From: Anaerolineae bacterium
GTDB lineage: Bacteria; Chloroflexota; Anaerolineae; 4572-78; J111
NCBI GenBank assembly: GCA_023382535.1
Contig: JAHDWA010000010.1
Span: 124,001-188,000 of the forward strand
Reading direction: 5' to 3'
DNA length: 64,000 bases
Below the pieces are notes generated by a model. The model had not been told where the DNA came from. It was given only the letters and a program-made list of their open reading frames with translations, and ran no database searches. Positions 1 to 64,000 of this stretch are shown piece after piece; within the stretch, counting starts at the first letter, position 1; each line of letters opens with the position of its first letter. Made by a program: the position numbers and the translations under genes.

Positions 1-1
1 C

Positions 2-661
2 ATCCTGTTCCTGCTGGGAGTCTTGCTGCAGCGCGGCATTCTCAACAGAGTGTTGGGGGAAGGCCTGATGCCGCCTTTGGTCATTACGTTTGGTTTATCC
101 ATCCTGGTGCAGAACGGGCTGCAACTGGCTTTTTCTGCCGACTCTCAAGATCTGGATGCCGGCGCTTTGGAAACTGCCAGCATGAGATTTAGCGAAGTGA
201 CGATTGGCACGTTTCCACTGATTACCTTTATCACGGCGGTGGTGATTTTGGTTGCCCTGCAGCTCTTCTTCAGCCGGACCAAGCTGGGCCAGGCGTTCCG
301 GGCCACCTCCGACGACCCCGGCACCGCCGAACTCATGGGCATCAACAGCCGCCAGGTCTACGGCTGGGCTATGGGTTTATCGCTGGCCATCGTGGCCGTT
401 GCCGGGGTGCTGCTGGGTATCCGGACCAACTTTACTCCGACCATTGGCCCGGCCCGGCTGATTTTCGCCTTTGAGACCGTCATCATCGGCGGGCTGGGCA
501 GCATTTGGGGCACGCTGGCCGGGGGCATTATCCTCGGCCTGGCCCAAAACATTGGCGCGGCTCTTGACCCGACCTGGTTTCAACTGGCCGGCCATATCGT
601 CACCCTGCTGGTGCTGGCGGTCAAACCCAGCGGCCTGTTCGCCCGGACCCGGGATGCCTGA
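2..661 (+). CDS. livH: Branched-chain amino-acid-type ABC transporter permease (LivH-like), 5' truncated by window edge
   Basis: This is an inner-membrane permease of the LivH family, one half of the channel of a high-affinity importer for branched-chain amino acids or, in many catabolic clusters, small carboxylic or aromatic acids. The frame is open from base 2, so the true start lies outside the window. About 219 residues are visible, against roughly 290 for the family. Hydrophobic segments alternate with short loops. The family loop with ATSDDPGTAELMGI, which contacts the ATPase, is present near the middle, followed by the glycine-rich FETVIIGGLGSIWGTLAGG segment. It is followed by LivM and aromatic-degradation genes in the same direction, so an aromatic or aromatic-derived substrate is possible. 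The ATPases and binding protein are not in the window, probably lying upstream. Confidence 0.9.
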   Translation: MLFLLGVLLQRGILNRVLGEGLMPPLVITFGLSILVQNGLQLAFSADSQDLDAGALETASMRFSEVTIGTFPLITFITAVVILVALQLFFSRTKLGQAFRATSDDPGTAELMGINSRQVYGWAMGLSLAIVAVAGVLLGIRTNFTPTIGPARLIFAFETVIIGGLGSIWGTLAGGIILGLAQNIGAALDPTWFQLAGHIVTLLVLAVKPSGLFARTRDA

Positions 662-663
662 TT

Positions 664-784
664 TAATTGTGAATGGTGAATTGCCAACTGTAAATTGTGA
701 ATAAAAAAATTTTTCTTGAGCCGTTCACTATTCACAATTCATCATTCATACCGCAGGGGTATCCCTTTGGGACAATTCACAATT
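664..784. repeat. Heptad-repeat inverted element A
   Basis: The left arm reads as degenerate 7-mers (aattgtg, aatggtg, aattgcc, aactgta, aattgtg). A run of A then T follows, and the right arm has complementary 7-mers (ttcacta, ttcacaa, ttcatca, ttcata), with another caattcacaatt at 772-784. The arms can pair, so this could act as a terminator or processing hairpin between livH and livM. It belongs to the family described in the findings. Confidence 0.7.
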
Positions 785-789
785 AGAAC

Positions 790-1827
790 GTGTCTATGCT
801 GAAACAAACCATCTCCCTAACCCAACCCGCCTTCTCATCTGAACGCCGCCTGGGGATTGTCGCCGTGTTTTTCCTGGTGAGTTCCTTGACCGTGCCGCTC
901 TGGGCCGACTCAGGTACGATGCGCACCTTGATCGAGTTTATCTACCTGCTTGCCCTGGCGCAGATGTGGAACCTGCTGGCCGGGTACGCCGGCATGGTTT
1001 CCATCGGCCAGCAAGCCTGGGTTGGCCTCGGCGGCTACGCCATGATTGTCCTGGCCGACGACCTGGGGATCAATGTCTTTGTGGCGGTCTTTCTGGCGGG
1101 CTTGGTGGCTATGCTCTTCGCCTTACCCACGGCTGTCCTGGTTTTCCGGCTGCGGGCCGGCTATTTCGCCATTGGCACCTGGGTCATCGCCGAAGTCTTT
1201 CGCCTGCTGGTCGCCAGCAGCACCGGCTGGTTGCAGGGGGAGTCAGGCCGGACGCTGGCCGCCTTCGCCGAAATGGGCCGGAATAGCCGCGAAATCTGGA
1301 CCTATCTCATTGCCATTGTGATTGGTTTTGGCTCGATTGCCCTGGTATACTATTTGATGCGTTCTAAATGGGGGTTGGGCTTAACCGCCACCCGCGACTC
1401 GGAAGCGGCTGCGGCCAGCGTGGGCATTGACACCTATCGCCTCAAGCTCATGGTTTTCCTGGTGTGCGCCTTCGGAACCGGAGTGGTGGGGGCCTTGATC
1501 TATTTAACCGTCCTCAATATTCGCCCCTCCGCAGCCTTCTCGGTGCAGTGGACCGCCTTTATGATCTTTATCGTGGTAATTGGCGGTATTGGCACCATCG
1601 AAGGGCCGATTATAGGGGCTGTCATCTTTTTTATCATTCGCGAATACCTCTCTGATTTTGGCGAATGGTCTTTTATTTTTTTAGGCGTGACCGCGGTGGT
1701 CATGATGCTTTTTATGCCGCAAGGGGTGTGGGGCCTGCTGCGCCATCGCTTTGACCTGGAATTTTTTCCGGTACGGCGACGCCTGCCGCCTCATTTGCGC
1801 TGGAAAGGTAGCAAAGTAGCAGAGTAG
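790..1827 (+). CDS. livM: Branched-chain amino-acid-type ABC transporter permease (LivM-like)
   Basis: This is the second permease of the LivHM pair, about 345 residues, close to the family length. The sequence shows around nine to ten hydrophobic helices and the LivM signature region LLAGYAGMVSIGQQAWVGLGGY near residues 60-80, plus the EAAAASVGI loop that faces the ATPase. The start could be GTG at 790 or ATG at 796; neither has a clear Shine-Dalgarno because a repeat element fills the upstream gap. The C-terminus ends in VAE followed by a TAG that lies inside a heptad repeat. It probably forms a transporter with the LivH-like gene upstream. The substrate cannot be read from sequence; the downstream aromatic genes suggest an aromatic acid. 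Confidence 0.92.
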   Translation: MSMLKQTISLTQPAFSSERRLGIVAVFFLVSSLTVPLWADSGTMRTLIEFIYLLALAQMWNLLAGYAGMVSIGQQAWVGLGGYAMIVLADDLGINVFVAVFLAGLVAMLFALPTAVLVFRLRAGYFAIGTWVIAEVFRLLVASSTGWLQGESGRTLAAFAEMGRNSREIWTYLIAIVIGFGSIALVYYLMRSKWGLGLTATRDSEAAAASVGIDTYRLKLMVFLVCAFGTGVVGALIYLTVLNIRPSAAFSVQWTAFMIFIVVIGGIGTIEGPIIGAVIFFIIREYLSDFGEWSFIFLGVTAVVMMLFMPQGVWGLLRHRFDLEFFPVRRRLPPHLRWKGSKVAE

Positions 1828-1906
1828 CAAAGTTAGAAAAAGTAGTATCACCACTTACTTCCTGCTACTAACTGTTGGCTACTGACCACTGGTTGCTGAC
1901 TACGAT
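1807..1906. repeat. Heptad-repeat inverted element B
   Basis: Seven-base units ggtagca, aagtagc, agagtag, caaagtt are followed by an A-rich centre and then cttactt, cctgcta, ctaactg, ttggcta, ctgacca, ctggttg, ctgacta. Left-arm gtagc motifs are complementary to right-arm gctac motifs. The livM stop codon at 1825-1827 lies within the left arm. Confidence 0.7.
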
Positions 1907-1919
1907 GGAGTAAAGTCAA

Positions 1920-3119
1920 ATGAGCACTGTCATTATCGTTGGGGGGAGCTACGCCGGTCTGGCCGCTGCCCTGGAATTACGCCAGCGCCTGCCGGCCGGT
2001 GATACGGTCCGGGTGGTTTCGGCCAGTGAAACTTTTATCTTTCACCCTTCCTTGATTTGGGTCGTGCAGGGTGAACGAGAACCGGCCGACATCTCTTTTC
2101 CGATCCGGCCGGTGTTAGAAGAGGCTGGAGTTGAGTTTATCTGCGCCCAGCTTGAAACCATCCAGCCCCAGGAAAAAACTGTTACCCTTAGTCCGCAGCA
2201 GTCGCTCAGTTTCGACAAGTTACTGATCGCTACCGGCGGTGAATGGGATTGGGACGCTGTTCCCGGCTTGTGGCCCAAGCCCAGAGGCAATACGGTCTCC
2301 ATCCTGTCACCGTGGGATGCCATGGCGGCTCGCACCGAGTGGCAGGCCCTCCTGGCCAACCCCGGCCCGGTTGTCATTGGCGCTGTACTCAACGCCGGTT
2401 TGTACGGAGCCGCTTATGAATTTGCCCTCAACCTGGATATTGCCCTACGCAAGGCAGGCGTCCGCGACCAGGCCCCCATCACGTTTGTTACCCCGGAACC
2501 CTTCCTGGGACACCTGGGGCATGGGGGCCTGGGCAACTCCCGCCAAATCATCGCAGAAGCATTCGCCCGTCAGACAATCCTGGCGATCACCGAAGCCCAA
2601 ATCGAGCGGGTTGAAGCCGAGGCGGTCGTATTGGCCGGCCGGCGGCAGCGGCTGCCATCTAAGTTTACGATGCTGGTACCGCCTTTTAAAGGGATAAAAC
2701 CAGTTCGCGAAGTGCCCGACCTGGGTGATGCCCGGGGCCTTATCCCGGTTGACGATTACTATCGCAACTTAAACTATCCCGATATTTTTGCCTCGGGTGT
2801 GGCGATTCAGGTCAAACCACAGGTCAGCACGTTGCTGCCAGTTGATGTCTTGATTACCGGCACGGTCAGCGCCGAGATGGGGCGAGCTGCCGCGGCCAAT
2901 ATCGCGGCGGATTTGGGCCACGGTGCGCCGGTCCGCAAGCCGGCGAGCGCCTTAAAGTCCTTTTACGTCCTGGACTCCGGCTCGCATGGTCTGTTTATGT
3001 CGCTCGGCTCGCAGTCGTGGCTCAACGTGCAGCTCAATGTTCCCGGTCCCTGGTCTCACTGGGCCAAAGTGATTGCCGAGAAGTATCAGATGTGGCAGAT
3101 CCAATCGGGCCGGTACTGA
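1920..3119 (+). CDS. FAD-dependent pyridine nucleotide-disulphide-type oxidoreductase (SQR/NDH-2-like)
   Basis: This is a 399-residue flavoprotein of the sulfide:quinone oxidoreductase / type-II NADH dehydrogenase superfamily. The N-terminal dinucleotide-binding motif IIVGGSYAGLAAALEL (residues 5-20) binds FAD. A second conserved stretch, DKLLIATGGEWDWDAVPG, sits near residue 100, and the C-terminal part IPVDDYYRNLNYPDIFASG matches the usual second FAD contact. Only one cysteine is visible in the whole protein, so the two-cysteine sulfide chemistry of true SQR is unlikely. A GGAG nine bases before the ATG supports the start. It lies between the LivM-like permease and maleylacetate reductase, so it may recycle electrons for, or oxidise an intermediate of, the aromatic pathway; that role is inference. 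Confidence 0.75.
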   Translation: MSTVIIVGGSYAGLAAALELRQRLPAGDTVRVVSASETFIFHPSLIWVVQGEREPADISFPIRPVLEEAGVEFICAQLETIQPQEKTVTLSPQQSLSFDKLLIATGGEWDWDAVPGLWPKPRGNTVSILSPWDAMAARTEWQALLANPGPVVIGAVLNAGLYGAAYEFALNLDIALRKAGVRDQAPITFVTPEPFLGHLGHGGLGNSRQIIAEAFARQTILAITEAQIERVEAEAVVLAGRRQRLPSKFTMLVPPFKGIKPVREVPDLGDARGLIPVDDYYRNLNYPDIFASGVAIQVKPQVSTLLPVDVLITGTVSAEMGRAAAANIAADLGHGAPVRKPASALKSFYVLDSGSHGLFMSLGSQSWLNVQLNVPGPWSHWAKVIAEKYQMWQIQSGRY

Positions 3120-3169
3120 TTTCTAGGGTTAGATGTGTTATCCAAGCAAGATTTTTCACGCTTAGTGGG

Positions 3170-3234
3170 CCGGGATTAGGGGATTTGGGGGTTTTTTTCA
3201 TTTTTTCTTTAATCTCCTGATCCCCAAATCCCGG
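3170..3234. repeat. Heptad-type inverted repeat C (stem-loop)
   Basis: The left arm is ccgggattaggggatttgggg. The right arm, ending in gatccccaaatcccgg, is its near reverse complement. A pyrimidine/T-rich loop separates them. The right arm reads as aatctcc, tgatccc, caaatcc. It may terminate transcription after the flavoprotein gene. Confidence 0.6.
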
Positions 3235-3258
3235 CGAAAGCTTTGCTAGACATCCATA

Positions 3259-4413
3259 ATGACGCAATTTAACTACACTGCCTATGCCCAAGAAATTATT
3301 TTTGACGCCGGAAGTCTGGCCCGGCTGGGAGAGGCGGTCAACCGCTTTGGCTGGCAGCGATTAATGCTCTGCACCAGCCCCTCGCTGCGGACCAATGGCC
3401 ATGTGGCCACAATTGAAGCAGCTTTAGGGGCGCGGCTGGCCGCGTCCTATGAACGCACCCAGCCGCATGTGCTCGATTTTCAACTGGCTGAAGCCCTGGA
3501 TTTGGCTCGGACGGCAGAGATTGATGCCGTGATTGGCCTGGGTGGAGGCAGTCCCATTGGCCTGGCCAAGGCGGTCAGTTCAGCCCTGGAAGAGCAGCGA
3601 ACGGGCCGCCCCGCCCGCGCCGCTTTTCCTACCGACCAGCCGCTCATCCCGGTGGTAGCGATACCGACCACCTATGCCGGTTCGGAGATGACTCCAATTT
3701 ATGGCGTCACTCACCACACTGATGGCGCCATGCACAAAATTACAGTCAGAGATGCTAAAATCGCGCCCAAGCTGGTCATTTACGACCCCCTGCTTACCCT
3801 CAACCTGCCCCCAGAAGTGACGGCCGGAACGGGGATCAACGCGCTGGCCCACTGCGTCGAGGCCGCCTACTCCGTCACCCGCCACCCGCTGTCTACGGCG
3901 GCGGCGCTGGCCGGGATCCAAGCCATTACCCGCGCTTTGCCCCGCTGCTACCGTCAAGGCGACGACCTGGCAGCCAGAACCGAGATGCTGCGGGGGGCGC
4001 ACCTGGGCGGGACGGCCCTGGCCAGTGTTGCGATGGGTTTGCACCACGGCCTGTGCCATGTGTTGGGTGGAACGGCAAGAGTGCCGCATGGGGTCGCCAA
4101 TGCCATTATGCTGCCTCATGCCATGCGCTTCAATCTCGACGCGTGCGCCGGGCAACTGGCCCAGGTCGCCAGGGCGATGGGCCTGGATGGGGCCGGTCAA
4201 AGTGACGAGGCCGCCGGCGAAGCAGCCGCTCAGCATGTTTACCATCTGGTCAGCCAATTGGGGCTGCCGCAACGTCTGCGTGAGGCCGGCGTAAACGAAG
4301 CCGACCTGCCCCACCTGGCTGAATTGGCCCTTAAGAGCAGCGCCGTCCAGAGCAATCCCATGCCTCTGACCAGCGCAGTCCAGGCGGAGGCTATCTTCAG
4401 AGCCGCGTGGTAA
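3259..4413 (+). CDS. Maleylacetate reductase (iron-containing alcohol dehydrogenase family)
   Basis: The protein is 384 residues, the expected length for maleylacetate reductase, which reduces maleylacetate to 3-oxoadipate with NAD(P)H in the lower hydroxyquinol and chlorocatechol pathways. The nucleotide-binding segment IGLGGGSPIGLAKA is near residue 95, followed by VAIPTTYAGSEMTPIYGVT, which is typical of this subfamily rather than of general Fe-alcohol dehydrogenases. A histidine-rich stretch, HHGLCHVLGG, near residue 258 is where related enzymes bind metal. It is followed about 95 bases later by an intradiol dioxygenase in the same direction, and that pairing strengthens the call: the dioxygenase would make maleylacetate and this enzyme would consume it. 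No clear Shine-Dalgarno precedes the ATG. Confidence 0.9.
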   Translation: MTQFNYTAYAQEIIFDAGSLARLGEAVNRFGWQRLMLCTSPSLRTNGHVATIEAALGARLAASYERTQPHVLDFQLAEALDLARTAEIDAVIGLGGGSPIGLAKAVSSALEEQRTGRPARAAFPTDQPLIPVVAIPTTYAGSEMTPIYGVTHHTDGAMHKITVRDAKIAPKLVIYDPLLTLNLPPEVTAGTGINALAHCVEAAYSVTRHPLSTAAALAGIQAITRALPRCYRQGDDLAARTEMLRGAHLGGTALASVAMGLHHGLCHVLGGTARVPHGVANAIMLPHAMRFNLDACAGQLAQVARAMGLDGAGQSDEAAGEAAAQHVYHLVSQLGLPQRLREAGVNEADLPHLAELALKSSAVQSNPMPLTSAVQAEAIFRAAW

Positions 4414-4420
4414 GCGGCTG

Positions 4421-4480
4421 CCAGTAAACAGTGAACAGTTATCAGTTGGACTGTCCCCTTGCAACTGACCGCCGATAACC
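4421..4480. repeat. Heptad-repeat element D
   Basis: Consecutive 7-mers cagtaaa, cagtgaa, cagttat, cagttgg are followed by actgtcc, ccttgca, actgacc. The cagttg and caactg units can pair. It lies between maleylacetate reductase and the dioxygenase. Confidence 0.6.
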
Positions 4481-4508
4481 ATATATTGTTTTTATAGGAG
4501 TTTAACCT

Positions 4509-5384
4509 ATGCGCAATCTAACCGAAGAGAATGTAACCGAAGTCGTCAGCAAAAGCTTTGCCAATACCCAGAATCCGCGTCTGAAAGAAATCTTGACCAG
4601 CCTGGTCAAGCATCTCCATGCGTTTGTGCGGGAGGTGGAGCTGACCGAGGAAGAGTGGCTGTATGGGATTCAATTTCTGACCCGCACCGGCCATATGTGC
4701 GATGATAAACGCCAGGAGTTTATTCTGCTGTCGGATACGCTGGGCGTCACCACACTCAAAGATATCATCAATAACCGCAAACCGCCGGGGGTGACAGAGT
4801 ACACCATCCTGGGCCCCTTTTACGTTGAAGACGCGCCAGAACTGCCGGCTATGGCCGACATCGCCGGCAACACGCCCGGCGAGCCGGTGCTTGTTTCCGG
4901 CCGGGTGACCGATCCCTCCGGCCAACCACTGGCGGGGGCGCTGCTCGACGTTTGGCAGGCTTCCGCCGAGGGATTCTATGATGTGCAACTGCCGAGCCAG
5001 ACTGAGCTGAATTTGCGGGGCAAATTCCGCACCGATGCCGAGGGGCGTTACGCCTTCCGCACTATCAAGCCTTCTTTTTATCCCATTCCCGGCGATGGGC
5101 CGGTCGGCCAGATGTTAAAGGCGGCGGGTCGCCATCCCTACCGCCCAGCGCATATCCACTTTATTGTGTCAGCCGAGGGTTATGCACCGGTGACCACCGA
5201 AATTTTTGTCGAGGGTGATCCTTACCTGGACTCCGATGCCGTATTCGGCGTCAGAAGCTCCCTGGTGGTTGATTTCGTCCGCAGCGAGTCGGCTGAGGAG
5301 GCCGCCCGGTATGGCGTTACAGCTCCTTTCTCCACCGTCGAATACGATTTTGTCTTGCAGCCAGCCGCATCGGGCGAGAACTAA
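4509..5384 (+). CDS. Intradiol ring-cleavage dioxygenase, probably hydroxyquinol 1,2-dioxygenase
   Basis: This 291-residue enzyme belongs to the catechol/hydroxyquinol 1,2-dioxygenase family, which uses non-haem Fe(III) to cleave a diol ring between the two hydroxyls. The helical N-terminal dimerisation domain (about residues 1-95) leads into [13 protein letters not shown], a hallmark of the hydroxyquinol group. Likely iron ligands are Tyr157, Tyr191, His215 and His217; their spacing and the PYRPAHIHF context match the family. Cleaving 1,2,4-trihydroxybenzene would give maleylacetate, the substrate of the reductase encoded just upstream. An AGGAG eight bases before the ATG fixes the start. 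The gene overlaps the convergent rtcB by four bases. It could instead accept catechol or chlorocatechol. Confidence 0.9.
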
Positions 5385-6832
5385 CCTTTAATCACGGCAA
5401 TCGGGGTCAAGCGAGCCACTTTTTTGGCAATACCCGCGCCATGCACCACTTCCACCACTCGATCCACGTCCTTGTAAGCAGCGGGCGCTTCTTCGGCCAG
5501 GCCCGACATGCTGCCGGCTCGCACCCGAATGCCGCCTGCTTCCATTTCCTCGCGCAATTCAGAACCACGGATGCTCCTTTTTGCCTGGTGGCGGCTCATC
5601 ATCCGCCCCGCACCGTGGCAGGTTGAGCCGAACGTCTGGGCCATCGAGCCGGCCGTCCCCAGCAGCACCCAGCTCGCCGTGCCCATCGAGCCGGGCACCA
5701 GCACCGGCTGGCCGATATCGCGGTAAATATCAGGCAGCGCCGGCGAACCAGGCCCGAAAGCGCGGGTCGCCCCTTTGCGGTGAACACAAACTTTTACCCG
5801 GCGGCCATCCACTTCGTGTTCCTCAATCTTGGCCATATTATGAGCAATGTCATAAACCTGATAGACGCCGTGATTTCTGACCTTCCCGGCCAGAGCTTCT
5901 TCAAAACTACGGCGAATGTGAAAGGTCAGCACCTGCCGGTTGGCAAAGGCATAATTGGCGGCAGCTTTCATGGCGGCCAGGTAATCTTGTCCCTCCGGAC
6001 TGCTCAAGGGGGCGCAGACCAGTTCCCGGTCGGGCAGCTTGATCCCATAGCGATGCACCGCACTCTGGAAACGATTAACATAGTCGGTGCAAATCTGGTG
6101 ACCAAAGCCCCGCGAACCGCAGTGAATCTGGACCGTCACCTGGCCGGGGAAAAGGCCCATGCGGTCGGCGGCTGTCTCATCAAAAACTTGATCCACCACG
6201 TCCACTTCGATGAAGTGGTTGCCCGCGCCCAGCGTGCCAACCTGATCATTACCGCGCTCTTTGGCCCGCTCACTGACCTTGCTGGCGTCGGCCCCTTCCA
6301 GGCGGCCCCATTCCTCCGTCCGCTCCAAATCGGCTTCGCTGGCATAACCACGCTTCAAAGCCCAGCGCGCGCCTTCTTCGACCAGGCGGTCCAATTCGCC
6401 ATGTCTGAGCCTGATACTGCCCTTCTCCCCTACCCCGCTAGGGCAGTTAGCATACAAAGCAGTTGCCAGATTATTCAAATGAGGATCAACCTGGGCTTTA
6501 GTGAGGTAAGTTGCCAGTAGGCGCACGCCGCAGTTGATATCGTAGCCTACCCCGCCCGGCGAAATGATGCCGTCAGGCAGTTCTGTCGCTATTACGCCCC
6601 CTATTGGAAAACCGTACCCCTGATGAATGTCCGGCATGGCCAACGCGTACTTTACAATCCCCGGCAGCGTGGCCGTATTGACCAGTTGCTCCAGGCTTTT
6701 ATCCTCCAACGCCTTTTCCATCAGCTCCGGGTCGGCGTAAAAGCGAGCCGGGACGCGCATAGTTTCCTGGAACGAGGCCGGAACTTCATAAATAAATTTG
6801 TCAATACGTTTGAAATCATGACTGCTTATCAT
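5381..6832 (-). CDS. rtcB: RtcB RNA-splicing ligase
   Basis: RtcB joins RNA 2',3'-cyclic phosphate or 3'-phosphate ends to 5'-OH ends using GTP and Mn2+, in tRNA splicing or RNA repair. The protein is 483 residues from the chosen ATG at 6832, which follows GGTTGAGGAG at good spacing; an upstream in-frame ATG overlaps that ribosome site. Conserved motifs are visible in order: [13 protein letters not shown] (metal-binding Asp/Cys), [33 protein letters not shown], and [12 protein letters not shown], whose histidine is the guanylylation site. It is followed by archease in the same direction, the standard partner that speeds RtcB turnover. Confidence 0.97.
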
Positions 6833-6865
6833 TAGTATCTCCTCAACCAGAAGCAAGTAATTTAT

Positions 6866-6900
6866 TCCCCTACTACTTACTCCCTACTCCCTTCTTCACA
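6866..6900. repeat. Short heptad-repeat element E
   Basis: The 7-mers ctactac, ttactcc, ctactcc, cttcttc lie between archease and rtcB and touch the archease stop codon. No convincing complementary arm is seen, so this copy is less certain. Confidence 0.4.
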
Positions 6901-7342
6901 CATCGAATACAATCGTTGCTTCCAACCCCGTGTCTGTCTGGACAATTTCAAGATTGTGGTAAGTGACCGCTTTGATGTGTTTTTGGAGATTGTGGACGTG
7001 CCCGCCTCGAACCGTTGCTTGCAAATGAGTTGGCGTAACCTCGACAAGCTCGAACTGGCGAAACACAAGCAGCTCTGCTTCGGCCCAGTAAGCCAGTTCG
7101 CCCAGCCAATTGACCAGCAGGCTCTCGCCGTCGAAGGCGTCCAGCTCAACCTGGCGTTCAATTTCCAGGGGGACAGCCGCCGGTTCGGCCACCAGTAAGC
7201 TGGCCATCCCATAAGCGGCGTTGACCAGGAACTCCGGCCAATCCCGCCCGCGCACACGCAAGGCCCAATCGGCCGTGTGTTCGATCTCTTCAAAGCCGGC
7301 CGCTAAGGCCGTTTCCGGTTTCGATTCAGACTCGGTAGGCAT
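6896..7342 (-). CDS. Archease
   Basis: This is a 148-residue protein of the archease family, an activator of RtcB that promotes multiple turnover and can broaden nucleotide use. The sequence carries the family hallmark FEEIEHTADWALRVRG at residues 18-33, with metal-binding acidic and histidine residues, and ends with HIKAVTYHNLEI near residue 125 and a short ATIVFDV tail. A GGGAGAG upstream of the ATG supports the start. It is transcribed just ahead of rtcB with about 60 bases between them, the arrangement found in many bacteria and archaea. Confidence 0.95.
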   Translation of the reverse strand: MPTESESKPETALAAGFEEIEHTADWALRVRGRDWPEFLVNAAYGMASLLVAEPAAVPLEIERQVELDAFDGESLLVNWLGELAYWAEAELLVFRQFELVEVTPTHLQATVRGGHVHNLQKHIKAVTYHNLEIVQTDTGLEATIVFDV

Positions 7343-7406
7343 CAGTCTCTCCCAACGGTAGAGTTAAGGAAGAATTTTAACCGCCGGTTCTCTTTTCATC
7401 AAATTA

Positions 7407-8729
7407 CTATGACGACCAATAACCCAGCTTTTGCGCAGCCCGAACCAAATCGTCCCGAAACTGGGGATGGGCGATATTAATTAATTCCCTGGCCCGCTGG
7501 CGGATGGTTTTACCATGCAGCGAAGCCACCCCGTACTCGGTGACGACATAATGCACATCGTAGCGGCTGGTGACCACCCCGGCCCCCCGATCCAGCATAG
7601 GCACAATCCGGCTGACGCTCTCACCCTGGGCGGTCGCCAGCAGAGCGATGATCGGCAGGCCACCTTTAGAACGGGCTGCTCCTCTGATGAAGTCAACCTG
7701 GCCGCCAGCCCCGCTATAAAGGTGAGGACCGATGGAGTCGGCACAAATCTGGCCGGTCAAATCTATCTGCAGGGCCGAGTTGATCGCTACCATCCGCTCG
7801 TTGCGGGCAATATTGAACGGGTCGTTGATATAATCGGTAGGGTACAGCTCAATCAGGGGATTGTTATGCACAAAACGATAAAGGCGCTGCGAACCGAACA
7901 AGAAGCCGGCCACAATCTTACCCGGATGAAACGTTTTCCTGGCGCCGGTGATAACGCCGGCTTCGACCAGATCAACCACCCCATCCGAAAAGAGTTCCGT
8001 ATGAATCCCCAGATCACGGTGCTGGGTCAGGTTCCGCAGCACAGCATCGGGAATGCTGCCGAGGCCCATCTGCAGCGTAGCCCCATCCGGGATCAGTTCG
8101 GCGATATACTGGCCGATGCGCATATGCCGGGCCGAATTACCGCCCTGGGGCGCTTCCGGCAAGGGGTAGTCCACCTCGACGATGTGCCGGAGCCGGCTGA
8201 CATGAATCAAACTGTCTCCGCAGGTCCGGGGCATTTGCCGGTTGATCTCAGCCACGATAGTTTGAGCCGCCTCGGCTGCCGGTTTGGTTACACCCACTTC
8301 GACGCCGAAGCTGCAAAAGCCCTGCTCGTCCGGAGGCGAGAGGGAAATCAAAGCCACGTTAAGGGGCAAAGCACCGTTGCGAAACAGATGGGGTATTTCC
8401 GAGAGAAAAAGCGGGGTAAAGTCGGCCCGGCCTTCACCCACAGCCCGGCGTACATTGGGGCCAATAAAAAGAGCGTTGTGCCGAAAGGTACCTTCAAACT
8501 CAGAATCAAGATAGGCAGCAGGGGTGAAGGTCAAGAGGTGAGCAATTTCGACGCGGCGGAGTGGCTGGCCGGCCGCCCGACGCTGGCGGGCATAGCCCGG
8601 CAAGGCGGCAATCAACATCGCCGGTCCCCCAGCCCCACCTCCAATATATACCCGCTGCTCTGATTGCAGGCAGGTCAAGGCCGTCTCGATGTCGGTTATT
8701 TTGTCACAGTAGATACGGTTCCAATTCAT
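7407..8729 (-). CDS. Acetyl-CoA hydrolase/acyl-CoA:acetate CoA-transferase family protein
   Basis: The 440-residue product belongs to the acetyl-CoA hydrolase / 4-hydroxybutyrate CoA-transferase family, which moves CoA between acyl groups through a glutamyl-CoA intermediate. I start it at the ATG at 8729 because GGAGGAG lies just upstream; the frame runs further but without a ribosome site. Visible family features are the N-terminal RVYIGGGAGGPAML, a glycine-rich IPDGATLQMGLGSIPDAVL near residue 215, and the C-terminal VVTEYGVASLHGKTIRQRARELI. It sits directly downstream of the 2-oxoacid:ferredoxin oxidoreductase subunits in the same direction, so it plausibly uses the acyl-CoA they produce, releasing acid or exchanging CoA. 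Confidence 0.9.
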   Translation of the reverse strand: MNWNRIYCDKITDIETALTCLQSEQRVYIGGGAGGPAMLIAALPGYARQRRAAGQPLRRVEIAHLLTFTPAAYLDSEFEGTFRHNALFIGPNVRRAVGEGRADFTPLFLSEIPHLFRNGALPLNVALISLSPPDEQGFCSFGVEVGVTKPAAEAAQTIVAEINRQMPRTCGDSLIHVSRLRHIVEVDYPLPEAPQGGNSARHMRIGQYIAELIPDGATLQMGLGSIPDAVLRNLTQHRDLGIHTELFSDGVVDLVEAGVITGARKTFHPGKIVAGFLFGSQRLYRFVHNNPLIELYPTDYINDPFNIARNERMVAINSALQIDLTGQICADSIGPHLYSGAGGQVDFIRGAARSKGGLPIIALLATAQGESVSRIVPMLDRGAGVVTSRYDVHYVVTEYGVASLHGKTIRQRARELINIAHPQFRDDLVRAAQKLGYWSS

Positions 8730-8829
8730 CGGGTGACTCCTCCACATACCCAGCGGATTCGAATTTGAGGGGTCAGACCCGGAGGTGACCCTGTTCGGCA
8801 CGCAGGTGTGCCTCATTCAAAAAACAGAT

Positions 8830-9381
8830 CTACTGATACGGGCCAAGTTCGGTACACTGAGCACCCCGCTGCAAAGCCTGCCCATTGGCAGCCAGCAACT
8901 CTCGTTTACTCTGAGGTAAGTGCTGAAGTAAAGCTCGTTCCACCGCCGCCAGAGGCACGACACGGGTGACAGCCACTAAAGCGCCCAGGGCGACCATATT
9001 GGTTACTTTGATGTCACCCAATTCAGCAGCGATTTCGCCGGCGGGTACGGCGACATAATGAATATCGGGCCGGCGGGAGGCAGGTGCGATGAGTGAACTG
9101 TTGTAGACCAGCACCCCACCGGGCTGCACCAGCGGCTCATACTTCTCCAAAGAAGGATTGTTCAGGACAAGTGCTGCCCGGGGGCAGCGCACCACCGGCG
9201 AGCCGATTTCTTCATCGCCAATGATGACCGTCACGTGGGCCGTCCCGCCCCGCATCTCCGGCCCGTAGCTGGGCAGCCAGGTGACGTTTTTGCCGCTGTC
9301 CAGACCCGCCTGGGCCAGCACCGTCCCGGCCAGAAGCGCCCCCTGGCCGCCAAAGCCGGATAGAATAAACTCTGTCTGCAT
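8830..9381 (-). CDS. 2-oxoacid:acceptor oxidoreductase, gamma subunit
   Basis: This 183-residue gamma subunit carries the pattern [20 protein letters not shown] near the N-terminus, then [26 protein letters not shown], which is diagnostic for the Por/Kor/Vor gamma family. The gamma subunit contributes to CoA and inter-subunit contacts in these ferredoxin-linked enzymes. GGAGGAGTGT precedes the ATG. It ends the delta-alpha-beta-gamma order of the cluster 11341-8830. Confidence 0.93.
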
Positions 9382-9392
9382 ACACTCCTCCT

Positions 9393-10169
9393 CTAATTCA
9401 ACTGTCTGACCCGCTCCGACACTTTATAATTGCCCAGCGGATAGTACGGAACCAACTGCTGTTTGATCCAATCGAGGGCCTGCAGCGGGGTCAGGTCCCA
9501 ATTGGTCGGGCAGGAGGATAGAAACTCAACCAGGGAGAAGCCGGCGCCGGCCACCTGGGTGCGAAAGGCCACCCGGATCGCTTTTTTGGCCTCTTTGATG
9601 GTACGAATATCGTAAACCGAGCGGCGGACCACGTAAGCTGCGCCCGGCAGCCCGGCTAACAACTCGGCGATCCGGATCGGCATGCCGGTCAACTCCACAT
9701 CGCGGCCCAGCGGCGAGGAGGTCGTCACTTGCCCAGGCAAACTGGTGGGAGCCATTTGCCCGCCGGTCATTCCATAAACGGCGTTGTTGATAAAAAAGAC
9801 GGTGATGTTTTCGCCTCGCGTAGCCGCCCAGACAATCTCGGCCAGGCCGATTGCTGCCAGGTCGCCGTCACCCTGGTAGGTGAAGACAATTTTATCCGGC
9901 TGGACCCGCTTGAGGCCGGTGGCCATGGCCGGCGCGCGCCCGTGAGCGGCTTCGGCGCTGTCCAACTCAAAATAATTGTACAGAAAAACGGAGCAGCCTA
10001 CCGAGGCGACGGCGATGGTCCGTTCTCGAATGTCCAACTCGTCAATAACTTCGGCAATGAGTTTGTGAATCAGCCCATGAGTGCAGCCGGGACAGTAATG
10101 CATCGGCGCCTCACTCAACGCCCCCGGTCGTTGGTAAACAACTTGTTCGACCCATCGTTCGGTCATCAT
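9393..10169 (-). CDS. 2-oxoacid:ferredoxin oxidoreductase, beta (TPP-binding) subunit
   Basis: This is the thiamine-diphosphate-binding beta subunit, about 258 residues. Motifs: HYCPGCTHG near residue 25, the TPP/Mg region [23 protein letters not shown] near residue 95, and [16 protein letters not shown] near residue 130, all standard for Kor/Vor/Por beta chains. The start at 10169 (or the adjacent ATG at 10166) follows AAGGAGG, which is also the end of the alpha-subunit gene, so the two are tightly coupled. A GTG six bases further upstream is possible but overlaps the ribosome site. Confidence 0.93.
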
Positions 10170-10171
10170 CG

Positions 10172-11284
10172 TCACCTCCTTAAAGTCAGAACCGGCTCGT
10201 ACGGCTCAGATAGTACACTGTCAAGCGAGATGAGTTGCCGCTCCAGCATCACAATTTGCTCCATAATTTCATCTGGCAGTGGCACAACGCCGCCGGTATG
10301 GCCGAAGAAGCGTACCGGCACCCGGTCGCCAACTCCCAGGCGTACATCTTCGACCATCTGGCCGGCGTTCATCTCTACCACCAGGATGGCCTGGACCTGC
10401 CGGGATAACTTCTCCAGCGGGGCAAAGGGAAAGGGGTACAGGGTAATGGGTCTCAGCAAGCCGACGTGAATCCCCTCGCGCCGGGCCTCGCGGATCGCCG
10501 TCTTGGCAACACGAGCCACCGTGCCAAACGCAACAAGCAAAACCTCGGCATCCGCCGTCATAAACGCTTCAAAACGGACCTCATCGGCCTTGATTCGTTC
10601 GATTTTGGCCTGCAAGCGCCGGTTGACCTGCTCCAGAACCTCGGCATCCAGATAGACCGAGGTGATGATATGCTTGGACCGGCCCTCTGCTCCGGTCAAG
10701 GACCACGCGGGGCGGGTGAGGCGCGGTTTTTGAAGGGGGGGCAACTCGGCTGGCTCCATCATCTGGCCGATGAGGCCATCGCCGGCCACAATGACCACGG
10801 TGCGATACTTTTCAGCCAGGTCAAAGGCCAGCCCGGTCAAATCAATGGCTTCCTGCACTGAACTGGGCGCCAGGACCAGGCAGTGAAAATCGCCGTGGCC
10901 GGCGCTCTTGGTCAGTTGGTTGTAGTCGGCCTGAGTGGGTTGGATATTGCCCAGGCCCGGCCCTCCCCGCATGATATCCACGATCACGGCAGGCACTTCG
11001 GAGCAGGCCAGGTAAGAAAATCCCTCTTGCATTAGGCTGATGCCCGGCCCCGAAGAGGAAGTCATCACCCGTACCCCGGCACAAGCCGCTCCATAGACCA
11101 TATTGATAGCGGCGACTTCACTCTCCGCCTGCAAAAAGGTGCGTCCCAGTTGGGGCATGCGCAGCGCCAGGTGTTCCAGTAGTTCGGTTTGGGGGGTTAT
11201 GGGATAGCCAAAATAGGCTTGCAGCCCGGCGCGAATGGCCGCCTCGGCGATGGCAACATTGCCTTTTAATAACTCTCTGGCCAT
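10172..11284 (-). CDS. 2-oxoacid:ferredoxin oxidoreductase, alpha subunit (VorB/KorA-like)
   Basis: This 370-residue alpha subunit carries the pyrimidine-binding domain I motif [16 protein letters not shown] near residue 25, the catalytic-type acidic context [19 protein letters not shown] near residue 53, and [14 protein letters not shown] near residue 75, followed by a C-terminal domain II. With beta, gamma and the ferredoxin-like delta subunit it would oxidise a 2-oxoacid (2-oxoglutarate or branched-chain 2-oxoacids) to acyl-CoA while reducing ferredoxin. Which 2-oxoacid is used cannot be decided by eye. GGGAGGTGG precedes the ATG. Confidence 0.93.
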
Positions 11285-11340
11285 TTTTATCCACCTCCCT
11301 TCATTGTTTACTGACCCCCAAAAAGATAAGGCAAGTTCAT

Positions 11341-11589
11341 TCAGGCCGAGACAAATTGAGGCTCCACCTGCTTGACTTCACGAAAGACGGTAATAGCTGC
11401 TTCGGGACAGATCATAGCGCAGAGCATGCAACCGGTGCATCTGCCTTCCGAGTCCAGCAACGCGGCCGGCCGGTAACCACAGAGATTGTAATGACCGGTC
11501 ACATAAATAAGCTGATAGGGACAAACCGCGGCACAAAACTCGCAGCCTTTGCAGATTATTTCGTTGATGACAATACGCCCTCTGGCCAT
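11341..11589 (-). CDS. 4Fe-4S dicluster ferredoxin, delta subunit of 2-oxoacid oxidoreductase
   Basis: An 82-residue protein with two CxxCxxCxxxC(P) clusters: [12 protein letters not shown] at about residue 13 and [12 protein letters not shown] at about residue 51. It would pass electrons from the TPP enzyme to soluble ferredoxin. AAGGAG upstream fixes the ATG. It is the first gene of the reverse operon 11589-7407. Confidence 0.93.
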
Positions 11590-11863
11590 GGCCCGCTCCT
11601 TTGGTTAAAAATAAAAAATCTCCCCAATTGCGCTCGGCATCTGGAGAGATCAACAAATAAATGACCTTTTTTTCTTTTATCGGGGGATGAAGGTGCAGTT
11701 TACCTTGCGCAAACTACTTCAGAACCTCAAGTTCGTTATTTTCTTCACTTGCCTCCAAAAATCATTATACTATACTTCGGCTCATAAATCAATGCTTTGG
11801 CAAGCAAAGACACTCTGCCACTCCGAGACGACTCTATTCGCGGCTCATCAAATAATGCCGCAG

Positions 11864-12508
11864 CTAAAGCAGCGCGGCCAGGGTTGGCAGTGAGACCGGC
11901 CAGTGACCATTTTCCTGAACGGTCCGGATTGCCTCATTAATAACGTGGGCCTCCTGCCGATATAGCTGGCCCCGTAATTGAGGGGGGACATGCTGCATGT
12001 GCTCTTTAATTGTCGCCAATCCCACCACAAAAAGAGTGAACGGTTCAATCTTGGCCAGGCGTCCCTCGAAGCCTGCTTCGTTTCCGGCCCATTCAGCCCG
12101 CCGTCGGGCCAGGAATGACTCGAACTCAGTGACCAAGATCGTGGGGGGATCTTGGCCTGGCACCAGGTGAAAAATAGGCGCCGGCGAGGTTAATTCGCAA
12201 CTCGTGTATAAACTGTGGTTGGTTATTTCCATTTTACCGCCAAAGGTAAAAGCTGTGACCATCTTATCCCGATAATCCTGCAATATCACCCGGCCCGGCC
12301 CGACCCTCAACGGGCTTGTGCCGGTCCACGAGGGGCCAATGGTCACTCGCACCAGGTCTTGATCCGCCTTGAAGATAAATAAATGTACCCTGATAGGGTC
12401 AAAATGCTTCTCAGTCGGTTGGCTGTAAATATTAATATCCAGTTGTGAATAAGCATGAGTACCCGCTTGAGGCAGTGGGTGAAAATAATAACCTAATTCG
12501 TTTATCAT
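11864..12508 (-). CDS. Protein of unknown function
   Basis: This is a 214-residue protein that I do not recognise. I start it at the ATG at 12508 because AAGGAGAAATAAGG lies immediately upstream; the open frame extends 17 codons further without such a site. No signal peptide or transmembrane segment is evident. The first half has alternating hydrophobic and polar residues typical of beta strands (RVHLFIFKAD, LVRVTIGPSW, GRVILQDYRDKMVTAFTFGGKMEI). The second half is helical with FLARRRAEW and a C-terminal LRGQLYRQEAHVINEAIRTV. It stands alone at the border of the replicon-maintenance region, about 270 bases upstream of the ferredoxin operon, and may belong to either. Confidence 0.7.
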   Translation of the reverse strand: MINELGYYFHPLPQAGTHAYSQLDINIYSQPTEKHFDPIRVHLFIFKADQDLVRVTIGPSWTGTSPLRVGPGRVILQDYRDKMVTAFTFGGKMEITNHSLYTSCELTSPAPIFHLVPGQDPPTILVTEFESFLARRRAEWAGNEAGFEGRLAKIEPFTLFVVGLATIKEHMQHVPPQLRGQLYRQEAHVINEAIRTVQENGHWPVSLPTLAALL

Positions 12509-13189
12509 CCTTATTTCTCCTTGACTGGCCGGTCCCCCCTTTCCCAAGCAGAATAACATATTTTGGAGTGAAGCTAATCAGAAATACCACAGGCGGTTGA
12601 ATAGCAGCGATATAGATCAATCCTATTCGGACTAATTATACCTGACCTACGGCATTAATGGAATAAAATATCTCTCCACTTCATCTGTATGTAGTGGTTC
12701 GCTCAGAATCTTAACCAAATTTTTGGCCATTACGCCTTATTATTAAGAAATATTACATAATAACAGGTTTTTTTTCTAAAAAGTTTTGCTCATTATACTG
12801 GATACGTAAAATTGGATTGTCTTACTAAGTAGATTGATTCGTTTGGTGGAGATGGCGTCAGAGTGAAGAGTTATTTCTCGTTCCCACCCTAAGCCATGAT
12901 TTTTACCTGGGCCTTTATCGGCGTAACAGTTTTTGCTTTTCAGAAAATTTGGTCTATCATATAATTGACATAAGTATAAAGTCAAATGTGAAACGATTAT
13001 TCGAACTTTTTCCGATTTACTCTGATTATACGGATGCCTCGTAAACCAGATTCTTCGTTGTCCTTATTGGAGTATTCACACAAAAATTTGTTACTGTGAT
13101 AGAGGGGTGAGCAGGAACCGAATTTAGTTCTCTTAGGTTCAAACTCTACATAAATAGAATATTAGTTAAGCAGTAAAGATTATCAGATT
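12509..13189. other. AT-rich gene-free stretch before the orphan parB
   Basis: About 680 bases, clearly richer in A+T than its neighbours. It contains ttatta...taataa around 12738-12762 and long T runs, but I find no convincing reading frame with a ribosome site. A 69-codon reverse frame at 12776-12985 has no supporting features. It could hold promoters or an AT-rich unwinding region. Confidence 0.5.
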
Positions 13190-14533
13190 ATGGCTAGAAA
13201 ACCAACGACCTCCAGTAAATCAGCCCCATTTTCAGAGGTCAGCACAGACATGCAGATCAACCTCCAGGAAACAATTCCTGTGGTAGCGTCTGTAGAGGTG
13301 ATTCTACCTGACCCGGGTCAACCCCGCCGTCTCTTGCCCAACGACATTATCGAAGCCCTTTCCCAAGGCAACCTGTCACAGCGTGAGGCACTCCAGGAGT
13401 GGCTGCAGCGCGCTGAGAATGAAGCGGCAGAGCCGGCGCTCCGCCAGAATGTGCGTGAGTTGAAACGACTGGCTCATAGTATTGAACAGCATGGCCTGAT
13501 CAGCCCCATTTCAGTTCGTCAGCCCGCAGCCCACGAAGCCGTACCCTCTGGTATCGCCTATTTTATTGTTACAGGCGAGCGACGTTACTGGGCTCATGTC
13601 TATCTCTTAAGCGAGAGCAGACAAATTCAGGCTGGTGAAGTTACCAGCAGTCCCAGCGAAATCAAAATCAGCTTAGCCCCGGCCGGGATTACCATCAGGG
13701 CACACCAGTTGATTGAGAATTTGTTACGGGAGGATCTCAATGCAGTCGAACGCGCTCAAGGGATGTGGGCGCTGCGGTATGAATTATCCGGGGTGAACTA
13801 CAGTTCACCCCCACCAACTTCGTCGGAAACGGACGAGGAAAAGGTAGACGAGAGTTTACCGGTCTCCCCTACCCCACTCTCTCCCTCCACAGTGAACTAT
13901 AGTTCACCTTCACTCGTGCCCTGGGCCAGGGTCGAAGAAACATTGGGCATCTCCAAACGCTACCGTATTTTTGTTACTTCGATCCTGCAACTGAGCGAGA
14001 CGGCTCAGGCGCTCGTGGTCGCCCACAATCTGGCTGAGATGACTATTCGTCCCATTACTCAGAAGCTAAGAGGCAAACCAGAGTTACAGCTCAAAGCCCT
14101 GCAACAATTGGTTGAGTGGCAAACTGCCGAGGAAGATGAAGGTCCTGAGCAGTCTATTACTGCTTCAGTCAAAGAGTTTGTTGATAAACTGTTAATTGAT
14201 GAATTAATTGGAGATACAACGGAGTCTGAAATCCCTCCGCCGAAACGACTGCGGGCCGTTTCTTCGGCCCCTGTGGTGCGCTTCCGTGATAAAGTCCGCC
14301 AGACCCTGGATTTTTTAAACCGGCTAAAAAAACCAGATCGGGCCGAGCTTACCAGAGCTTTGCAGTACGGTGACTACGCCGACGTGATGCTCGATTTGCG
14401 CAACCTGCGCGAGCAGATTGACACAATTCTTGCCAACGTCCCTCCAGCAGCAGACCCAACGATGAGTCCGCCTCACTTAACTCCTCCAACTACAGCAGAG
14501 ACAAACCAAACTGAGTCAGAGGATTCTCCTTAG
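13190..14533 (+). CDS. ParB-like partition protein, orphan paralogue
   Basis: This 447-residue protein has a ParB/Spo0J-type core. The N-terminal ParB/sulfiredoxin-like domain is marked by VILPDPGQPRRLLP (residues 38-51), RLAHSIEQHGLISPISVR and the box-II-like YFIVTGERRYWAH around residues 120-135, where CTP binds in classical ParBs. LIENLLREDLNAVERAQGMWAL then leads to a helical DNA-binding region (VEETLGISKRYRIFVTSILQL). The C-terminal 70 residues are charged or proline-rich and likely dimerise. It is closely related along its whole length to the ParB at 20360-21625 but has no ParA beside it. Between the two core parts lies a low-complexity linker that contains two DNA palindromes (see findings). 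Confidence 0.85.
   Translation: MARKPTTSSKSAPFSEVSTDMQINLQETIPVVASVEVILPDPGQPRRLLPNDIIEALSQGNLSQREALQEWLQRAENEAAEPALRQNVRELKRLAHSIEQHGLISPISVRQPAAHEAVPSGIAYFIVTGERRYWAHVYLLSESRQIQAGEVTSSPSEIKISLAPAGITIRAHQLIENLLREDLNAVERAQGMWALRYELSGVNYSSPPPTSSETDEEKVDESLPVSPTPLSPSTVNYSSPSLVPWARVEETLGISKRYRIFVTSILQLSETAQALVVAHNLAEMTIRPITQKLRGKPELQLKALQQLVEWQTAEEDEGPEQSITASVKEFVDKLLIDELIGDTTESEIPPPKRLRAVSSAPVVRFRDKVRQTLDFLNRLKKPDRAELTRALQYGDYADVMLDLRNLREQIDTILANVPPAADPTMSPPHLTPPTTAETNQTESEDSP
13790..13811. promoter_or_regulatory. Palindrome inside parB paralogue 1, site 1
   Basis: The palindrome has GGGGTGAACT / AGTTCACCCC arms (mismatched only at the two central bases) and encodes GVNYSSP in the linker. It is a candidate ParB-binding (parS-like) or autoregulatory site; the function is inferred. 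Confidence 0.5.
13892..13907. promoter_or_regulatory. Palindrome inside parB paralogue 1, site 2
   Basis: A perfect 16-base palindrome, gtgaactatagttcac, encoding VNYSS. Its centre is 99 bases from that of site 1, and it shares the GTGAAC/GTTCAC half-sites. Confidence 0.5.
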
Positions 14534-14616
14534 ATTTAACATGGGTCTCCCTCTAACAGATGTTTTTATGGTTTGCTGCTCAGCTCAGGAAAGAGCTGGC
14601 CCCTCTTAAAGGAGCT

Positions 14617-15882
14617 TTAGGCTGAAACCAGGGGCAGCATCTCCATAGCGGTCAGCGTTTTGAGGCGGCCCTTCCAGCGACCCAGCTCCTGCCGCTCAGA
14701 GGTTAAATTCTCCAAAAACAGCAACACTTCGGGATCTGGTTCGCCGGCAACAGTATGGGCCAGCGGGGTACCCGGCAGAGGATAAAAGAAATGGCTGTTG
14801 ATAGTCGCGCCCATTTTGGTCAAGCGCCGGATAGCGGCCACAGTCAACTCCCGATCTTCCGATGTCTCTCCCGGCAGGCCGAAGATAAAATCAACAATGC
14901 ACTTTAGCCCTGCCGCCACAATAATTTCGGCCGATTCAAACACGTCCTCAACCGTATGGCCGCGATGAATGAGTTGGAGCATTCGCGGCGAGCCTGATTG
15001 CGCCCCAATCACAATGTTATCATTGGCGCAATATTTCGTCACCAGGGCCATGCCCTCTTTGCTGACCGAGCCGGGCCGCACTTCCGAGGGAAACGAGCCG
15101 AAAAAGGTATTCTCCTTGCCCATTAAGGCACTCACCGCGTGGACCAAACGCTCGACCGGCTCCAAATTGGGGTGGCGGCCATCGGGCGACCCGTAACAAA
15201 AGCAATCGGCGCTGATAAAGCGGGCGTAGCGCATCCCCACTTCCTCCCGCGCCTGTTTCAGCCAATAGAGAATCTGCTCGACGCTGCGGTAGCGCATCCG
15301 GCCGCCCATAAAAAAGGGCGTCTGGCAAAAGCTGCAAGCCCAGGGACAACCCCGCGTAATTTCGATGGCCGCCAGCTTGCGGTGCCTGATCGAGAAAGGA
15401 GGGTAAGCATCCAGATCAACCCAAGGCCCGCGCCGGGTACGGACGAATTTACCCGTGTCGTCCAGGTAGGCAATCCCGCTTAAGCCCTCAAATGAGGCCT
15501 CGCCCGTTAAAATACGGTCCAGCAGCAGAGGGAACGTCACCTCCCCTTCCCCGGTCACAACTACCTGAAACCCCAGCCTGAGCGTGCTTTCCGGCTCTCC
15601 GCTGGCATGCGGACCGCCAGCCACAAGAGTAACATTTGACGGCAAAGACGGCAGCCCCTCCAACACAGGTAGAATCTGAGGCAACTGGGGCGACATGAAA
15701 GAGAAAGCCACCACGACATGCCGGTGGAGAATCGCCGCTTGGCGGACGCGCTCACCCAGGCCGGCCCGTCCTTGCCAGAATTCCAGGCGGAGGTCCGGCC
15801 GTGCCTGATCAAGAATGCCGGCCAGGGCAGCAACCGAATAGCGATTGTATCCTTCCATCACAAAAATTAACAGATCATTCAT
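14617..15882 (-). CDS. B12-binding-domain radical SAM protein
   Basis: A 421-residue protein with an N-terminal cobalamin-binding-like Rossmann domain (about residues 1-130; VTLVAGGPHASGEPESTLRLG and VVTGEGEVTFPLLLD are typical) and a radical SAM barrel with Cys179-x3-Cys183-x2-Cys186 (RGCPWACSFCQTPF) that would hold the 4Fe-4S cluster. IIVAAGLKCIVDFIFGLPGET is the usual barrel strand, and SHFFYPLPGTPL lies near the end. The family resembles archaeal MJ1487-type proteins whose substrates are unknown. It starts at the ATG at 15882 with AGGAGAGG nearby. It is enclosed by partition and replication genes but has no obvious link to them. Confidence 0.88.
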   Translation of the reverse strand: MNDLLIFVMEGYNRYSVAALAGILDQARPDLRLEFWQGRAGLGERVRQAAILHRHVVVAFSFMSPQLPQILPVLEGLPSLPSNVTLVAGGPHASGEPESTLRLGFQVVVTGEGEVTFPLLLDRILTGEASFEGLSGIAYLDDTGKFVRTRRGPWVDLDAYPPFSIRHRKLAAIEITRGCPWACSFCQTPFFMGGRMRYRSVEQILYWLKQAREEVGMRYARFISADCFCYGSPDGRHPNLEPVERLVHAVSALMGKENTFFGSFPSEVRPGSVSKEGMALVTKYCANDNIVIGAQSGSPRMLQLIHRGHTVEDVFESAEIIVAAGLKCIVDFIFGLPGETSEDRELTVAAIRRLTKMGATINSHFFYPLPGTPLAHTVAGEPDPEVLLFLENLTSERQELGRWKGRLKTLTAMEMLPLVSA

Positions 15883-15969
15883 GATTAACTGCCTCTCCTG
15901 GCTGCTTCCACCATCACAGCTTTTTCTATCAAGAACCCATCAGAACTTATCTTCAGGTATTTTAGCCGC

Positions 15970-17514
15970 TTAACCATTTCTGGCAACCTGGTCTCCGTTT
16001 TTATTAGCAGGGGTGAGCAGCCGGGCGTAATATTCGTTGGCCTGGTTGGGGTAAAGATCAGCCAACTGTAACAACGTTCGCCAAGCGCGCTGGCGCACAT
16101 AAGGGTCTTGATCCTGAATCAACGTATCCAGTACCTTGACTACCAATTCGGCGTTTAGACTGGCCAGGCGATCCAGAGAGTCACCCAAGGCCCGCCGCAC
16201 GTGGATATCCGGGTCCAGGGCGAGGGCTTGTAGAATCGCTCCAATTTTACGGGTAAGCTCTGGCATCTTTAACGCTTGACCTTGCAGCAGATTCAGCATT
16301 TCCGGCAATGCTTTGGAGACAGGCCGGCGCAGGTTCTGATGCTCGGCCGGCGTACCGGCTTCGTTCCGACGCAAGAAGTAAGCAATCAAATCAAGCCCCA
16401 CTTCCGCTTGGCTCTTAAGCAGCCGGGGCGCGACGCGCAAGATACAAATGCGGAAGATCCGCTCCGGGTGCGCCCGGTTGGCGTTCATACTGGCCAGAGC
16501 CGCTTCGGGATGAGCCTGAGCCTCCTGCAGCAGTTGCTGCAAATAAGCAATTGCCTCTTGCTGGACTGGATCATCCAGCCGCAGGGCTGCCAGGTAGGGG
16601 TGGGCCGTCGCGGCACTGATCAATCCCTGGCTCTCCAAATCGTGCAATACCTCAACGGTGGCCATAGCCGTATAAACTTCGTCCTGGGGCCGGTAGATCA
16701 AGAGTTGTAAGACGGCTTCTGGCCGGTAACGATAAAGCAGCGGCACAGCCTCGACCACCCGCCGGCGAATATCGGTTCGATAATCAGGATGGTAATCACT
16801 GCGCAGCCGGTCGGCCAGGCGAAGGGCCGAGTCGGGCTGCAACTGGATCAGCTTGGGCAGGGCTTCGGTAATACGGCGCTTGATTTCCCAGCGATCCTGT
16901 TGAGCCGCTGTTTCAAGCGACTCAAACAGCACGCTTAACGGATGCTCATCACTGCCGTGGGCGAGAATCTCACCCAATAGATCGTCAATCAACCCCTCCT
17001 CGGCGGTAAGTGAGGCCACAGGCAAGGGCCTTAGCGCCCCTGGGGACGGCATGGCTGGCGATAACGGAGGGGTTGTTGGGGGAGATACTGCCGCAGGCGC
17101 ACCTGTTTGTGCCGCCAGGTGAGTCAAACGATAACCGTCGAATACCATTGCGGCAGTATGGACTGCCACACGTAGCGCCTCTGGGGAAATGCCCGGTGTT
17201 TGAGCCAGTTGGTTAAAAGCCTCGCTTAGCTGCTGAAGATGAGGATCTGCCAGGGTGATAGACTCCCCTCCTGGCAGGGGGGCAAAGCCGGCCGCCTCAA
17301 GGAGACGATTAATCTCTTCTGGTCTTAAAGCTAAGGCCCGGGCAATCGCCATCAGCTTATCATGGGCCGGATTTGAGCGGTCCCCCAAAAGCATACGCTT
17401 AAGATACGATTCGCTCAGCGGCGAGTATTCCTTGGCCGCCTCAGCCAGGGCAGCAATAGATTTATAGGATGAGCGTTCATAAAATTCTCTAAGCAGCGTG
17501 GCTAATTGACTCAT
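15970..17514 (-). CDS. XRE-type helix-turn-helix protein with HEAT-like repeats
   Basis: About 514 residues. The first 75 form a helix-turn-helix of the XRE type (SIAALAEAAKEYSPLSESYLKRMLLGDRSN..HDKLMAIARALALRPEEINRLLEAAGF). A proline-rich linker near residues 145-165 follows, and the rest is leucine-rich helical repeats resembling HEAT/ARM units (DSALRLADRL, DPYVRQRAWRTLLQLADL), which usually bind protein partners. I chose the ATG at 17514 because a good promoter at 17572-17544 would place the RNA start near 17537, downstream of the GTG at 17541. It is divergent from the FtsK-like gene, and the shared spacer carries two 24-base direct repeats, so it probably controls both. Confidence 0.75.
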   Translation of the reverse strand: MSQLATLLREFYERSSYKSIAALAEAAKEYSPLSESYLKRMLLGDRSNPAHDKLMAIARALALRPEEINRLLEAAGFAPLPGGESITLADPHLQQLSEAFNQLAQTPGISPEALRVAVHTAAMVFDGYRLTHLAAQTGAPAAVSPPTTPPLSPAMPSPGALRPLPVASLTAEEGLIDDLLGEILAHGSDEHPLSVLFESLETAAQQDRWEIKRRITEALPKLIQLQPDSALRLADRLRSDYHPDYRTDIRRRVVEAVPLLYRYRPEAVLQLLIYRPQDEVYTAMATVEVLHDLESQGLISAATAHPYLAALRLDDPVQQEAIAYLQQLLQEAQAHPEAALASMNANRAHPERIFRICILRVAPRLLKSQAEVGLDLIAYFLRRNEAGTPAEHQNLRRPVSKALPEMLNLLQGQALKMPELTRKIGAILQALALDPDIHVRRALGDSLDRLASLNAELVVKVLDTLIQDQDPYVRQRAWRTLLQLADLYPNQANEYYARLLTPANKNGDQVARNG

Positions 17515-17543
17515 TGGGACTTGGCGCAAACTCCTTGTCACAG

Positions 17544-17572
17544 ATGATAATAGAAGACTGTCTCACTGTCAA
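17544..17572 (-). promoter_or_regulatory. Sigma-70-type promoter of the XRE-HEAT gene
   Basis: On the minus strand, TTGACA (17572-17567), a 17-base spacer, then TATCAT (17549-17544). The predicted RNA start is near 17537. Confidence 0.65.
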
Positions 17573-17592
17573 CCTCAGGCTGTACATTTGGA

Positions 17593-17616
17593 CACTATAG
17601 TCACGATTTGGTTACT
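17593..17616. promoter_or_regulatory. Direct repeat / candidate operator 1
   Basis: A 24-base element containing ATAGTCACGATTTGGTTACT, 22/24 identical to the copy at 17698-17721. Its AGTCAC...GTTACT ends are nearly inverted. It lies just upstream of the -35 of the XRE-HEAT promoter. Confidence 0.6.
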
Positions 17617-17662
17617 GGAATGGTAAGTTTATTTTGGGCAACTCTGCGTAGAAAGAAAATTG

Positions 17663-17691
17663 TTGACAATGAAGCGAAAAACGTGTAAGAT
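17663..17691 (+). promoter_or_regulatory. Sigma-70-type promoter of the FtsK-like gene
   Basis: TTGACA at 17663-17668, a 17-base spacer, TAAGAT at 17686-17691. The start point would fall at about 17698, at the edge of operator 2. Confidence 0.65.
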
Positions 17692-17697
17692 AGGAGT

Positions 17698-17721
17698 CAC
17701 TACAGTCACGATTTAGTTACT
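17698..17721. promoter_or_regulatory. Direct repeat / candidate operator 2
   Basis: The second copy of the 24-base element (ACAGTCACGATTTAGTTACT core), overlapping the predicted RNA start of the FtsK-like gene, the expected position for repression. Confidence 0.6.
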
Positions 17722-17874
17722 ATAGTAACTGGCTTTTCCTTAGATCAGTGTGAAACAGTGGTATCAAAATGGGGAAGGCCATAATACAATGTTTAGAAAA
17801 ATTAGTGTTATAATAAAATCCGTAAAGATATGTACTCCAGTGTCCGGTTTATGGCCTGAATAAACCACAAAATT

Positions 17875-17948
17875 GTTCGGAATGTAGGGGCGACCCTTGC
17901 GGTCGTCCCGGTGGGGCAGGCGCAAGGCCATGCCCTTACCTACCGGAA
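17875..17948. repeat. Dispersed palindromic repeat, copy 1
   Basis: The element includes gtaggggcgacccttgcggtcgtccc. Internal arms gggcgacc/ggtcgtcc pair, and the outer ends (ttcggaatgtagg / cctaccggaat) are partly inverted. A close copy in the opposite orientation lies at 41970-41994. Confidence 0.55.
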
Positions 17949-17981
17949 TTAAGGTGGTTCTATTTAGCAGGAACTTAAGCC

Positions 17982-19463
17982 ATGCAAAAGCAGCTTTTTT
18001 CAACCGTAGTTATTCTGGCGGTCTTGACGATATTAGGTGGTTATATTGTCCACGTAGCAGGAGCTGAATTGGCGGCGTCGGTTGTATTTATCATTCGCTT
18101 TGCCACCTATGTTGTGGCGACCGGGCTGGTCCTGACCCTTATCGCTTGGGGTTGGATTATTTTTGAACGAGCCAGGGCGGAACGGGAACGTCGTCTGGAG
18201 GCCCAGGCCCGGCGGCAAGTTGCCGAGCGGGAGTCGAAGGTGATGGTGGTTAAGGCTAAATGGGATGAACAGGTTTTTATCCGAGATCAGGATAAAGAGG
18301 TTAATTGGCGACCGGCTCACTTGGATCAACGCCTCTATGCCAACGGTCAAGCAACTATGCCCAGTCACTTCGAAGTCGCTTCATGGGCCGCCTGGCAGCA
18401 AAGCCGCCGGCCCACCCTGTCAGCCTCAGGAGAGGAAGAACTCCCCCTGGCCTTGGATTCTGGTCCCCTACCTACTTCCGAACTGCCTTCCCTGGTGCGG
18501 TGGGCTGACCTCATTCCCCAGCAGCAGGGAGATATGCACAACTTGGTCCTGGGGGTTCGCCTGGACGAAGCCGGCCAGCCCACTCCGGTTACGATTTCTC
18601 TCTATGAACTCTTCCACACCATCGTCGCTGCCTCGACGGGTTGGGGCAAATCCGTTTTTGTCAGTGCGATCCTGGCGCAACTGGCCACCTGCCCTGATGC
18701 GGTTGAATTTGTTCTCATTGACCAGCAAGATCACGGTCTGAGTGCTTTTAAGCAATGTGACCGGCTGCGCTATCCCTTGCTGCGTCAAGCCGATGAAATC
18801 CTGAGTGCCCTGTATGAAGTTCATGAAGAGGCAACCCAGTACCGTTCGGCTTTGTTTGCCCGCTACGATGCCGACGACCTGGCCGAATACAACCGCTTGA
18901 CCGATCATTACCTACCCCCTATTGTCGTAGTCGTCGAAGAAGCTTCGGCATTGCTGGGCAACAAGGAGATTGGCGCGGCGTTAAAGAAGCATGCCTGGGA
19001 ACTGCGTAAATTTGGAGTCTATCAATTTTTAATGCTGACCAGCGCCAAAGGCACAACCATTGATACGGACCATCGTCAGCAATTTGCCAGTAAAGTGCAG
19101 TTGCACGCCAATGAGCGAGGCCAAGCCCGCCTGCTGATTGATGCCCCTGAGGCCATTACGTTCCCGCCCGGCCGAGCGGTAATTGACCTGCCCGGTCAAA
19201 TGCCGACTATTGTGCAAACACCCTATATTGATAAACGCGAGTTGCGTGCCTTGCTGCATTCCGCTGGTGCGCCACCCTCACGCCCCCTACTCTCTGGCGG
19301 TGAGCACGCCCTATCAACTTTATCTGAAGCAGAAAAGGATCAACTCTTCAAGCGACGGGTGCAAGACGGTCTAAGCCGGAACGCGGCCAGCCTGGAAGTC
19401 TACGGGCGGCGTTACGCCGGCGATTTGGTGGAGCGCGGCAAGCGAGCATTAGGGGAACTTTAG
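17982..19463 (+). CDS. FtsK/SpoIIIE/TcpA-like DNA translocase
   Basis: A 493-residue membrane-anchored ATPase. Two hydrophobic helices lie at about residues 5-25 and 30-55, then a charged coiled-coil (ERARAERERRLEAQARRQ). The motor domain has Walker A ASTGWGKSVFVSAIL near residue 213, followed by FVLIDQQDHGLSAF, and a Walker B-like PPIVVVVEEASALLG near residue 308. The motor matches FtsK/TcpA-type double-stranded DNA pumps found on plasmids and integrative elements; it lacks the long N-terminus of cell-division FtsK. AGGA precedes the ATG. ParA and ParB follow in the same direction, so a role in segregation or DNA transfer of the replicon is likely. Confidence 0.85.
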   Translation: MQKQLFSTVVILAVLTILGGYIVHVAGAELAASVVFIIRFATYVVATGLVLTLIAWGWIIFERARAERERRLEAQARRQVAERESKVMVVKAKWDEQVFIRDQDKEVNWRPAHLDQRLYANGQATMPSHFEVASWAAWQQSRRPTLSASGEEELPLALDSGPLPTSELPSLVRWADLIPQQQGDMHNLVLGVRLDEAGQPTPVTISLYELFHTIVAASTGWGKSVFVSAILAQLATCPDAVEFVLIDQQDHGLSAFKQCDRLRYPLLRQADEILSALYEVHEEATQYRSALFARYDADDLAEYNRLTDHYLPPIVVVVEEASALLGNKEIGAALKKHAWELRKFGVYQFLMLTSAKGTTIDTDHRQQFASKVQLHANERGQARLLIDAPEAITFPPGRAVIDLPGQMPTIVQTPYIDKRELRALLHSAGAPPSRPLLSGGEHALSTLSEAEKDQLFKRRVQDGLSRNAASLEVYGRRYAGDLVERGKRALGEL

Positions 19464-19475
19464 AGCTGGGCCGGC

Positions 19476-19538
19476 TCTTCTACTACGGCCGTTTGCCTTC
19501 TACCCCTTGAATTTTCAGTAATTCGAGGTAGTAGAAGA
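19476..19538. repeat. Inverted repeat between FtsK-like gene and parA
   Basis: Arms tcttctactac (19476-19486) and gtagtagaaga (19528-19538) are perfectly complementary over 11 bases with a 41-base interior. It could act as a terminator or as a regulatory site for parAB. Confidence 0.45.
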
Positions 19539-19563
19539 AGCAAAAGAGGGAGATTAAATCATT

Positions 19564-20367
19564 ATGACCCGAGTGATTGCCATCGCTAATCAAAAAGGTG
19601 GTACCGGAAAAACAACAACAGCGGTGAATCTGGCTGCCGGCCTTGCCCGCGGGGTGGCCAATGGCCGGCGCGTTTTACTGATTGACGCCGACCCCCAGGC
19701 CAATGCCACAGCCGTCTTTCTGGGGGTTGCCTTTGCCGCAGGTCCCCGCCAGCCAGGGGTGGATACTGTTTATGAGGTCATCATGGGTAATATCGAGGCC
19801 ACCCAGGCCATCCGAACGGTAACTCTAGCCGCCAGTCTGCCTATTCCTGAAGCATCGTTGGATGTATTACCGGCCCATTTGGAACTGGCCGGGGCAGAAC
19901 TGGAATTGGTGCCGGCCTTCGAGCGCGAACGAAAATTACGCCAGGCCCTGGAACCGGTGTTGGATCGCTATCACTTCGTTGTCATTGACTGTCCGCCCAG
20001 CCTGGGATTGCTGACAGTCAACGGCTTAATGGCGGCCACCGAGGTTATCATTCCGGTAGAACCGGGGTTCTTTCCCCTGATTGGTTTGCGCTTGCTGCAG
20101 CGAACGATTGAGATGGTCAAGCGAGCCAATCCGACGTTACGCATCAGCGGGGTAATTCCGACGATGGTGGATCGAACTGCTCTGACCCGCGATACTCAGG
20201 AGCAGTTAGCCGAGTCCTTTGGCGAGTTGCTGCTGCCGACCATCCCTCGCCGGGTTAGTATCGGGGAGGCTCATGCCGCCGGGCAGGACGTCTTTGCCTA
20301 CGATGGGCGCGGCGAGAGCGCACGAGCTTATGCCAACCTGCTTAAGGAGGTAATCCGCCGTGGCTAA
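19564..20367 (+). CDS. parA: ParA-family partition ATPase
   Basis: A 267-residue ParA/Soj-type ATPase with the deviant Walker A KGGTGKTTTAVNLA (residues 11-24), Walker A' LLIDADPQANAT (about residue 38), and Walker B VVIDCPPSLGLLTVNGL (about residue 140). No N-terminal helix-turn-helix is present, so it is the small, chromosomal-like form (type Ib/Soj). It would bind non-specific DNA with ATP and move ParB-bound cargo. GAGGGAG precedes the ATG. It overlaps the following parB by eight bases, which indicates translational coupling. Confidence 0.95.
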   Translation: MTRVIAIANQKGGTGKTTTAVNLAAGLARGVANGRRVLLIDADPQANATAVFLGVAFAAGPRQPGVDTVYEVIMGNIEATQAIRTVTLAASLPIPEASLDVLPAHLELAGAELELVPAFERERKLRQALEPVLDRYHFVVIDCPPSLGLLTVNGLMAATEVIIPVEPGFFPLIGLRLLQRTIEMVKRANPTLRISGVIPTMVDRTALTRDTQEQLAESFGELLLPTIPRRVSIGEAHAAGQDVFAYDGRGESARAYANLLKEVIRRG

Positions 20368-21625
20368 AAAGAAAACTGGACTGAGCCAAACCCTTTTCGG
20401 CCAGATTGATCCTTACGGGACACAGATCGAGGAAACAACCAGCGTTCCAATGAGCGTCCCGGCAACCTTGCCCCTGGCTGAAATCCGGCCTGATCCGGAC
20501 CAGCCTCGCCGCTTGTTGCCCGCTTCACTCAGTCAGGCATTGACCGCCGGTCAGCTCACCCCTGCCGAAGCCCTGCAGGGTTGGTTGGGCCAGGTGAATG
20601 AGACCGATCCCGAGGCCCTGCCTAAACCGATGCGTGAACTTCGTCGTCTGGCTGACAGTATTGCTCAACACGGGCTAATCAACCCCATCACCGTCCGTCA
20701 GGCCCGTTCTGACGAGGCTTTGCCAGCGGGAATCAATTATGTGGTCGTCACCGGAGAGCGACGTTATTGGTCGCATGTCCTGCTTTCTACCGAGGGGCGG
20801 GCCATTCAAGAGGGTAGCGAAGTTTTTACGCCGGACCAGATTAAAGCAATTGTGGTCCAGGACGGTATCAGTATCCGCGCCCATCAATTGATTGAGAATT
20901 TGATACGCGAGGACATCAACGCTGTCGAGAAAGCGCGAGGGCTGTGGGCCTTGCGCTATGAATTGTCGGGGGTGAACCGTGGTTCACCTATTCTGGATGC
21001 GACTGAATCAAACGGGGTGAACCACAGTTCACCTGCAGCATCCAACCCCGCTTCGACACTTGTTCCCTGGGGCCAAGTCGAGGAGGCATTAAGAATTTCT
21101 AAACGTTATCGTATCTTTGTTACGGGTGTGCTCGATCTGACTCCTGAGGCGCAAGACCTCGTAGCCGAACACGGTCTAAGTGAGCGAATTATCCGCCCAA
21201 TCGTGCAAAAATTGAAAGGCCGACCCGATTTGCAGGTTGAGGCTCTGCACAAGCTTATCCAGTGGCGAGAAGCTCAGGATAGTGAGGACGAGCCGCGCCA
21301 GCCCCTAATAGACTCTACCGAGGCCCTGGTCGCTGAGCTACTCAACCGCCGCCCAGCGACCGATGGCCCCCCTTTACCAGCCCAAAAATCCCTGCCACCA
21401 GCCCGCCGGTCCCCAGGAGCTGAACAATTTCGCAACAAGGTCCAGGCAGCCCTGCGCTTCCTGAATAAATTAGAGGAATCTGACTTAATTGGTTTAACCC
21501 AGGATTTGGCGACAACGACCCGTTACGGAGAAGCGGTGGAGGAATTACGCGACTTACGGGAACGGATTGATACCATCCTGGAAGCGGTGGACATCTATAG
21601 CAGCCAAATGAAGCAGTCTGGCTGA
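20360..21625 (+). CDS. parB: ParB-like partition protein
   Basis: A 421-residue ParB-family protein with the same layout as the one at 13190-14533: LAEIRPDPDQPRRLLP near residue 40, RLADSIAQHGLINPITVRQ, the CTP-box-like YVVVTGERRYWSH near residue 130, LIENLIREDINAVEKARGLWAL, then a DNA-binding helical part (VEEALRISKRYRIFVTGVLDL) and a C-terminal helical region ending in LRDLRERIDTILEAV. The first residues (MAKKKTGLSQTLFGQI) are basic and may stimulate ParA. It overlaps parA by eight bases. Two palindromes sit in the linker at the same protein position as in the orphan paralogue. Confidence 0.9.
   Translation: MAKKKTGLSQTLFGQIDPYGTQIEETTSVPMSVPATLPLAEIRPDPDQPRRLLPASLSQALTAGQLTPAEALQGWLGQVNETDPEALPKPMRELRRLADSIAQHGLINPITVRQARSDEALPAGINYVVVTGERRYWSHVLLSTEGRAIQEGSEVFTPDQIKAIVVQDGISIRAHQLIENLIREDINAVEKARGLWALRYELSGVNRGSPILDATESNGVNHSSPAASNPASTLVPWGQVEEALRISKRYRIFVTGVLDLTPEAQDLVAEHGLSERIIRPIVQKLKGRPDLQVEALHKLIQWREAQDSEDEPRQPLIDSTEALVAELLNRRPATDGPPLPAQKSLPPARRSPGAEQFRNKVQAALRFLNKLEESDLIGLTQDLATTTRYGEAVEELRDLRERIDTILEAVDIYSSQMKQSG
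20971..20988. promoter_or_regulatory. Palindrome inside parB paralogue 2, site 1
   Basis: Perfect arms GGTGAACC / GGTTCACC flank a two-base centre and encode GVNRGSP. The position is homologous to site 1 of the orphan parB. Confidence 0.5.
21016..21033. promoter_or_regulatory. Palindrome inside parB paralogue 2, site 2
   Basis: GGTGAACCACAGTTCACC, with outer arms GGTGAAC/GTTCACC and a near-symmetric centre, encodes GVNHSSP. It lies 45 bases from site 1, centre to centre. Confidence 0.5.
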
Positions 21626-21694
21626 CCTTTCGCCAGTTTTTCTGGAAAAGGAATTTACATAATCTGACTTGCCAAAGCTTGAAAAGAGAGTAGA

Positions 21695-22273
21695 ATGGAG
21701 TCAAACGCTCTTTCTGGACAGCTTCTGGACAATGCAGGGCAATTAAAAATGCAAACAGCGAGAGAAATATTGTTAGATGTTTATCAGGACCTATACGGCC
21801 CGCAAATCACCTTGGCCAATTTGAATGAGCTAGCCAGCGACTTAAGCCGGGTGATTGGTCGTAGCCGGCCCTGGACCGGTAAATTTTTACACAGTATTAT
21901 CAAGCAGTACGCCGGCTTCTCTACCAATGCCTCGCTTACTAAGGCCCTGACCATCCTGGCTGCTCGTCTTGACGGTCTGAATGAAATTCAGGCCCAGGCC
22001 CAGGAGATGAAGGGACTACTTGCGATTAATGAGCTGCCGCCGGGTACGGTCATTCTTGGCCTGGCCCGACGCTGTGCTGCCCCCGGCTGCCCGGTTCGCT
22101 TTGTGCCGACTCATCCACGACAGAAGTATCATAGCAAAGCCTGCGCCGCCCTGGGGCGACGGCATAAACAACAACCAGAGGCCGCAAGCCAGGAAAATCT
22201 TAATGAGGAGTTAAGCCCGGTATCCATGTTTCAATCCGGCCGGCACCAGAAGAGATTGGAATACTCGAACTGA
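21695..22273 (+). CDS. Small zinc-finger-like protein of unknown function
   Basis: A 192-residue protein. The N-terminal 110 residues are helical (REILLDVYQDLYGPQITLANLNELASDLSRVIGRSRPWTGKFLHSI). The C-terminal part has CAAPGCPVRFVPTHPRQKYHSKACAALGRRHKQ, a Cys-x4-Cys...His-x3-Cys arrangement followed by basic residues that resembles a zinc finger. That layout suggests DNA or RNA binding. The start at 21695 has only a weak purine-rich site; an internal ATG at 21749 is an alternative. It is the last gene before the replication-control region and may be co-transcribed with parAB. I do not recognise a named family. Confidence 0.7.
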   Translation: MESNALSGQLLDNAGQLKMQTAREILLDVYQDLYGPQITLANLNELASDLSRVIGRSRPWTGKFLHSIIKQYAGFSTNASLTKALTILAARLDGLNEIQAQAQEMKGLLAINELPPGTVILGLARRCAAPGCPVRFVPTHPRQKYHSKACAALGRRHKQQPEAASQENLNEELSPVSMFQSGRHQKRLEYSN

Positions 22274-22280
22274 TTGAATG

Positions 22281-22315
22281 AAAAAGCCGCCAGTGCTGCC
22301 AACACCAGCGGCTTT
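22281..22315 (-). terminator. Rho-independent terminator read on the minus strand
   Basis: Arms aaagccgc (22283-22290) and gcggcttt (22308-22315) are perfect. Read leftward, the stem is followed by a short T run (GCGGCTTTTTC). It could end a leftward RNA from the rep leader. The loop contains TGCCA. Confidence 0.5.
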
Positions 22316-22453
22316 GGGCGGGTAACGCAACCCAGCCAAAAAGATTCAGTTACTTGCAAGCATAACATAAGCCATGAATTTTTGCAAGCGTTGGGTCAAA
22401 TTTTGTGAATCCAACAACTGAATTCTTTGACTGGTCCAAACCCTTTCGGTTGC

Positions 22454-22488
22454 GGCGCCCGCCAGTTGTCTGGCCGGGTGCCTTTTTT
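22454..22488 (+). terminator. Rho-independent terminator
   Basis: A GC-rich stem (ggcgcccgccag / ctggccgggtgcc, one bulge) with loop ttgt is followed by six T. It probably ends transcription of the parAB / zinc-finger unit. Confidence 0.7.
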
Positions 22489-22634
22489 ATTACCCAGGCA
22501 CTTAACCTGAGCAAAAAGATAACTTTTGGCAAGAATGGATCCATTTATGCGTACAGTTGAAATTGCGCAACATGGCCCTGGTCCTTAAAGGGTTAAAACT
22601 ACAGCAACAGCCTGCCAAGTTGTTGCTACACCTA

Positions 22635-22748
22635 CTTTTTAGCGAGACTGCCAATATCGCTAAAAAGCAAAAGAGACTTGTGCCACCAAGTCTCTTATCG
22701 CTGTCCGAATTTTGCTTGAGTTTTGAGTGAGAGTGCCACCTCTCACTT
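22635..22748. repeat. Three tandem hairpins with a shared TGCCA loop
   Basis: Hairpin 1 has perfect 11-base arms at 22635-22645 and 22657-22667, loop gactgccaata. Hairpin 2 has arms at 22671-22680 and 22687-22696, loop TGCCAC. Hairpin 3 has arms at 22726-22733 and 22740-22747, loop TGCCAC. The stems differ in sequence while the loop is kept, so structure rather than sequence seems selected. They lie in the rep leader. Confidence 0.7.
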
Positions 22749-22809
22749 GCGCAGGCCCCTGGAGTGGGGAAGGATGAATTGCGCCTCGGCGCTTCCTTAT
22801 GTCAAACGC
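22670..22809 (-). ncRNA. Putative antisense RNA in the rep leader
   Basis: A strong leftward promoter at 22844-22816 would start an RNA near 22809 that reads through hairpins 3 and 2. Leftward, hairpin 2 ends in CAAGTCTCTTTT, resembling a terminator; otherwise the RNA could continue to 22281. Counter-transcribed RNAs commonly limit Rep synthesis on plasmids. The existence and ends of this RNA are inferred. Confidence 0.4.
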
Positions 22810-22815
22810 ACCTCT

Positions 22816-22844
22816 ATCATACCAGAGTGTGGTGTATTTGTCAA
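22816..22844 (-). promoter_or_regulatory. Sigma-70-type promoter, antisense to rep leader
   Basis: On the minus strand, TTGACA (22844-22839), a 17-base spacer, TATGAT (22821-22816): five of six -10 bases and all -35 bases fit consensus. Confidence 0.65.
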
Positions 22845-22904
22845 GGGGCGTTGGCGCTTTTTAAAGTTGCGCTGAATCCTGATTCTCGCAACAACAGAGG
22901 CGAT

Positions 22905-24956
22905 ATGCCCGGCGAAGACAAACAGCTTCACCTCCACGGAGTGTACAACACTCTTTATAATGCAACTACCCGGCCCGACTTTCGCTTCGTAGTCAGCCGC
23001 TACTTCATTGACGAATGGGTGCCCCTCCTCGGGCCGTCCCTGGCCTGGCTCATCGTCGGGCTGCGCCAGCAGTGTTTTTGGAACCGGCGGCGGGATTGGT
23101 GCATTGTGGATAAAGCTACGCTGGCCCGCGAGACGGCGTTGGATGAGCGGACGATTGAACGCTGCCTGAAAAAGCCGTTTAGCAACTGGTTTGTCATCGA
23201 GGTCAGCCATCGCTACCAATACCGCACCCAAATTGGGAAAAAGGTACGCGATAAGAATCGCTACCAACTCCTGTTGGACGAACCACTCTCACCCCGCCAT
23301 CAAACTGGTCTGGCCGCCCTGGTGCACGAGTTAACCCCGGCTGAGGCCGAGCCGCTAGAGGCAGCACTGGCCGTGGTGGAGACGCTCCTGGCTATGCCAC
23401 GCCTGACCGACAAAATTTCTCATGCTGGCCCTATTCTCCCTGATCTCCGGCGCCGCTCTGTCTTGGAAGTCATCGTAGAGACCACAGGCATCAACCTGGT
23501 CACCTCGGCTGCGGATGAGCGAGTCCTTAAATTAAACGACCGCTGTGCTGAACTCTACAACTTGATTGTCCAGCCTAACAAAATTTACGTTGGCTGGCAG
23601 TACTTCCGGCTGGAATGGGTGCGCTTGCTGGGCCACGCTCTGGCCTGGATTGTCATCTATCTGCGCCGCCACTGCTACTGGGATGAGACCAGCGGCGAAC
23701 TGCGGGATACTTTGACCACTTACAAAAAAGATCTGGCTGCCGCCATTAACCAGACGCCTCGCAATCTGGCCAATCTTATGGAAAATCCGTATGCCTCGCT
23801 TTTCTTCACTCCTTCCAATCCGGGAGAGCCGGCAAACTCCGACAAGGAGGCACGGAACAAGCCAACGCTGTACCGGGTGCGGATGGTGGATGAACCTTTA
23901 ACGCCCACTGACCAACAGCAGGTCGGTGATACCCTGCGCCAGCGTCTTCAGAACGAACATTACGGTCAGAATCCGGAGAACGGGCAGTTGAATCTATTTC
24001 CTGTGCTGGATCGGCTGTCTAACCGGCAGAACTTCGCCTATGGCCAGGTACCTGAAAAAATGTCGCCCGGTGAGCCGAAAGATTGCCGCTTAGAAGGTGA
24101 TTTACCGGAAAAAATGCCGCAACATATCCTAGCGCCTATTGGAAAAAATGCCGCAACTTTAAAAGACTCTTTAGAAATACCTTTAGAATCAGAAAAAATA
24201 GATCAACAACAAGTACAACCGGTAGCTGCTGTTGTAAACAAATTATCAGCGCTTGAGCTTATTCTTAATGATTTATCTGTCCAAGAACCCGCTCGCAGTA
24301 AACTATTGGCAAATCCTGAATTAACGGTGGCAAAAGTAGGTGCCTGGTTTTTGTATGCCGAGACCCAGCCTAATCTAACCGACCCGCAGGGATATGTCAT
24401 CAAACGCTTGCTGGCCAACGATCCTCCTCCCCAGGATTTTGTGGCCTTTGCCAAGCTGGATGATGAAACCTGGACACTTTTTGAGACAATGACGGCTGCT
24501 TTACAGGGGGGTCAAGGTTTAACTTCCCCCATTCCCCCAGAGTTGCTCGAGACCTTCGTCAGGTGGGCGGATATTTATGCGGGGCTGGAACCGATTGAAA
24601 CGAAGTATCTGCTCTCACTTTCTTCCCCTGAGCTGACGAAGAGAGAGGAATTATCGCCGGTGACCACGCTTCCCGTAATCTCCGGCGATCCCCAAAGAGA
24701 GCAGGCGCGAAACCAGTGGGGAGCAGCCTTGGCCCAACTCCAACGGCAGATGACCAAACAGACCTTCGATACCTGGCTCAAGCCAACGGAAGTGCTCGAT
24801 TATCACGAGAGCGAGTTTGTGATAGATGCTAAAAGTGCTTTTGCCAAAGATTGGCTGGAGAACCGCTTAATCAAAACGATTGAAGCTGTGTTATCCAGTG
24901 TTGTGGGCAAACCAACCCGCGTTCGCTTCGCTTTATCTGAGCAGATTGGCTCGTAA
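22905..24956 (+). CDS. Replication initiator-like protein with C-terminal DnaA domain-I-like module
   Basis: About 683 residues from the ATG at 22905 (AGAGG just upstream); the frame is open back to an ATG at 22764 but that stretch holds regulatory signals. Two related modules are visible: residues about 15-140 (SRYFIDEWVPLLGPSLAWLI, then a charged helix and wing) and about 220-350 (QYFRLEWVRLLGHALAWIVI), each resembling a winged-helix DNA-binding unit, as in Rep proteins. A low-complexity linker follows, then residues about 605-680 (WGAALAQLQRQMTKQTFDTWL...FAKDWLENRLIKTIEAVL) match DnaA domain I, the part that contacts DnaB helicase. Seven iteron-like repeats lie directly downstream. Initiation of replication is the best explanation, though inferred. 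Confidence 0.75.
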   Translation: MPGEDKQLHLHGVYNTLYNATTRPDFRFVVSRYFIDEWVPLLGPSLAWLIVGLRQQCFWNRRRDWCIVDKATLARETALDERTIERCLKKPFSNWFVIEVSHRYQYRTQIGKKVRDKNRYQLLLDEPLSPRHQTGLAALVHELTPAEAEPLEAALAVVETLLAMPRLTDKISHAGPILPDLRRRSVLEVIVETTGINLVTSAADERVLKLNDRCAELYNLIVQPNKIYVGWQYFRLEWVRLLGHALAWIVIYLRRHCYWDETSGELRDTLTTYKKDLAAAINQTPRNLANLMENPYASLFFTPSNPGEPANSDKEARNKPTLYRVRMVDEPLTPTDQQQVGDTLRQRLQNEHYGQNPENGQLNLFPVLDRLSNRQNFAYGQVPEKMSPGEPKDCRLEGDLPEKMPQHILAPIGKNAATLKDSLEIPLESEKIDQQQVQPVAAVVNKLSALELILNDLSVQEPARSKLLANPELTVAKVGAWFLYAETQPNLTDPQGYVIKRLLANDPPPQDFVAFAKLDDETWTLFETMTAALQGGQGLTSPIPPELLETFVRWADIYAGLEPIETKYLLSLSSPELTKREELSPVTTLPVISGDPQREQARNQWGAALAQLQRQMTKQTFDTWLKPTEVLDYHESEFVIDAKSAFAKDWLENRLIKTIEAVLSSVVGKPTRVRFALSEQIGS

Positions 24957-25044
24957 CCTTCTTCAATTGAGCCAGACCAAAGCCCTTTTTTAGAAAAAGA
25001 GAGACAGACTCGCAGGGTAGGGGAGGGGGTAACCCCGCCTGAAA

Positions 25045-25638
25045 CCTAACCGGCAAAAATTCGTATTCGCAAAACTGGTGCACGGGTGAAGTGAGTCAAA
25101 GAAAAAGAGGGAGGCATATCAGTAGGGGAGGGGGGAAAGTCTGGATCACATCTAACCGGCAAAATTTCGGTTACTCTCCTAATGGGGAACAGCGGCGTAT
25201 CTGCAACGGGGAAGTAAATATCGCCGAAGGAGGATAACGATCTAACCGGCAAAATTTCGTAATACGACTCAGAAGAAAACAGCTCAAGAAGTTCGGATGA
25301 CTTTTCATCTAACCGGCAAAAATTCGTTAGCATCGTTCGTATAGAGAATTTCTGACAATCTGAATCTAATCAAACTTCTAGCAAGAGACTCTTTCAGCGG
25401 TAGGGAAGGGGCTTGGGGATAAGCCAGCATCTAAACGGCAAAATTTCAGCTACCAGTAAAGGTGGGTGGAAACAGTAAGAGATTATAGACCAGTTAGAGA
25501 ATGAGGCGGCTTTAATCGACACCAACTAACCGGCAAAATTTCCCCCTGAGATCCATATCGGACCCAGGAGGTGCCCCCCAGGTCTTGAGGGATCATAGTT
25601 TTGGCATCCTTAATGCTCCTGGCCGGCAAAATTTCCAT
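25045..25638. repeat. Seven iteron-like repeats (candidate origin or centromere)
   Basis: Direct copies of a 21-base unit with core TAACCGGCAAAATTTCGT start at 25045, 25151, 25241, 25308, 25430, 25525 and 25618. Copies 1 and 4 have AAAAATT instead of AAAATTT; copies 5 and 7 vary at the AACC part. Start-to-start spacing is 67-122 bases. All have the same orientation and lie in the gene-free 24957-25637 stretch after the initiator gene. The last copy touches the stop of the next gene. Confidence 0.8.
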
Positions 25639-27752
25639 CACTGCCTACGGGAGGAGGGAACCGTAAGAGAGGGCGAGTCACTTTCATCTGTAGCCTGCCC
25701 TTGTTCAATGAGCGGCAGGTAAACTCTCTTCTGACGTAGTGAGGCGACGATCCCTTCAATGACATTGCTGTCAATATTCAAGGTCAGGCCGCCCCAGGTT
25801 TCGTTATGACTGCCGCTGTATTGGCGAATGCGCTGCTGGTTGTTCCAGAGGCTGTTGGAGAGACTATAGACATTCCAAACCGTGGCCTTGGGATTATAGG
25901 TGTTATAAATCCAATGGGCTGGCCAGATGGCATCCGGTAAATTTGGGATATTAGAAAACCCGTTGAAAGCCGACCCCGTACTGTAGACTCCGGCCAGGTT
26001 TCCTCGTGCTTGAAGCTGGCCGGACCAACCGGCGATGAAGGCTCTGGCCGCACTGTGACAGGCCGGATCACTGGTGTTGTAATACTCCAGGTCGTAATAA
26101 ATAATTGCCCCGGATTCATCAGGCAAAGTAAGACCCAGGCTGTAGGCCGCATTGATGGCAGCATTGGCTTCACTCACGCCCTGACTGTAGGCAGTTGCCA
26201 GATCATAGCTCATGCGGGAGATGTAGCTGGTACAGGCAGCTTGCGGCCCCACCCAGGTGGGAATGAACTGCCAGCCCTGTTGGTTGAGTTGGGCGATCAG
26301 AAAAGCGGACAGCGCCGAATTGGGGCAGTAGCGATTGGCGCCGCCGATATAGAGATTGACCGCGCGATAAGGACTGCTAATGATCCAATTTTGCAGTTGA
26401 CCTGCATGGGCAATTTCACACTTGTCGAATCCCTGGCCGATGACAATTCCCGTTTGATCGGCAGTCGCTTGGCCTGAAATTGAGCCAGTGTCTTGAATTT
26501 CGCTGAGAACGGAGAATGATTCTCTGATAATTCCTCGGGTGACTTTTGATGGATCCACCCCGGGTAGGTCAAGCGGTGTCCAATTCTGGCCTCCATCTGT
26601 TGTCAGGAGCAGACCTGTTTCTCGAGTGCAGCGGATGACCTGCCCCGGCTCTGTCAGGCAAACGCCGGAGCCATACCTGGCCCAGCCAACGGTTGGCGTA
26701 GCCATATTCAAGGCAACGATGCCTCTGACCCATTCGTTGTGGCTCACTCTTGTTACTGCCAGATTCCTGCTGGAAAGAGTCAACAGCCGGTCGCTGCCGG
26801 GAAGAATGATCAGCCACTGCTGGGCGGTAACTATGCCAATCGGTACAACGGTTCCAGCCGTCACGTTTTGACCAAGAGGCGCCGTCTTCGCCAGCTTCCA
26901 TGTCTCACCCCTATCGTCGGTAATATAGAAGTCTACCCGCGGGTGGACTTCATCACCAACCAATACCGGCAGGACGCCATGCTCCGCCTCTTCTAACGCA
27001 GGCAGCCGGTAAAATACCGACTGATCGGGCATCAGCCCAGACTGGCCGACACGCTGCGCCTGCCACGTCCGGCCGCCATCCCGGGTGTGATAAAGCTGAT
27101 TCCCGGCCGGACCACCTGCCGTCCAGCCCAATTGAGGGGTGGCGAAATAAACCGGTTCACCCAGGGGGAGGGCAAGTTGTTCCCAGGTAACTCCGCCGTC
27201 CGTGGTCTTAAAGAGGCTGCCCCGACTGAAATTACTGCTGGTGGCCTGCTTGAGTACCAGCCAGCCGGTCTGGAGGTCAAGAAAGTACAGATAAACAGCG
27301 CCGATGGGGGGGCGGGGTGAGCCAGCAGCAAACAACGAGAGCGGTATAATTTGCCAGGTGCTGCCACTGTCGGTTGTGCGGGCGAGAGCAAAAGTTAGCA
27401 CCCCGGGTTTTTCGATCCCGGTCAAAACGAGCCAGCCGGACCGAGTGTCTACAAACCATACTGCCTGGATCTCTAGCTGCTCCGGGTTTGGCGGTGTAAT
27501 CTCGGTCCAACTCTGGCCGCTCTCTTTCGTCCAATACAAACGCCCATCCAGCAGCAGCCAGCCTTCGGTAGCTGTAATCAGGCGGAATTCTCTTAGATTA
27601 ACGATTTCCTCGTCCAAGAGACTCGCTAGGCTAGGATTCGATTCCCACGCAGCCGCTCTTGCTTCTTGGGAAAGCCCCAGCGGATTTTGAACGGGCAGAC
27701 CAAGCAGCATCCAACCGGTTATAATGATGAGCAGAATTATTCTTGCTGGCAT
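25638..27752 (-). CDS. Exported protein: BNR-type beta-propeller plus glycoside-hydrolase-like (DUF1906) domain
   Basis: About 704 residues from the ATG at 27752 (GTGGAG upstream; a GTG 18 bases earlier is possible). Residues 1-35 form a signal peptide ([20 protein letters not shown]). Residues about 40-430 contain repeated TTDGG.TW / TRDGGRTWQ motifs typical of BNR/YCF48-like propeller blades. Residues about 450-680 match the DUF1906/Rv2525c glycoside-hydrolase-like TIM barrel ([41 protein letters not shown]). It is presumably secreted and may act on or bind cell-wall glycan. It is unrelated to replication, although it abuts the iterons. Confidence 0.85.
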
Positions 27753-27895
27753 TAAACTCCACAGTTCCACAGAAATGATTTGGGAAATTATACCTCGTAG
27801 AGACCAGATTTAAATTTACGCTAAGATGAAGGAGGGGGCAATTGTCAAGCGAAGGAAAAATCTGGATAATAAGGGTAGAAAGGTAACACGAGGAT

Positions 27896-28462
27896 ATGGC
27901 AGCCAGGCGTTTTTCCAACCTCATCGGCTTTGACGACGCCCCGTTCAGCCATGACTACACCGGGCCGGTCAAGGTGGTGGGAACGGTTTTTACAGGGCTG
28001 TACCTGACCGGAGTTGTGATCGGCGAGGTGGAAAAAGATGGAACCGATGCCGCCGAGAAGCTGGCCCGGCTGGTAGCCGAGTCGCGCTTTGCCGAGCACA
28101 TCCAGTTGGTGATGCTGCAAGGCATTGCTCTGGCCGGGTTCAACGTGGTGGATGTTTTTGATTTGCACCGTCAGCTTGAGATGCCTATCTTGGTCGTCTC
28201 GCGCAGACTACCTGACCTGGCGGCCATCCAACAGGCGCTAATGCAGGTACGCGGGGGGGAGCAAAAATGGGCCTTCATTGAAAAGCTGGGGGCGTCGGAA
28301 CCGGCCGGCCATGTTTATGTGCAGCGAGCGGGCCTGACCCTGGAGGAAGCCCGGGCGACTATCACCCGATTTACTCTGCACGGCCACATTCCAGAGCCGC
28401 TGCGGGTGGCTCATCTTATCGCCGGGGCGCTGGTCAATGGGCAGAGTCACGGCCGGGCCTAA
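27896..28462 (+). CDS. DUF99 family protein (endonuclease V-like fold)
   Basis: A 188-residue protein of the DUF99 family, best known from archaea and some bacteria. Typical features are the start SNLIGFDDAPFSHDYTGPVKVVGTVFTGLYLTGVV, the middle VMLQGIALAGFNVVDVFDLHRQLEMPILVVSRR, and the C-terminal PEPLRVAHLIAGALVNG. The fold is related to endonuclease V / RNase H-like enzymes, but no reaction is established. It stands alone between convergent neighbours, and context offers no clue. Confidence 0.88.
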   Translation: MAARRFSNLIGFDDAPFSHDYTGPVKVVGTVFTGLYLTGVVIGEVEKDGTDAAEKLARLVAESRFAEHIQLVMLQGIALAGFNVVDVFDLHRQLEMPILVVSRRLPDLAAIQQALMQVRGGEQKWAFIEKLGASEPAGHVYVQRAGLTLEEARATITRFTLHGHIPEPLRVAHLIAGALVNGQSHGRA

Positions 28463-28487
28463 GTTCTCGGTCAATCAGCCTTTCATG

Positions 28488-29207
28488 TTACCACACCTCC
28501 ATTTGTTTGAAGGCTTCGGCATAGGTGGCCTCAATGGCTTGACCGCGCCCTTGGTCTAATTCTTTCATCCATTCCAGGCTCTCTTCTCCCTGTGGAAACT
28601 GGCTGCGGTGGGCCAGACAAGCCGCCATTTTGGTATCATAGACTCCTGTCACATCAACAAAGATATCCGGATCACGATCGGTGGAGAAGAGAAAAACACG
28701 CTTCAAACAGCCCAGACTAGCTCCTGGCTCATTGAGCTGCTCCGGCCGGTAGAGCGGCATCTTAGAAGGCATGTAGGCGTCCAGGGCAGCCTGACCCGCC
28801 GCCCGGTGATCGGGATGTATCTGGCCGGGCCAAAAGGGATCGAAGGTCCACAGGGTATCGGCCTGGGTCAGACGATAGAGCCGGGCAATTTGCGCCCTCA
28901 GTTCCAGGTCGGGGACCAGCTCGCCGTCGTGATGACCCAGGTTGTAAGTCTTTTCAAGGCCCAAAATACGGGCCGCATCCTCGGTTTCCGCCAGGCGGGT
29001 GGTCGCCAGGGCCAGGCGGATAACGCTTGTTTCCTGGGTGCCGATGTCGCCCAGGGTGCAGTTGACGGAAAAGACCTTGACCCCGCGCTGAACAAGATAG
29101 GTAAGAGTTCCGCCACACATGGTTTCCAGGTCATCGGGGTGGGCGGCGACGACAATCAGGCGTTGGACTTCGGCAAATGCTTCTAACCCTTTGAGTTCGG
29201 CGGTCAT
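28488..29207 (-). CDS. PIG-L/LmbE family deacetylase
   Basis: A 239-residue zinc-dependent N-deacetylase of the PIG-L/LmbE family, which removes acetyl groups from N-acetylglucosamine conjugates or related amides. The metal-binding motif AAHPDDLE is at residues 21-28, and a second conserved element, PFWPGQIHPDHRAAGQAALDA, lies near residue 125. AAGGAAAA precedes the ATG. It is followed closely upstream by the DUF362 gene in the same direction (gap 9 bases), so the two are likely co-transcribed. The substrate is unknown. Confidence 0.92.
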   Translation of the reverse strand: MTAELKGLEAFAEVQRLIVVAAHPDDLETMCGGTLTYLVQRGVKVFSVNCTLGDIGTQETSVIRLALATTRLAETEDAARILGLEKTYNLGHHDGELVPDLELRAQIARLYRLTQADTLWTFDPFWPGQIHPDHRAAGQAALDAYMPSKMPLYRPEQLNEPGASLGCLKRVFLFSTDRDPDIFVDVTGVYDTKMAACLAHRSQFPQGEESLEWMKELDQGRGQAIEATYAEAFKQMEVW

Positions 29208-29216
29208 AAATTTTCC

Positions 29217-30236
29217 TTACTGCCTCAAGATTTCTTGAATTTGCTTGGCGTAGGTGGCGCTGGCTGGATCGCCGGTCACTAACTCGATTTTAGCCGGGCT
29301 GTCAACCCCGATGCCCAGTTCGACGGCGCGGGCGATCTGCTCCTGCTCAAAAATCGCTCCCTGGCTGACCGTCTCCGTGGTGCCAAAGTAGCGCAAAATC
29401 GCCACCCCGACCGCGTCAATCGCTACCCGATCCGTACCAGCCAGAATCACGTTGGCCTGTACCTTTTTGCCCTGGGCCGGACCGCCATCAACAAAGGCTT
29501 CGACCCCATCCAAAACCACCAGGTCAGGCTGGTAGGCGGTATTAATCTCGGCGATCATACGCCGTTGATCGGCTGAACTGTGCAATTCGTTCATAAAATT
29601 GTAATCCTCACCTGGCAGCCGCTTGGCCGCCAGCCCGACCGAGTTTTTGAGCGACAGGGTAAAATGGCCGCCGTAGCGATGGGTCTTCAGGCAGCAGGTC
29701 TGGATAATGCCGTCAGCTTCGAGCACCGGCCGGGGCAGGGCAAAGCCTTGCTGCCAATGGCTCCCCGGCAGTTGTTGCAGAACCCAGTCGTTGGCCGTTA
29801 GCTCGTCAAAAACGACGGTTTTGAAACCAATCTCCTCGGCCAGGCGGAAGATGCCTAATTGTTCCATCACCGCGCGGGTCTGGCCCATGCCGCTGCGATC
29901 CCCGATCGTGATTTGCTCCGCCCCCAGTGTTTGCAGGGTTTGGACGAGCGTGCGGAGCGTGTCGGAATGGGTGGAGCCGGGTGTGGGGTCGGCGCTGTTG
30001 AAATTTGGCTTCAAGAACAGGTTCTTGCCCTTGACCCCAGCGAAGCCCAGTAGCTCCAGAGCCTTTTTCACCCCGGCGACCCGGTCCTGGGTCTTGACAA
30101 AGGCGACTTGAGTGTTGGGCACAGGTGTGGTGGTTGCCTGGAGCGGGACGGCCAGCGAGTTGAATTGCGGCCAAGATGGCAGCAACGCGGCGCCGCTCAC
30201 AATGGCTGAGGCTTTCAAAAATGTGCGTCGGTTCAT
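29217..30236 (-). CDS. DUF362 domain protein with Tat-type signal
   Basis: A 339-residue protein. It begins MNRRTFLKASAIVSGAALLP, a twin-arginine-type export signal with the RRTFLK box. The rest matches DUF362, a family sometimes fused to ferredoxin domains; here no cysteine cluster is seen. Conserved stretches include FLKPNFNSADPTPGSTHSD near residue 75, TIGDRSGMG near residue 115, and LSLKNSVGLAAKRLPG near residue 195. Function is not established. GGAGGATAAG precedes the ATG. It pairs with the PIG-L gene downstream. Confidence 0.88.
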   Translation of the reverse strand: MNRRTFLKASAIVSGAALLPSWPQFNSLAVPLQATTTPVPNTQVAFVKTQDRVAGVKKALELLGFAGVKGKNLFLKPNFNSADPTPGSTHSDTLRTLVQTLQTLGAEQITIGDRSGMGQTRAVMEQLGIFRLAEEIGFKTVVFDELTANDWVLQQLPGSHWQQGFALPRPVLEADGIIQTCCLKTHRYGGHFTLSLKNSVGLAAKRLPGEDYNFMNELHSSADQRRMIAEINTAYQPDLVVLDGVEAFVDGGPAQGKKVQANVILAGTDRVAIDAVGVAILRYFGTTETVSQGAIFEQEQIARAVELGIGVDSPAKIELVTGDPASATYAKQIQEILRQ

Positions 30237-30444
30237 CTTATCCTCCGTGATTGTTCAAGAAATTATAACTCCTCTCGATAAAAGATTGTAACGATCAAAG
30301 CTTAAAATCAGTTAAAGGAGCAAGCCCCATCAATCTGAATCCAGTCAGCAAAAAATCCATCTTTGAACACACACAGCGATACACTGGGATTACGGCGCAT
30401 TTAGAAAATTTCTGGCTTGGTTAATATCCATTCGGCCCCTGTAA

Positions 30445-31593
30445 TCAAAGGCTGGCGTTCGAGTTAGGCCGGGGAGTATCCAAGCCGGCCAGTGCCCGAA
30501 CTTCTTCGATATAAGCCACCAGGTTTTCCAGCGGTACATCCCACAAAACGGTGTGGGTAGTTTGCAGGATATAGCCGCCGCCTTGACCGATCGTCGCCGC
30601 CCGTTCCCGGATTTCGGCCCGCACCTCTTCCGGCGTGCCGAAGGGCATGGTCCGTTCCACGTCTATACCCCCGTAGAAGGTCACTTTGTCCCCAAAGCGG
30701 CGTTTCATCTCGACCGGGTCCATTACCGCTCGCTCGAGCGGGTTAAAGATGTCCAGCCCAATCTCAATCAAATCGGGGAAAATTTCGATGATATTGCCGT
30801 CGGAGTGCTGGCCCACGTAAACGCCGGCCTTGTGGCAGTGCTCATAGATGATTGCCAGGCGCGGCTTGATGAAGCGCCGCCACATCTTGGGGCTGAACAT
30901 CAGGCCGGTTTTTGACCCCCAATCGTCGGCAAAATAAAAGCCGTCTATGCCCAGGGCAATTTGCTGGTCAATGATCGGCAAATTCCATTCGTACAGAATG
31001 CGATCCAGCAGCTCATCTACAAACTCAGGGCGGTCCAGCATGTCGGTAAACATATTGACCATGCCCCGCAGGCTCCAGGCTCGTTCAAAGAGGATCATGC
31101 CGATTTTGCCAAAGATAAAGGCTTTGTCGCGCCATTTGTCGGCCAAGGCTTTAGCCGCATCAAAGCGGCCGGCGTGGTAGGGGTCAGGCATAACATATTT
31201 TTCCAGCAGGCGGTGATCTTCTTCCAGGGGATACTGGACCGGGTGAGGCATGCCGGAAGTGCGGTCCCAGACGCAGCCGAACTCGTCCATGTGCAGCGCC
31301 CCCTCCTTATCCAGGTTGGTGAAAACCGGGCCGCCGCTGGGCGTCAGGCGGACCTCCTGAATCTCATTAGCCCAGGGGTTGTAGTTGAAATCAGAACCAA
31401 TTTTGACGATGTGATTGCCGATAAAATTGGCCAGCTCCAGGCTGTCCTTGAGACCGTAGTGCTCAATCAACTTTTCATACACGACCGGGATGGCGTGAAA
31501 ATTATAGGGTACAAAATCGGTTTCCTGGTGTTGTATCGCTTTGAGAACCCGCTCGCGGCGATGGCTGGGCGTTTGATAGCTTTGGCTGTCCAT
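30445..31593 (-). CDS. Uroporphyrinogen decarboxylase (UroD) family protein, methyltransferase-like, copy 1
   Basis: A 382-residue UroD-superfamily protein of the group that includes MtaA/MtbA/CmuA methyltransferases rather than haem-pathway HemE: it starts with the SHRRERVLKAIQHQETDFVPYN signature. A glycine-rich element, FYGGIDVERTMPFGTPEEV, near residue 305 is typical. The site where MtaA has a zinc-binding His-x-Cys here reads VGQHSDGNI, so the zinc ligand pattern is not conserved. It is separated from the larger UroD/corrinoid cluster at 42-53 kb and lies next to a sodium-coupled transporter. It may handle a different methylated compound. TTAGGAGCAACT precedes the ATG. Confidence 0.88.
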   Translation of the reverse strand: MDSQSYQTPSHRRERVLKAIQHQETDFVPYNFHAIPVVYEKLIEHYGLKDSLELANFIGNHIVKIGSDFNYNPWANEIQEVRLTPSGGPVFTNLDKEGALHMDEFGCVWDRTSGMPHPVQYPLEEDHRLLEKYVMPDPYHAGRFDAAKALADKWRDKAFIFGKIGMILFERAWSLRGMVNMFTDMLDRPEFVDELLDRILYEWNLPIIDQQIALGIDGFYFADDWGSKTGLMFSPKMWRRFIKPRLAIIYEHCHKAGVYVGQHSDGNIIEIFPDLIEIGLDIFNPLERAVMDPVEMKRRFGDKVTFYGGIDVERTMPFGTPEEVRAEIRERAATIGQGGGYILQTTHTVLWDVPLENLVAYIEEVRALAGLDTPRPNSNASL

Positions 31594-31662
31594 AGTTGCT
31601 CCTAAAAAAGCGGTATTATTAAAACTTAACCAAAACGTGAATTGTTCTTGAGCATCCCGGTG

Positions 31663-33066
31663 CTACAGGATTTTTAGACCATTTAACAGCACGATCAGGA
31701 CCAATACCGGGGTTACAAACTTGATGATGCCAAAAAAGGCGCGCACGATCCGTTCGTTGGGCAGGCTGCCGTTATTGGTCAACGCCTCCCTGACTTCGGT
31801 GTAACCCCAGGCCCAGCCAACAAAGAGACTCATGCACAATCCCCCCACCGGCAGTAACACGTTGGAGGTAGCAAAATCGTACAGGTCGAACATAGTCATC
31901 CCGAACAGCTTGAAATCAGCCAGCACATTGTTGGAGAGCGCCGCCGTCGAGCCAACCAGCGCCAGCAGCCCCACCGTTCCCAGCGTTGCCCTGGCCCGTG
32001 ATAAGCCCAACCGCTCATTGAGGAAAGCCACCGGTACCTCCAGCAGCGAGAGCATGGCTCCCGTCGCCGCAATAGCCGCCAGAATAAAGAAAAGGACCAT
32101 AAAGAAATGGCCCAGCGGCATCGCCGCAAAGACAGCCGGAATAGTAATAAACAGCAGCGACGGCCCGGCGTCTGGCTGAAAGCCAAAAGCAAAGACCGCC
32201 GGGAAGATGGCAATACCGGCCAGGATCGAAACGGTTAGATCGGCCAGCATCACCTTGGTCGCGGTCGCCGGAATATTCTGGTCATCCCGGAAGTAGCTGC
32301 CGTAAGTCATCATCGCGCCCATGCCGATGGAGAGCTTGAAGAAGGCCAGCCCCATAGCCGTAAGCAGCGCCGCCGCCGTTACTTTGGAGAAATCGGGTTG
32401 AAACAGAAAAACCAGGCCGGCCATAGCTCCGGGCAGGGTCAGGCTGCGAATACCAATGGCCACCAACAGTAAAAAGAGCAAAGGCATCAGCCGCTTCGTG
32501 GTCTGCTCGATGCCTTTGGAAACACCCAGGATGATGATAGCGCTGATGAGAGCCAGCACCAGCCACTGCCACAACAGCGACTGCCAGGGGTCGGTGATAA
32601 GCTGATTAAAAGCCTGGCCCGTGACTTCGGGGTTGGTGGAGAGCAGCCCGCCAAAAGCGGCTTTGAAGATGTAGGCAAAAACCCAGGCCGCTACCTCGGT
32701 ATAGAAAGCCAGAATCAAAAAAGCCGAGACCACCCCCGCCGCGCCAACCAACCACCATGGCTTTCCTGGGGCTAATTTGCCCAGGCTGGTCACGGCGTCG
32801 GCTTTGGCCTGCCGTCCCAGCATAATCTCGGCGATCATGATCGGCAGCCCGACCAGCAGGGTGCTGATCAGGTAGACAATGATAAAGCTGGCCCCGCCGT
32901 TGACGCCGGTGAGAAAAGGGAACTTCCAGATGTTGCCCAGCCCGACAGCAGAACCCAGCGTGGCCGCGATGACACCCAGGCCGGTGGTAAAACCATCGCG
33001 GGTAATAAGGGGCGACACGTCGCGCTTGACGGCAGCCCGACTTTTAGCGGTAACTTGAGTAGCCAT
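31663..33066 (-). CDS. Sodium-dependent transporter, NSS/SNF family
   Basis: A 467-residue membrane protein with about eleven to twelve hydrophobic helices. The N-terminal GSAVGLGNIWKFPFLTGVNGGASFIIVYL at residues 38-66 is the diagnostic first-helix motif of the neurotransmitter:sodium symporter family, which binds Na+ and an amino acid or amine. Bacterial members (LeuT, TnaT-like) import amino acids. AAGGAG lies 12 bases before the ATG. It lies just upstream of, and in the same direction as, the UroD-family gene 30445-31593, so a methylated amine or amino acid is a conceivable substrate, which is inference only. Confidence 0.93.
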   Translation of the reverse strand: MATQVTAKSRAAVKRDVSPLITRDGFTTGLGVIAATLGSAVGLGNIWKFPFLTGVNGGASFIIVYLISTLLVGLPIMIAEIMLGRQAKADAVTSLGKLAPGKPWWLVGAAGVVSAFLILAFYTEVAAWVFAYIFKAAFGGLLSTNPEVTGQAFNQLITDPWQSLLWQWLVLALISAIIILGVSKGIEQTTKRLMPLLFLLLVAIGIRSLTLPGAMAGLVFLFQPDFSKVTAAALLTAMGLAFFKLSIGMGAMMTYGSYFRDDQNIPATATKVMLADLTVSILAGIAIFPAVFAFGFQPDAGPSLLFITIPAVFAAMPLGHFFMVLFFILAAIAATGAMLSLLEVPVAFLNERLGLSRARATLGTVGLLALVGSTAALSNNVLADFKLFGMTMFDLYDFATSNVLLPVGGLCMSLFVGWAWGYTEVREALTNNGSLPNERIVRAFFGIIKFVTPVLVLIVLLNGLKIL

Positions 33067-33482
33067 TAACCGAAAAAACTCCTTTGTTGAGTAGGGTAAG
33101 TTGATTGTAGTTCACGGAATAGTCGTGCCAAATTTCACAAGAGGTGATTATACTTAAAGCCGATGCTTTACACAAAACTCATCATGACACCATTGATATT
33201 CAATTGCCGGTGGAGGACGTGGAAGGGGCTTTTCGGGCAAAAAGGGCTGAATTTGATTGTCAGCCCGACCAGAGTATGCTGTACTTTCCTTCAATCAAAA
33301 AGCCCCATGGCCGTAGGAAGTGGGGGCTTGGCCGGATCAGGTGAATGGGGGCACCTAGGCCAATTTATTTGTACTATGGTAGCATCTCTGCGCCGCCTGA
33401 TCAAAGGGCGGCGCTTGTTGTTTTTGGTGGAGAGAGGAATTCGGGCTCTGAGAAAGAATTGAGACGCGAGAGGAGATGCTAA
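33067..33482. other. Gene-poor stretch with hairpins
   Basis: No convincing gene. A weak GTG frame at 33144-33344 has no supporting features. It includes a hairpin around aaaaagccccatgg...gtgggggctt (about 33298-33331) and the terminator at 33389-33430. Confidence 0.5.
33389..33430 (+). terminator. Rho-independent terminator
   Basis: Stem gcgccgcc / ggcggcgc with loop tgatcaaag is followed by ttgttgttttt. Confidence 0.7.
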
Positions 33483-33713
33483 ATGAGTAACGGTCTAGAA
33501 TTAGCACGAGAGGCTTGCCGAACGGCAAGAGAACTCCGCGAGGCTATGGAAGATATTCGCCAGAAGTCCTTTGGCACCCGTCTAAAATCAATCGTTCTTC
33601 GAGAGGTCGTCAGAAAAACACATCAATCGGCACAAGCTCTTCGCCAAGAGTGGAGGCTAAGGCGGCAGGGTTCAGGAGTCAAAATTGATGAGGCGACCGA
33701 GCGCGTTCTGTAA
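33483..33713 (+). CDS. Small charged helical protein (ELA-ARELR family), unknown function
   Basis: A 76-residue, Arg/Glu-rich, probably all-helical protein with no recognised domain. Its start, MSNGLELAREACRTARELREAM, resembles a segment near residue 141 of the protein at 40903-41520 (MNKTIELAQRLRQTARETRQAA). GGAG seven bases before the ATG supports translation. It is followed by another small helical protein. All three lie near IS1182-family sequence, but the connection is unclear. Confidence 0.6.
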   Translation: MSNGLELAREACRTARELREAMEDIRQKSFGTRLKSIVLREVVRKTHQSAQALRQEWRLRRQGSGVKIDEATERVL

Positions 33714-33851
33714 GCGGTGACGGTCGCCCCAATCCTAGTAGCCTGGACCAGACTCTTGAAGATCGGGTAGAGATCACCTGACACTTACCTCCCGAAGGCT
33801 AGCGCAGGATGTTCAGGACTTCCCTCGATTTCGTTTTCAAAAAAAGAGGCA

Positions 33852-34148
33852 ATGATGCCTGAAAGTCAATTCAATTCCCTCAAGCGCACCTTGGCTCAGG
33901 CTAATGCCGCTAAAGAAGCCGAGCCGGTGTTTTCTATTTTCGGCCAACCTTCAACGATTCAAATAGAAACGACAAGAAAAGTGCTTGAACACGCGAGAAT
34001 TGTGTGCCAGGTGTCGAAGATGGTCTGCTGGGAGGCCGTAGAACTGCGGCGAATGGTACAGTCAACTTACTTCAAGGCGAAAGAATTGCGTCAAGCAGCA
34101 ACGGCCGGATACCGTTGGCGAACTAAGCAGGAAGAGGGGCAAGCCTAG
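33852..34148 (+). CDS. Small helical protein, C-terminus overlapping an IS relic
   Basis: A 98-residue protein, unrecognised. The middle IETTRKVLEHARIVCQ and EAVELRRMVQSTYFKAKELRQAA are amphipathic helices similar in style to the neighbouring small protein. The last 17 residues (GYRWRTKQEEGQA at the end) are encoded by DNA that is the reverse complement of an IS1182-type transposase 3' end, so the original C-terminus was probably replaced by the insertion. AGAGG lies just before the ATG. Confidence 0.55.
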   Translation: MMPESQFNSLKRTLAQANAAKEAEPVFSIFGQPSTIQIETTRKVLEHARIVCQVSKMVCWEAVELRRMVQSTYFKAKELRQAATAGYRWRTKQEEGQA

Positions 34149-34215
34149 GGAAGCGAGACATGCGGGTTTTGGCACGCGGAATGTTATCGAGCCAGGCCAC
34201 GATCCGCACAAAATC
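34099..34215 (-). pseudogene. Relic of an IS1182-family transposase 3' end
   Basis: On the minus strand this encodes F.RI.AWL..IPRAKTRMSRF with RLAPLPA and a TAG stop at 34123, matching the C-terminus of the intact transposase (24 of 29 residues). Homology continues past the stop into the intact element's flank (cgccaacggtatccgg). The rest of the element is gone. Confidence 0.75.
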
Positions 34216-34287
34216 AGGACTTTGAAGCTTTTCCCGAGCGTGGTGATAAGTTTGTTTGGCTTCTTGTGGATTCACTCTAAAATGATG

Positions 34288-34929
34288 CTAATTCAGCCCG
34301 GCTTCTCTGGCCTTGATGATGGCCTCAGCTCGATCAGTTACCTGGAGTTTGCTAAAAATCGTGGAGACCTGGTTGCGGACCGTTTTGGGGCTGAGCGACA
34401 GCCGGTCGGCAATGGCCGTATTGGTTAATCCTCGCGCGATCAGTCGGAGGATGTCGTGCTCACGTGAGGTCAGGTCTGGAAAGGGTAGGGCAGCAGTTTG
34501 AGGGGAGGGTTGGGTAAAAAAATGGCTCAACCGCTGGGCTACTGCCGGGCTGAAAATTGACTCCCCGTGGGCGGCAGCGCGGATGGCTCGCAGAGTCTCT
34601 TCGCCTTCGGCCCCCTTTAAGATATAACCGCGGGCGCCGGCCTGCAAGGCAGCAAAGATGGTGTCGTCTTCAAACATGGTGATGATTAAAATCCCGATGC
34701 CAGGGCTTTGCTTCAATATCTGGCGGGTGGCCTCAATGCCGTTGAGGAGGGGCAGGTTGATGTCCATCAGAACCAGATCGGGGTTGAGGCTGGTGGCCAA
34801 GCTGACGGCTTCCTGGCCGGTGGTCGCCTCGCCCACGACCTCGGTATCGGCTTCAGCCGCCAGCAAGGCCCGCAGGCCAAAGCGGAACATAGGATGGTCA
34901 TCGGCAATTAAGATACGGATAGGGTTCAT
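34288..34929 (-). CDS. NarL/FixJ-family response regulator
   Basis: A 213-residue two-component regulator. The receiver domain (residues 1-120) has the acidic pocket IADDHPMFRFG and the phospho-acceptor region DLVLMDINLPLLNG. The C-terminal LuxR-type helix-turn-helix (DLTSREHDILRLIARGLTNTAIADRLSLSPKTVRNQV) spans residues about 148-205. The start at 34929 overlaps the stop of the sensor kinase by four bases (ATGA), showing tight coupling. Targets are unknown. Confidence 0.95.
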   Translation of the reverse strand: MNPIRILIADDHPMFRFGLRALLAAEADTEVVGEATTGQEAVSLATSLNPDLVLMDINLPLLNGIEATRQILKQSPGIGILIITMFEDDTIFAALQAGARGYILKGAEGEETLRAIRAAAHGESIFSPAVAQRLSHFFTQPSPQTAALPFPDLTSREHDILRLIARGLTNTAIADRLSLSPKTVRNQVSTIFSKLQVTDRAEAIIKAREAGLN

Positions 34930-37205
34930 GGCTCCTCTCCTGGCAGGGGCAGCCACACTTGCACCCGCGCGCCGCCTTGGGACTGATTTTCAAAACGAAG
35001 ATGGCCACCCAACTCCTCGGCTCGTTCGCGCATCGAGTTCAACCCTATGCCAAAATGAAGATCGGGCGGAAAGCCCGGCCCATCATCGGTGATGGCTAAA
35101 TCCAAATGATGATCGTGCATCGTAATGGCCAACCGACACTGTTTGGTCTGGGTATGCCGGATGACGTTGGTGATAGCCTCCTGGGCAATCCGGTAGACCG
35201 CCACTTCTACCGCGGCCGGTAAAGCTGGGAGTGGTTGGGGGTCAGTCGTAATCTCAACACAGCCTCCCGCTTGGACATATTGTCTGGCTCCCTCGCGCAG
35301 CGCCTCGATCAAACCCAACTCATCCAAAGCCGGTGGGCGCAGCTCGTACACCAGCCGCCGGATGTCCTGAATAGCGGCCTGGGATTGAGCTTTGAGGTGA
35401 TCCAGCAGTTCTCTGGCCTTCGTCGGCTCTCGTTCCAGCAGTTTGCCGATGGCATTGAGGGTCAAGGTCTGGCTGGCCAACTGCGGTCCCAGCCCATCGT
35501 GCAAATCGCGGCGCAGACGACGGCGCTCTTCTTCGCGAGCGGTCACGAGCTGCTGGCGCGACTGCTGCAAGGCGGCGGTGAGCTGCACGGCGTGGGCAAC
35601 TGTTCCGGCCTGGCGGGCAATGTTGGTCACGAGCAGCCGGTCGGCGGGATTAAACCCTTCGCCGGGGGCACGAGGGGCCACCCAGAGTTGGCCGATCGCC
35701 TGACCCTGGTAGATGAGGGGAAAGGTTTCGAGCTGGCTTGAAGGTTGGCCGGTTTCGGCTTGAACTTTCAATTCATCTCCAACCTGGAGAGCTATGGCGG
35801 CATAAGGCAGTTTGAGGGTCTGGGCGACGGTCTCTACCAGACCGGGTAGGATAGCATCAGGGGTGAGAGTGACTTCCAGGCGGGCGCCCAATTGGGACAA
35901 GACCGCCACCGGTTCGTCGCGCTGGCCGTACATCAGCCGGTTGACGCCCCGTTGGAGCCGGTCGCGCAGGGGTTGGAACAGCACCGCTACCAGCGCGGTG
36001 GCCGCCAGCGAGATGAACAGGTTCGTTTGGGTGCGAAAAACAGCGCCCAAGTAGCCCACGACAAAGACATACAGGCCAATGACCAGGGTGGTGAGCGTAC
36101 CATATACCAGCGCCCGGTTGATGATAATGTCAATATCAAACAAGCGGTAGCGCAGAATAGCAATCGTGGTGCAGAGCGGCAAGGCAATCTGTAGAACCGG
36201 GCCAACTGCGTCCAGCACAATCATAAGCGGCGAATCAGGCAGCCAGACCGCGCCTAACTGCCACCAAACGAACGGCAGGCCGATGCTGAGAACCAGGCCC
36301 AACATCATCCAGCCCAACTGGGCACGGATCATCGGGTCGCGGTTCGTCCGGAGGGTATGGGTCGTGCTGACGACGGTGGTCACCAGAAACCCAACGACCA
36401 AAACGCTCAGAGCCACCCAAAAGATTTGCACCATGTCGAGCACTAGCACTATGAGGGTTAGCGCAGCGGGTAATCCGAAGAGCAGGGCCAGGGTCAAACG
36501 GGCGTGGTGGCGCATCGGCCCTTTGCGGACAGGGAAGACCAGCACGAAGGTGATGAGCGCCGGCATTATACCCCAAGCCCAGCCGCCTAGTGAGAAAAAC
36601 ACATACCCATAACCGTAAGCGGGTGGGGAGAAACCTAGGGCGATCAAATTGACGACATCGAAAATGTTCGCACTGAGCATCATCGCAAAGGCCAGTAGTA
36701 AAGCTCGCGCGCCCAGATTGCGCGGGCGGCGCATAAAGACAAAGAGGGCCAGGGCTAGCCTGATGACAGCGGCAATATTGTCACTCAGGTTTCCCCCAGT
36801 GGTAATAAAGCGCCACCAGTATGCCAGCGACTGAGGCTTCAGGATCACGTCGAGTTCGAGCGTTTGACCGTTGCGAATGACGGTGTAGCGGGCTACGCCC
36901 CCTGTGCGCCACACCTCCGAAGCCGTGGTCGGACGCAGCGAAGCAGTGAGTATAGCTTGCCCATCAACCACAGCGACAACATCACCCGGCTGCAAGGGTG
37001 AGGCGTCACCGCTGATGTTGTGTACGGCCAATAAACCACGCTCCTCCTCAAGGTCATCGTATTGCCAGCCATCAGAAGGGAAGCGGAGGCCGATCAGCAT
37101 AAGGATCAAGGCGACCCCCACGTACAGCGCGGCGGCGGCAGCCACAATCCAGCTATCTCGGTCAAAGTGGGATTCAGGCTTGGGTTGAGCGGAAGTCGTC
37201 ATCAT
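34926..37205 (-). CDS. Membrane sensor histidine kinase, NarX/DegS type, with PDZ-like extracellular region
   Basis: A 759-residue kinase. One transmembrane helix lies at about residues 22-42, then an outer region of about 90 residues containing LQPGDVVAVVDGQAI, which looks PDZ-like. Next come a block of seven to eight helices (about 145-390), a GAF-like domain (about 430-540), and the HisKA_3 domain with phospho-accepting His in RRDLHDGLGPQLAS (about residue 567). The ATPase follows, with VYRIAQEAITNVIRHTQ and ITDDGPGFPPDLHFGIGLNSMRERA. It would phosphorylate the adjacent response regulator. AGGAGGGGTA precedes the ATG. The signal sensed is not evident. Confidence 0.93.
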   Translation of the reverse strand: MMTTSAQPKPESHFDRDSWIVAAAAALYVGVALILMLIGLRFPSDGWQYDDLEEERGLLAVHNISGDASPLQPGDVVAVVDGQAILTASLRPTTASEVWRTGGVARYTVIRNGQTLELDVILKPQSLAYWWRFITTGGNLSDNIAAVIRLALALFVFMRRPRNLGARALLLAFAMMLSANIFDVVNLIALGFSPPAYGYGYVFFSLGGWAWGIMPALITFVLVFPVRKGPMRHHARLTLALLFGLPAALTLIVLVLDMVQIFWVALSVLVVGFLVTTVVSTTHTLRTNRDPMIRAQLGWMMLGLVLSIGLPFVWWQLGAVWLPDSPLMIVLDAVGPVLQIALPLCTTIAILRYRLFDIDIIINRALVYGTLTTLVIGLYVFVVGYLGAVFRTQTNLFISLAATALVAVLFQPLRDRLQRGVNRLMYGQRDEPVAVLSQLGARLEVTLTPDAILPGLVETVAQTLKLPYAAIALQVGDELKVQAETGQPSSQLETFPLIYQGQAIGQLWVAPRAPGEGFNPADRLLVTNIARQAGTVAHAVQLTAALQQSRQQLVTAREEERRRLRRDLHDGLGPQLASQTLTLNAIGKLLEREPTKARELLDHLKAQSQAAIQDIRRLVYELRPPALDELGLIEALREGARQYVQAGGCVEITTDPQPLPALPAAVEVAVYRIAQEAITNVIRHTQTKQCRLAITMHDHHLDLAITDDGPGFPPDLHFGIGLNSMRERAEELGGHLRFENQSQGGARVQVWLPLPGEEP

Positions 37206-37304
37206 TACCCCTCCTGAGCAGTCAGCCTCTGGAAATTATGCCATAGGTGACAATCCCAGGCCAATACTGTTGGGTTATTGTCAATGGTATGTTTTTCCTT
37301 TCTG

Positions 37305-37343
37305 TTGGTAGAGACGTTGCATACAGCGCAACGTCTCTACCAA
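37305..37343. repeat. Perfect 16-base inverted repeat (dispersed palindromic type)
   Basis: Arms ttggtagagacgttgc (37305-37320) and its exact reverse complement (37328-37343) are separated by atacagc. The gtagagacgttgc core is of a kind I associate with dispersed repeats in other bacteria; that comparison is from memory. Confidence 0.7.
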
Positions 37344-37349
37344 TGATTT

Positions 37350-37553
37350 TTATGAGGGCGCATGCACTCGACGTGAGGCAGGTAACAGCAACAACACAAT
37401 CACCACCACCGACAAGGCCACAGTGACAGCACACGCGATTTGCAAAACCAAGCCGGGCGCAAGAAAGATACCTGGCGCCGTACCAAGTATATCAAGGACC
37501 CGCAATACTAGGCTGAAATTGCGTGGGTCGAGATGGCCAAGCCAGATTTTCGG
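37350..37553 (-). pseudogene. Membrane-segment reading frame overlapping the next gene's 3' end (possible frameshifted tail)
   Basis: On the minus strand a frame open from 37553 to a TAA at 37350 encodes HLDPRNFSLVLRVLDILG followed by two hydrophobic helices (APGIFLAPGLVLQIACAV, VALSVVVIVLLLLP) and a basic end. It has no ATG and overlaps the last 60 bases of the repeat protein in another frame. It may be the lost C-terminus of that protein after a frameshift, or a small coupled membrane protein starting at TTG. Confidence 0.35.
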
Positions 37554-38007
37554 TTAGGTAAAACTCAGCCATCCCACTATACCGGGCGGACTCGGCCTCA
37601 AGAGCGCGTTGTCCATTGGCCGCATTTTCTGGCAGGTACAACTCAGCCAGACCCCTGTATCGGGCGGCGTCCGCCTCAATAGCATGCTGTGCCTTGGCCT
37701 GATCTAAGTAAAACTTAGCCATATCGGCATATCGGGCGGCCTCCGCCTCAATAACGCGCTCTGCCTGGGCCTCATTGCCTGCCGCGTAAAACATACCCAG
37801 GCTGGTATAGCGGGCCGCTTCGGCCTCAATCGTTCGCTGCCGATTAACTTCATTGTTGTTTTCTGCGGTAGACAGTTGGGTGGCAAACACGCCTACCATC
37901 AGCCCCAATGCCAAAATGGCGAGAGCTAAAGGCAAACTGAGATGTTGCTTGACTATAGGCTCGTGAGCAATTTCCATTGGGCTGCTTAGCTTACTTTGGT
38001 GTGTCAT
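37492..38007 (-). CDS. Membrane-anchored protein with four EAxARY repeats
   Basis: A 171-residue protein, family not recognised. One transmembrane helix lies at residues about 24-45 (LPLALAILALGLMVGVFA). After it come four tandem units of about 27 residues: TIEAEAARYTSLGMFY, VIEAEAARYADMAKFY, AIEADAARYRGLAELY and ALEAESARYSGMAEFY, which should form a helical-hairpin array. AAGGAG precedes the ATG. The C-terminus (SRPTQFQPSIAGP) is unlike the repeats, and an alternative frame runs through it with membrane segments, so a frameshift is possible. It is next to a secreted barrel protein in the same direction. Confidence 0.7.
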   Translation of the reverse strand: MTHQSKLSSPMEIAHEPIVKQHLSLPLALAILALGLMVGVFATQLSTAENNNEVNRQRTIEAEAARYTSLGMFYAAGNEAQAERVIEAEAARYADMAKFYLDQAKAQHAIEADAARYRGLAELYLPENAANGQRALEAESARYSGMAEFYLTENLAWPSRPTQFQPSIAGP

Positions 38008-38158
38008 TGTTTATTCTCCTTTAATATTTTTATTTTGATTAGACACTTGATATTTGTTAAAATTGTTGTCATATGCTATCGGCAATCCGTTGTTGGAGTA
38101 TTTAAAGGCCAGCCAGATGTGTGGTGTGCCCAGTATTAAGATTTAGCATTAAATCGGC

Positions 38159-38617
38159 TTAGTTTTCACTGGAGATTTCAAAGATGAGGTCAAACTCGGT
38201 ACCTTCGTCATTGCGAGCGTGCACTTTCATCTGACCCGTTGCGTCAAGATAGGCTCCCGTACCACCGATAATCGTCACCACCGAGTCCTTGGTATCATAG
38301 AGGGGACCTTCCACATGCAACTGGCCGTCGGCCAGGATTAGCGTCATGATACATTCAAAGGCCTGGTGGACCACAGTCCGGACACAATAACCGTTATCAG
38401 TGCCCACCTTTTTCTTGTTGGTTTTATCAAATACGGCATTGGCGGAGATCACCATATCTCCAACGGAGTCACCTTTAGGACCGTTATCAACAAATGCATC
38501 ATTATCGGCATGTTCGACAAAATGTAGGGTACGGCTGGTTTGAGCGGTGCTGGTAGTAGACCAAGTAATCAAAAGCGCGGCAATGACAATAACTGATAAT
38601 AACAAATAAGATTTCAT
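38159..38617 (-). CDS. Secreted allene-oxide-cyclase/dirigent-like barrel protein
   Basis: A 152-residue protein with a signal peptide (LLLSVIVIAALLITWSTTSTAQ, cleavage near residue 26). The remainder resembles the allene oxide cyclase barrel-like / dirigent-like fold: GDSVGDMVISANAVFDK, a GTDNGYCVRT segment, ECIMTLILADGQLHVEGPLYD and IIGGTGAYLDATGQMKVHARND are characteristic. Bacterial members have no settled function; the fold binds small hydrophobic molecules in plants. GGGAG precedes the ATG. It is transcribed toward the repeat protein with about 150 bases between them. Confidence 0.7.
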   Translation of the reverse strand: MKSYLLLSVIVIAALLITWSTTSTAQTSRTLHFVEHADNDAFVDNGPKGDSVGDMVISANAVFDKTNKKKVGTDNGYCVRTVVHQAFECIMTLILADGQLHVEGPLYDTKDSVVTIIGGTGAYLDATGQMKVHARNDEGTEFDLIFEISSEN

Positions 38618-39125
38618 CTTTATCTCCCTATAGATAGAAATAGTAATTATTTTAATGGACCTTTATCAGGAATGAGCCATTTGTTGTAGGACAGGGCTTA
38701 TCCCTAGACTAACATCTCAGATCAACCGTGTGCCAGTACATATCCCTGGATGATCACCGCCACCATTACAGCTAAAGGTCTTTATGTATTCATAAGGTTC
38801 CTCCATTGTTATAAATAATCGGCCACCCATTGATGTGCTTATTCTAAGGCAGGGCTGTCCCGGTTGTCATGAGGCTATAGTCCCTAACTGGCAGGGACAT
38901 TTTGTCCCGGTGAAGCACAATAGCCCTGACTGGATAGTAGTGTTGAGAGAGATGTCTCGTGCGCTTCGAAGCTAAGATCACTGCCCAGAGTGGCTGCTGA
39001 TGAAAGTGATGATTGAATTCTGCTTCTGATCCTACTTAGCGAGGCGCCAAAGTTTGCGCGGGTAGAAGGAATGAACTAACGTTAGGTAGTCACACCCATC
39101 ATTTCAAGCTAGGAGGCGCTAGACG
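38618..39125. other. Intergenic stretch before the transposase
   Basis: About 500 bases with no gene. It has a short hairpin gggaca-ttt-tgtccc at 38894-38908. A possible left IS end, gccaaagtttgcgc, at 39046-39059 weakly resembles the inverted right-side gctcaaagttggtcg at 40855-40869. Confidence 0.4.
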
Positions 39126-40799
39126 ATGTCACTTAAACCAAGTCCAATGCAGCCCGTCCCCGCAGAAACTGCTCGCGTGGCGCGAGCGGCCTTTCCAAAA
39201 GGCAATCCCTACTTAACCCTGCGCGATGAACTCGGCCCGATTTTTCGAGACGAAGATTTTGTAGATCTATTTCCACCAGACGGCCAACCCGCCTTACCCC
39301 CCTGGCGTCTAGCCCTGGTGACGATTATGCAATTTCGGGAGAATCTATCCGATCGTCAGGCTGCCGAAGCCGTCCGAGCTCGCATCGACTGGAAATATTT
39401 ACTGGGGCTGACCCTCACTGATCCTGGGTTCGACTTTAGTGTCTTAAGCGAGTTTCGTACTCGTCTACGGGACGGTGGCAGTGAAGCCTTGTTGCTGGAG
39501 AAACTGCTGGACCGGTGTCGAGGTATGGGGCTAGTCAAAGCACGGGGAAAACAGCGAACCGATGCGACCTATGTCTTAGCCGCTATTCGGGTCATGAACC
39601 GATTGGAGCTGATTGGCGAAACAGTACGGGCCGTCCTGAATGAATTGGCCGCCATCGCCCCGGATTGGCTGCGTACGGTCGCTCCGGTCGAATGGTACCA
39701 GCGATATTGCCGCCGGATTGAGGATGATCGCTTGCCCAAGAGCCAAGCGCAACGAACTGCCTATGCTCAAACGGTGGGGGAAGATGGATTTCTGCTCTTG
39801 GATTTACTGAATGGGCCAGATGCCCCTCCTTCAGCCAGCCAGCTTCTGAGCGTCGAAGCTTTGCGTCGTGTCTTGGCGCGGCACTATGAACGCATTGAGC
39901 GTGAGACCGAGGGCAAAAAGCAGAGCCAAGTGCGCTTCAAAGCCAATCAAGAATTACCGCCAGCGGCAGAAGGGATCGAGTCCCCGTATGACCTGGAGGC
40001 CCGCTTTCGGAGTGGCTACGAAACGGCCTGGACCGGCTACCTGGTCCACTTGAGTGAGACCTGCGATGAGGATGATGTCCATCTGATTACTCACGTTGAA
40101 ACCACATTAGCCACCGGCTACGAGTTGCATCAAACTCAACCGATCCAACAGGCGTTGATGGACAAGGGGCTACCCCCCGCTCAACATCTGGTGGATACAG
40201 CCTACATTGATGCCGCATTGCTCGTCCAGAGCCAGCAAGAGCATGGGATTAGCTTGATTGGGCCAACCCATCCCGATACTAGTTGGCAAGCCAGAGTCGA
40301 TGGGGCTTACACACAGTCCCAATTCCAGATCGATTGGGACCACCAGCAAGTCACCTGTCCCCAGGGTCAACACTCGGCAGTCTGGCGTGAACCGACGGAT
40401 CCTTCTAATCCCTCGATTTGGGTCTTCTTTAGCCCCAAAGTGTGTCGTGCTTGTCCTGCCAGAGCGCAGTGTACTCGAATGAAGCGGTTCGGTCGCCGAT
40501 TGGAGTTGCATCCCAGAGCCCAACACGAGGCGCTCCAAGCGGCCCGCCTCCTCCTGACGACAGAGGCTGGCAAACAGCTCTACAACATACGGGCTGGGAT
40601 AGAAGGGGCAATTTCTCAGGGGGTCCGAGCCTTTGGCTTACGGCGAACCCGCTACCGGGGCTTGGCCAAGACCCATCTCCAGCACCTTGCTAGCGCAGCG
40701 GCCATCAATTTCCAGCGGATCATGGCTTGGCTCAACGAGATCCCTCGGGCTAAAACCCGCATGTCTCGCTTTGCCAGGCTTGCCCCCTTACCTGCTTAG
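39126..40799 (+). mobile_element. IS1182-family transposase
   Basis: A 557-residue transposase. The N-terminal DUF772-type region (FVDLFPPDGQPALPPWRLALVTIMQFRENLSDRQAAEAVRARIDWKYLLGL) and the C-terminal DDE region with CRACPARAQCTRMKR and the LRRTRYRGLAKTHLQHLASAAAINFQRI end are typical of IS1182. The frame is intact, so the element may still be active. CTAGGAGG precedes the ATG. Ends of the element are uncertain (only a weak inverted match at about 39046 and 40869), and I cannot define a target duplication. Its 3' end is also present as a relic at 34099-34215 in the opposite orientation. Confidence 0.88.
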
Positions 40800-40902
40800 T
40801 TCGCCAACGGTATCCGGACGTTGTGAAGCAGTAACACCCTATCCACCGGCCCTGGCTCAAAGTTGGTCGTAGCAGACGATGAGGTTGTTTTAGGGAGGGG
40901 TT

Positions 40903-41520
40903 ATGAATACACAGATAGAACGGTCGAAAGAGGCTCGGCAAAGGGTAAGAGATTTGGGATTAAGGGTTAAAGCTCGTCAGCGGATTACGAGCGGAGCGGG
41001 TTGGAAGAGAGAGGAGCAGCTAGAGACTTCCCCTCATCCGGTTAACGAGATATTCAATGGCAGAATTCCCGGTGTTTTTGAATTCACCCTTAGCCTTACT
41101 GAAGCCCAGAAAAAGGGAATGTTGTTCTTTTTGGCTGTAGAGATCGAACTGCTCGTGGAAAGCTATCTGGAGCAAAACGTCACACTACCTAGCTCCGTTG
41201 AATGGGAAATCCTGCTCATCGAGGCGGTCAAGACATTGAAGGGATCTCATTCTGGCTCTGAAGGAGGGAGCGCAGTCGCTGCCGACCAGAATTATGTGAG
41301 GCATAGCAGGAAGGCAAAGGGTATGAACAAAACCATTGAGTTGGCCCAAAGGCTCCGTCAAACTGCCAGAGAGACCCGCCAAGCCGCAAAAATTGCCATG
41401 TTGGATGCCAGGAGGGTGTGGCAAGCAGGCATAGCGGCTTGCTACAGGGCGGAAGAGGTGCGCCAACGGTCAACGGAGCGGCTGCAACAACTTAATGAAA
41501 AGGCTCCTTCAAAGTCCTGA
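40903..41520 (+). CDS. Helical protein with two basic repeat segments, unknown function
   Basis: A 205-residue protein. N-terminal residues 1-28 (MNTQIERSKEARQRVRDLGLRVKARQRI) and residues 141-200 (MNKTIELAQRLRQTARETRQAAKIAMLDARRVW) are basic amphipathic helices resembling the small protein at 33483. The middle (about 50-115) is more ordinary (EFTLSLTEAQKKGMLFFLAVEIELLVESYL). An internal ATG at 41323 with AGGAAGG upstream could start a separate 65-residue product. GGGAGG precedes the main ATG. The family is unrecognised. It lies directly after the transposase. Confidence 0.6.
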   Translation: MNTQIERSKEARQRVRDLGLRVKARQRITSGAGWKREEQLETSPHPVNEIFNGRIPGVFEFTLSLTEAQKKGMLFFLAVEIELLVESYLEQNVTLPSSVEWEILLIEAVKTLKGSHSGSEGGSAVAADQNYVRHSRKAKGMNKTIELAQRLRQTARETRQAAKIAMLDARRVWQAGIAACYRAEEVRQRSTERLQQLNEKAPSKS

Positions 41521-41557
41521 ATTATAATGTCAAGGTTGGAATAGAATGAAAAAGCGA

Positions 41558-41583
41558 GAAGCCTAACCTGCTGGTTGGGCTTC
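41558..41583. terminator. Bidirectional stem-loop terminator
   Basis: Stem gaagcc-taacc / ggtt-gggcttc with loop tgct lies between convergent genes; A-rich and T-rich sides flank it. Confidence 0.6.
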
Positions 41584-41602
41584 GTTCCTTGTCTAATAAA
41601 AA

Positions 41603-41926
41603 TCAGTCCAGGTGGAACACTTCCTCCAGTTCAATCATGCTCTCGTCGGCGTGAGCGCCGCCCAGACCCTCAAAGTAGGGGGCCATAAACTCCTGCCATT
41701 TCATATTGATCTCCTCCCGGGCCATCCCTGCCAGCGCCGCCTGGAAACTGTCCGGTGTTTCAAAATAGCCAAAGAGCAGGCCGTCGGGTCGCATAAACAG
41801 CGAGTAGTTATGCCAGCCGGTTCGCCGCAAAGCGTCGAGCATTTCGGGCCAGACCGCCTCGTGATGCTTTTTGTATTCCTCGATCTTGTCTGCTTTGACC
41901 TTTAGTAAAAATGCGATGCGTTTCAT
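41603..41926 (-). CDS. rhaM: L-rhamnose mutarotase
   Basis: The 107-residue product matches L-rhamnose mutarotase (RhaM/RhaU), which interconverts the alpha and beta anomers of L-rhamnose. Conserved positions are visible: MKRIAFLLKVKADKIEEYKKHHEAVWPEMLDAL with the active-site His near residue 22, NYSLFMRPDGLLFGYFE near residue 45, and W.EFMAPYFE near the end. I start it at the ATG at 41926 with AAGGGGA upstream. It is the last gene of the long reverse cluster that also contains a rhamnosidase and a rhamnose-type transporter, strengthening a rhamnose link. Confidence 0.9.
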   Translation of the reverse strand: MKRIAFLLKVKADKIEEYKKHHEAVWPEMLDALRRTGWHNYSLFMRPDGLLFGYFETPDSFQAALAGMAREEINMKWQEFMAPYFEGLGGAHADESMIELEEVFHLD

Positions 41927-41965
41927 GGTTATCCCCTTATGGTTTTGATTTTCAAAGATTCCCCC

Positions 41966-42000
41966 CACTTGGGCGACCGCAAGGGTCGCCGCTACGGTCA
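41966..42000. repeat. Dispersed palindromic repeat, copy 2 (inverted relative to copy 1)
   Basis: cttgggcgaccgcaagggtcgccgctacg is the reverse complement, at nearly all positions, of the core of the 17875-17948 element. Confidence 0.6.
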
Positions 42001-42023
42001 CCGATTTCGGTTATCAAGATTCA

Positions 42024-42692
42024 TTAGGTGACTATTTTCTCCGTCAGACCAATCAACTCCTTGGTCAACCGCACGGTTGAGCTGGCATCAGGGGCGTACC
42101 CATCAGCGCCGACTACATCGGCGTATTCCTGGGTCACCGGCGCGCCGCCGACCAGAATCTTGACTTTGTCGCGCAGGCCGGCTTCTTTGATGGCCTCGAT
42201 ATTCTTCTTGAACATGGGCATGGTCGTGGTCAAAAAGGCGCTCATGCCGACCGCCTGGGGTTGGTGTTCGATGATCGCCGCCACAAACTTGTCGGGCGGC
42301 ACGTTGACGCCCAGATCAACCACGACAAAGCCGGCCCCTTCGAGCATAATGTTGCACAGATTCTTGCCGATGTCGTGGATGTCACCCTTGACCGTGCCCA
42401 TGACAAAAGTGCCGATCGGCTTGGCCCCGGTTTCGGCGATGAGCGGCTTGAGAATGGCCATTGCCCCCTGCATGGCCCGGGCCGAGATCAGCATTTCCGG
42501 CACAAAATACTCGCCGATTTCAAACAGCCGCCCCACTTCTTCCAGCGCCGGGATCAGGCCATCGAAAAGCAGGGTCAGCGGCTCCATACCGAGAGCCAGA
42601 CCTTCCCGGGTCAGTTCGACCACGGGGGCGACTTCGCCGTTTAAGGTGTGTTCGTATAAACCGTCTAAAATTTCTTCCTGGCGACTCATCAT
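42024..42692 (-). CDS. Corrinoid (cobalamin-binding) methyl carrier protein, copy 1
   Basis: A 222-residue protein of the MtaC/MtbC/MttC type. The N-terminal helical cap (MSRQEEILDGLYEHTLNGEVAPVVELTREGL) precedes a Rossmann-like B12 domain with GTVKGDIHDIGKNL near residue 103 (the DxHxxG histidine ligates cobalt) and VVDLGVNVPPDKFV, SAFLTTTMPMF, ILVGGAPVTQEYADVVGADGYA. Such proteins carry a methyl group on Co(III) between two methyltransferases. It lies ten bases from the start side of the UroD-family gene 42703-44037, suggesting a dedicated pair. AAAGGAGAAATG precedes the start. Confidence 0.93.
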   Translation of the reverse strand: MMSRQEEILDGLYEHTLNGEVAPVVELTREGLALGMEPLTLLFDGLIPALEEVGRLFEIGEYFVPEMLISARAMQGAMAILKPLIAETGAKPIGTFVMGTVKGDIHDIGKNLCNIMLEGAGFVVVDLGVNVPPDKFVAAIIEHQPQAVGMSAFLTTTMPMFKKNIEAIKEAGLRDKVKILVGGAPVTQEYADVVGADGYAPDASSTVRLTKELIGLTEKIVT

Positions 42693-42702
42693 TTCTCCTT
42701 TA

Positions 42703-44037
42703 CTAATTACTCTCTTGCAAAGCTTTTAAGGGTTTGGGCCAGTAATTAACTTTGGTCAGATGCTCGGCCAGGGCAGCGGGGTCTTCCGGGCCGGCCCCAA
42801 TGGGGTAGACGCCAAATTCGTAGGCGGCGTCAGCGGCGGCCAGGATGTTTTGCGGTGGCACGTCGCCCAGGATGTTGTGAATGGAAGCAAAGACATAACC
42901 GCCGCCGGGCGCAAAGATTTTGATGCGGCGGCGCACATCTTCGCGGACCTGCTCCGGCGTGCCGAAGGGTAAAATGCTGTGAGTGTCCACGCCGCCGCCC
43001 CAAAACGTGATATTCTTGCCAAAGCGGCGTTTCAACTCCATGCCGTCCATGTCGGCGGCATCGGTTTGAACGGTGTTGAAACAATCCATGCCGGCATCAA
43101 TTAACTCGGGCAGCAGGGTCATAACCGCCCCATCAGTGTGATAAAAAACCGCGGCCTGGCTGTTCTCGTGGACGGCCTGGAAAATCGCCTTGTGCCCAGG
43201 CAGAACAAATTCGCGGTAGATGTCCAGCTTCATCATCGGGCCGCGTTGGTGGCCGATGTCGTCGGCAAACATAAAGACATCAATGTATTCGCCGACGGTG
43301 CTCAAATAACGCTTAATGCCGGTGACCAGTTCATGGCTTAACCGCTCAAAAAAGTGATGGGCCAGCTTGGGCTCGGCCAGCATGTGCATATAAATAGTAT
43401 CCCAGCCGATGATGCCCTGGGCGTTTTCCAGCACCGTGCCAAAATAGTCGGCGACGACGGCTTTGTCGGTAGTTTCATGCAGACGCCTGGCAAACTCTCG
43501 CGCCCAGGCCAGTTCCTCATCCGATACCCGGATTCTGGCGATAAAGTTGCCGTCATAGGTATCAAACCAGTTGTCAATCTCCTGCGTGGTCGTCGCCTCA
43601 TGCAGCGGGTGATGGCGCAGCGAGAAGCCGTGCGTGCCCTCGCCCGGCGCTTCGGCAATTTTGACGTCGTGCTCGATCCATTCAAAGTCGCCGGAAGCGT
43701 TGCGGGCCGGATTGAAGCCGGCCGGAACCAGGAACTGCGTCCCATCCACAAAGCTCCACGGTTTGAACTCGACGTTGGGCAGGCCCAATGACATACGATA
43801 GCGCGGCAGGGTGACCGTATCGGTGTGCAGACGCTCGGCGATGGCCGGTTCAATTTCAGGAACCTGGATCCAGGTATGAAAGACCCGCGCCATGCCGCCG
43901 GTCAGCTCCAGATGGCGTTTGAGATTGCCGTAAGCAATCAGGTTGATGCCCGTCACCCCCGTGCCGCCGATGTCAATCGGCACCCGGTCGGCTTCCTCAT
44001 GGCGGATGGCCGCCCAAATTCGTTCGCGTGAGTTCAT
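42703..44037 (-). CDS. UroD-family protein, methyltransferase-like, copy 2
   Basis: A 444-residue UroD-superfamily protein, starting at the ATG at 44037 after GAGGAGTGG. It begins MNSRERIWAAIRHEEADRVPIDIGG, as methyltransferase-type members do. Near residue 315 it has VFYHTDGAVM where MtaA-type enzymes hold zinc with His-x-Cys; here the pattern is His-Thr-Asp. FWGGGVDTHSILPFGTPEQV near residue 365 is conserved across the copies in this window. It pairs with the downstream corrinoid protein. A plausible role is demethylating a substrate onto cobalt; the substrate is unproven. Confidence 0.9.
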   Translation of the reverse strand: MNSRERIWAAIRHEEADRVPIDIGGTGVTGINLIAYGNLKRHLELTGGMARVFHTWIQVPEIEPAIAERLHTDTVTLPRYRMSLGLPNVEFKPWSFVDGTQFLVPAGFNPARNASGDFEWIEHDVKIAEAPGEGTHGFSLRHHPLHEATTTQEIDNWFDTYDGNFIARIRVSDEELAWAREFARRLHETTDKAVVADYFGTVLENAQGIIGWDTIYMHMLAEPKLAHHFFERLSHELVTGIKRYLSTVGEYIDVFMFADDIGHQRGPMMKLDIYREFVLPGHKAIFQAVHENSQAAVFYHTDGAVMTLLPELIDAGMDCFNTVQTDAADMDGMELKRRFGKNITFWGGGVDTHSILPFGTPEQVREDVRRRIKIFAPGGGYVFASIHNILGDVPPQNILAAADAAYEFGVYPIGAGPEDPAALAEHLTKVNYWPKPLKALQESN

Positions 44038-44116
44038 GGTTCCACTCCTCAACAAAAAGTGTAGGATAAACTTTAGTTTGTCCACAAACGGGCAAGCTAA
44101 CAGCTTGCCCTACCGT

Positions 44117-44998
44117 TCAGGTAAAAGACCAGTATTGGCCGCGTTCGGCCACCCGGACAACCTGGGAAAATTCCGGGAAGGTTTCGTCAAATCTAGCCTT
44201 AAGCTGGGCATCGGTCAGCATGCCCCCCGGATCTTCCCAGCCGCTGTAGTGAACCAGGTAAGCCCCGTAGCGTTCCTGTTCCGGCTGGAACTGCAACTGT
44301 AACTGGGCCAAAAAGCCGGTGGTGATCAAATCCTCGACGCCGCTGTGCCCAATCTCCTCGGCCAGCGAACTCCAGGTGGTGGTCTCCAAAAAGGCCAGGG
44401 AGGGCTGGCACAAGTGTTCGATCTGTTGGAGGGGCAGCGTGGTGGTGTCCCAGCCGATAATAATCTTGTGCCGTCTTTTTAATTCAAACTCGATCAGGTA
44501 AATCACCGCTCCGTCAAAGTGATCTACCGGGATGGGCGTGATCCTGAAAAGACCGACCTGCACGGGCGTTTCGGGCATCAGTGGGTGATGGTGCAGTGTT
44601 TTTCCAGCCGTGTAGCCGTAGCGATGGGTGCTGAACAGGTGCTCCTGGGTCTCGCCGGTGCAAAAGATATGCAGCGGAGGCCGCACCTCCCGGAAATTCT
44701 GGCCCCGGCGCTGGCAGTAAATTTCGGAGAGGATCATCAGCTCGGCATGATGGTCAACATGGCCGTGCGTAATAAAAATGACGAGCGGCTCGTCCCAAAA
44801 ACTATCGGCGCAGCTATCGGCCAGCCCTTCGATGGTCCCCAGCCCGGCATCAAACAAAATATTCTGTTTGACTTGCCCCTCGACCTGATGGCTCAACAGC
44901 CCGGCGACTTGCCCCCCTTTGGACTGGCCCAGCCGCCGTTTCTCGATCCAGTAAGCGTAATCTTTGTTGATCTGCCGGTAAATGACCTGATTATTCAC
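44117..44998 (-). CDS. Metallo-beta-lactamase-fold hydrolase
   Basis: A 293-residue MBL-fold protein with the metal site THGHVDHHAE (His78, His80, Asp82, His83) and NILFDAGLGT just before it. Other probable ligands are PIPVDHFDGAVIYLIE near residue 158 and KIIIGWDTTTLP near residue 185. The GTG start overlaps the GH78 stop codon by four bases (GTGA), so it is translated with the rhamnosidase. It might hydrolyse a lactone, ester or sulfate/phosphate released during glycoside breakdown; the exact reaction is not determined by sequence. Confidence 0.85.
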   Translation of the reverse strand: MNNQVIYRQINKDYAYWIEKRRLGQSKGGQVAGLLSHQVEGQVKQNILFDAGLGTIEGLADSCADSFWDEPLVIFITHGHVDHHAELMILSEIYCQRRGQNFREVRPPLHIFCTGETQEHLFSTHRYGYTAGKTLHHHPLMPETPVQVGLFRITPIPVDHFDGAVIYLIEFELKRRHKIIIGWDTTTLPLQQIEHLCQPSLAFLETTTWSSLAEEIGHSGVEDLITTGFLAQLQLQFQPEQERYGAYLVHYSGWEDPGGMLTDAQLKARFDETFPEFSQVVRVAERGQYWSFT

Positions 44999-47120
44999 AA
45001 TATTCCGCCCTGTTCACGGGCAATTTCGGCCAGGTGGTAGCGCGGATGGGCCGAGAAGGCGTGACACTGCGAGCCGTCGGGAAAATCCACGTTCCAGTTT
45101 TCCCAGGTGGTAGGATAACCGGCCTGTACCCAGCGCCCCCAACGGAGGCGGATAATCTCGATGACTTGATCAGACCGGCCGCCCTGCCGGAGCGCTTCAA
45201 AAAGGTAGTGGTGCATGAAGGGACTGGCTAAAACCATTTTATCAGGAGCGGGTTCATCGTCGGGGTCCAGCGAACGGGCAGCAATGGCGTCCAGCAACGT
45301 CGCATGCTCATCCGGCGGGCTGGTTTGGGTCAAGACGGCCAGGGCGGCGGCCAGTTGGGAGAAGGTGGAGCGGGCGACATCGTCGTACCAGCGCCCCTGT
45401 TCCCAAAAGGTGGTCCGAATGGCCGCTTGCAGCGCGATGGTGCGAGCTTGCCACATCGCTGCCTCGTCGGTGGCCAGGTTGAGAGTGTCGGCTAATTGGC
45501 TGGCCCGTTGTAAGGCCAAAACGTAGTGCAGGTTATAAACAGCGCTGGGTTCGGTGCGGGCCAGGGGCGCCCAATCCAAAAAGAGACGCCGTCCCGGCTG
45601 GCTCAGGAGCAGGCCGTTCGGGTTAAGGTCTTGCTGGAAGCGATCCAGCATTTTGACCAGCGTGGGCCACATCTGGCCGATAAATTCATTGTCGCCGGTC
45701 AATTTTTGGTAAAGCTGCAATAGTTCAACCCACATAAAGTTGTAATCAACAATCGTGTAGGCATGCACTTCGCCGGGCAGGACGCTGGGCAAGACGCCAT
45801 CGGGATAAGCGCCTTGAGCCGCCATCTCGATCACTTGCCGCAGCGGGCGGACATCATTGCTCAGAGCGGCCATGATCAAGCTCTGGGGCAGGGCATCGCC
45901 GACCCACTGCGAGCTTTCCCGCCAGGTGCTGTCTACAAAGCCATCTTGCAGGCAGGCGTGAAAGGTGGTTTCGCACATGGTAATGATGCCGGCCAGCAGC
46001 GGGTCCTGAGGGTTCAAGGGACGGGTAATCTCCAAAGGATACTCGGCGACGCGGGCGTGGAAGCGCACTCGAAAATCAGGGCCGGTCGGTCCGACGAGTT
46101 GAAACAACAGGTAGCGACCGCCGCGCAAGGCAAACGTTTCGGCTTCCTGGCTGCCAGGGCGCAGCCGAAAACGGTCGGTCAGGCGGACCCGGCAGTAGGT
46201 TTCGGGCTCGGAGAGGACGAGCTGGCCGTCTCGAATCTTCTCGGCGTAGCTAACGGCGAGCTGTTCCTGCCCGCCGGCCCCTTCAATTTCGACCCAGCCC
46301 TGACCGGCGAAATCCCGTCCCAGGTCAAACAGCCAGTAGAAAGACTCGCCTGAGCTCAGGCCGGCTCTGAACCAGCCGCTGTCCTGAACCGGATCTGCTT
46401 GAGGAGCCGCCGCGAACCAACCCTCGCGTAAAGCCAGGTGGGGGTCAGGAGAGGCGGGGGAGGTAGGGAGATGGCGGGTTTCGAGCAGGGTCAGGGTCGC
46501 TTCACGCTCGACGAGAAGAGGCAGGGAACGGAGGCGCAGGTTGGTCCAGGGATAGCCGCCCACCGGCGCGACCAGGCGGGCCGCAGCCCACATAGCATCA
46601 TCGTAGAGGCCATGCGGGTCGGTCCAATTGTCGGCCAGGTTCAGGTCGCGGTCTTCCACGCCGCTGCCGTAAATCGAAACACGCGGGACGAGCGTGGCAA
46701 ACGAGGGGTCGCGCCGGGTAAGCCAGTTGGTATGAGTCGCCAGGACGCTCTGGCCGTCGCAAACCAGATGGGCCAGCAGGCCGGCCACCCCCCGGTGAAC
46801 GTAGGCAAAATGGGAGTAACCCGGCTGGTACACCTGCACGGCCAGGGTGTTGAAACCGGCTTGCAGATAGGGAGTCACGTCGAGGCGATCCACGCTTTGG
46901 GCCTGAGGATAGCTGCGAGCGGGGCCGTGGGCCACAAATTGGCCGTTGACCCACAATTTGTAACGGCTGTCGGCGGTAATAAACAGTTCGGCCTGGCCGG
47001 GCGGCCGCTCCAGGTGCCAGTGGGCCGGGGAGCGGAAGCAAAGATAAGTCTCGTGCAAGTCAAAGGGGTGGGCCGAACCGATCCAAACCGCGCTTTCAGG
47101 AAATTCCAGAGGCGGTTGAG

Positions 47121-47124
<4 letters not shown>
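44995..47124 (-). CDS. Alpha-L-rhamnosidase-like glycoside hydrolase (GH78-like)
   Basis: A 709-residue protein without signal peptide, hence cytoplasmic. The N-terminal 180 residues are beta-sandwich-like (AELFITADSRYKLWVNGQFVAHGPAR). The C-terminal half is an (alpha/alpha)6 barrel with FVDSTWRESSQWVGDALPQSLIM near residue 400, corresponding to the acidic catalytic region of GH78 (normally ...RDE..GW.GDA). A concluding helical and beta part follows. It is shorter than typical secreted GH78 enzymes (about 900-1000). GTG start overlaps the UroD stop. Together with the mutarotase and ABC transporter it would release L-rhamnose or a related 6-deoxyhexose from an imported oligoglycoside. Confidence 0.82.
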
Positions 47125-48101
<977 letters not shown>

Positions 48102-48110
48102 AGCTTTCCT

Positions 48111-48206
48111 TTCAGGTTGCAAGGTGACAGGTCGCAGGGTAGCAGGTAGACTGCGGCTATGACCTGCAACCTGTGACTCTGCGACTCTGCTACCTGCTAC
48201 TCTGCA
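48111..48206. repeat. Heptad-repeat inverted element F
   Basis: The left arm has aggttgc, aaggtga, caggtcg, cagggta, gcaggta; the right arm has gacctgc, aacctgt, gactctg, cgactct, gctacct, gctactc. The ends (gttgca...gtagcaggtag and ctacctgctac...tgcaac) are complementary. The stop codon of the DUF4037 gene (48197-48199) lies within it. Confidence 0.75.
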
Positions 48207-49246
48207 ACTTCCAAATTTAGCAGCTTATCCCATGCGGCCAGGTCCAGCCCGGCGACGTAGCCGCTGTGGAACTGCTCCAGATAAATCTGGTCCCAAACCG
48301 GCACCAGCGGGATTAAATCAGCCGGCAGCCCCTGGAGAATCTGGGCGTAGGCGTGCTCCAGCAGGCGGTAGCCGGAGGTCGGCGAGACGGCGAATTTGGG
48401 ATGGGGCGCAATCAGGCCATCGGCGACCATCGTCGCATCCAGAACATCGGATAGCTGATGCAGCAGGTCCAGTTTGCGTTCCCAGGGAGTGGAGAGGTGA
48501 ACCGCTTCGGATACAATGGGGTAAAGCGGAGCGGCCAGGCGGGGGAGTCGCTCAAAGTAGGCCAGCAGCCACTTATCGTAGGGGAAATACTGTTTATCCA
48601 GCAGAAAGGCCAGTTGCACGCCCAGGCGAATGGACCGGGCAAAAGCGATGGTGGCGAATAGTTCATTGTGGCGAAGGAGGGCGCGCTTGACGGCGTAAAC
48701 GCCCATGCCGGAAAAGTAACGACACCAGTGGGCGATCCGCCGCAGCCACACCGGCTCTGGGTAGTAGGCGTTAAATTTTTGGCGGATCTCGCTGAAACGC
48801 TCGGAGGGATCGTGCCAGACCTCGCCGCCGATGAGATGCTGCACTTCCTCTTCCGGCACATTGAGCCACTCGGCATAAGTTTCGGGCGCGTGGTCCAGGC
48901 CAATGGTTCGCCGCAGAAAGGCTTCCAGGCTGCCCATGGCTAGCCCGATGCCGGTATACCCTTCGCGCAAGGGGTGTCCCTGGTAGGTGGCGGGCAGGTT
49001 AGCGCCCACTACCTGGATAATTTCGTCGCACCGTTCCTGGCAAATCTCCTCAGGGACCAGGGCATTAATGCGAAGCCCCCAGTGGTGATCGCTGGAGTAT
49101 TCGTCGTCCAGTCTCAAGACTTCGGAGCCGTAACCAAAGACACCAAAAGCGGTTTGGGCAGTTTCAGCCGGAAACTCGCGCTCCAGGATGGGTTTGACGA
49201 TTTCGTTGAAGAACTCACGACTCACATCAATAATTGACTCGGTCAC
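48197..49246 (-). CDS. DUF4037 protein (nucleotidyltransferase-like fold)
   Basis: A 349-residue protein with GTG start at 49246 (AGGGGGAC upstream). The N-terminal half has FGYGSEVLRLDDEYSSDHHWGLRI near residue 37, the DUF4037 hallmark that resembles a nucleotidyltransferase GS...D.D core, followed by long helical repeats rich in aromatic residues. Function is unassigned. It sits between two UroD-family genes in the sugar/corrinoid cluster. The C-terminus LNLEVAE ends inside a heptad repeat, like LivM (KVAE), which suggests that the repeat shaped the end of the coding sequence. Confidence 0.85.
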   Translation of the reverse strand: MTESIIDVSREFFNEIVKPILEREFPAETAQTAFGVFGYGSEVLRLDDEYSSDHHWGLRINALVPEEICQERCDEIIQVVGANLPATYQGHPLREGYTGIGLAMGSLEAFLRRTIGLDHAPETYAEWLNVPEEEVQHLIGGEVWHDPSERFSEIRQKFNAYYPEPVWLRRIAHWCRYFSGMGVYAVKRALLRHNELFATIAFARSIRLGVQLAFLLDKQYFPYDKWLLAYFERLPRLAAPLYPIVSEAVHLSTPWERKLDLLHQLSDVLDATMVADGLIAPHPKFAVSPTSGYRLLEHAYAQILQGLPADLIPLVPVWDQIYLEQFHSGYVAGLDLAAWDKLLNLEVAE

Positions 49247-49288
49247 AATAAGTCCCCCTATCTTAAGGTTTTTGATTCGCCTATCAGG

Positions 49289-49320
49289 TGACTGGCACTT
49301 CAAAGTGAAAGTGCCAGTCA
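49289..49320. repeat. Perfect 11-base inverted repeat upstream of DUF4037 gene
   Basis: Arms tgactggcact (49289-49299) and agtgccagtca (49310-49320) surround a ten-base centre. It lies between two reverse genes and may be a terminator or processing site. Confidence 0.6.
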
Positions 49321-49334
49321 TCTGAGCAGTACTT

Positions 49335-50621
49335 TTAGATTTTGCCTCGGTGGTCAATCAGATTATTCAGTTTGTTCCGGTAATACTTAAACTCTTCCCA
49401 CGGCACCTCGGGCGGAATCAGGTGGTCGCCGAAGGGGATATAGCCGCCTGATTGCAATAAGAAGGCCACGTCTTCCAGAAACTCGTCAATCCGCTTGGGT
49501 CCCAAAGTAATATCACTTTTGGGGATGCCGCCCATCATTTGAAGCCGGGGATAGTTTTTGCGGGCTGTCACCACATCCATGCCGGCGCTGACTTCCATCG
49601 GATACAGCCCGGTGACTCCGGCTTCAAGGAACAGGGGAATCAGCCGGGCGCAGTTGCCGTCGGTATCCACCAGGATGATGTTCACGCCCTTGCTCTTGAG
49701 GAAGCCGGTAATTTGCTTGTAGTAGGGGGTCATGAACTCTTTGAATGTGGCCGGCGAAACCATCGAGTCCTTGGTGGCGGAGATGTCTTCCCAGATATGG
49801 GCCACATCAACCTCAACCTGGGCAAAAACTTCCTCCCAGATGGCGATCCACAGATTCGTCAGGTGCTGCAAGATGTCGTGGAGCAAGTCGGGCTGGTCAT
49901 AGTAATAGTAGAACAGATTCTTGTAGCCCAACAGGTGAACCAGCGTGCCGAAGAAACCGCAGGGATAACCGCCCACCGCCAGCGGGTAGTCCCGATTTCT
50001 GTACTCGTCCAGCAGTTCCGGCCAATGGGCCGGGAAGCGGGCGGAAATATTGTCCAGCCGCATCCGCTCATTCTTAATTTCAAGCCAGGTGTCCCAATCC
50101 TTGATCGGCCAGGACATCGAAATCGGAATGACCCCTTCGGCTTTCTGAAAGCGGCGGGTGATGCCGTCAATATCCACGTAATTGACAAACTTCTCGTTTT
50201 CATCGAGGATGATTGGCTCATATTTGGGGTACAAAAGCTGCTCGACATGTACCAGGGCCGTACTTTTATCAAAACCGAAGTAATCGGCCACGTCCAGGTC
50301 CAGCGGAAAACCCTGGCTGGGCCAGTAGAGGGCGCCCCCCCAGATGCCGATCCCGTCCGGCAAGGTGATCTTTCGCTGCCGCTCGCCGTAGGTTTTTTCA
50401 AACAGGTTTTTATCCTTGCGCCACTCGTGCGACCAGGCTGTCGTATAGAGCGATGAAGACATCGTCGAAATCTTGGTAGCAATGGCCGGGTAATTTTTCT
50501 CAGGCAGCCCCTCTTTGTACCAGCGCTTGATAGTCCCGCCCCAGTAACCAAATTCCCACTTGGGAGCGCTGACGGTGGGGTTAAAATTCATTGTTTCCAG
50601 AAACCGCTCGCGCGTGTTCAT
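49335..50621 (-). CDS. UroD-family protein, methyltransferase-like, copy 4
   Basis: A 428-residue UroD-superfamily protein starting at the ATG at 50621 (GGAG seven bases upstream). It begins MNTRERFLETMNFNPTVSAPKWEFGYWGG, typical of a divergent subgroup. In the zinc position it has ILVDTDGNCARLIPLFLEAG, so even the histidine kept in the other copies is replaced by Asp. PRLQMMGGIPKSDITLGPKRIDEFLEDV near residue 350 resembles the GG-(I/V)D element of relatives. It is likely to act on a different substrate from the other copies, or to have a non-catalytic role. Confidence 0.87.
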   Translation of the reverse strand: MNTRERFLETMNFNPTVSAPKWEFGYWGGTIKRWYKEGLPEKNYPAIATKISTMSSSLYTTAWSHEWRKDKNLFEKTYGERQRKITLPDGIGIWGGALYWPSQGFPLDLDVADYFGFDKSTALVHVEQLLYPKYEPIILDENEKFVNYVDIDGITRRFQKAEGVIPISMSWPIKDWDTWLEIKNERMRLDNISARFPAHWPELLDEYRNRDYPLAVGGYPCGFFGTLVHLLGYKNLFYYYYDQPDLLHDILQHLTNLWIAIWEEVFAQVEVDVAHIWEDISATKDSMVSPATFKEFMTPYYKQITGFLKSKGVNIILVDTDGNCARLIPLFLEAGVTGLYPMEVSAGMDVVTARKNYPRLQMMGGIPKSDITLGPKRIDEFLEDVAFLLQSGGYIPFGDHLIPPEVPWEEFKYYRNKLNNLIDHRGKI

Positions 50622-50664
50622 AGGTGATCTCCATTCAAGAAATGGTCCATAATTGCTCACCACC

Positions 50665-50792
50665 TTAGCTGGGATTGAAATCCCAGGCTAAAAGCTGAAG
50701 TCGGCTCAAAGCCGACTCAAAAAAGTGATTTTAAGCGGAGTTAGTGCGCTTTAGCATACTTTAGTTATTAGCCCTGAGCTTCAGCTCGGGGC
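50665..50792. repeat. Three short hairpins in the gap between UroD-family and corrinoid genes
   Basis: Stems: tgggatt/aatccca (50670-50685), agtcggct/agccgact with loop caa (50699-50717), and gccctgagc/gctcggggc with loop ttca (50771-50792, one G-T pair). All are clean palindromes of the type seen as dispersed repeats. They could separate transcription units. Confidence 0.6.
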
Positions 50793-50823
50793 GAACGCGG
50801 GAGACACGTTACAATGGCTCTAT

Positions 50824-51459
50824 TTAAGCCGCTCCCACCAACGCTTTAGCCACCCTGGCGGCGCTGCCTGCGTCGGGGGCAAATCCATCCGCGCCGACGC
50901 TGGCGGCATAAGCCTCGGTCACCGGCGCGCCGCCGATGATCACTTTGACCTGGTTACGGACCCCTGCCTCGGTTAGCGCGCTGAGAGTGGTGCTGATGGC
51001 GGCCATCGTGGTCGTCAGCAAGGCCGACATGCCTATCAGGTCAGGTTTTTGCTCCTGGACCACCGCCACGAACTGCTCCGGGGACACATCCGTACCCAGA
51101 TCAATCACCTCAAAACCGGCTCCTTCTAACATCATGGCCACCAGATTCTTGCCGATGTCGTGTAAATCGCCGGCCACCGTACCGACCACCACTTTCCCCA
51201 ACGATTTGACATTCCCCTCCTGCAAATGGGGCTTGAGGAGATTGACGCCGGTCTGCATCGCTCGGGCAGCGATGAGCATTTCGGGGACAAATTTCTCGCC
51301 CATTTCAAACAAACGACCCACTTCGTCCATTGCCGGGATACAGGCTTCATTCAGAATTTGATCGGCGGGAAGGCCCGCCTCTAACGCCGCCTGGACAGCA
51401 GTGGCGGCATTTTTGGCGTTTCCCGAGAGAATAGCTGCGTAAACAGCTTCAAGACTCAT
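50824..51459 (-). CDS. Corrinoid (cobalamin-binding) methyl carrier protein, copy 2
   Basis: A 211-residue MtaC-like protein. GTVAGDLHDIGKNLVAMMLEGAGFEVIDLG near residue 94 supplies the cobalt-ligating His; SALLTTTMAAI and IIGGAPVTEAYAASVGADGFAPDAGSA complete the B12 fold. The N-terminus (ILSGNAKNAATAVQAALEAGLPADQIL) is the helical cap. It is clearly paralogous to the protein at 42024. It lies next to UroD-family copy 5 (27 bases) and within reach of copy 4. GGGAG precedes the ATG. Confidence 0.93.
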   Translation of the reverse strand: MSLEAVYAAILSGNAKNAATAVQAALEAGLPADQILNEACIPAMDEVGRLFEMGEKFVPEMLIAARAMQTGVNLLKPHLQEGNVKSLGKVVVGTVAGDLHDIGKNLVAMMLEGAGFEVIDLGTDVSPEQFVAVVQEQKPDLIGMSALLTTTMAAISTTLSALTEAGVRNQVKVIIGGAPVTEAYAASVGADGFAPDAGSAARVAKALVGAA

Positions 51460-51486
51460 AGATGGTACTCCCTTTCAACTTAAAGA

Positions 51487-52587
51487 TTAAGCATAAACGC
51501 CGTACTTCTTAACGGCGTTAATAAAAGTCTCGACGTTCTCCATAGATGTGTCCACCTGGATGATGTGGGCCGGAGAGACCATGTAGCCGCCGCTCCGCCC
51601 CAGTACCTCAATTTTGGCCTTGACGTCGGCCTCGATCTCGGCGGGTGTGCCGAAAGGCAGCAGTCTCTGCTGGTCAATGGCGCCCCAGAAAGAAAGTTTA
51701 TCGCCAAACTTGCTCTTGAGGTCTTCGGGATCGTGGCCCGGCACATTTGGCTGAACCGGGTTAAAAACTTCCAGGCCGACTTCAATCCACTCGCCCAGGA
51801 TCGGCGCGACCGCCCCATCGCAGTGCTGCATAATCATCACGTTGGGATTGACCGCCTTGAGCGCGGCGTAAATCTCCCGGTAGCGTTCTTTGAAATACTG
51901 GCGCCACATGGCCGGCGAGATGAGCATGCCGTTCTGCGCCCCAAAATCATCGCCGGACCAGACGCCGTCCACCCCCATCGAGACCAGTCTCTTGCCGACA
52001 GCCAGGGCAAAGTTTTTGGTCTTTTCGATGAGCACCTCGATATACGGCTCCTCTGTGGCCAGATCCATCAGCAGCTTCTGCAAGCCGACCAACTGCTGCA
52101 TCATATCGAACATGGTCAGTTCCATATCGCCGACGATAAAGTAATCGTTCTTATACTTCTCGATGTACACAGCGGCGTCGTCAAAGCGGCCTTCGGCCAG
52201 AGGGTCAGGAAACTCGAAATCTTCGACTTCTTGCGACTCACTCACGTTGGCCAGGGGATGGGTGACCACATCCATGTAGACCGGTCCCTGGCGCATCTTC
52301 ATCTTGAACTCGTTGGTGATGTAGCCTTTCTCATCCCGGGGATGCTCGTAGCCCCGGGGCAGGCTGCCGCCGACGATGACACAATCACTGCCCATCGCCA
52401 CCCGCAAATCGTTGGCCGAGATGCGGTAGGTCACATCTTCGTAATAAGAGGTGGTATAGTGGACCGGGAGGCCGTACTTTTGACCAAACTTGTCGAGTAG
52501 GCCGCGTGACAGGTCAAACTGAAGCGGGACGCGGTCGGGGAGACCCTGCCGGGTCAAGGCGAGACGGACACGTTCTTTGGAATTCAT
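51487..52587 (-). CDS. UroD-family protein, methyltransferase-like, copy 5
   Basis: A 366-residue UroD-superfamily protein (ATG at 52587 after AGGAAAGGAG). It begins MNSKERVRLALTRQGLPDRVPLQFDLSR. SGDDFGAQNGMLISPAMWRQYFKERY lies near residue 215, IMQHCDGAVAPILGEWIEVG near residue 255 (His-Cys-Asp, not His-x-Cys), FWGAIDQQRLLPFGTPAEIEADV near residue 300, and SGGYMVSPAHIIQ near the end. It is directly upstream of the corrinoid protein 50824-51459, making a probable methyltransferase/carrier pair. Confidence 0.9.
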   Translation of the reverse strand: MNSKERVRLALTRQGLPDRVPLQFDLSRGLLDKFGQKYGLPVHYTTSYYEDVTYRISANDLRVAMGSDCVIVGGSLPRGYEHPRDEKGYITNEFKMKMRQGPVYMDVVTHPLANVSESQEVEDFEFPDPLAEGRFDDAAVYIEKYKNDYFIVGDMELTMFDMMQQLVGLQKLLMDLATEEPYIEVLIEKTKNFALAVGKRLVSMGVDGVWSGDDFGAQNGMLISPAMWRQYFKERYREIYAALKAVNPNVMIMQHCDGAVAPILGEWIEVGLEVFNPVQPNVPGHDPEDLKSKFGDKLSFWGAIDQQRLLPFGTPAEIEADVKAKIEVLGRSGGYMVSPAHIIQVDTSMENVETFINAVKKYGVYA

Positions 52588-52604
52588 AACCTACTCCTTT
52601 CCTG

Positions 52605-53456
52605 TTAGAGTTTAGATGTTGCTTGTAATACCTTGGTTAAGATCAACTGCTGGCCGGCCAGACTGGGATGCAGCCCGTCGGCCAGGTAGAGGCTTGGATC
52701 GGGATTGAGGCTAAAAGCATTAACCAGGTCAACCAACGGCAGGTTGTGCCGCCCGGTCAGGTCGCGCACAGCATCAGCGCATGCCTGAACATCGGCGTTG
52801 TCCCAGGTCATGCGCACGGCGGCAAAATCGGGGCTGGTATTGGCCACACTTTCGACCACCGGCGCCGGAGTCAGCAAGACAGGTCGAGCCGGAGTATATT
52901 TCAAAAAGCCCTCGACAATGCCGGTCAGATTCGCCGTATATTCAGCCAGGGAAACCAGGGTTTTGGTCGGCGGCCCCCCGAACTTTTTGCAATCGTTGAC
53001 CCCAACCATGATAAAAACCCAATCGGGCTGGTGGGCCAAAAACTGGGTAAAGGTGTTTTCCAGGATGTGAGTCGAAGTGTAACCGGATTGGGCCACATTA
53101 ATCACCTGAATCCCATCATCTGGACGGCACTGGGCCAACATCGCTTCGAGCAGCCAGACATAACCGTAGCGATAGATCGTGATCGAGTCGCCAACAGCCA
53201 TGACCTTTCCCCCTGCCCGGATAGGCCATCGTTCGACGACCTGGGCCAGTTCCGGCTCTGCGAGCAGCGCCTGGGCGATATTGTTGATCTCCGTCTTAAC
53301 CTGCCCCACATAGGCCAAAAACTGCGCTTCGGTGATGTGGCACATCGCCGCTGCCGCCGCGGGCGATACATCCAGCCCCAATGCCGCCGGCACCCAGTGC
53401 AGGTTAAAGTCAATCAAAAAGGCGATTTCTGGGGCAAGTTTAACGTTGGTTGACAT
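52605..53456 (-). CDS. SGNH/GDSL-family hydrolase
   Basis: A 283-residue hydrolase starting at the ATG at 53456 (GGGAG upstream). The SGNH fold is indicated by MAVGDSITIYRYGYVW near residue 105 (Ser nucleophile in GDSIT), IMVGVNDCKKFGGPPTKT near residue 180 (the GxND block), and LYLADGLHPSLAGQQLI near residue 265 (catalytic Asp and His in DGLHP). It has no signal peptide. It would remove acyl (for example acetyl) esters, consistent with de-esterifying an imported sugar. It lies between the ABC permease and UroD copy 5. Confidence 0.88.
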   Translation of the reverse strand: MSTNVKLAPEIAFLIDFNLHWVPAALGLDVSPAAAAAMCHITEAQFLAYVGQVKTEINNIAQALLAEPELAQVVERWPIRAGGKVMAVGDSITIYRYGYVWLLEAMLAQCRPDDGIQVINVAQSGYTSTHILENTFTQFLAHQPDWVFIMVGVNDCKKFGGPPTKTLVSLAEYTANLTGIVEGFLKYTPARPVLLTPAPVVESVANTSPDFAAVRMTWDNADVQACADAVRDLTGRHNLPLVDLVNAFSLNPDPSLYLADGLHPSLAGQQLILTKVLQATSKL

Positions 53457-53475
53457 TCCGAACTCCCACAAAAAC

Positions 53476-53545
53476 GGTTATCAGTTATTCTCACTGATTA
53501 CTGATTACTTTTTCACTGACCACTGCTCTCTGCTTCCTGCTTGCT
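53476..53545. repeat. Heptad-repeat element G overlapping a gene end
   Basis: Contiguous 7-mers ggttatc, agttatt, ctcactg, attactg, attactt, tttcact, gaccact, gctctct, gcttcct, gcttgct. The permease stop codon (53513-53515) and its last codons lie inside. Confidence 0.7.
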
Positions 53546-54544
53546 TTTCGCAACCCGGCCGATACTGCCCAGCCGGAAGCGGTCCAGCCCCACCGCCAGC
53601 AGCAGCACGAGCCCCTGCGATATTTGCTGGTAGTAGGAAGAGATACTGAGCAGAGTCATGCCGTTGTTGAGCGTCCCTAAAATGAGCACGCCGACCAGAG
53701 TACCCAGGAGATGGCCCTTGCCGCCGGCCAGACTGGTGCCGCCCAGCACTACCGCCGCAATGACGCTTAACTCCACCCCAAAGGCGGCCTGCGGTGCACC
53801 GGCGGCCAGTTGCGAGGTCAGAAAAACGCCCGCGACCCCTGCGCTGAGGCCCGATAACGTGTAGGCAATCAGTTGGTAGCGTTTGACCGGCAGCGCCGCC
53901 AGGTGGCTGGCCTCGGCGTTGCCGCCGATGGCGTACATGGCTCGCCCGTAGGTGGTGTAGCGCATCACAATAAACGCGCCGATGAACAGAATGGCGAACG
54001 CCACCACCGGCACCGGCACGCCGCCAATTCTATCCCGCCCCAGCCAGCCGAAGGCTTCATCTAAGGCCGGTTCGCTCAGCCCGCCCGAAAAGACAAAGGC
54101 CAGGCCGCGCACCACCGAGAGCATGCCCAGGGTGGTGATGAGCGGATTAATCCCGATGCGGGTCACAATCAGGCCGTTGAGTAATCCCACGACCAAGCCG
54201 GTGGCTAACCCTGCTACTACAGCTCCCCAAATGCCCAGCGCATACTGGCTGTGCGAGATGACCACACCCACCAGGGCCACCGTCGAGCCAACCGACAAAT
54301 CCAGGCCGCCGCCAACCATTAACATGGTTGTAAAGATAGCAATCATACCGATGGTCGAACTGGCCAGCAGCAGGTTGAGAAAGTTACGGGTACTCAGGAA
54401 AAAAGGCGACAGCACCGACATCACCACCACGATGATGAGGTACATCGCCACCAGCCCAAACCCCTCCTGGAGAGCGGGGTTTTGGAGTATTTTCTGTAAT
54501 CCATCCGGCTTTGAAACGGGCAGCGTTTCGGTTCGGTTGCTCAT
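53513..54544 (-). CDS. Sugar ABC transporter permease (RbsC family), copy 2
   Basis: A 343-residue inner-membrane permease of the ribose/rhamnose type with about eight to ten hydrophobic helices. GGGLDLSVGSTVALVGVVISH near residue 78 and LLNGLIVTRIGINPLITTLGMLSVVRGLAFV near residue 120 are family signatures. The ATG overlaps the ATPase stop codon (ATGA). Two different permeases flanking one ATPase, as here, match RhaP/RhaQ-type rhamnose importers. The last few codons (ESSGQ) lie within heptad repeats. Confidence 0.93.
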   Translation of the reverse strand: MSNRTETLPVSKPDGLQKILQNPALQEGFGLVAMYLIIVVVMSVLSPFFLSTRNFLNLLLASSTIGMIAIFTTMLMVGGGLDLSVGSTVALVGVVISHSQYALGIWGAVVAGLATGLVVGLLNGLIVTRIGINPLITTLGMLSVVRGLAFVFSGGLSEPALDEAFGWLGRDRIGGVPVPVVAFAILFIGAFIVMRYTTYGRAMYAIGGNAEASHLAALPVKRYQLIAYTLSGLSAGVAGVFLTSQLAAGAPQAAFGVELSVIAAVVLGGTSLAGGKGHLLGTLVGVLILGTLNNGMTLLSISSYYQQISQGLVLLLAVGLDRFRLGSIGRVAKSKQEAESSGQ

Positions 54545-56070
54545 AGCGTGCCTCCGGCCGCGGCATGGAGGATGATTTCTTCTGTCGCTTCGCGCTGGCT
54601 AAATTCGCCGGTCAGTTGGCCCTTATACATGGTCAAAATGCGGTGACTCACCGACAAGACTTCCTGGATGTCGGACGAAACCATCAGGATAGCCAGCCCT
54701 TGTCCGGCCAGCGCCTCCAACTGGTCATAAATATCGGAGCGCGCCCCCACATCCACCCCCCAGGTTGGCTCGTTCAGCAGCAGCACCTTGACCTTCGCCT
54801 CCAGCCAGCGGCCCAGCACTACCTTTTGCTGGTTGCCGCCGCTCAAAAAGCGGGTTTCCACCTCCATCCCCCCGGCCATGCGAATGCCCAGGCGGTCAAT
54901 CCAGTTTTGGGCATGGCGGCGCTCCAGACTTTGTTGGAAGAAGCTAAAGCGGGACAGGGGGGACCAGTTCGAAAGGGTCAGATTTTGGCGTACGTTCATG
55001 CCCAGCACCAGGCCGTTCACCTTGCGGTCGGTCGGGACAAAGCCGATGCCGGCCTGCCGGGCGTCGCGTGGGGAAGTAATGGTAACGGGCTGGCCGCTGA
55101 CCAAAATCACGCCGCTGTCGGCCGGTTCTGCCCCAAAGATAGAGCGGGTCAGGGTGGCGTGTCCGGCTCCCAGCAAGCCAAAAATGCCCACGATTTCACC
55201 GGTGCGGATGCTTAAATTAATATCGTGATAGGCTCCGGCTTTGGTCAAGCCCGTCACTGCTAAAACCGCCTGCCCCTCCTGGCGCTCGACTTGGGCTTCG
55301 GCGCGAATTCCGGCCCGCGACTCAACCACCTCGCGGCCCACCATCATCCGCACCAGGTCACGATGAGTCACCTCGGCAATCGGGCGGGTGCCGACGTGCA
55401 GGCCGTCGCGCAAAACCGTTACCCGGTCGGCGATTTGAAAAATCTCATCCAGCCGGTGGGAGATGTAGATAATCGCTACCCCTTGCTTTTGCAGGGATTT
55501 GATGATGCTGAACAGCAGTTTAACTTCGTGGGGGGTTAGCGCGGCAGTCGGCTCGTCCATCACAATGATTTTGGCCTGGGCTGACAGCGCCTTGACAATC
55601 TCCACAATCTCCCGGTCCACCACGCTCAGGCTGCGCATCAGGGCATTCGGGTCAATTTCGATGTCGAGCATACCCAGATATTGGTGGGCCAATTCCTGGG
55701 CTTTGTTCCAGTCAACCAGATATTTGCCCAGAACACCGCTTTGGCGCGGCAGATGCCCCAGCAGCAGATTCTCCATCACCGACAGCTCCGGCGCGTAGTG
55801 CAGTTCCTGGTAAATCATGCGAATCCCCAGCGCTTCGGCGTCGCTGGGTTCGTGAAGCTGCACCAATTGATCGTTCAGGTAGATTGAACCGCTGTCTTTT
55901 TGGTAATCGCCGTTGAGAATTTTGATGAGGGTAGACTTGCCCGCCCCGTTCTCGCCGACCAGGGCCAGCACTTCGCCGGCAAACAGGTCAACCGAAACCT
56001 TGTCCAGCACTTTCACCCCGTAAAAGCTCTTGGTGATGTTTTCCATTCTCAGGAAGGGCTGCCTGTCCAT
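54541..56070 (-). CDS. Sugar ABC transporter ATP-binding protein (RbsA/MglA/RhaT family)
   Basis: A 509-residue protein with two fused nucleotide-binding domains. The first has Walker A ALVGENGAGKSTLIKILNG (about residue 35) and IIVMDEPTAALTPHEV. The second, degenerate at its Walker A (GIFGLLGAGHATLTR), carries LSGGNQQKVVLGRWLEAKVKVLLLNEPTWGVDVGARSDIY near residue 405. Such proteins energise import of pentoses or deoxyhexoses. The ATG at 56070 overlaps the upstream permease stop by one base (TGATG). Usually one ATPase chain works with two permease subunits, matching the neighbours. Confidence 0.95.
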   Translation of the reverse strand: MDRQPFLRMENITKSFYGVKVLDKVSVDLFAGEVLALVGENGAGKSTLIKILNGDYQKDSGSIYLNDQLVQLHEPSDAEALGIRMIYQELHYAPELSVMENLLLGHLPRQSGVLGKYLVDWNKAQELAHQYLGMLDIEIDPNALMRSLSVVDREIVEIVKALSAQAKIIVMDEPTAALTPHEVKLLFSIIKSLQKQGVAIIYISHRLDEIFQIADRVTVLRDGLHVGTRPIAEVTHRDLVRMMVGREVVESRAGIRAEAQVERQEGQAVLAVTGLTKAGAYHDINLSIRTGEIVGIFGLLGAGHATLTRSIFGAEPADSGVILVSGQPVTITSPRDARQAGIGFVPTDRKVNGLVLGMNVRQNLTLSNWSPLSRFSFFQQSLERRHAQNWIDRLGIRMAGGMEVETRFLSGGNQQKVVLGRWLEAKVKVLLLNEPTWGVDVGARSDIYDQLEALAGQGLAILMVSSDIQEVLSVSHRILTMYKGQLTGEFSQREATEEIILHAAAGGTL

Positions 56071-57059
56071 CAAGACCTCCTCAGGCGCAGGCGCAGTTGG
56101 TCAAACCCAACCGCCAGCAGCAGCACCAGGCCGCGCGCCACTTCCTGGTAATAGGAGGATACGTTGGTCAGGATGAGGCCGTTGTCCAACGTTCGCAGGA
56201 TAAAGACGCCAATCAGCGTACCGATGAGACTCCCTTTGCCGCCGGCCAGGCTGGTTCCGCCCAAAATCACGGCGGCGATGACCGTAAATTCCAGGCCCGT
56301 CGCCGCCTGGGGTGTCCCCGCCGCCAGTTGCGAGGCCAGGACCATCCCACCCAGCGCCGCCAGAAAGCCGCACAGGGTGAACACAATCAATTGATAGCGG
56401 TTGACCGGAATCCCGGCCAAGCGGCTGGCCGCGGGATTACCGCCGATGGCGTACAGGTCACGGCCAAACGGGGTTTTAGCCAGCACAAAAATGAAGACGG
56501 CGTATAAAACCAGCATCAAAATCAGCGAAAAAGGTACGCCGCCCAGATCGCCGCGTCCCAGAAATTGGAACTGGGGTTGGCTGAGCTGGTTCATCTGGCC
56601 ACCGGTGAGTACAAAGGCCAGGCCGCGAATAATCGAGAACATGCCCAGGGTGGTGATGAGCGGGTTAATTTTTAGCCGGGTCACCACCAGGCCGTTCAAG
56701 GCGCCGACCACCGCGCCGCTCAAGAGGCCGATGGCTACACAGGCCCAGATCGGTAAAATCTGGTTGTCCCACAAGAGACTGGTCACTACTCCGGCCAGAG
56801 CTGCCACCGAGCCGACAGAAATATCCACCCCCCCGGCAATTAAGAGGATGGTTTCGCCTATAGCCACAATTCCAACCACCGCCAGGGTCTGCCCGATGTT
56901 GACAAAGTTTTGCACGCTCAGAAAGTGGGGGGTTAGCAGGGCAAAAATCAGGCACATCACCACAAATACGGTCAGCAGGCTCAGGCCGGTATTCAAACGG
57001 AGCCGGGAAAACACCGTCGAGGCAGGCCCGGAGACGGCTGATGGGGTTGACTGAGCCAT
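56070..57059 (-). CDS. Sugar ABC transporter permease (RbsC family), copy 1
   Basis: A 329-residue permease with the same signatures as copy 2 (GGVDISVGSVAALAGVVTSLL, ALNGLVVTRLKINPLITTLGMFSIIRGLAFVL, LGGTSLAGGKGSLIGTLIGVFILRTLDNGL). TAGGAGAAAGCG precedes the ATG. It is the first permease after the binding-protein gene; a heptad-repeat element occupies the 160-base gap. Copies 1 and 2 are clearly related but distinct, so they would form a heterodimeric channel. Confidence 0.93.
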   Translation of the reverse strand: MAQSTPSAVSGPASTVFSRLRLNTGLSLLTVFVVMCLIFALLTPHFLSVQNFVNIGQTLAVVGIVAIGETILLIAGGVDISVGSVAALAGVVTSLLWDNQILPIWACVAIGLLSGAVVGALNGLVVTRLKINPLITTLGMFSIIRGLAFVLTGGQMNQLSQPQFQFLGRGDLGGVPFSLILMLVLYAVFIFVLAKTPFGRDLYAIGGNPAASRLAGIPVNRYQLIVFTLCGFLAALGGMVLASQLAAGTPQAATGLEFTVIAAVILGGTSLAGGKGSLIGTLIGVFILRTLDNGLILTNVSSYYQEVARGLVLLLAVGFDQLRLRLRRS

Positions 57060-57123
57060 CGCTTTCTCCTAAATAGAGGGTGAAGAGACCCTAATGGCTT
57101 TCATCTTCAAAATCGGCAACGAA

Positions 57124-57182
57124 ATTGGAAGATTGGAAGACTGGATAAAAGGTCCAACCTTCCAACCCTCCAGCCTTCCAAA
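57124..57182. repeat. Heptad-repeat inverted element H
   Basis: attggaa, gattgga, agactgg, then aaaagg, then gtccaac, cttccaa, ccctcca, gccttcc. The ggaag/ttcc arms are complementary and form a stem in the RNA between the binding-protein and permease genes, where such stems often stabilise the upstream message. Confidence 0.7.
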
Positions 57183-57219
57183 CATTTTAACCCGGTAGGG
57201 TCTGAAACATTAAAGCTTG

Positions 57220-58329
57220 TTACTTACAGCCTGTGGCGTCAGAATAGAGTTCACACAGGTTATCTTTGGTAATAAAAACGTGGTCTACGTAAATGGAGGG
57301 GGGCAGGGGTCTGCACTCCAGGGCATCGAGCATGGCCGGAATAATCTTGAAACCGTACTTTTCGGGGAAGTAGCCAGTGGCACCCAAATAGATGCTGCCT
57401 TCCTTCATTATTTCCTCCTGGCCGGAGGGGTCAGCGCCCTGGCCAACGACAATCGCCTGGTCTTTGCGATTGGCCGCTTCGAGTGCGGCGATAGTGCCCA
57501 GGGCCGTGCCGTCGTTGATGGTCATGCCGACGATATGCTCGGCGTCGGGGATTTTGGGCAGAGTGTCGCCCACGACCTTGAAGGCTTCATCCTGGGTGTT
57601 TTTGCTGTCAAGGCGGAAAACCATATCGTCGGGAACTTTGGTTTCGAGGTTATCTTGCAGACCTTCCAGCATCCCTTGCATGCGGGCAGCGGGGATCGGC
57701 CCGGATTGGGGCAGTTCCAGCAGGAGGATGGCGTCAACCTGGCCATCCCAATTCTGCTTGGCATACTCCGCCGCTGCTTCACCGGCCAGACGGCCGGCTT
57801 TGTAGTTGTCGGCTCCAAAGAAGGTGGCGCCGGGCATGGGGATGTCAATGGCAATGACCGGCACGTTGGCGGCGCGGAACTTGTCCATGATCACGTTGCC
57901 AAATTTCTCGTCGGTTTGGAACTCAATCACGCCGTTTACGCCCTGGGTCAGGAAGCTGTCGGCGTTGGCCAGGGCGGTCGCGCCGTCCAGTTTGTTGTCG
58001 GCCAGCACCAGCTCGATGTTACCGGCCTCTTCGGCTGCTGCCTCGATGCCCTCGCGGACCAGCTTGGTAAAGACAATGTCTTCGGTCAGGTTAGCAAAGC
58101 CAATTTTGTAGCTGTCTTTCATGGTGGTGCACTCGGCGGCGGCCTCCGCCGGTTTTTCAACTTCAACCGTGACTACCTTTTCAACCTCAACCGTCTCTTT
58201 GACCACGACAGTTTCAACTTTAGTTATGGTTTCAGGAGTTGGGGCTGCGCCGCAGGCGGCAATAGCCATGAGCGCCAGTGCAACCAGGCTGAACAACAGC
58301 GTAACTTTGATAAGTTTAGAGCGATTCAT
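57220..58329 (-). CDS. Sugar ABC transporter substrate-binding lipoprotein (rhamnose-type)
   Basis: A 369-residue exported binding protein. The N-terminus MNRSKLIKVTLLFSLVALALMAIAAC is a lipoprotein signal with lipobox cysteine near residue 26, followed by a Thr/Glu/Val-rich linker (KVETVVVKETVEVEKVVTVEVEK). The mature domain (about 70-365) is a periplasmic-binding-protein-4 type sugar binder: YKIGFANLTEDIVF, VIEFQTDEKFGNVIMDKFRAANVPVIAIDIPMP, TINDGTALGTIAALEAA, VGQGADPSGQEEI. This domain is strikingly similar to the C-terminal half of the divergent regulator. AGGAGGGG precedes the ATG. Confidence 0.95.
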   Translation of the reverse strand: MNRSKLIKVTLLFSLVALALMAIAACGAAPTPETITKVETVVVKETVEVEKVVTVEVEKPAEAAAECTTMKDSYKIGFANLTEDIVFTKLVREGIEAAAEEAGNIELVLADNKLDGATALANADSFLTQGVNGVIEFQTDEKFGNVIMDKFRAANVPVIAIDIPMPGATFFGADNYKAGRLAGEAAAEYAKQNWDGQVDAILLLELPQSGPIPAARMQGMLEGLQDNLETKVPDDMVFRLDSKNTQDEAFKVVGDTLPKIPDAEHIVGMTINDGTALGTIAALEAANRKDQAIVVGQGADPSGQEEIMKEGSIYLGATGYFPEKYGFKIIPAMLDALECRPLPPSIYVDHVFITKDNLCELYSDATGCK

Positions 58330-58450
58330 GGAGTAAATCCCCTCCTAAATTTAATGGATTCAATAGAATTTTGCCCACGAGCCACTGCTTGGCCCTGGCG
58401 GTTACCAATGCTGCCTAAAAGGATATATTGCTAAATTTCACCTCCTTCGT

Positions 58451-58546
58451 AAATAGTCCTCATCCTCGGCTCTCTCTGTGCACCTCTCAAAAGGAAAGAG
58501 GAGAGAAAACCCAAAGGACCATAGGAGGTTAGCTTGAGGACTATTT
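58451..58546 (-). repeat. Inverted repeat in the transporter leader
   Basis: Arms aaatagtcctca (58451-58462) and tgaggactattt (58535-58546) are exact complements, 72 bases apart, with purine-rich sequence between. They could form a structured leader or a regulatory hairpin. Confidence 0.5.
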
Positions 58547-58786
58547 TCATGAGCGGTGGTATACAGGAGGTAAAGAAGGACTGAAATTTAAGGGGTAAGA
58601 CGTTGCGGGTGACAACAGCCAGGTGTTTAGGGTAAAAAGAGTGCGCCAGACAGGGGGGGTAAACGGCTAAAATGATCGTCTGCAACGCCAGACTTAGCGC
58701 CGATTTGCGACGATTCGATAAGCGGGTTGTAGATGTTGTCTGCACTTTATTCGTCATTGAACTTTGGTGAAAATTATTGATTTTTT

Positions 58787-58797
58787 GTGAAATTTGT
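58787..58797. promoter_or_regulatory. Operator-like half of an inverted pair (left)
   Basis: gtgaaatttgt lies at the predicted start of the transporter operon RNA and is inverted relative to acaaatttcgc at 58889-58899 (10 of 11). Confidence 0.45.
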
Positions 58798-58803
58798 TGG
58801 TCG

Positions 58804-58832
58804 AGTTTAGCACAATTATTGAAACCTGTCAA
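58804..58832 (-). promoter_or_regulatory. Sigma-70-type promoter of the sugar transporter operon
   Basis: On the minus strand, TTGACA (58832-58827), a 17-base spacer, TAAACT (58809-58804); start near 58797, giving a leader of about 470 bases. Confidence 0.6.
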
Positions 58833-58852
58833 ATAAAACGAGAAAGCTTTGA

Positions 58853-58881
58853 TTGACGACTTTCTGGCCTCGTGTTACAAT
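58853..58881 (+). promoter_or_regulatory. Sigma-70-type promoter of the DeoR-SBP regulator
   Basis: TTGACG at 58853-58858, a 17-base spacer, TACAAT at 58876-58881. It is back to back with the transporter promoter; the -35 boxes are 20 bases apart. Confidence 0.65.
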
Positions 58882-58888
58882 GGATTCG

Positions 58889-58899
58889 ACAAATTTCGC
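58889..58899. promoter_or_regulatory. Operator-like half of an inverted pair (right)
   Basis: acaaatttcgc lies at the predicted start of the regulator RNA, inverted relative to the left copy, so a DeoR-type tetramer could bridge both promoters. Confidence 0.45.
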
Positions 58900-58920
58900 T
58901 AAAATCTCCAAAAGTGCCAT

Positions 58921-60606
58921 ATGACCACCTTTGAAAGACGACAACGCATCCTGACCCTGTTGCGCGAGCAATCCAATGCGACGGTAATTGAACTGGCCAA
59001 GCTGCTAAACGTGTCCGAGGGGACTATTCGCAATGATTTGACCGCGCTTGACGAAGCGCAGCAGATTATGCGCGTCCGGGGTGGGGCGGTGGTGCGGGAT
59101 ATTCACCCGGTGCAGATGCCCGCTCTGGCGGCCAAGGCCCGAGTCAATGCGCCGGCCAAGCAGCGGATTGCCCGCTGGGCGGCGGATATGGTGGAAGATG
59201 GTGATGCCATCCTGCTGGATGCCAGCACCACCGTGTTCCATATGGCCGCTTATTTACAGGACCGCCGGAATTTGACGATCATCACCAACGGCCTTGAAGT
59301 CGCCCGGGCGCTGGCCGCCAACCGGGCCAACACGACCATTCTTATCGGCGGGGTCCTGCGCGCCGATGGCACCTCCGTCACCGGGCATCTGGGCGAAAAG
59401 ATGCTGCGGGATCTGCACATCAAAACCGCCTTTGTCTCCTGTTCGGGCTTCACGGTTGAGGTTGGCTTAACCGAGCTTGACTTGCAGGAGGCCCAACTCA
59501 AAAGCCATATGATTCGTTCGGCCAGCCGGGTGATCGCTTTGATTGACTCCAGCAAATTCGGCCGGGCTGCGCTGGTGCCTTTTGCGGCGGTGGAGCAAAT
59601 CTCTCACATTCTAACCGACAGCCAGGTAGACCCGGCGACCCTGGAATGCCTGCGCCAAACCAATATTACTATAACCGTTTGCGGCGAGACCACCGCCTCC
59701 TCTTTCACCCCCCTGGACACCCAACGCACCCACTACCGCGTTGGTTTTGCCAATCTCAGCGAAGAGATTCCCTTTGCCGTGGATGTCCGGCGCGGCCTGG
59801 AGCGGGCCGCCAAAGAGGCCGGCAATATTGATTTGATTGTGGCCGATAACCAGTTGCAGGGTGAGGTTGCCCTGCGTATTGCCGAGCACTTAATTGGCAA
59901 AGGGGTGGACCTGGTTATCGAGTATCAGATTGACGAAAAAGTGGGCAGTCTGATCATGAACAAATTCCAGCAGGCGGGCATCCCCGTCATTGCGGTGGAT
60001 ATTCCCATGCTGGGGGCCAGTTTTTTTGGCGCGGACAACTACCAGTCGGGGCATACGGCGGGAGCAGCCCTGGGGAACTGGATCAAAAAACAGTGGGCCG
60101 GCGCAGTTGATCATCTGATTGTGCTGGAAGAACCGCGCGCCGGCGCTTTGCCCGCAGCCCGGATACATGGGCAAATTGACGGTTTACAATCCGTTATTGG
60201 AGAAATCCCGGCCGAAAAGATCTGCTATCTGGACAGCGGCAACACCACCGAGCTGAGCGAAATGCAGATGGCTCGCGCCTTGGAGGAATATGCCTCCGCT
60301 CATCATCTGGCGGTTATCTCCTTCAACGACGATGCAGCCTTTGGCGCTCTCAGCGCGGCCCGCAAAGCCGGTCGAGAGGCAGACGTAGTTATTATTGGAC
60401 AGGGCGCTGACCGTAAACTGCGTCCGGAGATACGCCGGCCCAACTCGCGCATTATCGGCTCCACCGCCTTTATGCCGGAGAAATACGGCGAGAAGCTGAT
60501 TGATCTAGCCCTCAAAATACTGCAAGGCAAGCCCGTCCCTCCGGCGGTCTACACCGACCATACTTTTATCAACGCCAAGAATATTGACCTTTTTTACCCC
60601 GAATAG
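58921..60606 (+). CDS. DeoR-family regulator fused to a periplasmic-binding-protein-like sugar sensor
   Basis: A 561-residue fusion. Residues 1-55 are a DeoR helix-turn-helix (RRQRILTLLREQSNATVIELAKLLNVSEGTIRNDL), and residues about 75-240 are the DeoR C-terminal sensor domain (AILLDASTTVFHMA, TNGLEVARALAAN, FVSCSGFTVEVGLTE) that normally binds a sugar phosphate. After a short linker, residues about 265-560 form a complete periplasmic-binding-protein domain (YRVGFANLSEEIPFAVDVRRG...VGQ-like IIGQGADRKLRPE) without a signal peptide, closely matching the binding lipoprotein encoded divergently. Typical DeoR proteins are about 250 residues. The regulator may sense both the free sugar and its phosphate. 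No strong ribosome site precedes the ATG. Confidence 0.92.
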   Translation: MTTFERRQRILTLLREQSNATVIELAKLLNVSEGTIRNDLTALDEAQQIMRVRGGAVVRDIHPVQMPALAAKARVNAPAKQRIARWAADMVEDGDAILLDASTTVFHMAAYLQDRRNLTIITNGLEVARALAANRANTTILIGGVLRADGTSVTGHLGEKMLRDLHIKTAFVSCSGFTVEVGLTELDLQEAQLKSHMIRSASRVIALIDSSKFGRAALVPFAAVEQISHILTDSQVDPATLECLRQTNITITVCGETTASSFTPLDTQRTHYRVGFANLSEEIPFAVDVRRGLERAAKEAGNIDLIVADNQLQGEVALRIAEHLIGKGVDLVIEYQIDEKVGSLIMNKFQQAGIPVIAVDIPMLGASFFGADNYQSGHTAGAALGNWIKKQWAGAVDHLIVLEEPRAGALPAARIHGQIDGLQSVIGEIPAEKICYLDSGNTTELSEMQMARALEEYASAHHLAVISFNDDAAFGALSAARKAGREADVVIIGQGADRKLRPEIRRPNSRIIGSTAFMPEKYGEKLIDLALKILQGKPVPPAVYTDHTFINAKNIDLFYPE

Positions 60607-60627
60607 AAATTAGCTTTAGTCCAAAAG

Positions 60628-63600
60628 CTAACGCCGCTGCCAGGTCATTCCCGGATAATCGCGGTAGAAGCCAACGGCTTCGAGAAGGGGGCGGCCGGGA
60701 CTGTCCAGCACCGGCTGGCCGTTCCAGCTTTCGACGGTGAGACGGAACTCAAAGTTAGCCAGATGGTCCAGTAGCACGGTCAAGGCTTGCTGAATGAGTC
60801 CCTCGTCGGCCCCTTGCAAGGTGATAAGCTGTGCACCTGTATCGCGGGCAACCAGCACCGGCAGTCCCCGCTGCTGCACCAGCCAGGTAGAGGGCAGCCG
60901 GGCGAAGGTAAGTTCCTCGCCGCTGGCTGTTGGGGGCAGGTCTGGCAGCGCCGGGCCGTAGAGGTTGGCCGGATCGCCCGCGTTGAGGACAACCAGGGCC
61001 TCGTCTTCCGTCGGTGGCTCGCTGCGACCGGCCCGCAGCCGCTCGACCACTTCCGGCAAGGCGAACTGGAGACCGGGCAGGCCCTGCACAAAATAGCCGC
61101 GCCGGACCTCGCCCCGCAGCTCCAGCCGTTGGAGCTGTTGGTAGATCAGATCCCAGGCCCAACTCCCCACCTCGTCGGCCAGGCTGGCGTGGGTAACTAC
61201 GCCGTAGCGGGCCAGCAGTTGGCGAGCCTGCTGGGCGGCACGGTCATCGGGCGGCGCGACTTTGCCCAGCACGCCAAAACGGTGGACCAGGGTCCAGCGC
61301 CCCTCGCTTAAGGGCGGTCTTTGGGACTCGCTCGGCTGGCTCAGCCGTTCCCGTACCCGGCGTTTGGCCGCATGAAACTCGGAACGAGTGGGCCGGCGCA
61401 GCCCGTCCGGCCGCCGTTCCCGCGAGCGCAGCCGCTCGGCCAGTTCCGTTTCGAGGGAGCTGAAAGGCTTGCGCTCGCCGCCGGGGCCGGGACTTCCCTG
61501 CTGGACAATGTGCCGCAGCACGGCCAGGCTGTCGTTGGTGGCCAGGCCGGCCATCACCAGTTCGACCAGGGCGGCTTCGGCGGTGGTTTCGGCCAAGTCC
61601 AACGCGGCGCAGATGTCGGCCAGAAAGACCGCTCCCTCGCTTTTGAGGAAGTCGTAGACAGCCTGCGCCGTCTCGCTCAAGCCGGACAAATCATCCGGGG
61701 GCGGCTCCAGAAAGCTATGACCCTCGCCCCGGAACAGGAAGCGGATGCGGCCTCGCCGGGGGTCAACCCCGCCTGAACCGACCCAGACCAACTCGCCGCT
61801 CTGGCACAGCCCGGCTAACTCCGCCGGATCGTAGCGGGCCAGCCGTAAGGGCAGCACGTCGCGCTCCCAGATGCGGCCGACTATCGGCGCGGCCCGCAAC
61901 TGCTGCAGCGCCTGCCGCAGTGCTCCCGGCCCGGCCAGGCGTTCCGCCGGATGGAGGTGCTGCCAGCGGGCCAGGAAGTCGGCGTAGACGGTGAAGGGTA
62001 CCGGTTGAATCTCCCGCCGCAAAATGGTCAGCGTGCGGCGGTGAATCTGCTCCAGGGTATGCAGGTCAACAAATTCATCTGCTGGAGAGACTTGACCACG
62101 GGTCGGGGTGAAACGGCCATGGGCCAGGTGACGGGCTTCAACCAGCCGGTCGAGTTCGGCTCGCAGCCAGCCAGGGGAGAAGGCATAGCGGGCCAGGATA
62201 GCCGGGAGGGTGACCGGGCCGGCATAGGCCAGATAGCGTTCCAGAATCCGTCGCTGCGCGTCTACCGGAGGGATGGGTAAGTCATCCAGGGCTGCTAAGT
62301 CAAAGGCAGCGCGATACTCCGCCGCATATTCGGCGGCGACCCAGCGGCGACCCAGACCATGAGCGGTGGGGACAGCCAGCTCGACGATGCGGCCAGCCCC
62401 GGCCAGGTGAGCCACCCAGGCGGCCGGATCAGCGTTGGTTCGTTCGGCCAGCTCGCGGGTGGACAGGTCGCCCAACTGCTGCAGCAGCACGGCCAGTTCC
62501 TCCGCCGTGCGCACCTGGCTCGTCGGGGCGGTGTGCTGCAGGCGGCCCTGCACCTCTTGAATTGCTTCGGGCCGGAGCAGCTCGTCCAGGGCAATGTCTT
62601 TAAGTAGGTCTTGCAGCAGTTCCCGGTTCGCCGCCAGGGTTTGAAGCTGGCGCTCGGCCCGGGGCGTGTCCCACTCGTACATGTAGACGCTGACAAAATC
62701 CCACAGCAGGCTTTGCGCTACCGGCGAAGGGGTCAGCGACTCGACCAGGACCACCTGGATCTCGCCCTGTTGGATGCTGCTCAAAACCGCTTCCAGGTGG
62801 GGCAGGTCCAGCACATCCTGCAAGCAGTCACGATACGTTTCCGCTACAATTGGAAAATCCTGGAATTGGCGTACCGCTTGCAGCAGATCTTTGGCCCGCA
62901 GGCGCTGCAGCCAGAAGGGGGTGCGTTTGCCGCCGCGCAGGCTCGGCAGCAGCAGCGCCCTGGCCGCGTTCTGGCGGAACTGCGCCCCAAAGACGGCCGA
63001 GTCGGGTAGCTCCTGCAAAATGCGCTCGCGGGCCTCGGCCGGCCCCAGCCCGGCGACCACATCCAGGGGAAACTCGGCCTCAGCTTCGGGGCAGCGCAGC
63101 AAGATGCCGTCGTCGTTGGTCTGGACCTCGACCTCGATGCCGCTGCGCTCCCGCAGCAGGCTGGCCAGGGCCAGGCCCCACGGGCCGTTGACCCGCCCGC
63201 CAAAGGGGGAGTGAACCACTAGCCGCGGGTCGCCCAGGGCGTCGTCAAACACCTCGATCAGAACCGTTCGATCTGACGAAATCGCCCCGGCTTTATCAAG
63301 CTGGTTGGCGACATAGCTCAGGACGTGCCAGGCCGAGTGGTGATCCAGGGCATACCCGTCTTGCAGCCAGGCCAGCAGCGCCTGGATGGCCGGCTCGTCC
63401 CGTTTCTCGACAATCTTACTATGCTCGGTCCAATTCAATTCCGCCCGCAGGCGCTCGACTTGCTCGGCCACGGCCCGGCGGAAGGCGCCCACCCGCAGCC
63501 CCAATTCATAGGGCCGCCAGGGGAAATCGCCGCGCCAGAAAGGCATGCGGGGCGTTGTGCCGGGCGCTTCGGCCACGATGACCCGGTCGTCGGTGACGTC

Positions 63601-64000
63601 CAGCACCCGCCAGACCTGCGAGCCGAGCATGAGCGTGTCGCCCACGCGGGTCTCATAGACAAACTCCTCGTCCAGCTCACCCAACTTGGTCTTGCCGTCG
63701 CTGAGGTAAGCCCCAAAGCTGCCCCGGTCGGTGATGGTGCCGCCGTTGGTCAGGGCCAACAAGCGGGCGCCAGGCAGAGCAGCCACCTTGTTGTTGACCG
63801 GGTCCCAGGCCAGCCGCGCTCGCAGTTCCCGCTGGGTCTGGCTGGCGTAGCGCCCGGCCAGCATTTCGAGCACGGCCCGGAAGACGCGCGGGGTCAGTTC
63901 CTCGTAGGCGTAGGCGCAGCGGACCAGGTCGAAAAGAGCGTCCACCGGCCAGCTTTCCACCGAAACCATGGCCACAAGCTGCTGGGCCAGCACGTCCAGC
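60628..64000 (-). CDS. Lhr-like helicase C-terminal region / DEAD-box-associated protein, 5' truncated by window edge
   Basis: The reverse frame is open to the window end, giving more than 1120 residues. The visible part corresponds to the region downstream of the helicase motor in Lhr-type enzymes: a DEAD/H-associated domain (VNNKVAALPGARLLALTNGGTITDRGSF, FVYETRVGDTLMLGSQVWRVLDV, RMPFWRGDFPWRPYELG), the HSPFGGRVNGPWGLALASLL element near residue 260, then the long Lhr-CTD with repeated winged-helix-like units. The ATPase motifs should lie beyond the window. Lhr proteins are nucleic-acid helicases linked to DNA repair. It is convergent with the DeoR-SBP regulator gene. Confidence 0.9.
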   Translation of the reverse strand, partial: LDVLAQQLVAMVSVESWPVDALFDLVRCAYAYEELTPRVFRAVLEMLAGRYASQTQRELRARLAWDPVNNKVAALPGARLLALTNGGTITDRGSFGAYLSDGKTKLGELDEEFVYETRVGDTLMLGSQVWRVLDVTDDRVIVAEAPGTTPRMPFWRGDFPWRPYELGLRVGAFRRAVAEQVERLRAELNWTEHSKIVEKRDEPAIQALLAWLQDGYALDHHSAWHVLSYVANQLDKAGAISSDRTVLIEVFDDALGDPRLVVHSPFGGRVNGPWGLALASLLRERSGIEVEVQTNDDGILLRCPEAEAEFPLDVVAGLGPAEARERILQELPDSAVFGAQFRQNAARALLLPSLRGGKRTPFWLQRLRAKDLLQAVRQFQDFPIVAETYRDCLQDVLDLPHLEAVLSSIQQGEIQVVLVESLTPSPVAQSLLWDFVSVYMYEWDTPRAERQLQTLAANRELLQDLLKDIALDELLRPEAIQEVQGRLQHTAPTSQVRTAEELAVLLQQLGDLSTRELAERTNADPAAWVAHLAGAGRIVELAVPTAHGLGRRWVAAEYAAEYRAAFDLAALDDLPIPPVDAQRRILERYLAYAGPVTLPAILARYAFSPGWLRAELDRLVEARHLAHGRFTPTRGQVSPADEFVDLHTLEQIHRRTLTILRREIQPVPFTVYADFLARWQHLHPAERLAGPGALRQALQQLRAAPIVGRIWERDVLPLRLARYDPAELAGLCQSGELVWVGSGGVDPRRGRIRFLFRGEGHSFLEPPPDDLSGLSETAQAVYDFLKSEGAVFLADICAALDLAETTAEAALVELVMAGLATNDSLAVLRHIVQQGSPGPGGERKPFSSLETELAERLRSRERRPDGLRRPTRSEFHAAKRRVRERLSQPSESQRPPLSEGRWTLVHRFGVLGKVAPPDDRAAQQARQLLARYGVVTHASLADEVGSWAWDLIYQQLQRLELRGEVRRGYFVQGLPGLQFALPEVVERLRAGRSEPPTEDEALVVLNAGDPANLYGPALPDLPPTASGEELTFARLPSTWLVQQRGLPVLVARDTGAQLITLQGADEGLIQQALTVLLDHLANFEFRLTVESWNGQPVLDSPGRPLLEAVGFYRDYPGMTWQRR

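Follow-up and report, generated by a model that had tools for sequence, protein, structure and literature searches.

A conserved rhamnose-linked cluster of UroD-superfamily and corrinoid proteins in Anaerolineae and its possible role in the O-demethylation of methylated rhamnose

O-methyl sugars are present in plant and microbial glycans, the methylation can keep them out of the usual catabolic routes for sugars, and an oxygen-dependent P450 route exists for 6-O-methyl-galactose. Corrinoid proteins are recognized by the motif D-x-H-x-x-G, and the UroD-superfamily proteins MtaA and MtbA (SCMT) have a His-x-Cys...Cys zinc site. Passages of PMC13222342 describe aryl methyl ether O-demethylases as a UroD-superfamily methyltransferase and a corrinoid protein, with an acceptor methyltransferase to tetrahydrofolate and an activator. 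The cluster analyzed here resembles these systems (OdmB/VdmB/MtvB/MtoB and CdmB) in combining UroD-superfamily and corrinoid proteins, but its active-site residues differ, it is embedded in rhamnose genes, and it contains neither acceptor nor activator. With MtaA/MtbA and the Mlp clusters it shares the superfamily, and the HCDG and late His of UroD_A align with the HICG and late Cys of 4ay7, whereas its UroDs have Asp and His at the Cys positions and score far under the NCBIfam cut-offs. Like bacterial L-rhamnose operons, it has a mutarotase (RhaM), a GH78 enzyme and a CUT2 importer, and orthologous clusters carry rhamnose isomerase (RhaA) and some an FGGY kinase match; unlike them, it interleaves four UroDs, a DUF4037 protein and a metallo-beta-lactamase-fold (MBL) hydrolase, and its 15 genes hold neither rhamnose isomerase nor kinase. 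Searches of one open-access library brought up no corrinoid route described for methylated sugars, in line with the earlier note, which knew of none. On balance, we lean towards the view that O-methyl-rhamnose or methylated rhamnosides would be O-demethylated by a putative corrinoid system, with the methyl group passing to tetrahydrofolate.

The window, the 64,000-nucleotide stretch of contig JAHDWA010000010.1 that was analyzed, holds all 15 open reading frames (ORFs) of the cluster on the minus strand at 41603-58329, as given in the window ORF list; both the co-directional run and the protein classes proposed in the earlier note were reproduced, the latter by Pfam for each gene. The importer, of CUT2 type, comprises a sugar-binding protein (SBP, 57220..58329; Peripla_BP_4 8.1e-35) with a lipoprotein-like N-terminus (...ALMAIAACGA), the permeases PermB (56070..57059; BPD_transp_2 6e-48) and PermA (53513..54544; BPD_transp_2 1.8e-36), and an ATPase (54541..56073) with ABC_tran in two stretches of one chain. 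Its best NCBIfam models are L-arabinose AraG/AraH (AraH for PermB) and, for the SBP, MglB/RbsB, all below cut-off; rhamnose specificity thus finds no support in the importer's own family matches, and the wording "rhamnose-type" was dropped. An SGNH/GDSL hydrolase (52605..53471; Lipase_GDSL_2 9.5e-23), a possible deacetylase, precedes UroD_A and the other UroD genes. The GH78-like alpha-L-rhamnosidase (44995..47124), assigned from its domain score (Bac_rhamnosid6H 2.1e-26; 93.5 bits vs a cut-off of 24.5), seems cytoplasmic, as a signal peptide is not evident, and is followed by the MBL hydrolase (44117..44998; Lactamase_B_2 1e-15). RhaM, an L-rhamnose mutarotase (41603..41926, ORF reaching 42001; PF05336 2.7e-30), scores 105.1 against the Pfam rhaM cut-off of 23.4 and 68.9 bits against the stricter NCBIfam YiiL_rotase, short of its 99.6 cut-off. 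The 4-base overlaps reported earlier are found in four neighboring pairs (permease/ATPase, ATPase/permease, UroD_C/GH78 and GH78/MBL). Starts were trimmed from the ORF list for UroD_D (~44037), UroD_B (~50621), UroD_C (~48101), the DUF4037 protein (~49246) and RhaM (~41926), by the lengths of relatives or by where the conserved portion has its first Met.

All four cluster UroDs, namely UroD_A (51487..52587; URO-D 2.9e-24), UroD_B (49335..50621, ORF reaching 50663; 2.1e-10), UroD_C (47121..48101, ORF reaching 48122; 1.4e-24) and UroD_D (42703..44037), match Pfam URO-D above cut-off. The UroD fold was predicted for UroD_D, the one modeled; the VIA-align list for this model includes HemE, 4ay7 and MetE and holds no CdmB row, which counts neither way. 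The mutual identity of the four UroDs, only 20-26%, led us to reject recent duplication. UroD_A, UroD_C and UroD_D carry a DD-HxD-H site, kept in 121/121 family rows for UroD_A, and UroD_B, which lacks the HxD histidine, carries ED-DxD-H, each position of which is found in 120 or 121 of 121 rows. Membership of the MtaA group was rejected, given HxD...H (DxD...H in UroD_B) in place of the HxC...C site, which is present in three other UroDs of the close relative G001; among distant UroD_D relatives, the position of the MtaA HxC cysteine is Asp in 11 of 33 rows and Cys in 22. A HemE function was likewise rejected, since the cluster UroDs score 39.4 bits or less where the hemE equivalog cut-off is 302.95, while a separate G001 protein with a URO-D match at 2.3e-134 is probably its HemE. 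Finally, the match to CdmB has an E-value of 0.1 with the UroD_A profile and 0.0052 with the UroD_D profile, vs 2.9e-30 for a CdmB-like G001 protein, which places these two outside the CdmB/aryl O-demethylase group.

UroD genes of the run adjoin the genes for CorA (50824..51459; MtgC/MtbC-like; 1.2e-58 to PDB 1y80) and CorB (42024..42692; 51% identity to CorA), both corrinoid proteins with B12-binding_2 and B12-binding domains and the motifs DLHDIG and DIHDIG, respectively. The two proteins score highest with glycine betaine and methylamine carriers. In addition, five proteins from three genomes (G296, G002 and G001) join B12-binding domains to a UroD domain that carries HSDG or HCDG; either kind of domain may come first, and two of the five proteins have Asn in place of the last His. 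These fused UroDs nest among the UroDs of the window in a tree read for its branching only, whose main split lacks strong support (90/82) and several of whose long branches are unsure; one DD-HxC-H row (L085) sits across that split from them. The two corrinoid carriers emphasized in the earlier note are thus present, but not as a fixed part of the cluster: of the nine places with UroD_D orthologues, only that in G001 has corrinoid genes within the run, which makes the pair look lineage-specific, and of 22 UroD_A orthologue regions only 3 have such a gene. As the earlier note had observed, no activator or methyl acceptor was seen among the 40 window ORFs scanned with Pfam. All six genomes with UroD_D orthologues have RACo and 5-13 B12-binding_2 matches each (the ten comparison genomes without an orthologue were hand-picked from those listed first), and G001 has four RACo, five Pterin_bind, three MTHFR and one CdhC match, at least one of the Pterin_bind matches probably being FolP.

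The arrangement is not a chance one, since Anaerolineales H5_CFX7 has the same 15 genes in identical order and parts recur in other genomes. In H5_CFX7, the counterpart of UroD_1, a further DD-HxD-H copy that lies outside the run in our window (30445..31593, minus strand), is close to the cluster, and that of the SNF-family sodium symporter adjoining UroD_1 (31663..33066, minus strand; PF00209 3.9e-49) stands next to RhaM. UroD_D orthologues (identity of at least 64%) were found at nine places in 6 of 396 genomes, accompanied by CUT2 importers and varying sets of GH78, RhaM, rhamnose isomerase, DUF4037, SGNH and MBL genes, and UroD_B, UroD_C and UroD_D are again found in company with GH78, RhaM and rhamnose isomerase. 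The 22 UroD_A orthologue regions hold RhaM in 12, rhamnose isomerase in 7 (score >400; flags scoring 31-50 in L271 and L273 were dropped as short ORFs overlapping UroD_A) and MTII with MTHFR in 1. Random G001 regions hold RhaM in 0 of 40, a weak control because G001 has only one RhaM. Individual loci show the linkage, with the orders RhaM, UroD_A, RhaA (1.3e-205), corrinoid protein (G053:C59, L275); corrinoid protein, RhaA-like, UroD_A, RhaM, importer (G243, L269); and MTII, MTHFR, UroD_A, RhaM, importer (G087, L268), while G002:C37 holds UroDs, RhaM, three B12-binding_2 matches and RACo.

In the reverse direction, UroD was detected in 9 of 38 RhaM regions, and most rhamnose loci sampled there (29/38) manage without it; a corrinoid protein occurs in three of the nine RhaM regions with UroD and in none of the 29 without. 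Of the 40 random regions, the UroD profile picked out 1, and a Pfam URO-D match that it missed in L171 (C1:820092) brings the number to 2. The statistics of this test are rough, given unequal region lengths, related genomes and a random set from one UroD-rich genome. UroD_D relatives at 41-45% identity were found at five further places; in the four of these that were analyzed (L233-L236), the references used picked up neither RhaM nor GH78, and neither a corrinoid protein nor a CUT2 permease. A UroD_D scan of 80 loci, in which two of 17 G001 regions (L142, L143) overlap and share the cluster, found a corrinoid protein in 18 and RhaM in 4. By the earlier note, a lack of linkage to sugar genes in relatives would have counted against its idea; for orthologues the linkage is present in many genomes, and for distant UroD_D relatives a link to rhamnose genes is mostly missing. 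Absences among neighbor genes are soft, since their detection relied on phmmer with single reference sequences and on one UroD profile, the UroD reference detecting 13 of 17 G001 regions that all hold a Pfam URO-D match; some regions (e.g., L267, L272, L277 and L228) are shortened by contig ends.

Under the reading of O-demethylation that we favor, the cluster would import a rhamnose-containing glycoside to be handled in the cytoplasm, where GH78 would release rhamnose, the SGNH hydrolase may strip acyl groups and RhaM would equilibrate anomers. The step of each UroD is putative, at least one being expected to demethylate an O-methylated rhamnose (or a methylated rhamnoside), with Co(I) of CorA/CorB receiving the O-methyl group. 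From there, the methyl group could pass via a Pterin_bind methyltransferase to tetrahydrofolate and on to the methyl branch or CODH-ACS, with a RACo protein keeping cobalt reduced and free rhamnose entering ordinary rhamnose catabolism; clusters without their own corrinoid protein would presumably be supplied from elsewhere in the genome. A passage of PMC6918356 places 3-O-methyl-rhamnose in liverwort and moss glycans. The earlier idea of sugar demethylation is strengthened by the rhamnose linkage and the UroD-corrinoid fusions, whereas methylated rhamnose as the donor is something we still infer.

A methoxylated aglycone could be the methyl donor instead, with GH78 trimming a plant rhamnoside (e.g., a methoxyflavonoid) and the UroD/corrinoid enzymes demethylating the aromatic part. 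OdmB, VdmB, MtvB and similar corrinoid enzymes of the UroD superfamily do use methoxyarenes, according to passages of PMC13222342, and GH78 cleaves glycosides and seems cytoplasmic, but the distance of UroD_A and UroD_D from that group makes this fairly unlikely. Moreover, the G001 protein that matches CdmB at 2.9e-30, which does not have the HxD site, is the UroD of a separate run with the order RACo-MTII-corrinoid protein-UroD, and UroD_A and UroD_C/D adjoin rhamnose isomerase in loci without GH78, as judged by the single GH78 reference. We also regard it as unlikely that the UroD-fold proteins are metal-dependent sugar isomerases, epimerases or lyases acting through DD-HxD-H without methyl transfer, beside corrinoid proteins that are lineage-specific neighbors. 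Such a role would suit a conserved site rich in His/Asp and the many orthologous clusters (most of them) without a corrinoid protein, and HemE shows that the fold is not restricted to methyl transfer; that three genomes have related UroDs fused to corrinoid domains suggests corrinoid methyl transfer as the likeliest chemistry. It appears highly improbable that this transfer starts from some unrelated small compound (an amine, a halide, a methylthio compound or a methyl ester) co-regulated with rhamnose use: the carriers with which the corrinoid proteins score best, and the SNF symporter and fifth UroD beside the H5_CFX7 cluster, would fit, but an MttB-type or other known donor-specific enzyme is absent among the 15 genes, and the link with RhaM and rhamnose isomerase is seen again at loci where no SNF match turned up.

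If true, the corrinoid route would be a so far undescribed oxygen-free removal of methyl groups from sugars, by which anaerobes could use O-methyl sugars; in Chloroflexota, it would connect the degradation of glycans with methyl/C1 metabolism, and it would give a function to part of a large family named "uroporphyrinogen decarboxylase" in databases. More tentatively, the DD-HxD/C-H UroDs may be a large undescribed class of corrinoid-dependent anaerobic sugar O-demethylases. They would act on methylated rhamnose and, where sister clusters have different importers and LacI regulators, on other methylated sugars, and deliver the methyl groups to the Wood-Ljungdahl methyl branch. A small concrete target is the run of four genes RhaM-UroD_A-RhaA-corrinoid protein. 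Within the window's cluster, the DUF4037 protein (48197..49246, ORF reaching 49357; PF13228 1.3e-26) has a GS...D.D-like stretch in its alignment that suggests a nucleotidyltransferase, its structure model from three sequences being poor (pLDDT 46.1). Divergent from the SBP gene, a DeoR-type regulator fused to a periplasmic-binding-protein domain (58921..60606, plus strand; HTH_DeoR + DeoRC + Peripla_BP_4) likely controls the cluster, and the same divergent placement is seen in G001, G002, G106 and G296.

The 15 co-directional genes that the earlier note placed at 41603-58329 are borne out, on the minus strand, by ORFs and domain matches, and their content matches its description. In transcription order they encode the sugar importer (SBP, PermB, ATPase, PermA), an SGNH/GDSL hydrolase (SGNH), UroD_A, CorA, UroD_B, DUF4037, UroD_C, an alpha-L-rhamnosidase-like protein (GH78), a metallo-beta-lactamase-fold hydrolase (MBL), UroD_D, CorB and L-rhamnose mutarotase (RhaM), where UroD_A to UroD_D belong to the UroD superfamily and CorA and CorB are corrinoid proteins. 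The importer had been called rhamnose-type, for which its sequence gives no support: it is CUT2-type, with arabinose, ribose and galactose systems as its best named relatives, all below the cut-off. Since SBP has a lipoprotein-like N-terminus and GH78 no evident signal peptide, the imported glycoside is likely cut in the cytoplasm. Upstream, a divergent DeoR-type regulator (58921-60606, 561 aa) joins DeoR and a DeoRC sensor to a fused periplasmic-binding domain (Peripla_BP_4), an unusual two-sensor layout, and regulators of this type stay adjacent to CUT2 importers in several genomes.

Searching with UroD_D at E 1e-100 returned 14 places in 11 of the 396 genomes of the class, of which nine places in six genomes reach at least 64% identity, and two layouts recur around these nine. 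The first (importer, SGNH, UroD_B, DUF4037, UroD_C, MBL, UroD_D, RhaM, UroD_A) is found, partially or fully, in G106, G212:C204, G002:C171 and G296:C273, while the second (importer, DUF4037, UroD_C, GH78, UroD_D, rhamnose isomerase, RhaM) is found in G212:C43 and G296:C496, in G002:C139 with GH78 not found, and in G242, whose contig of 5.7 kb holds just the middle of it. The isomerases of these clusters are RhaA (1.2e-196, G106) or RhaI-like (3.8e-154, locus L003, just below the cut-off); L003 also encodes a 671-aa protein with two Peripla_BP_4 stretches (6739-8754). The UroD_A family is likewise strongly conserved, at 74-89% to the window protein over its alignment rows, and takes in proteins named as Terriglobia and Nitrososphaerales. 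At E 1e-110 it gave 23 matches in 21/396 genomes, and 22 regions around them contained RhaM in 12, rhamnose isomerase (score >400) in seven, a corrinoid protein in three and a tetrahydrofolate acceptor methyltransferase (MTII) with MTHFR in one. The clearest case is L275 (G053), with RhaM, UroD_A, RhaA (1.3e-205) and a corrinoid protein; in L268 (G087) the acceptor and MTHFR adjoin UroD_A and RhaM. The proposed co-occurrence of UroD and rhamnose genes in other genomes was thus upheld for close orthologues.

This link is a trait of close orthologues and not of the whole family, because four of the five UroD_D places at 41-45% identity (L233-L236) had no rhamnose or corrinoid genes found by references, and a scan of 80 loci, mostly UroD_D relatives at 33-41%, met RhaM in 4/80, with a corrinoid protein and a CUT2 permease in 18/80 each. 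In the reverse direction, RhaM occurs in 141/396 genomes, and among 38 regions (every fourth of the best 150 RhaM places by score) nine contained UroD, against 1/40 random G001 regions by the same profile and 2/40 by Pfam; therefore most rhamnose loci are without UroD, yet the association exceeds background. A corrinoid protein accompanied three of these nine regions versus 0/29 without UroD. Summed over the regions met, a non-random sample, there are 23 places, the window among them, where RhaM and UroD lie in one locus. Seven of these (the window, G001, G002:C37, G296:C496, G243, G053 and G222) have a corrinoid protein within or beside the run; the G087 place has the acceptor and MTHFR.

The view of UroD and corrinoid proteins as one cluster unit stood only in part. 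The UroD proteins recur, but just one of the nine UroD_D orthologue places, that of G001 (Anaerolineales H5_CFX7, JABTUW), has a corrinoid protein within the run, so the two carriers look like an addition in this lineage rather than a defining part; at G296:C496 corrinoid-UroD fusion proteins adjoin the run. Each of the six genomes nevertheless has 2-5 matches to the reductive activator RACo and 5-13 to B12-binding_2. All 25 URO-D matches of G001 fall in 17 regions, each 20 kb long (two overlap in the cluster; references detected UroD itself in 13/17). A corrinoid protein was present in six of them versus 0/40 random 20-kb regions (Fisher 0.0003) and a CUT2 permease in five versus 1/40 (Fisher 0.007). 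Further G001 counts are B12-binding_2 12, RACo 4, Pterin_bind 5, CdhC 1, MTHFR 3 and RhaM 1, the cluster's own. Activator and acceptor, which the cluster lacks, therefore exist elsewhere in that genome.

The UroD chemistry is probably corrinoid methyl transfer; a metal enzyme without methyl transfer is a less likely alternative. The simplest joint reading is that a methylated rhamnose would be the methyl donor; a methoxylated aglycone in that role is less likely. For methylated rhamnose, a plausible natural source is bryophyte arabinogalactan protein, given that acofriose (3-O-methyl-rhamnose) is described as part of such proteins in liverworts and mosses (PMC6918356).

H5_CFX7 carries a gene set and order identical to those of the window cluster. 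There, an SNF sodium symporter and a fifth UroD, UroD_1, follow about 440 bases beyond RhaM, whereas in the window this pair (30445-33066), which may serve another methylated compound, is split from RhaM by about 8.4 kb (33200-41584) not found at the corresponding place in H5_CFX7. That segment encodes a transposase (39126-40799) as well as a histidine kinase paired with a response regulator (34288-37205). DNA identity is about 94.6-97% at 48200-57097 (DUF4037 to PermB) and about 87-92% in the rest of the compared stretch, a pattern as after recent exchange, or strong constraint.

Elsewhere in G001 (C5:312000-347999, L144/L145), a corrinoid protein, UroD, a Peripla_BP_4-type importer and LacI lie near two zinc-type dehydrogenases, with RACo, MTII and MTHFR in close proximity, possibly a complete system for another methylated sugar. 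Single-chain fusions of corrinoid protein and UroD occur in both domain orders (L230:2346-4130 and 8952-10793; L139:617-2401 and 5606-7435; L151:8205-10127). One 755-aa ORF (L136:3763-6030) reads as a fusion of a UroD domain to a LacI regulator complete with sugar-binding domain, in a locus that also holds RhaM, corrinoid proteins and RACo.
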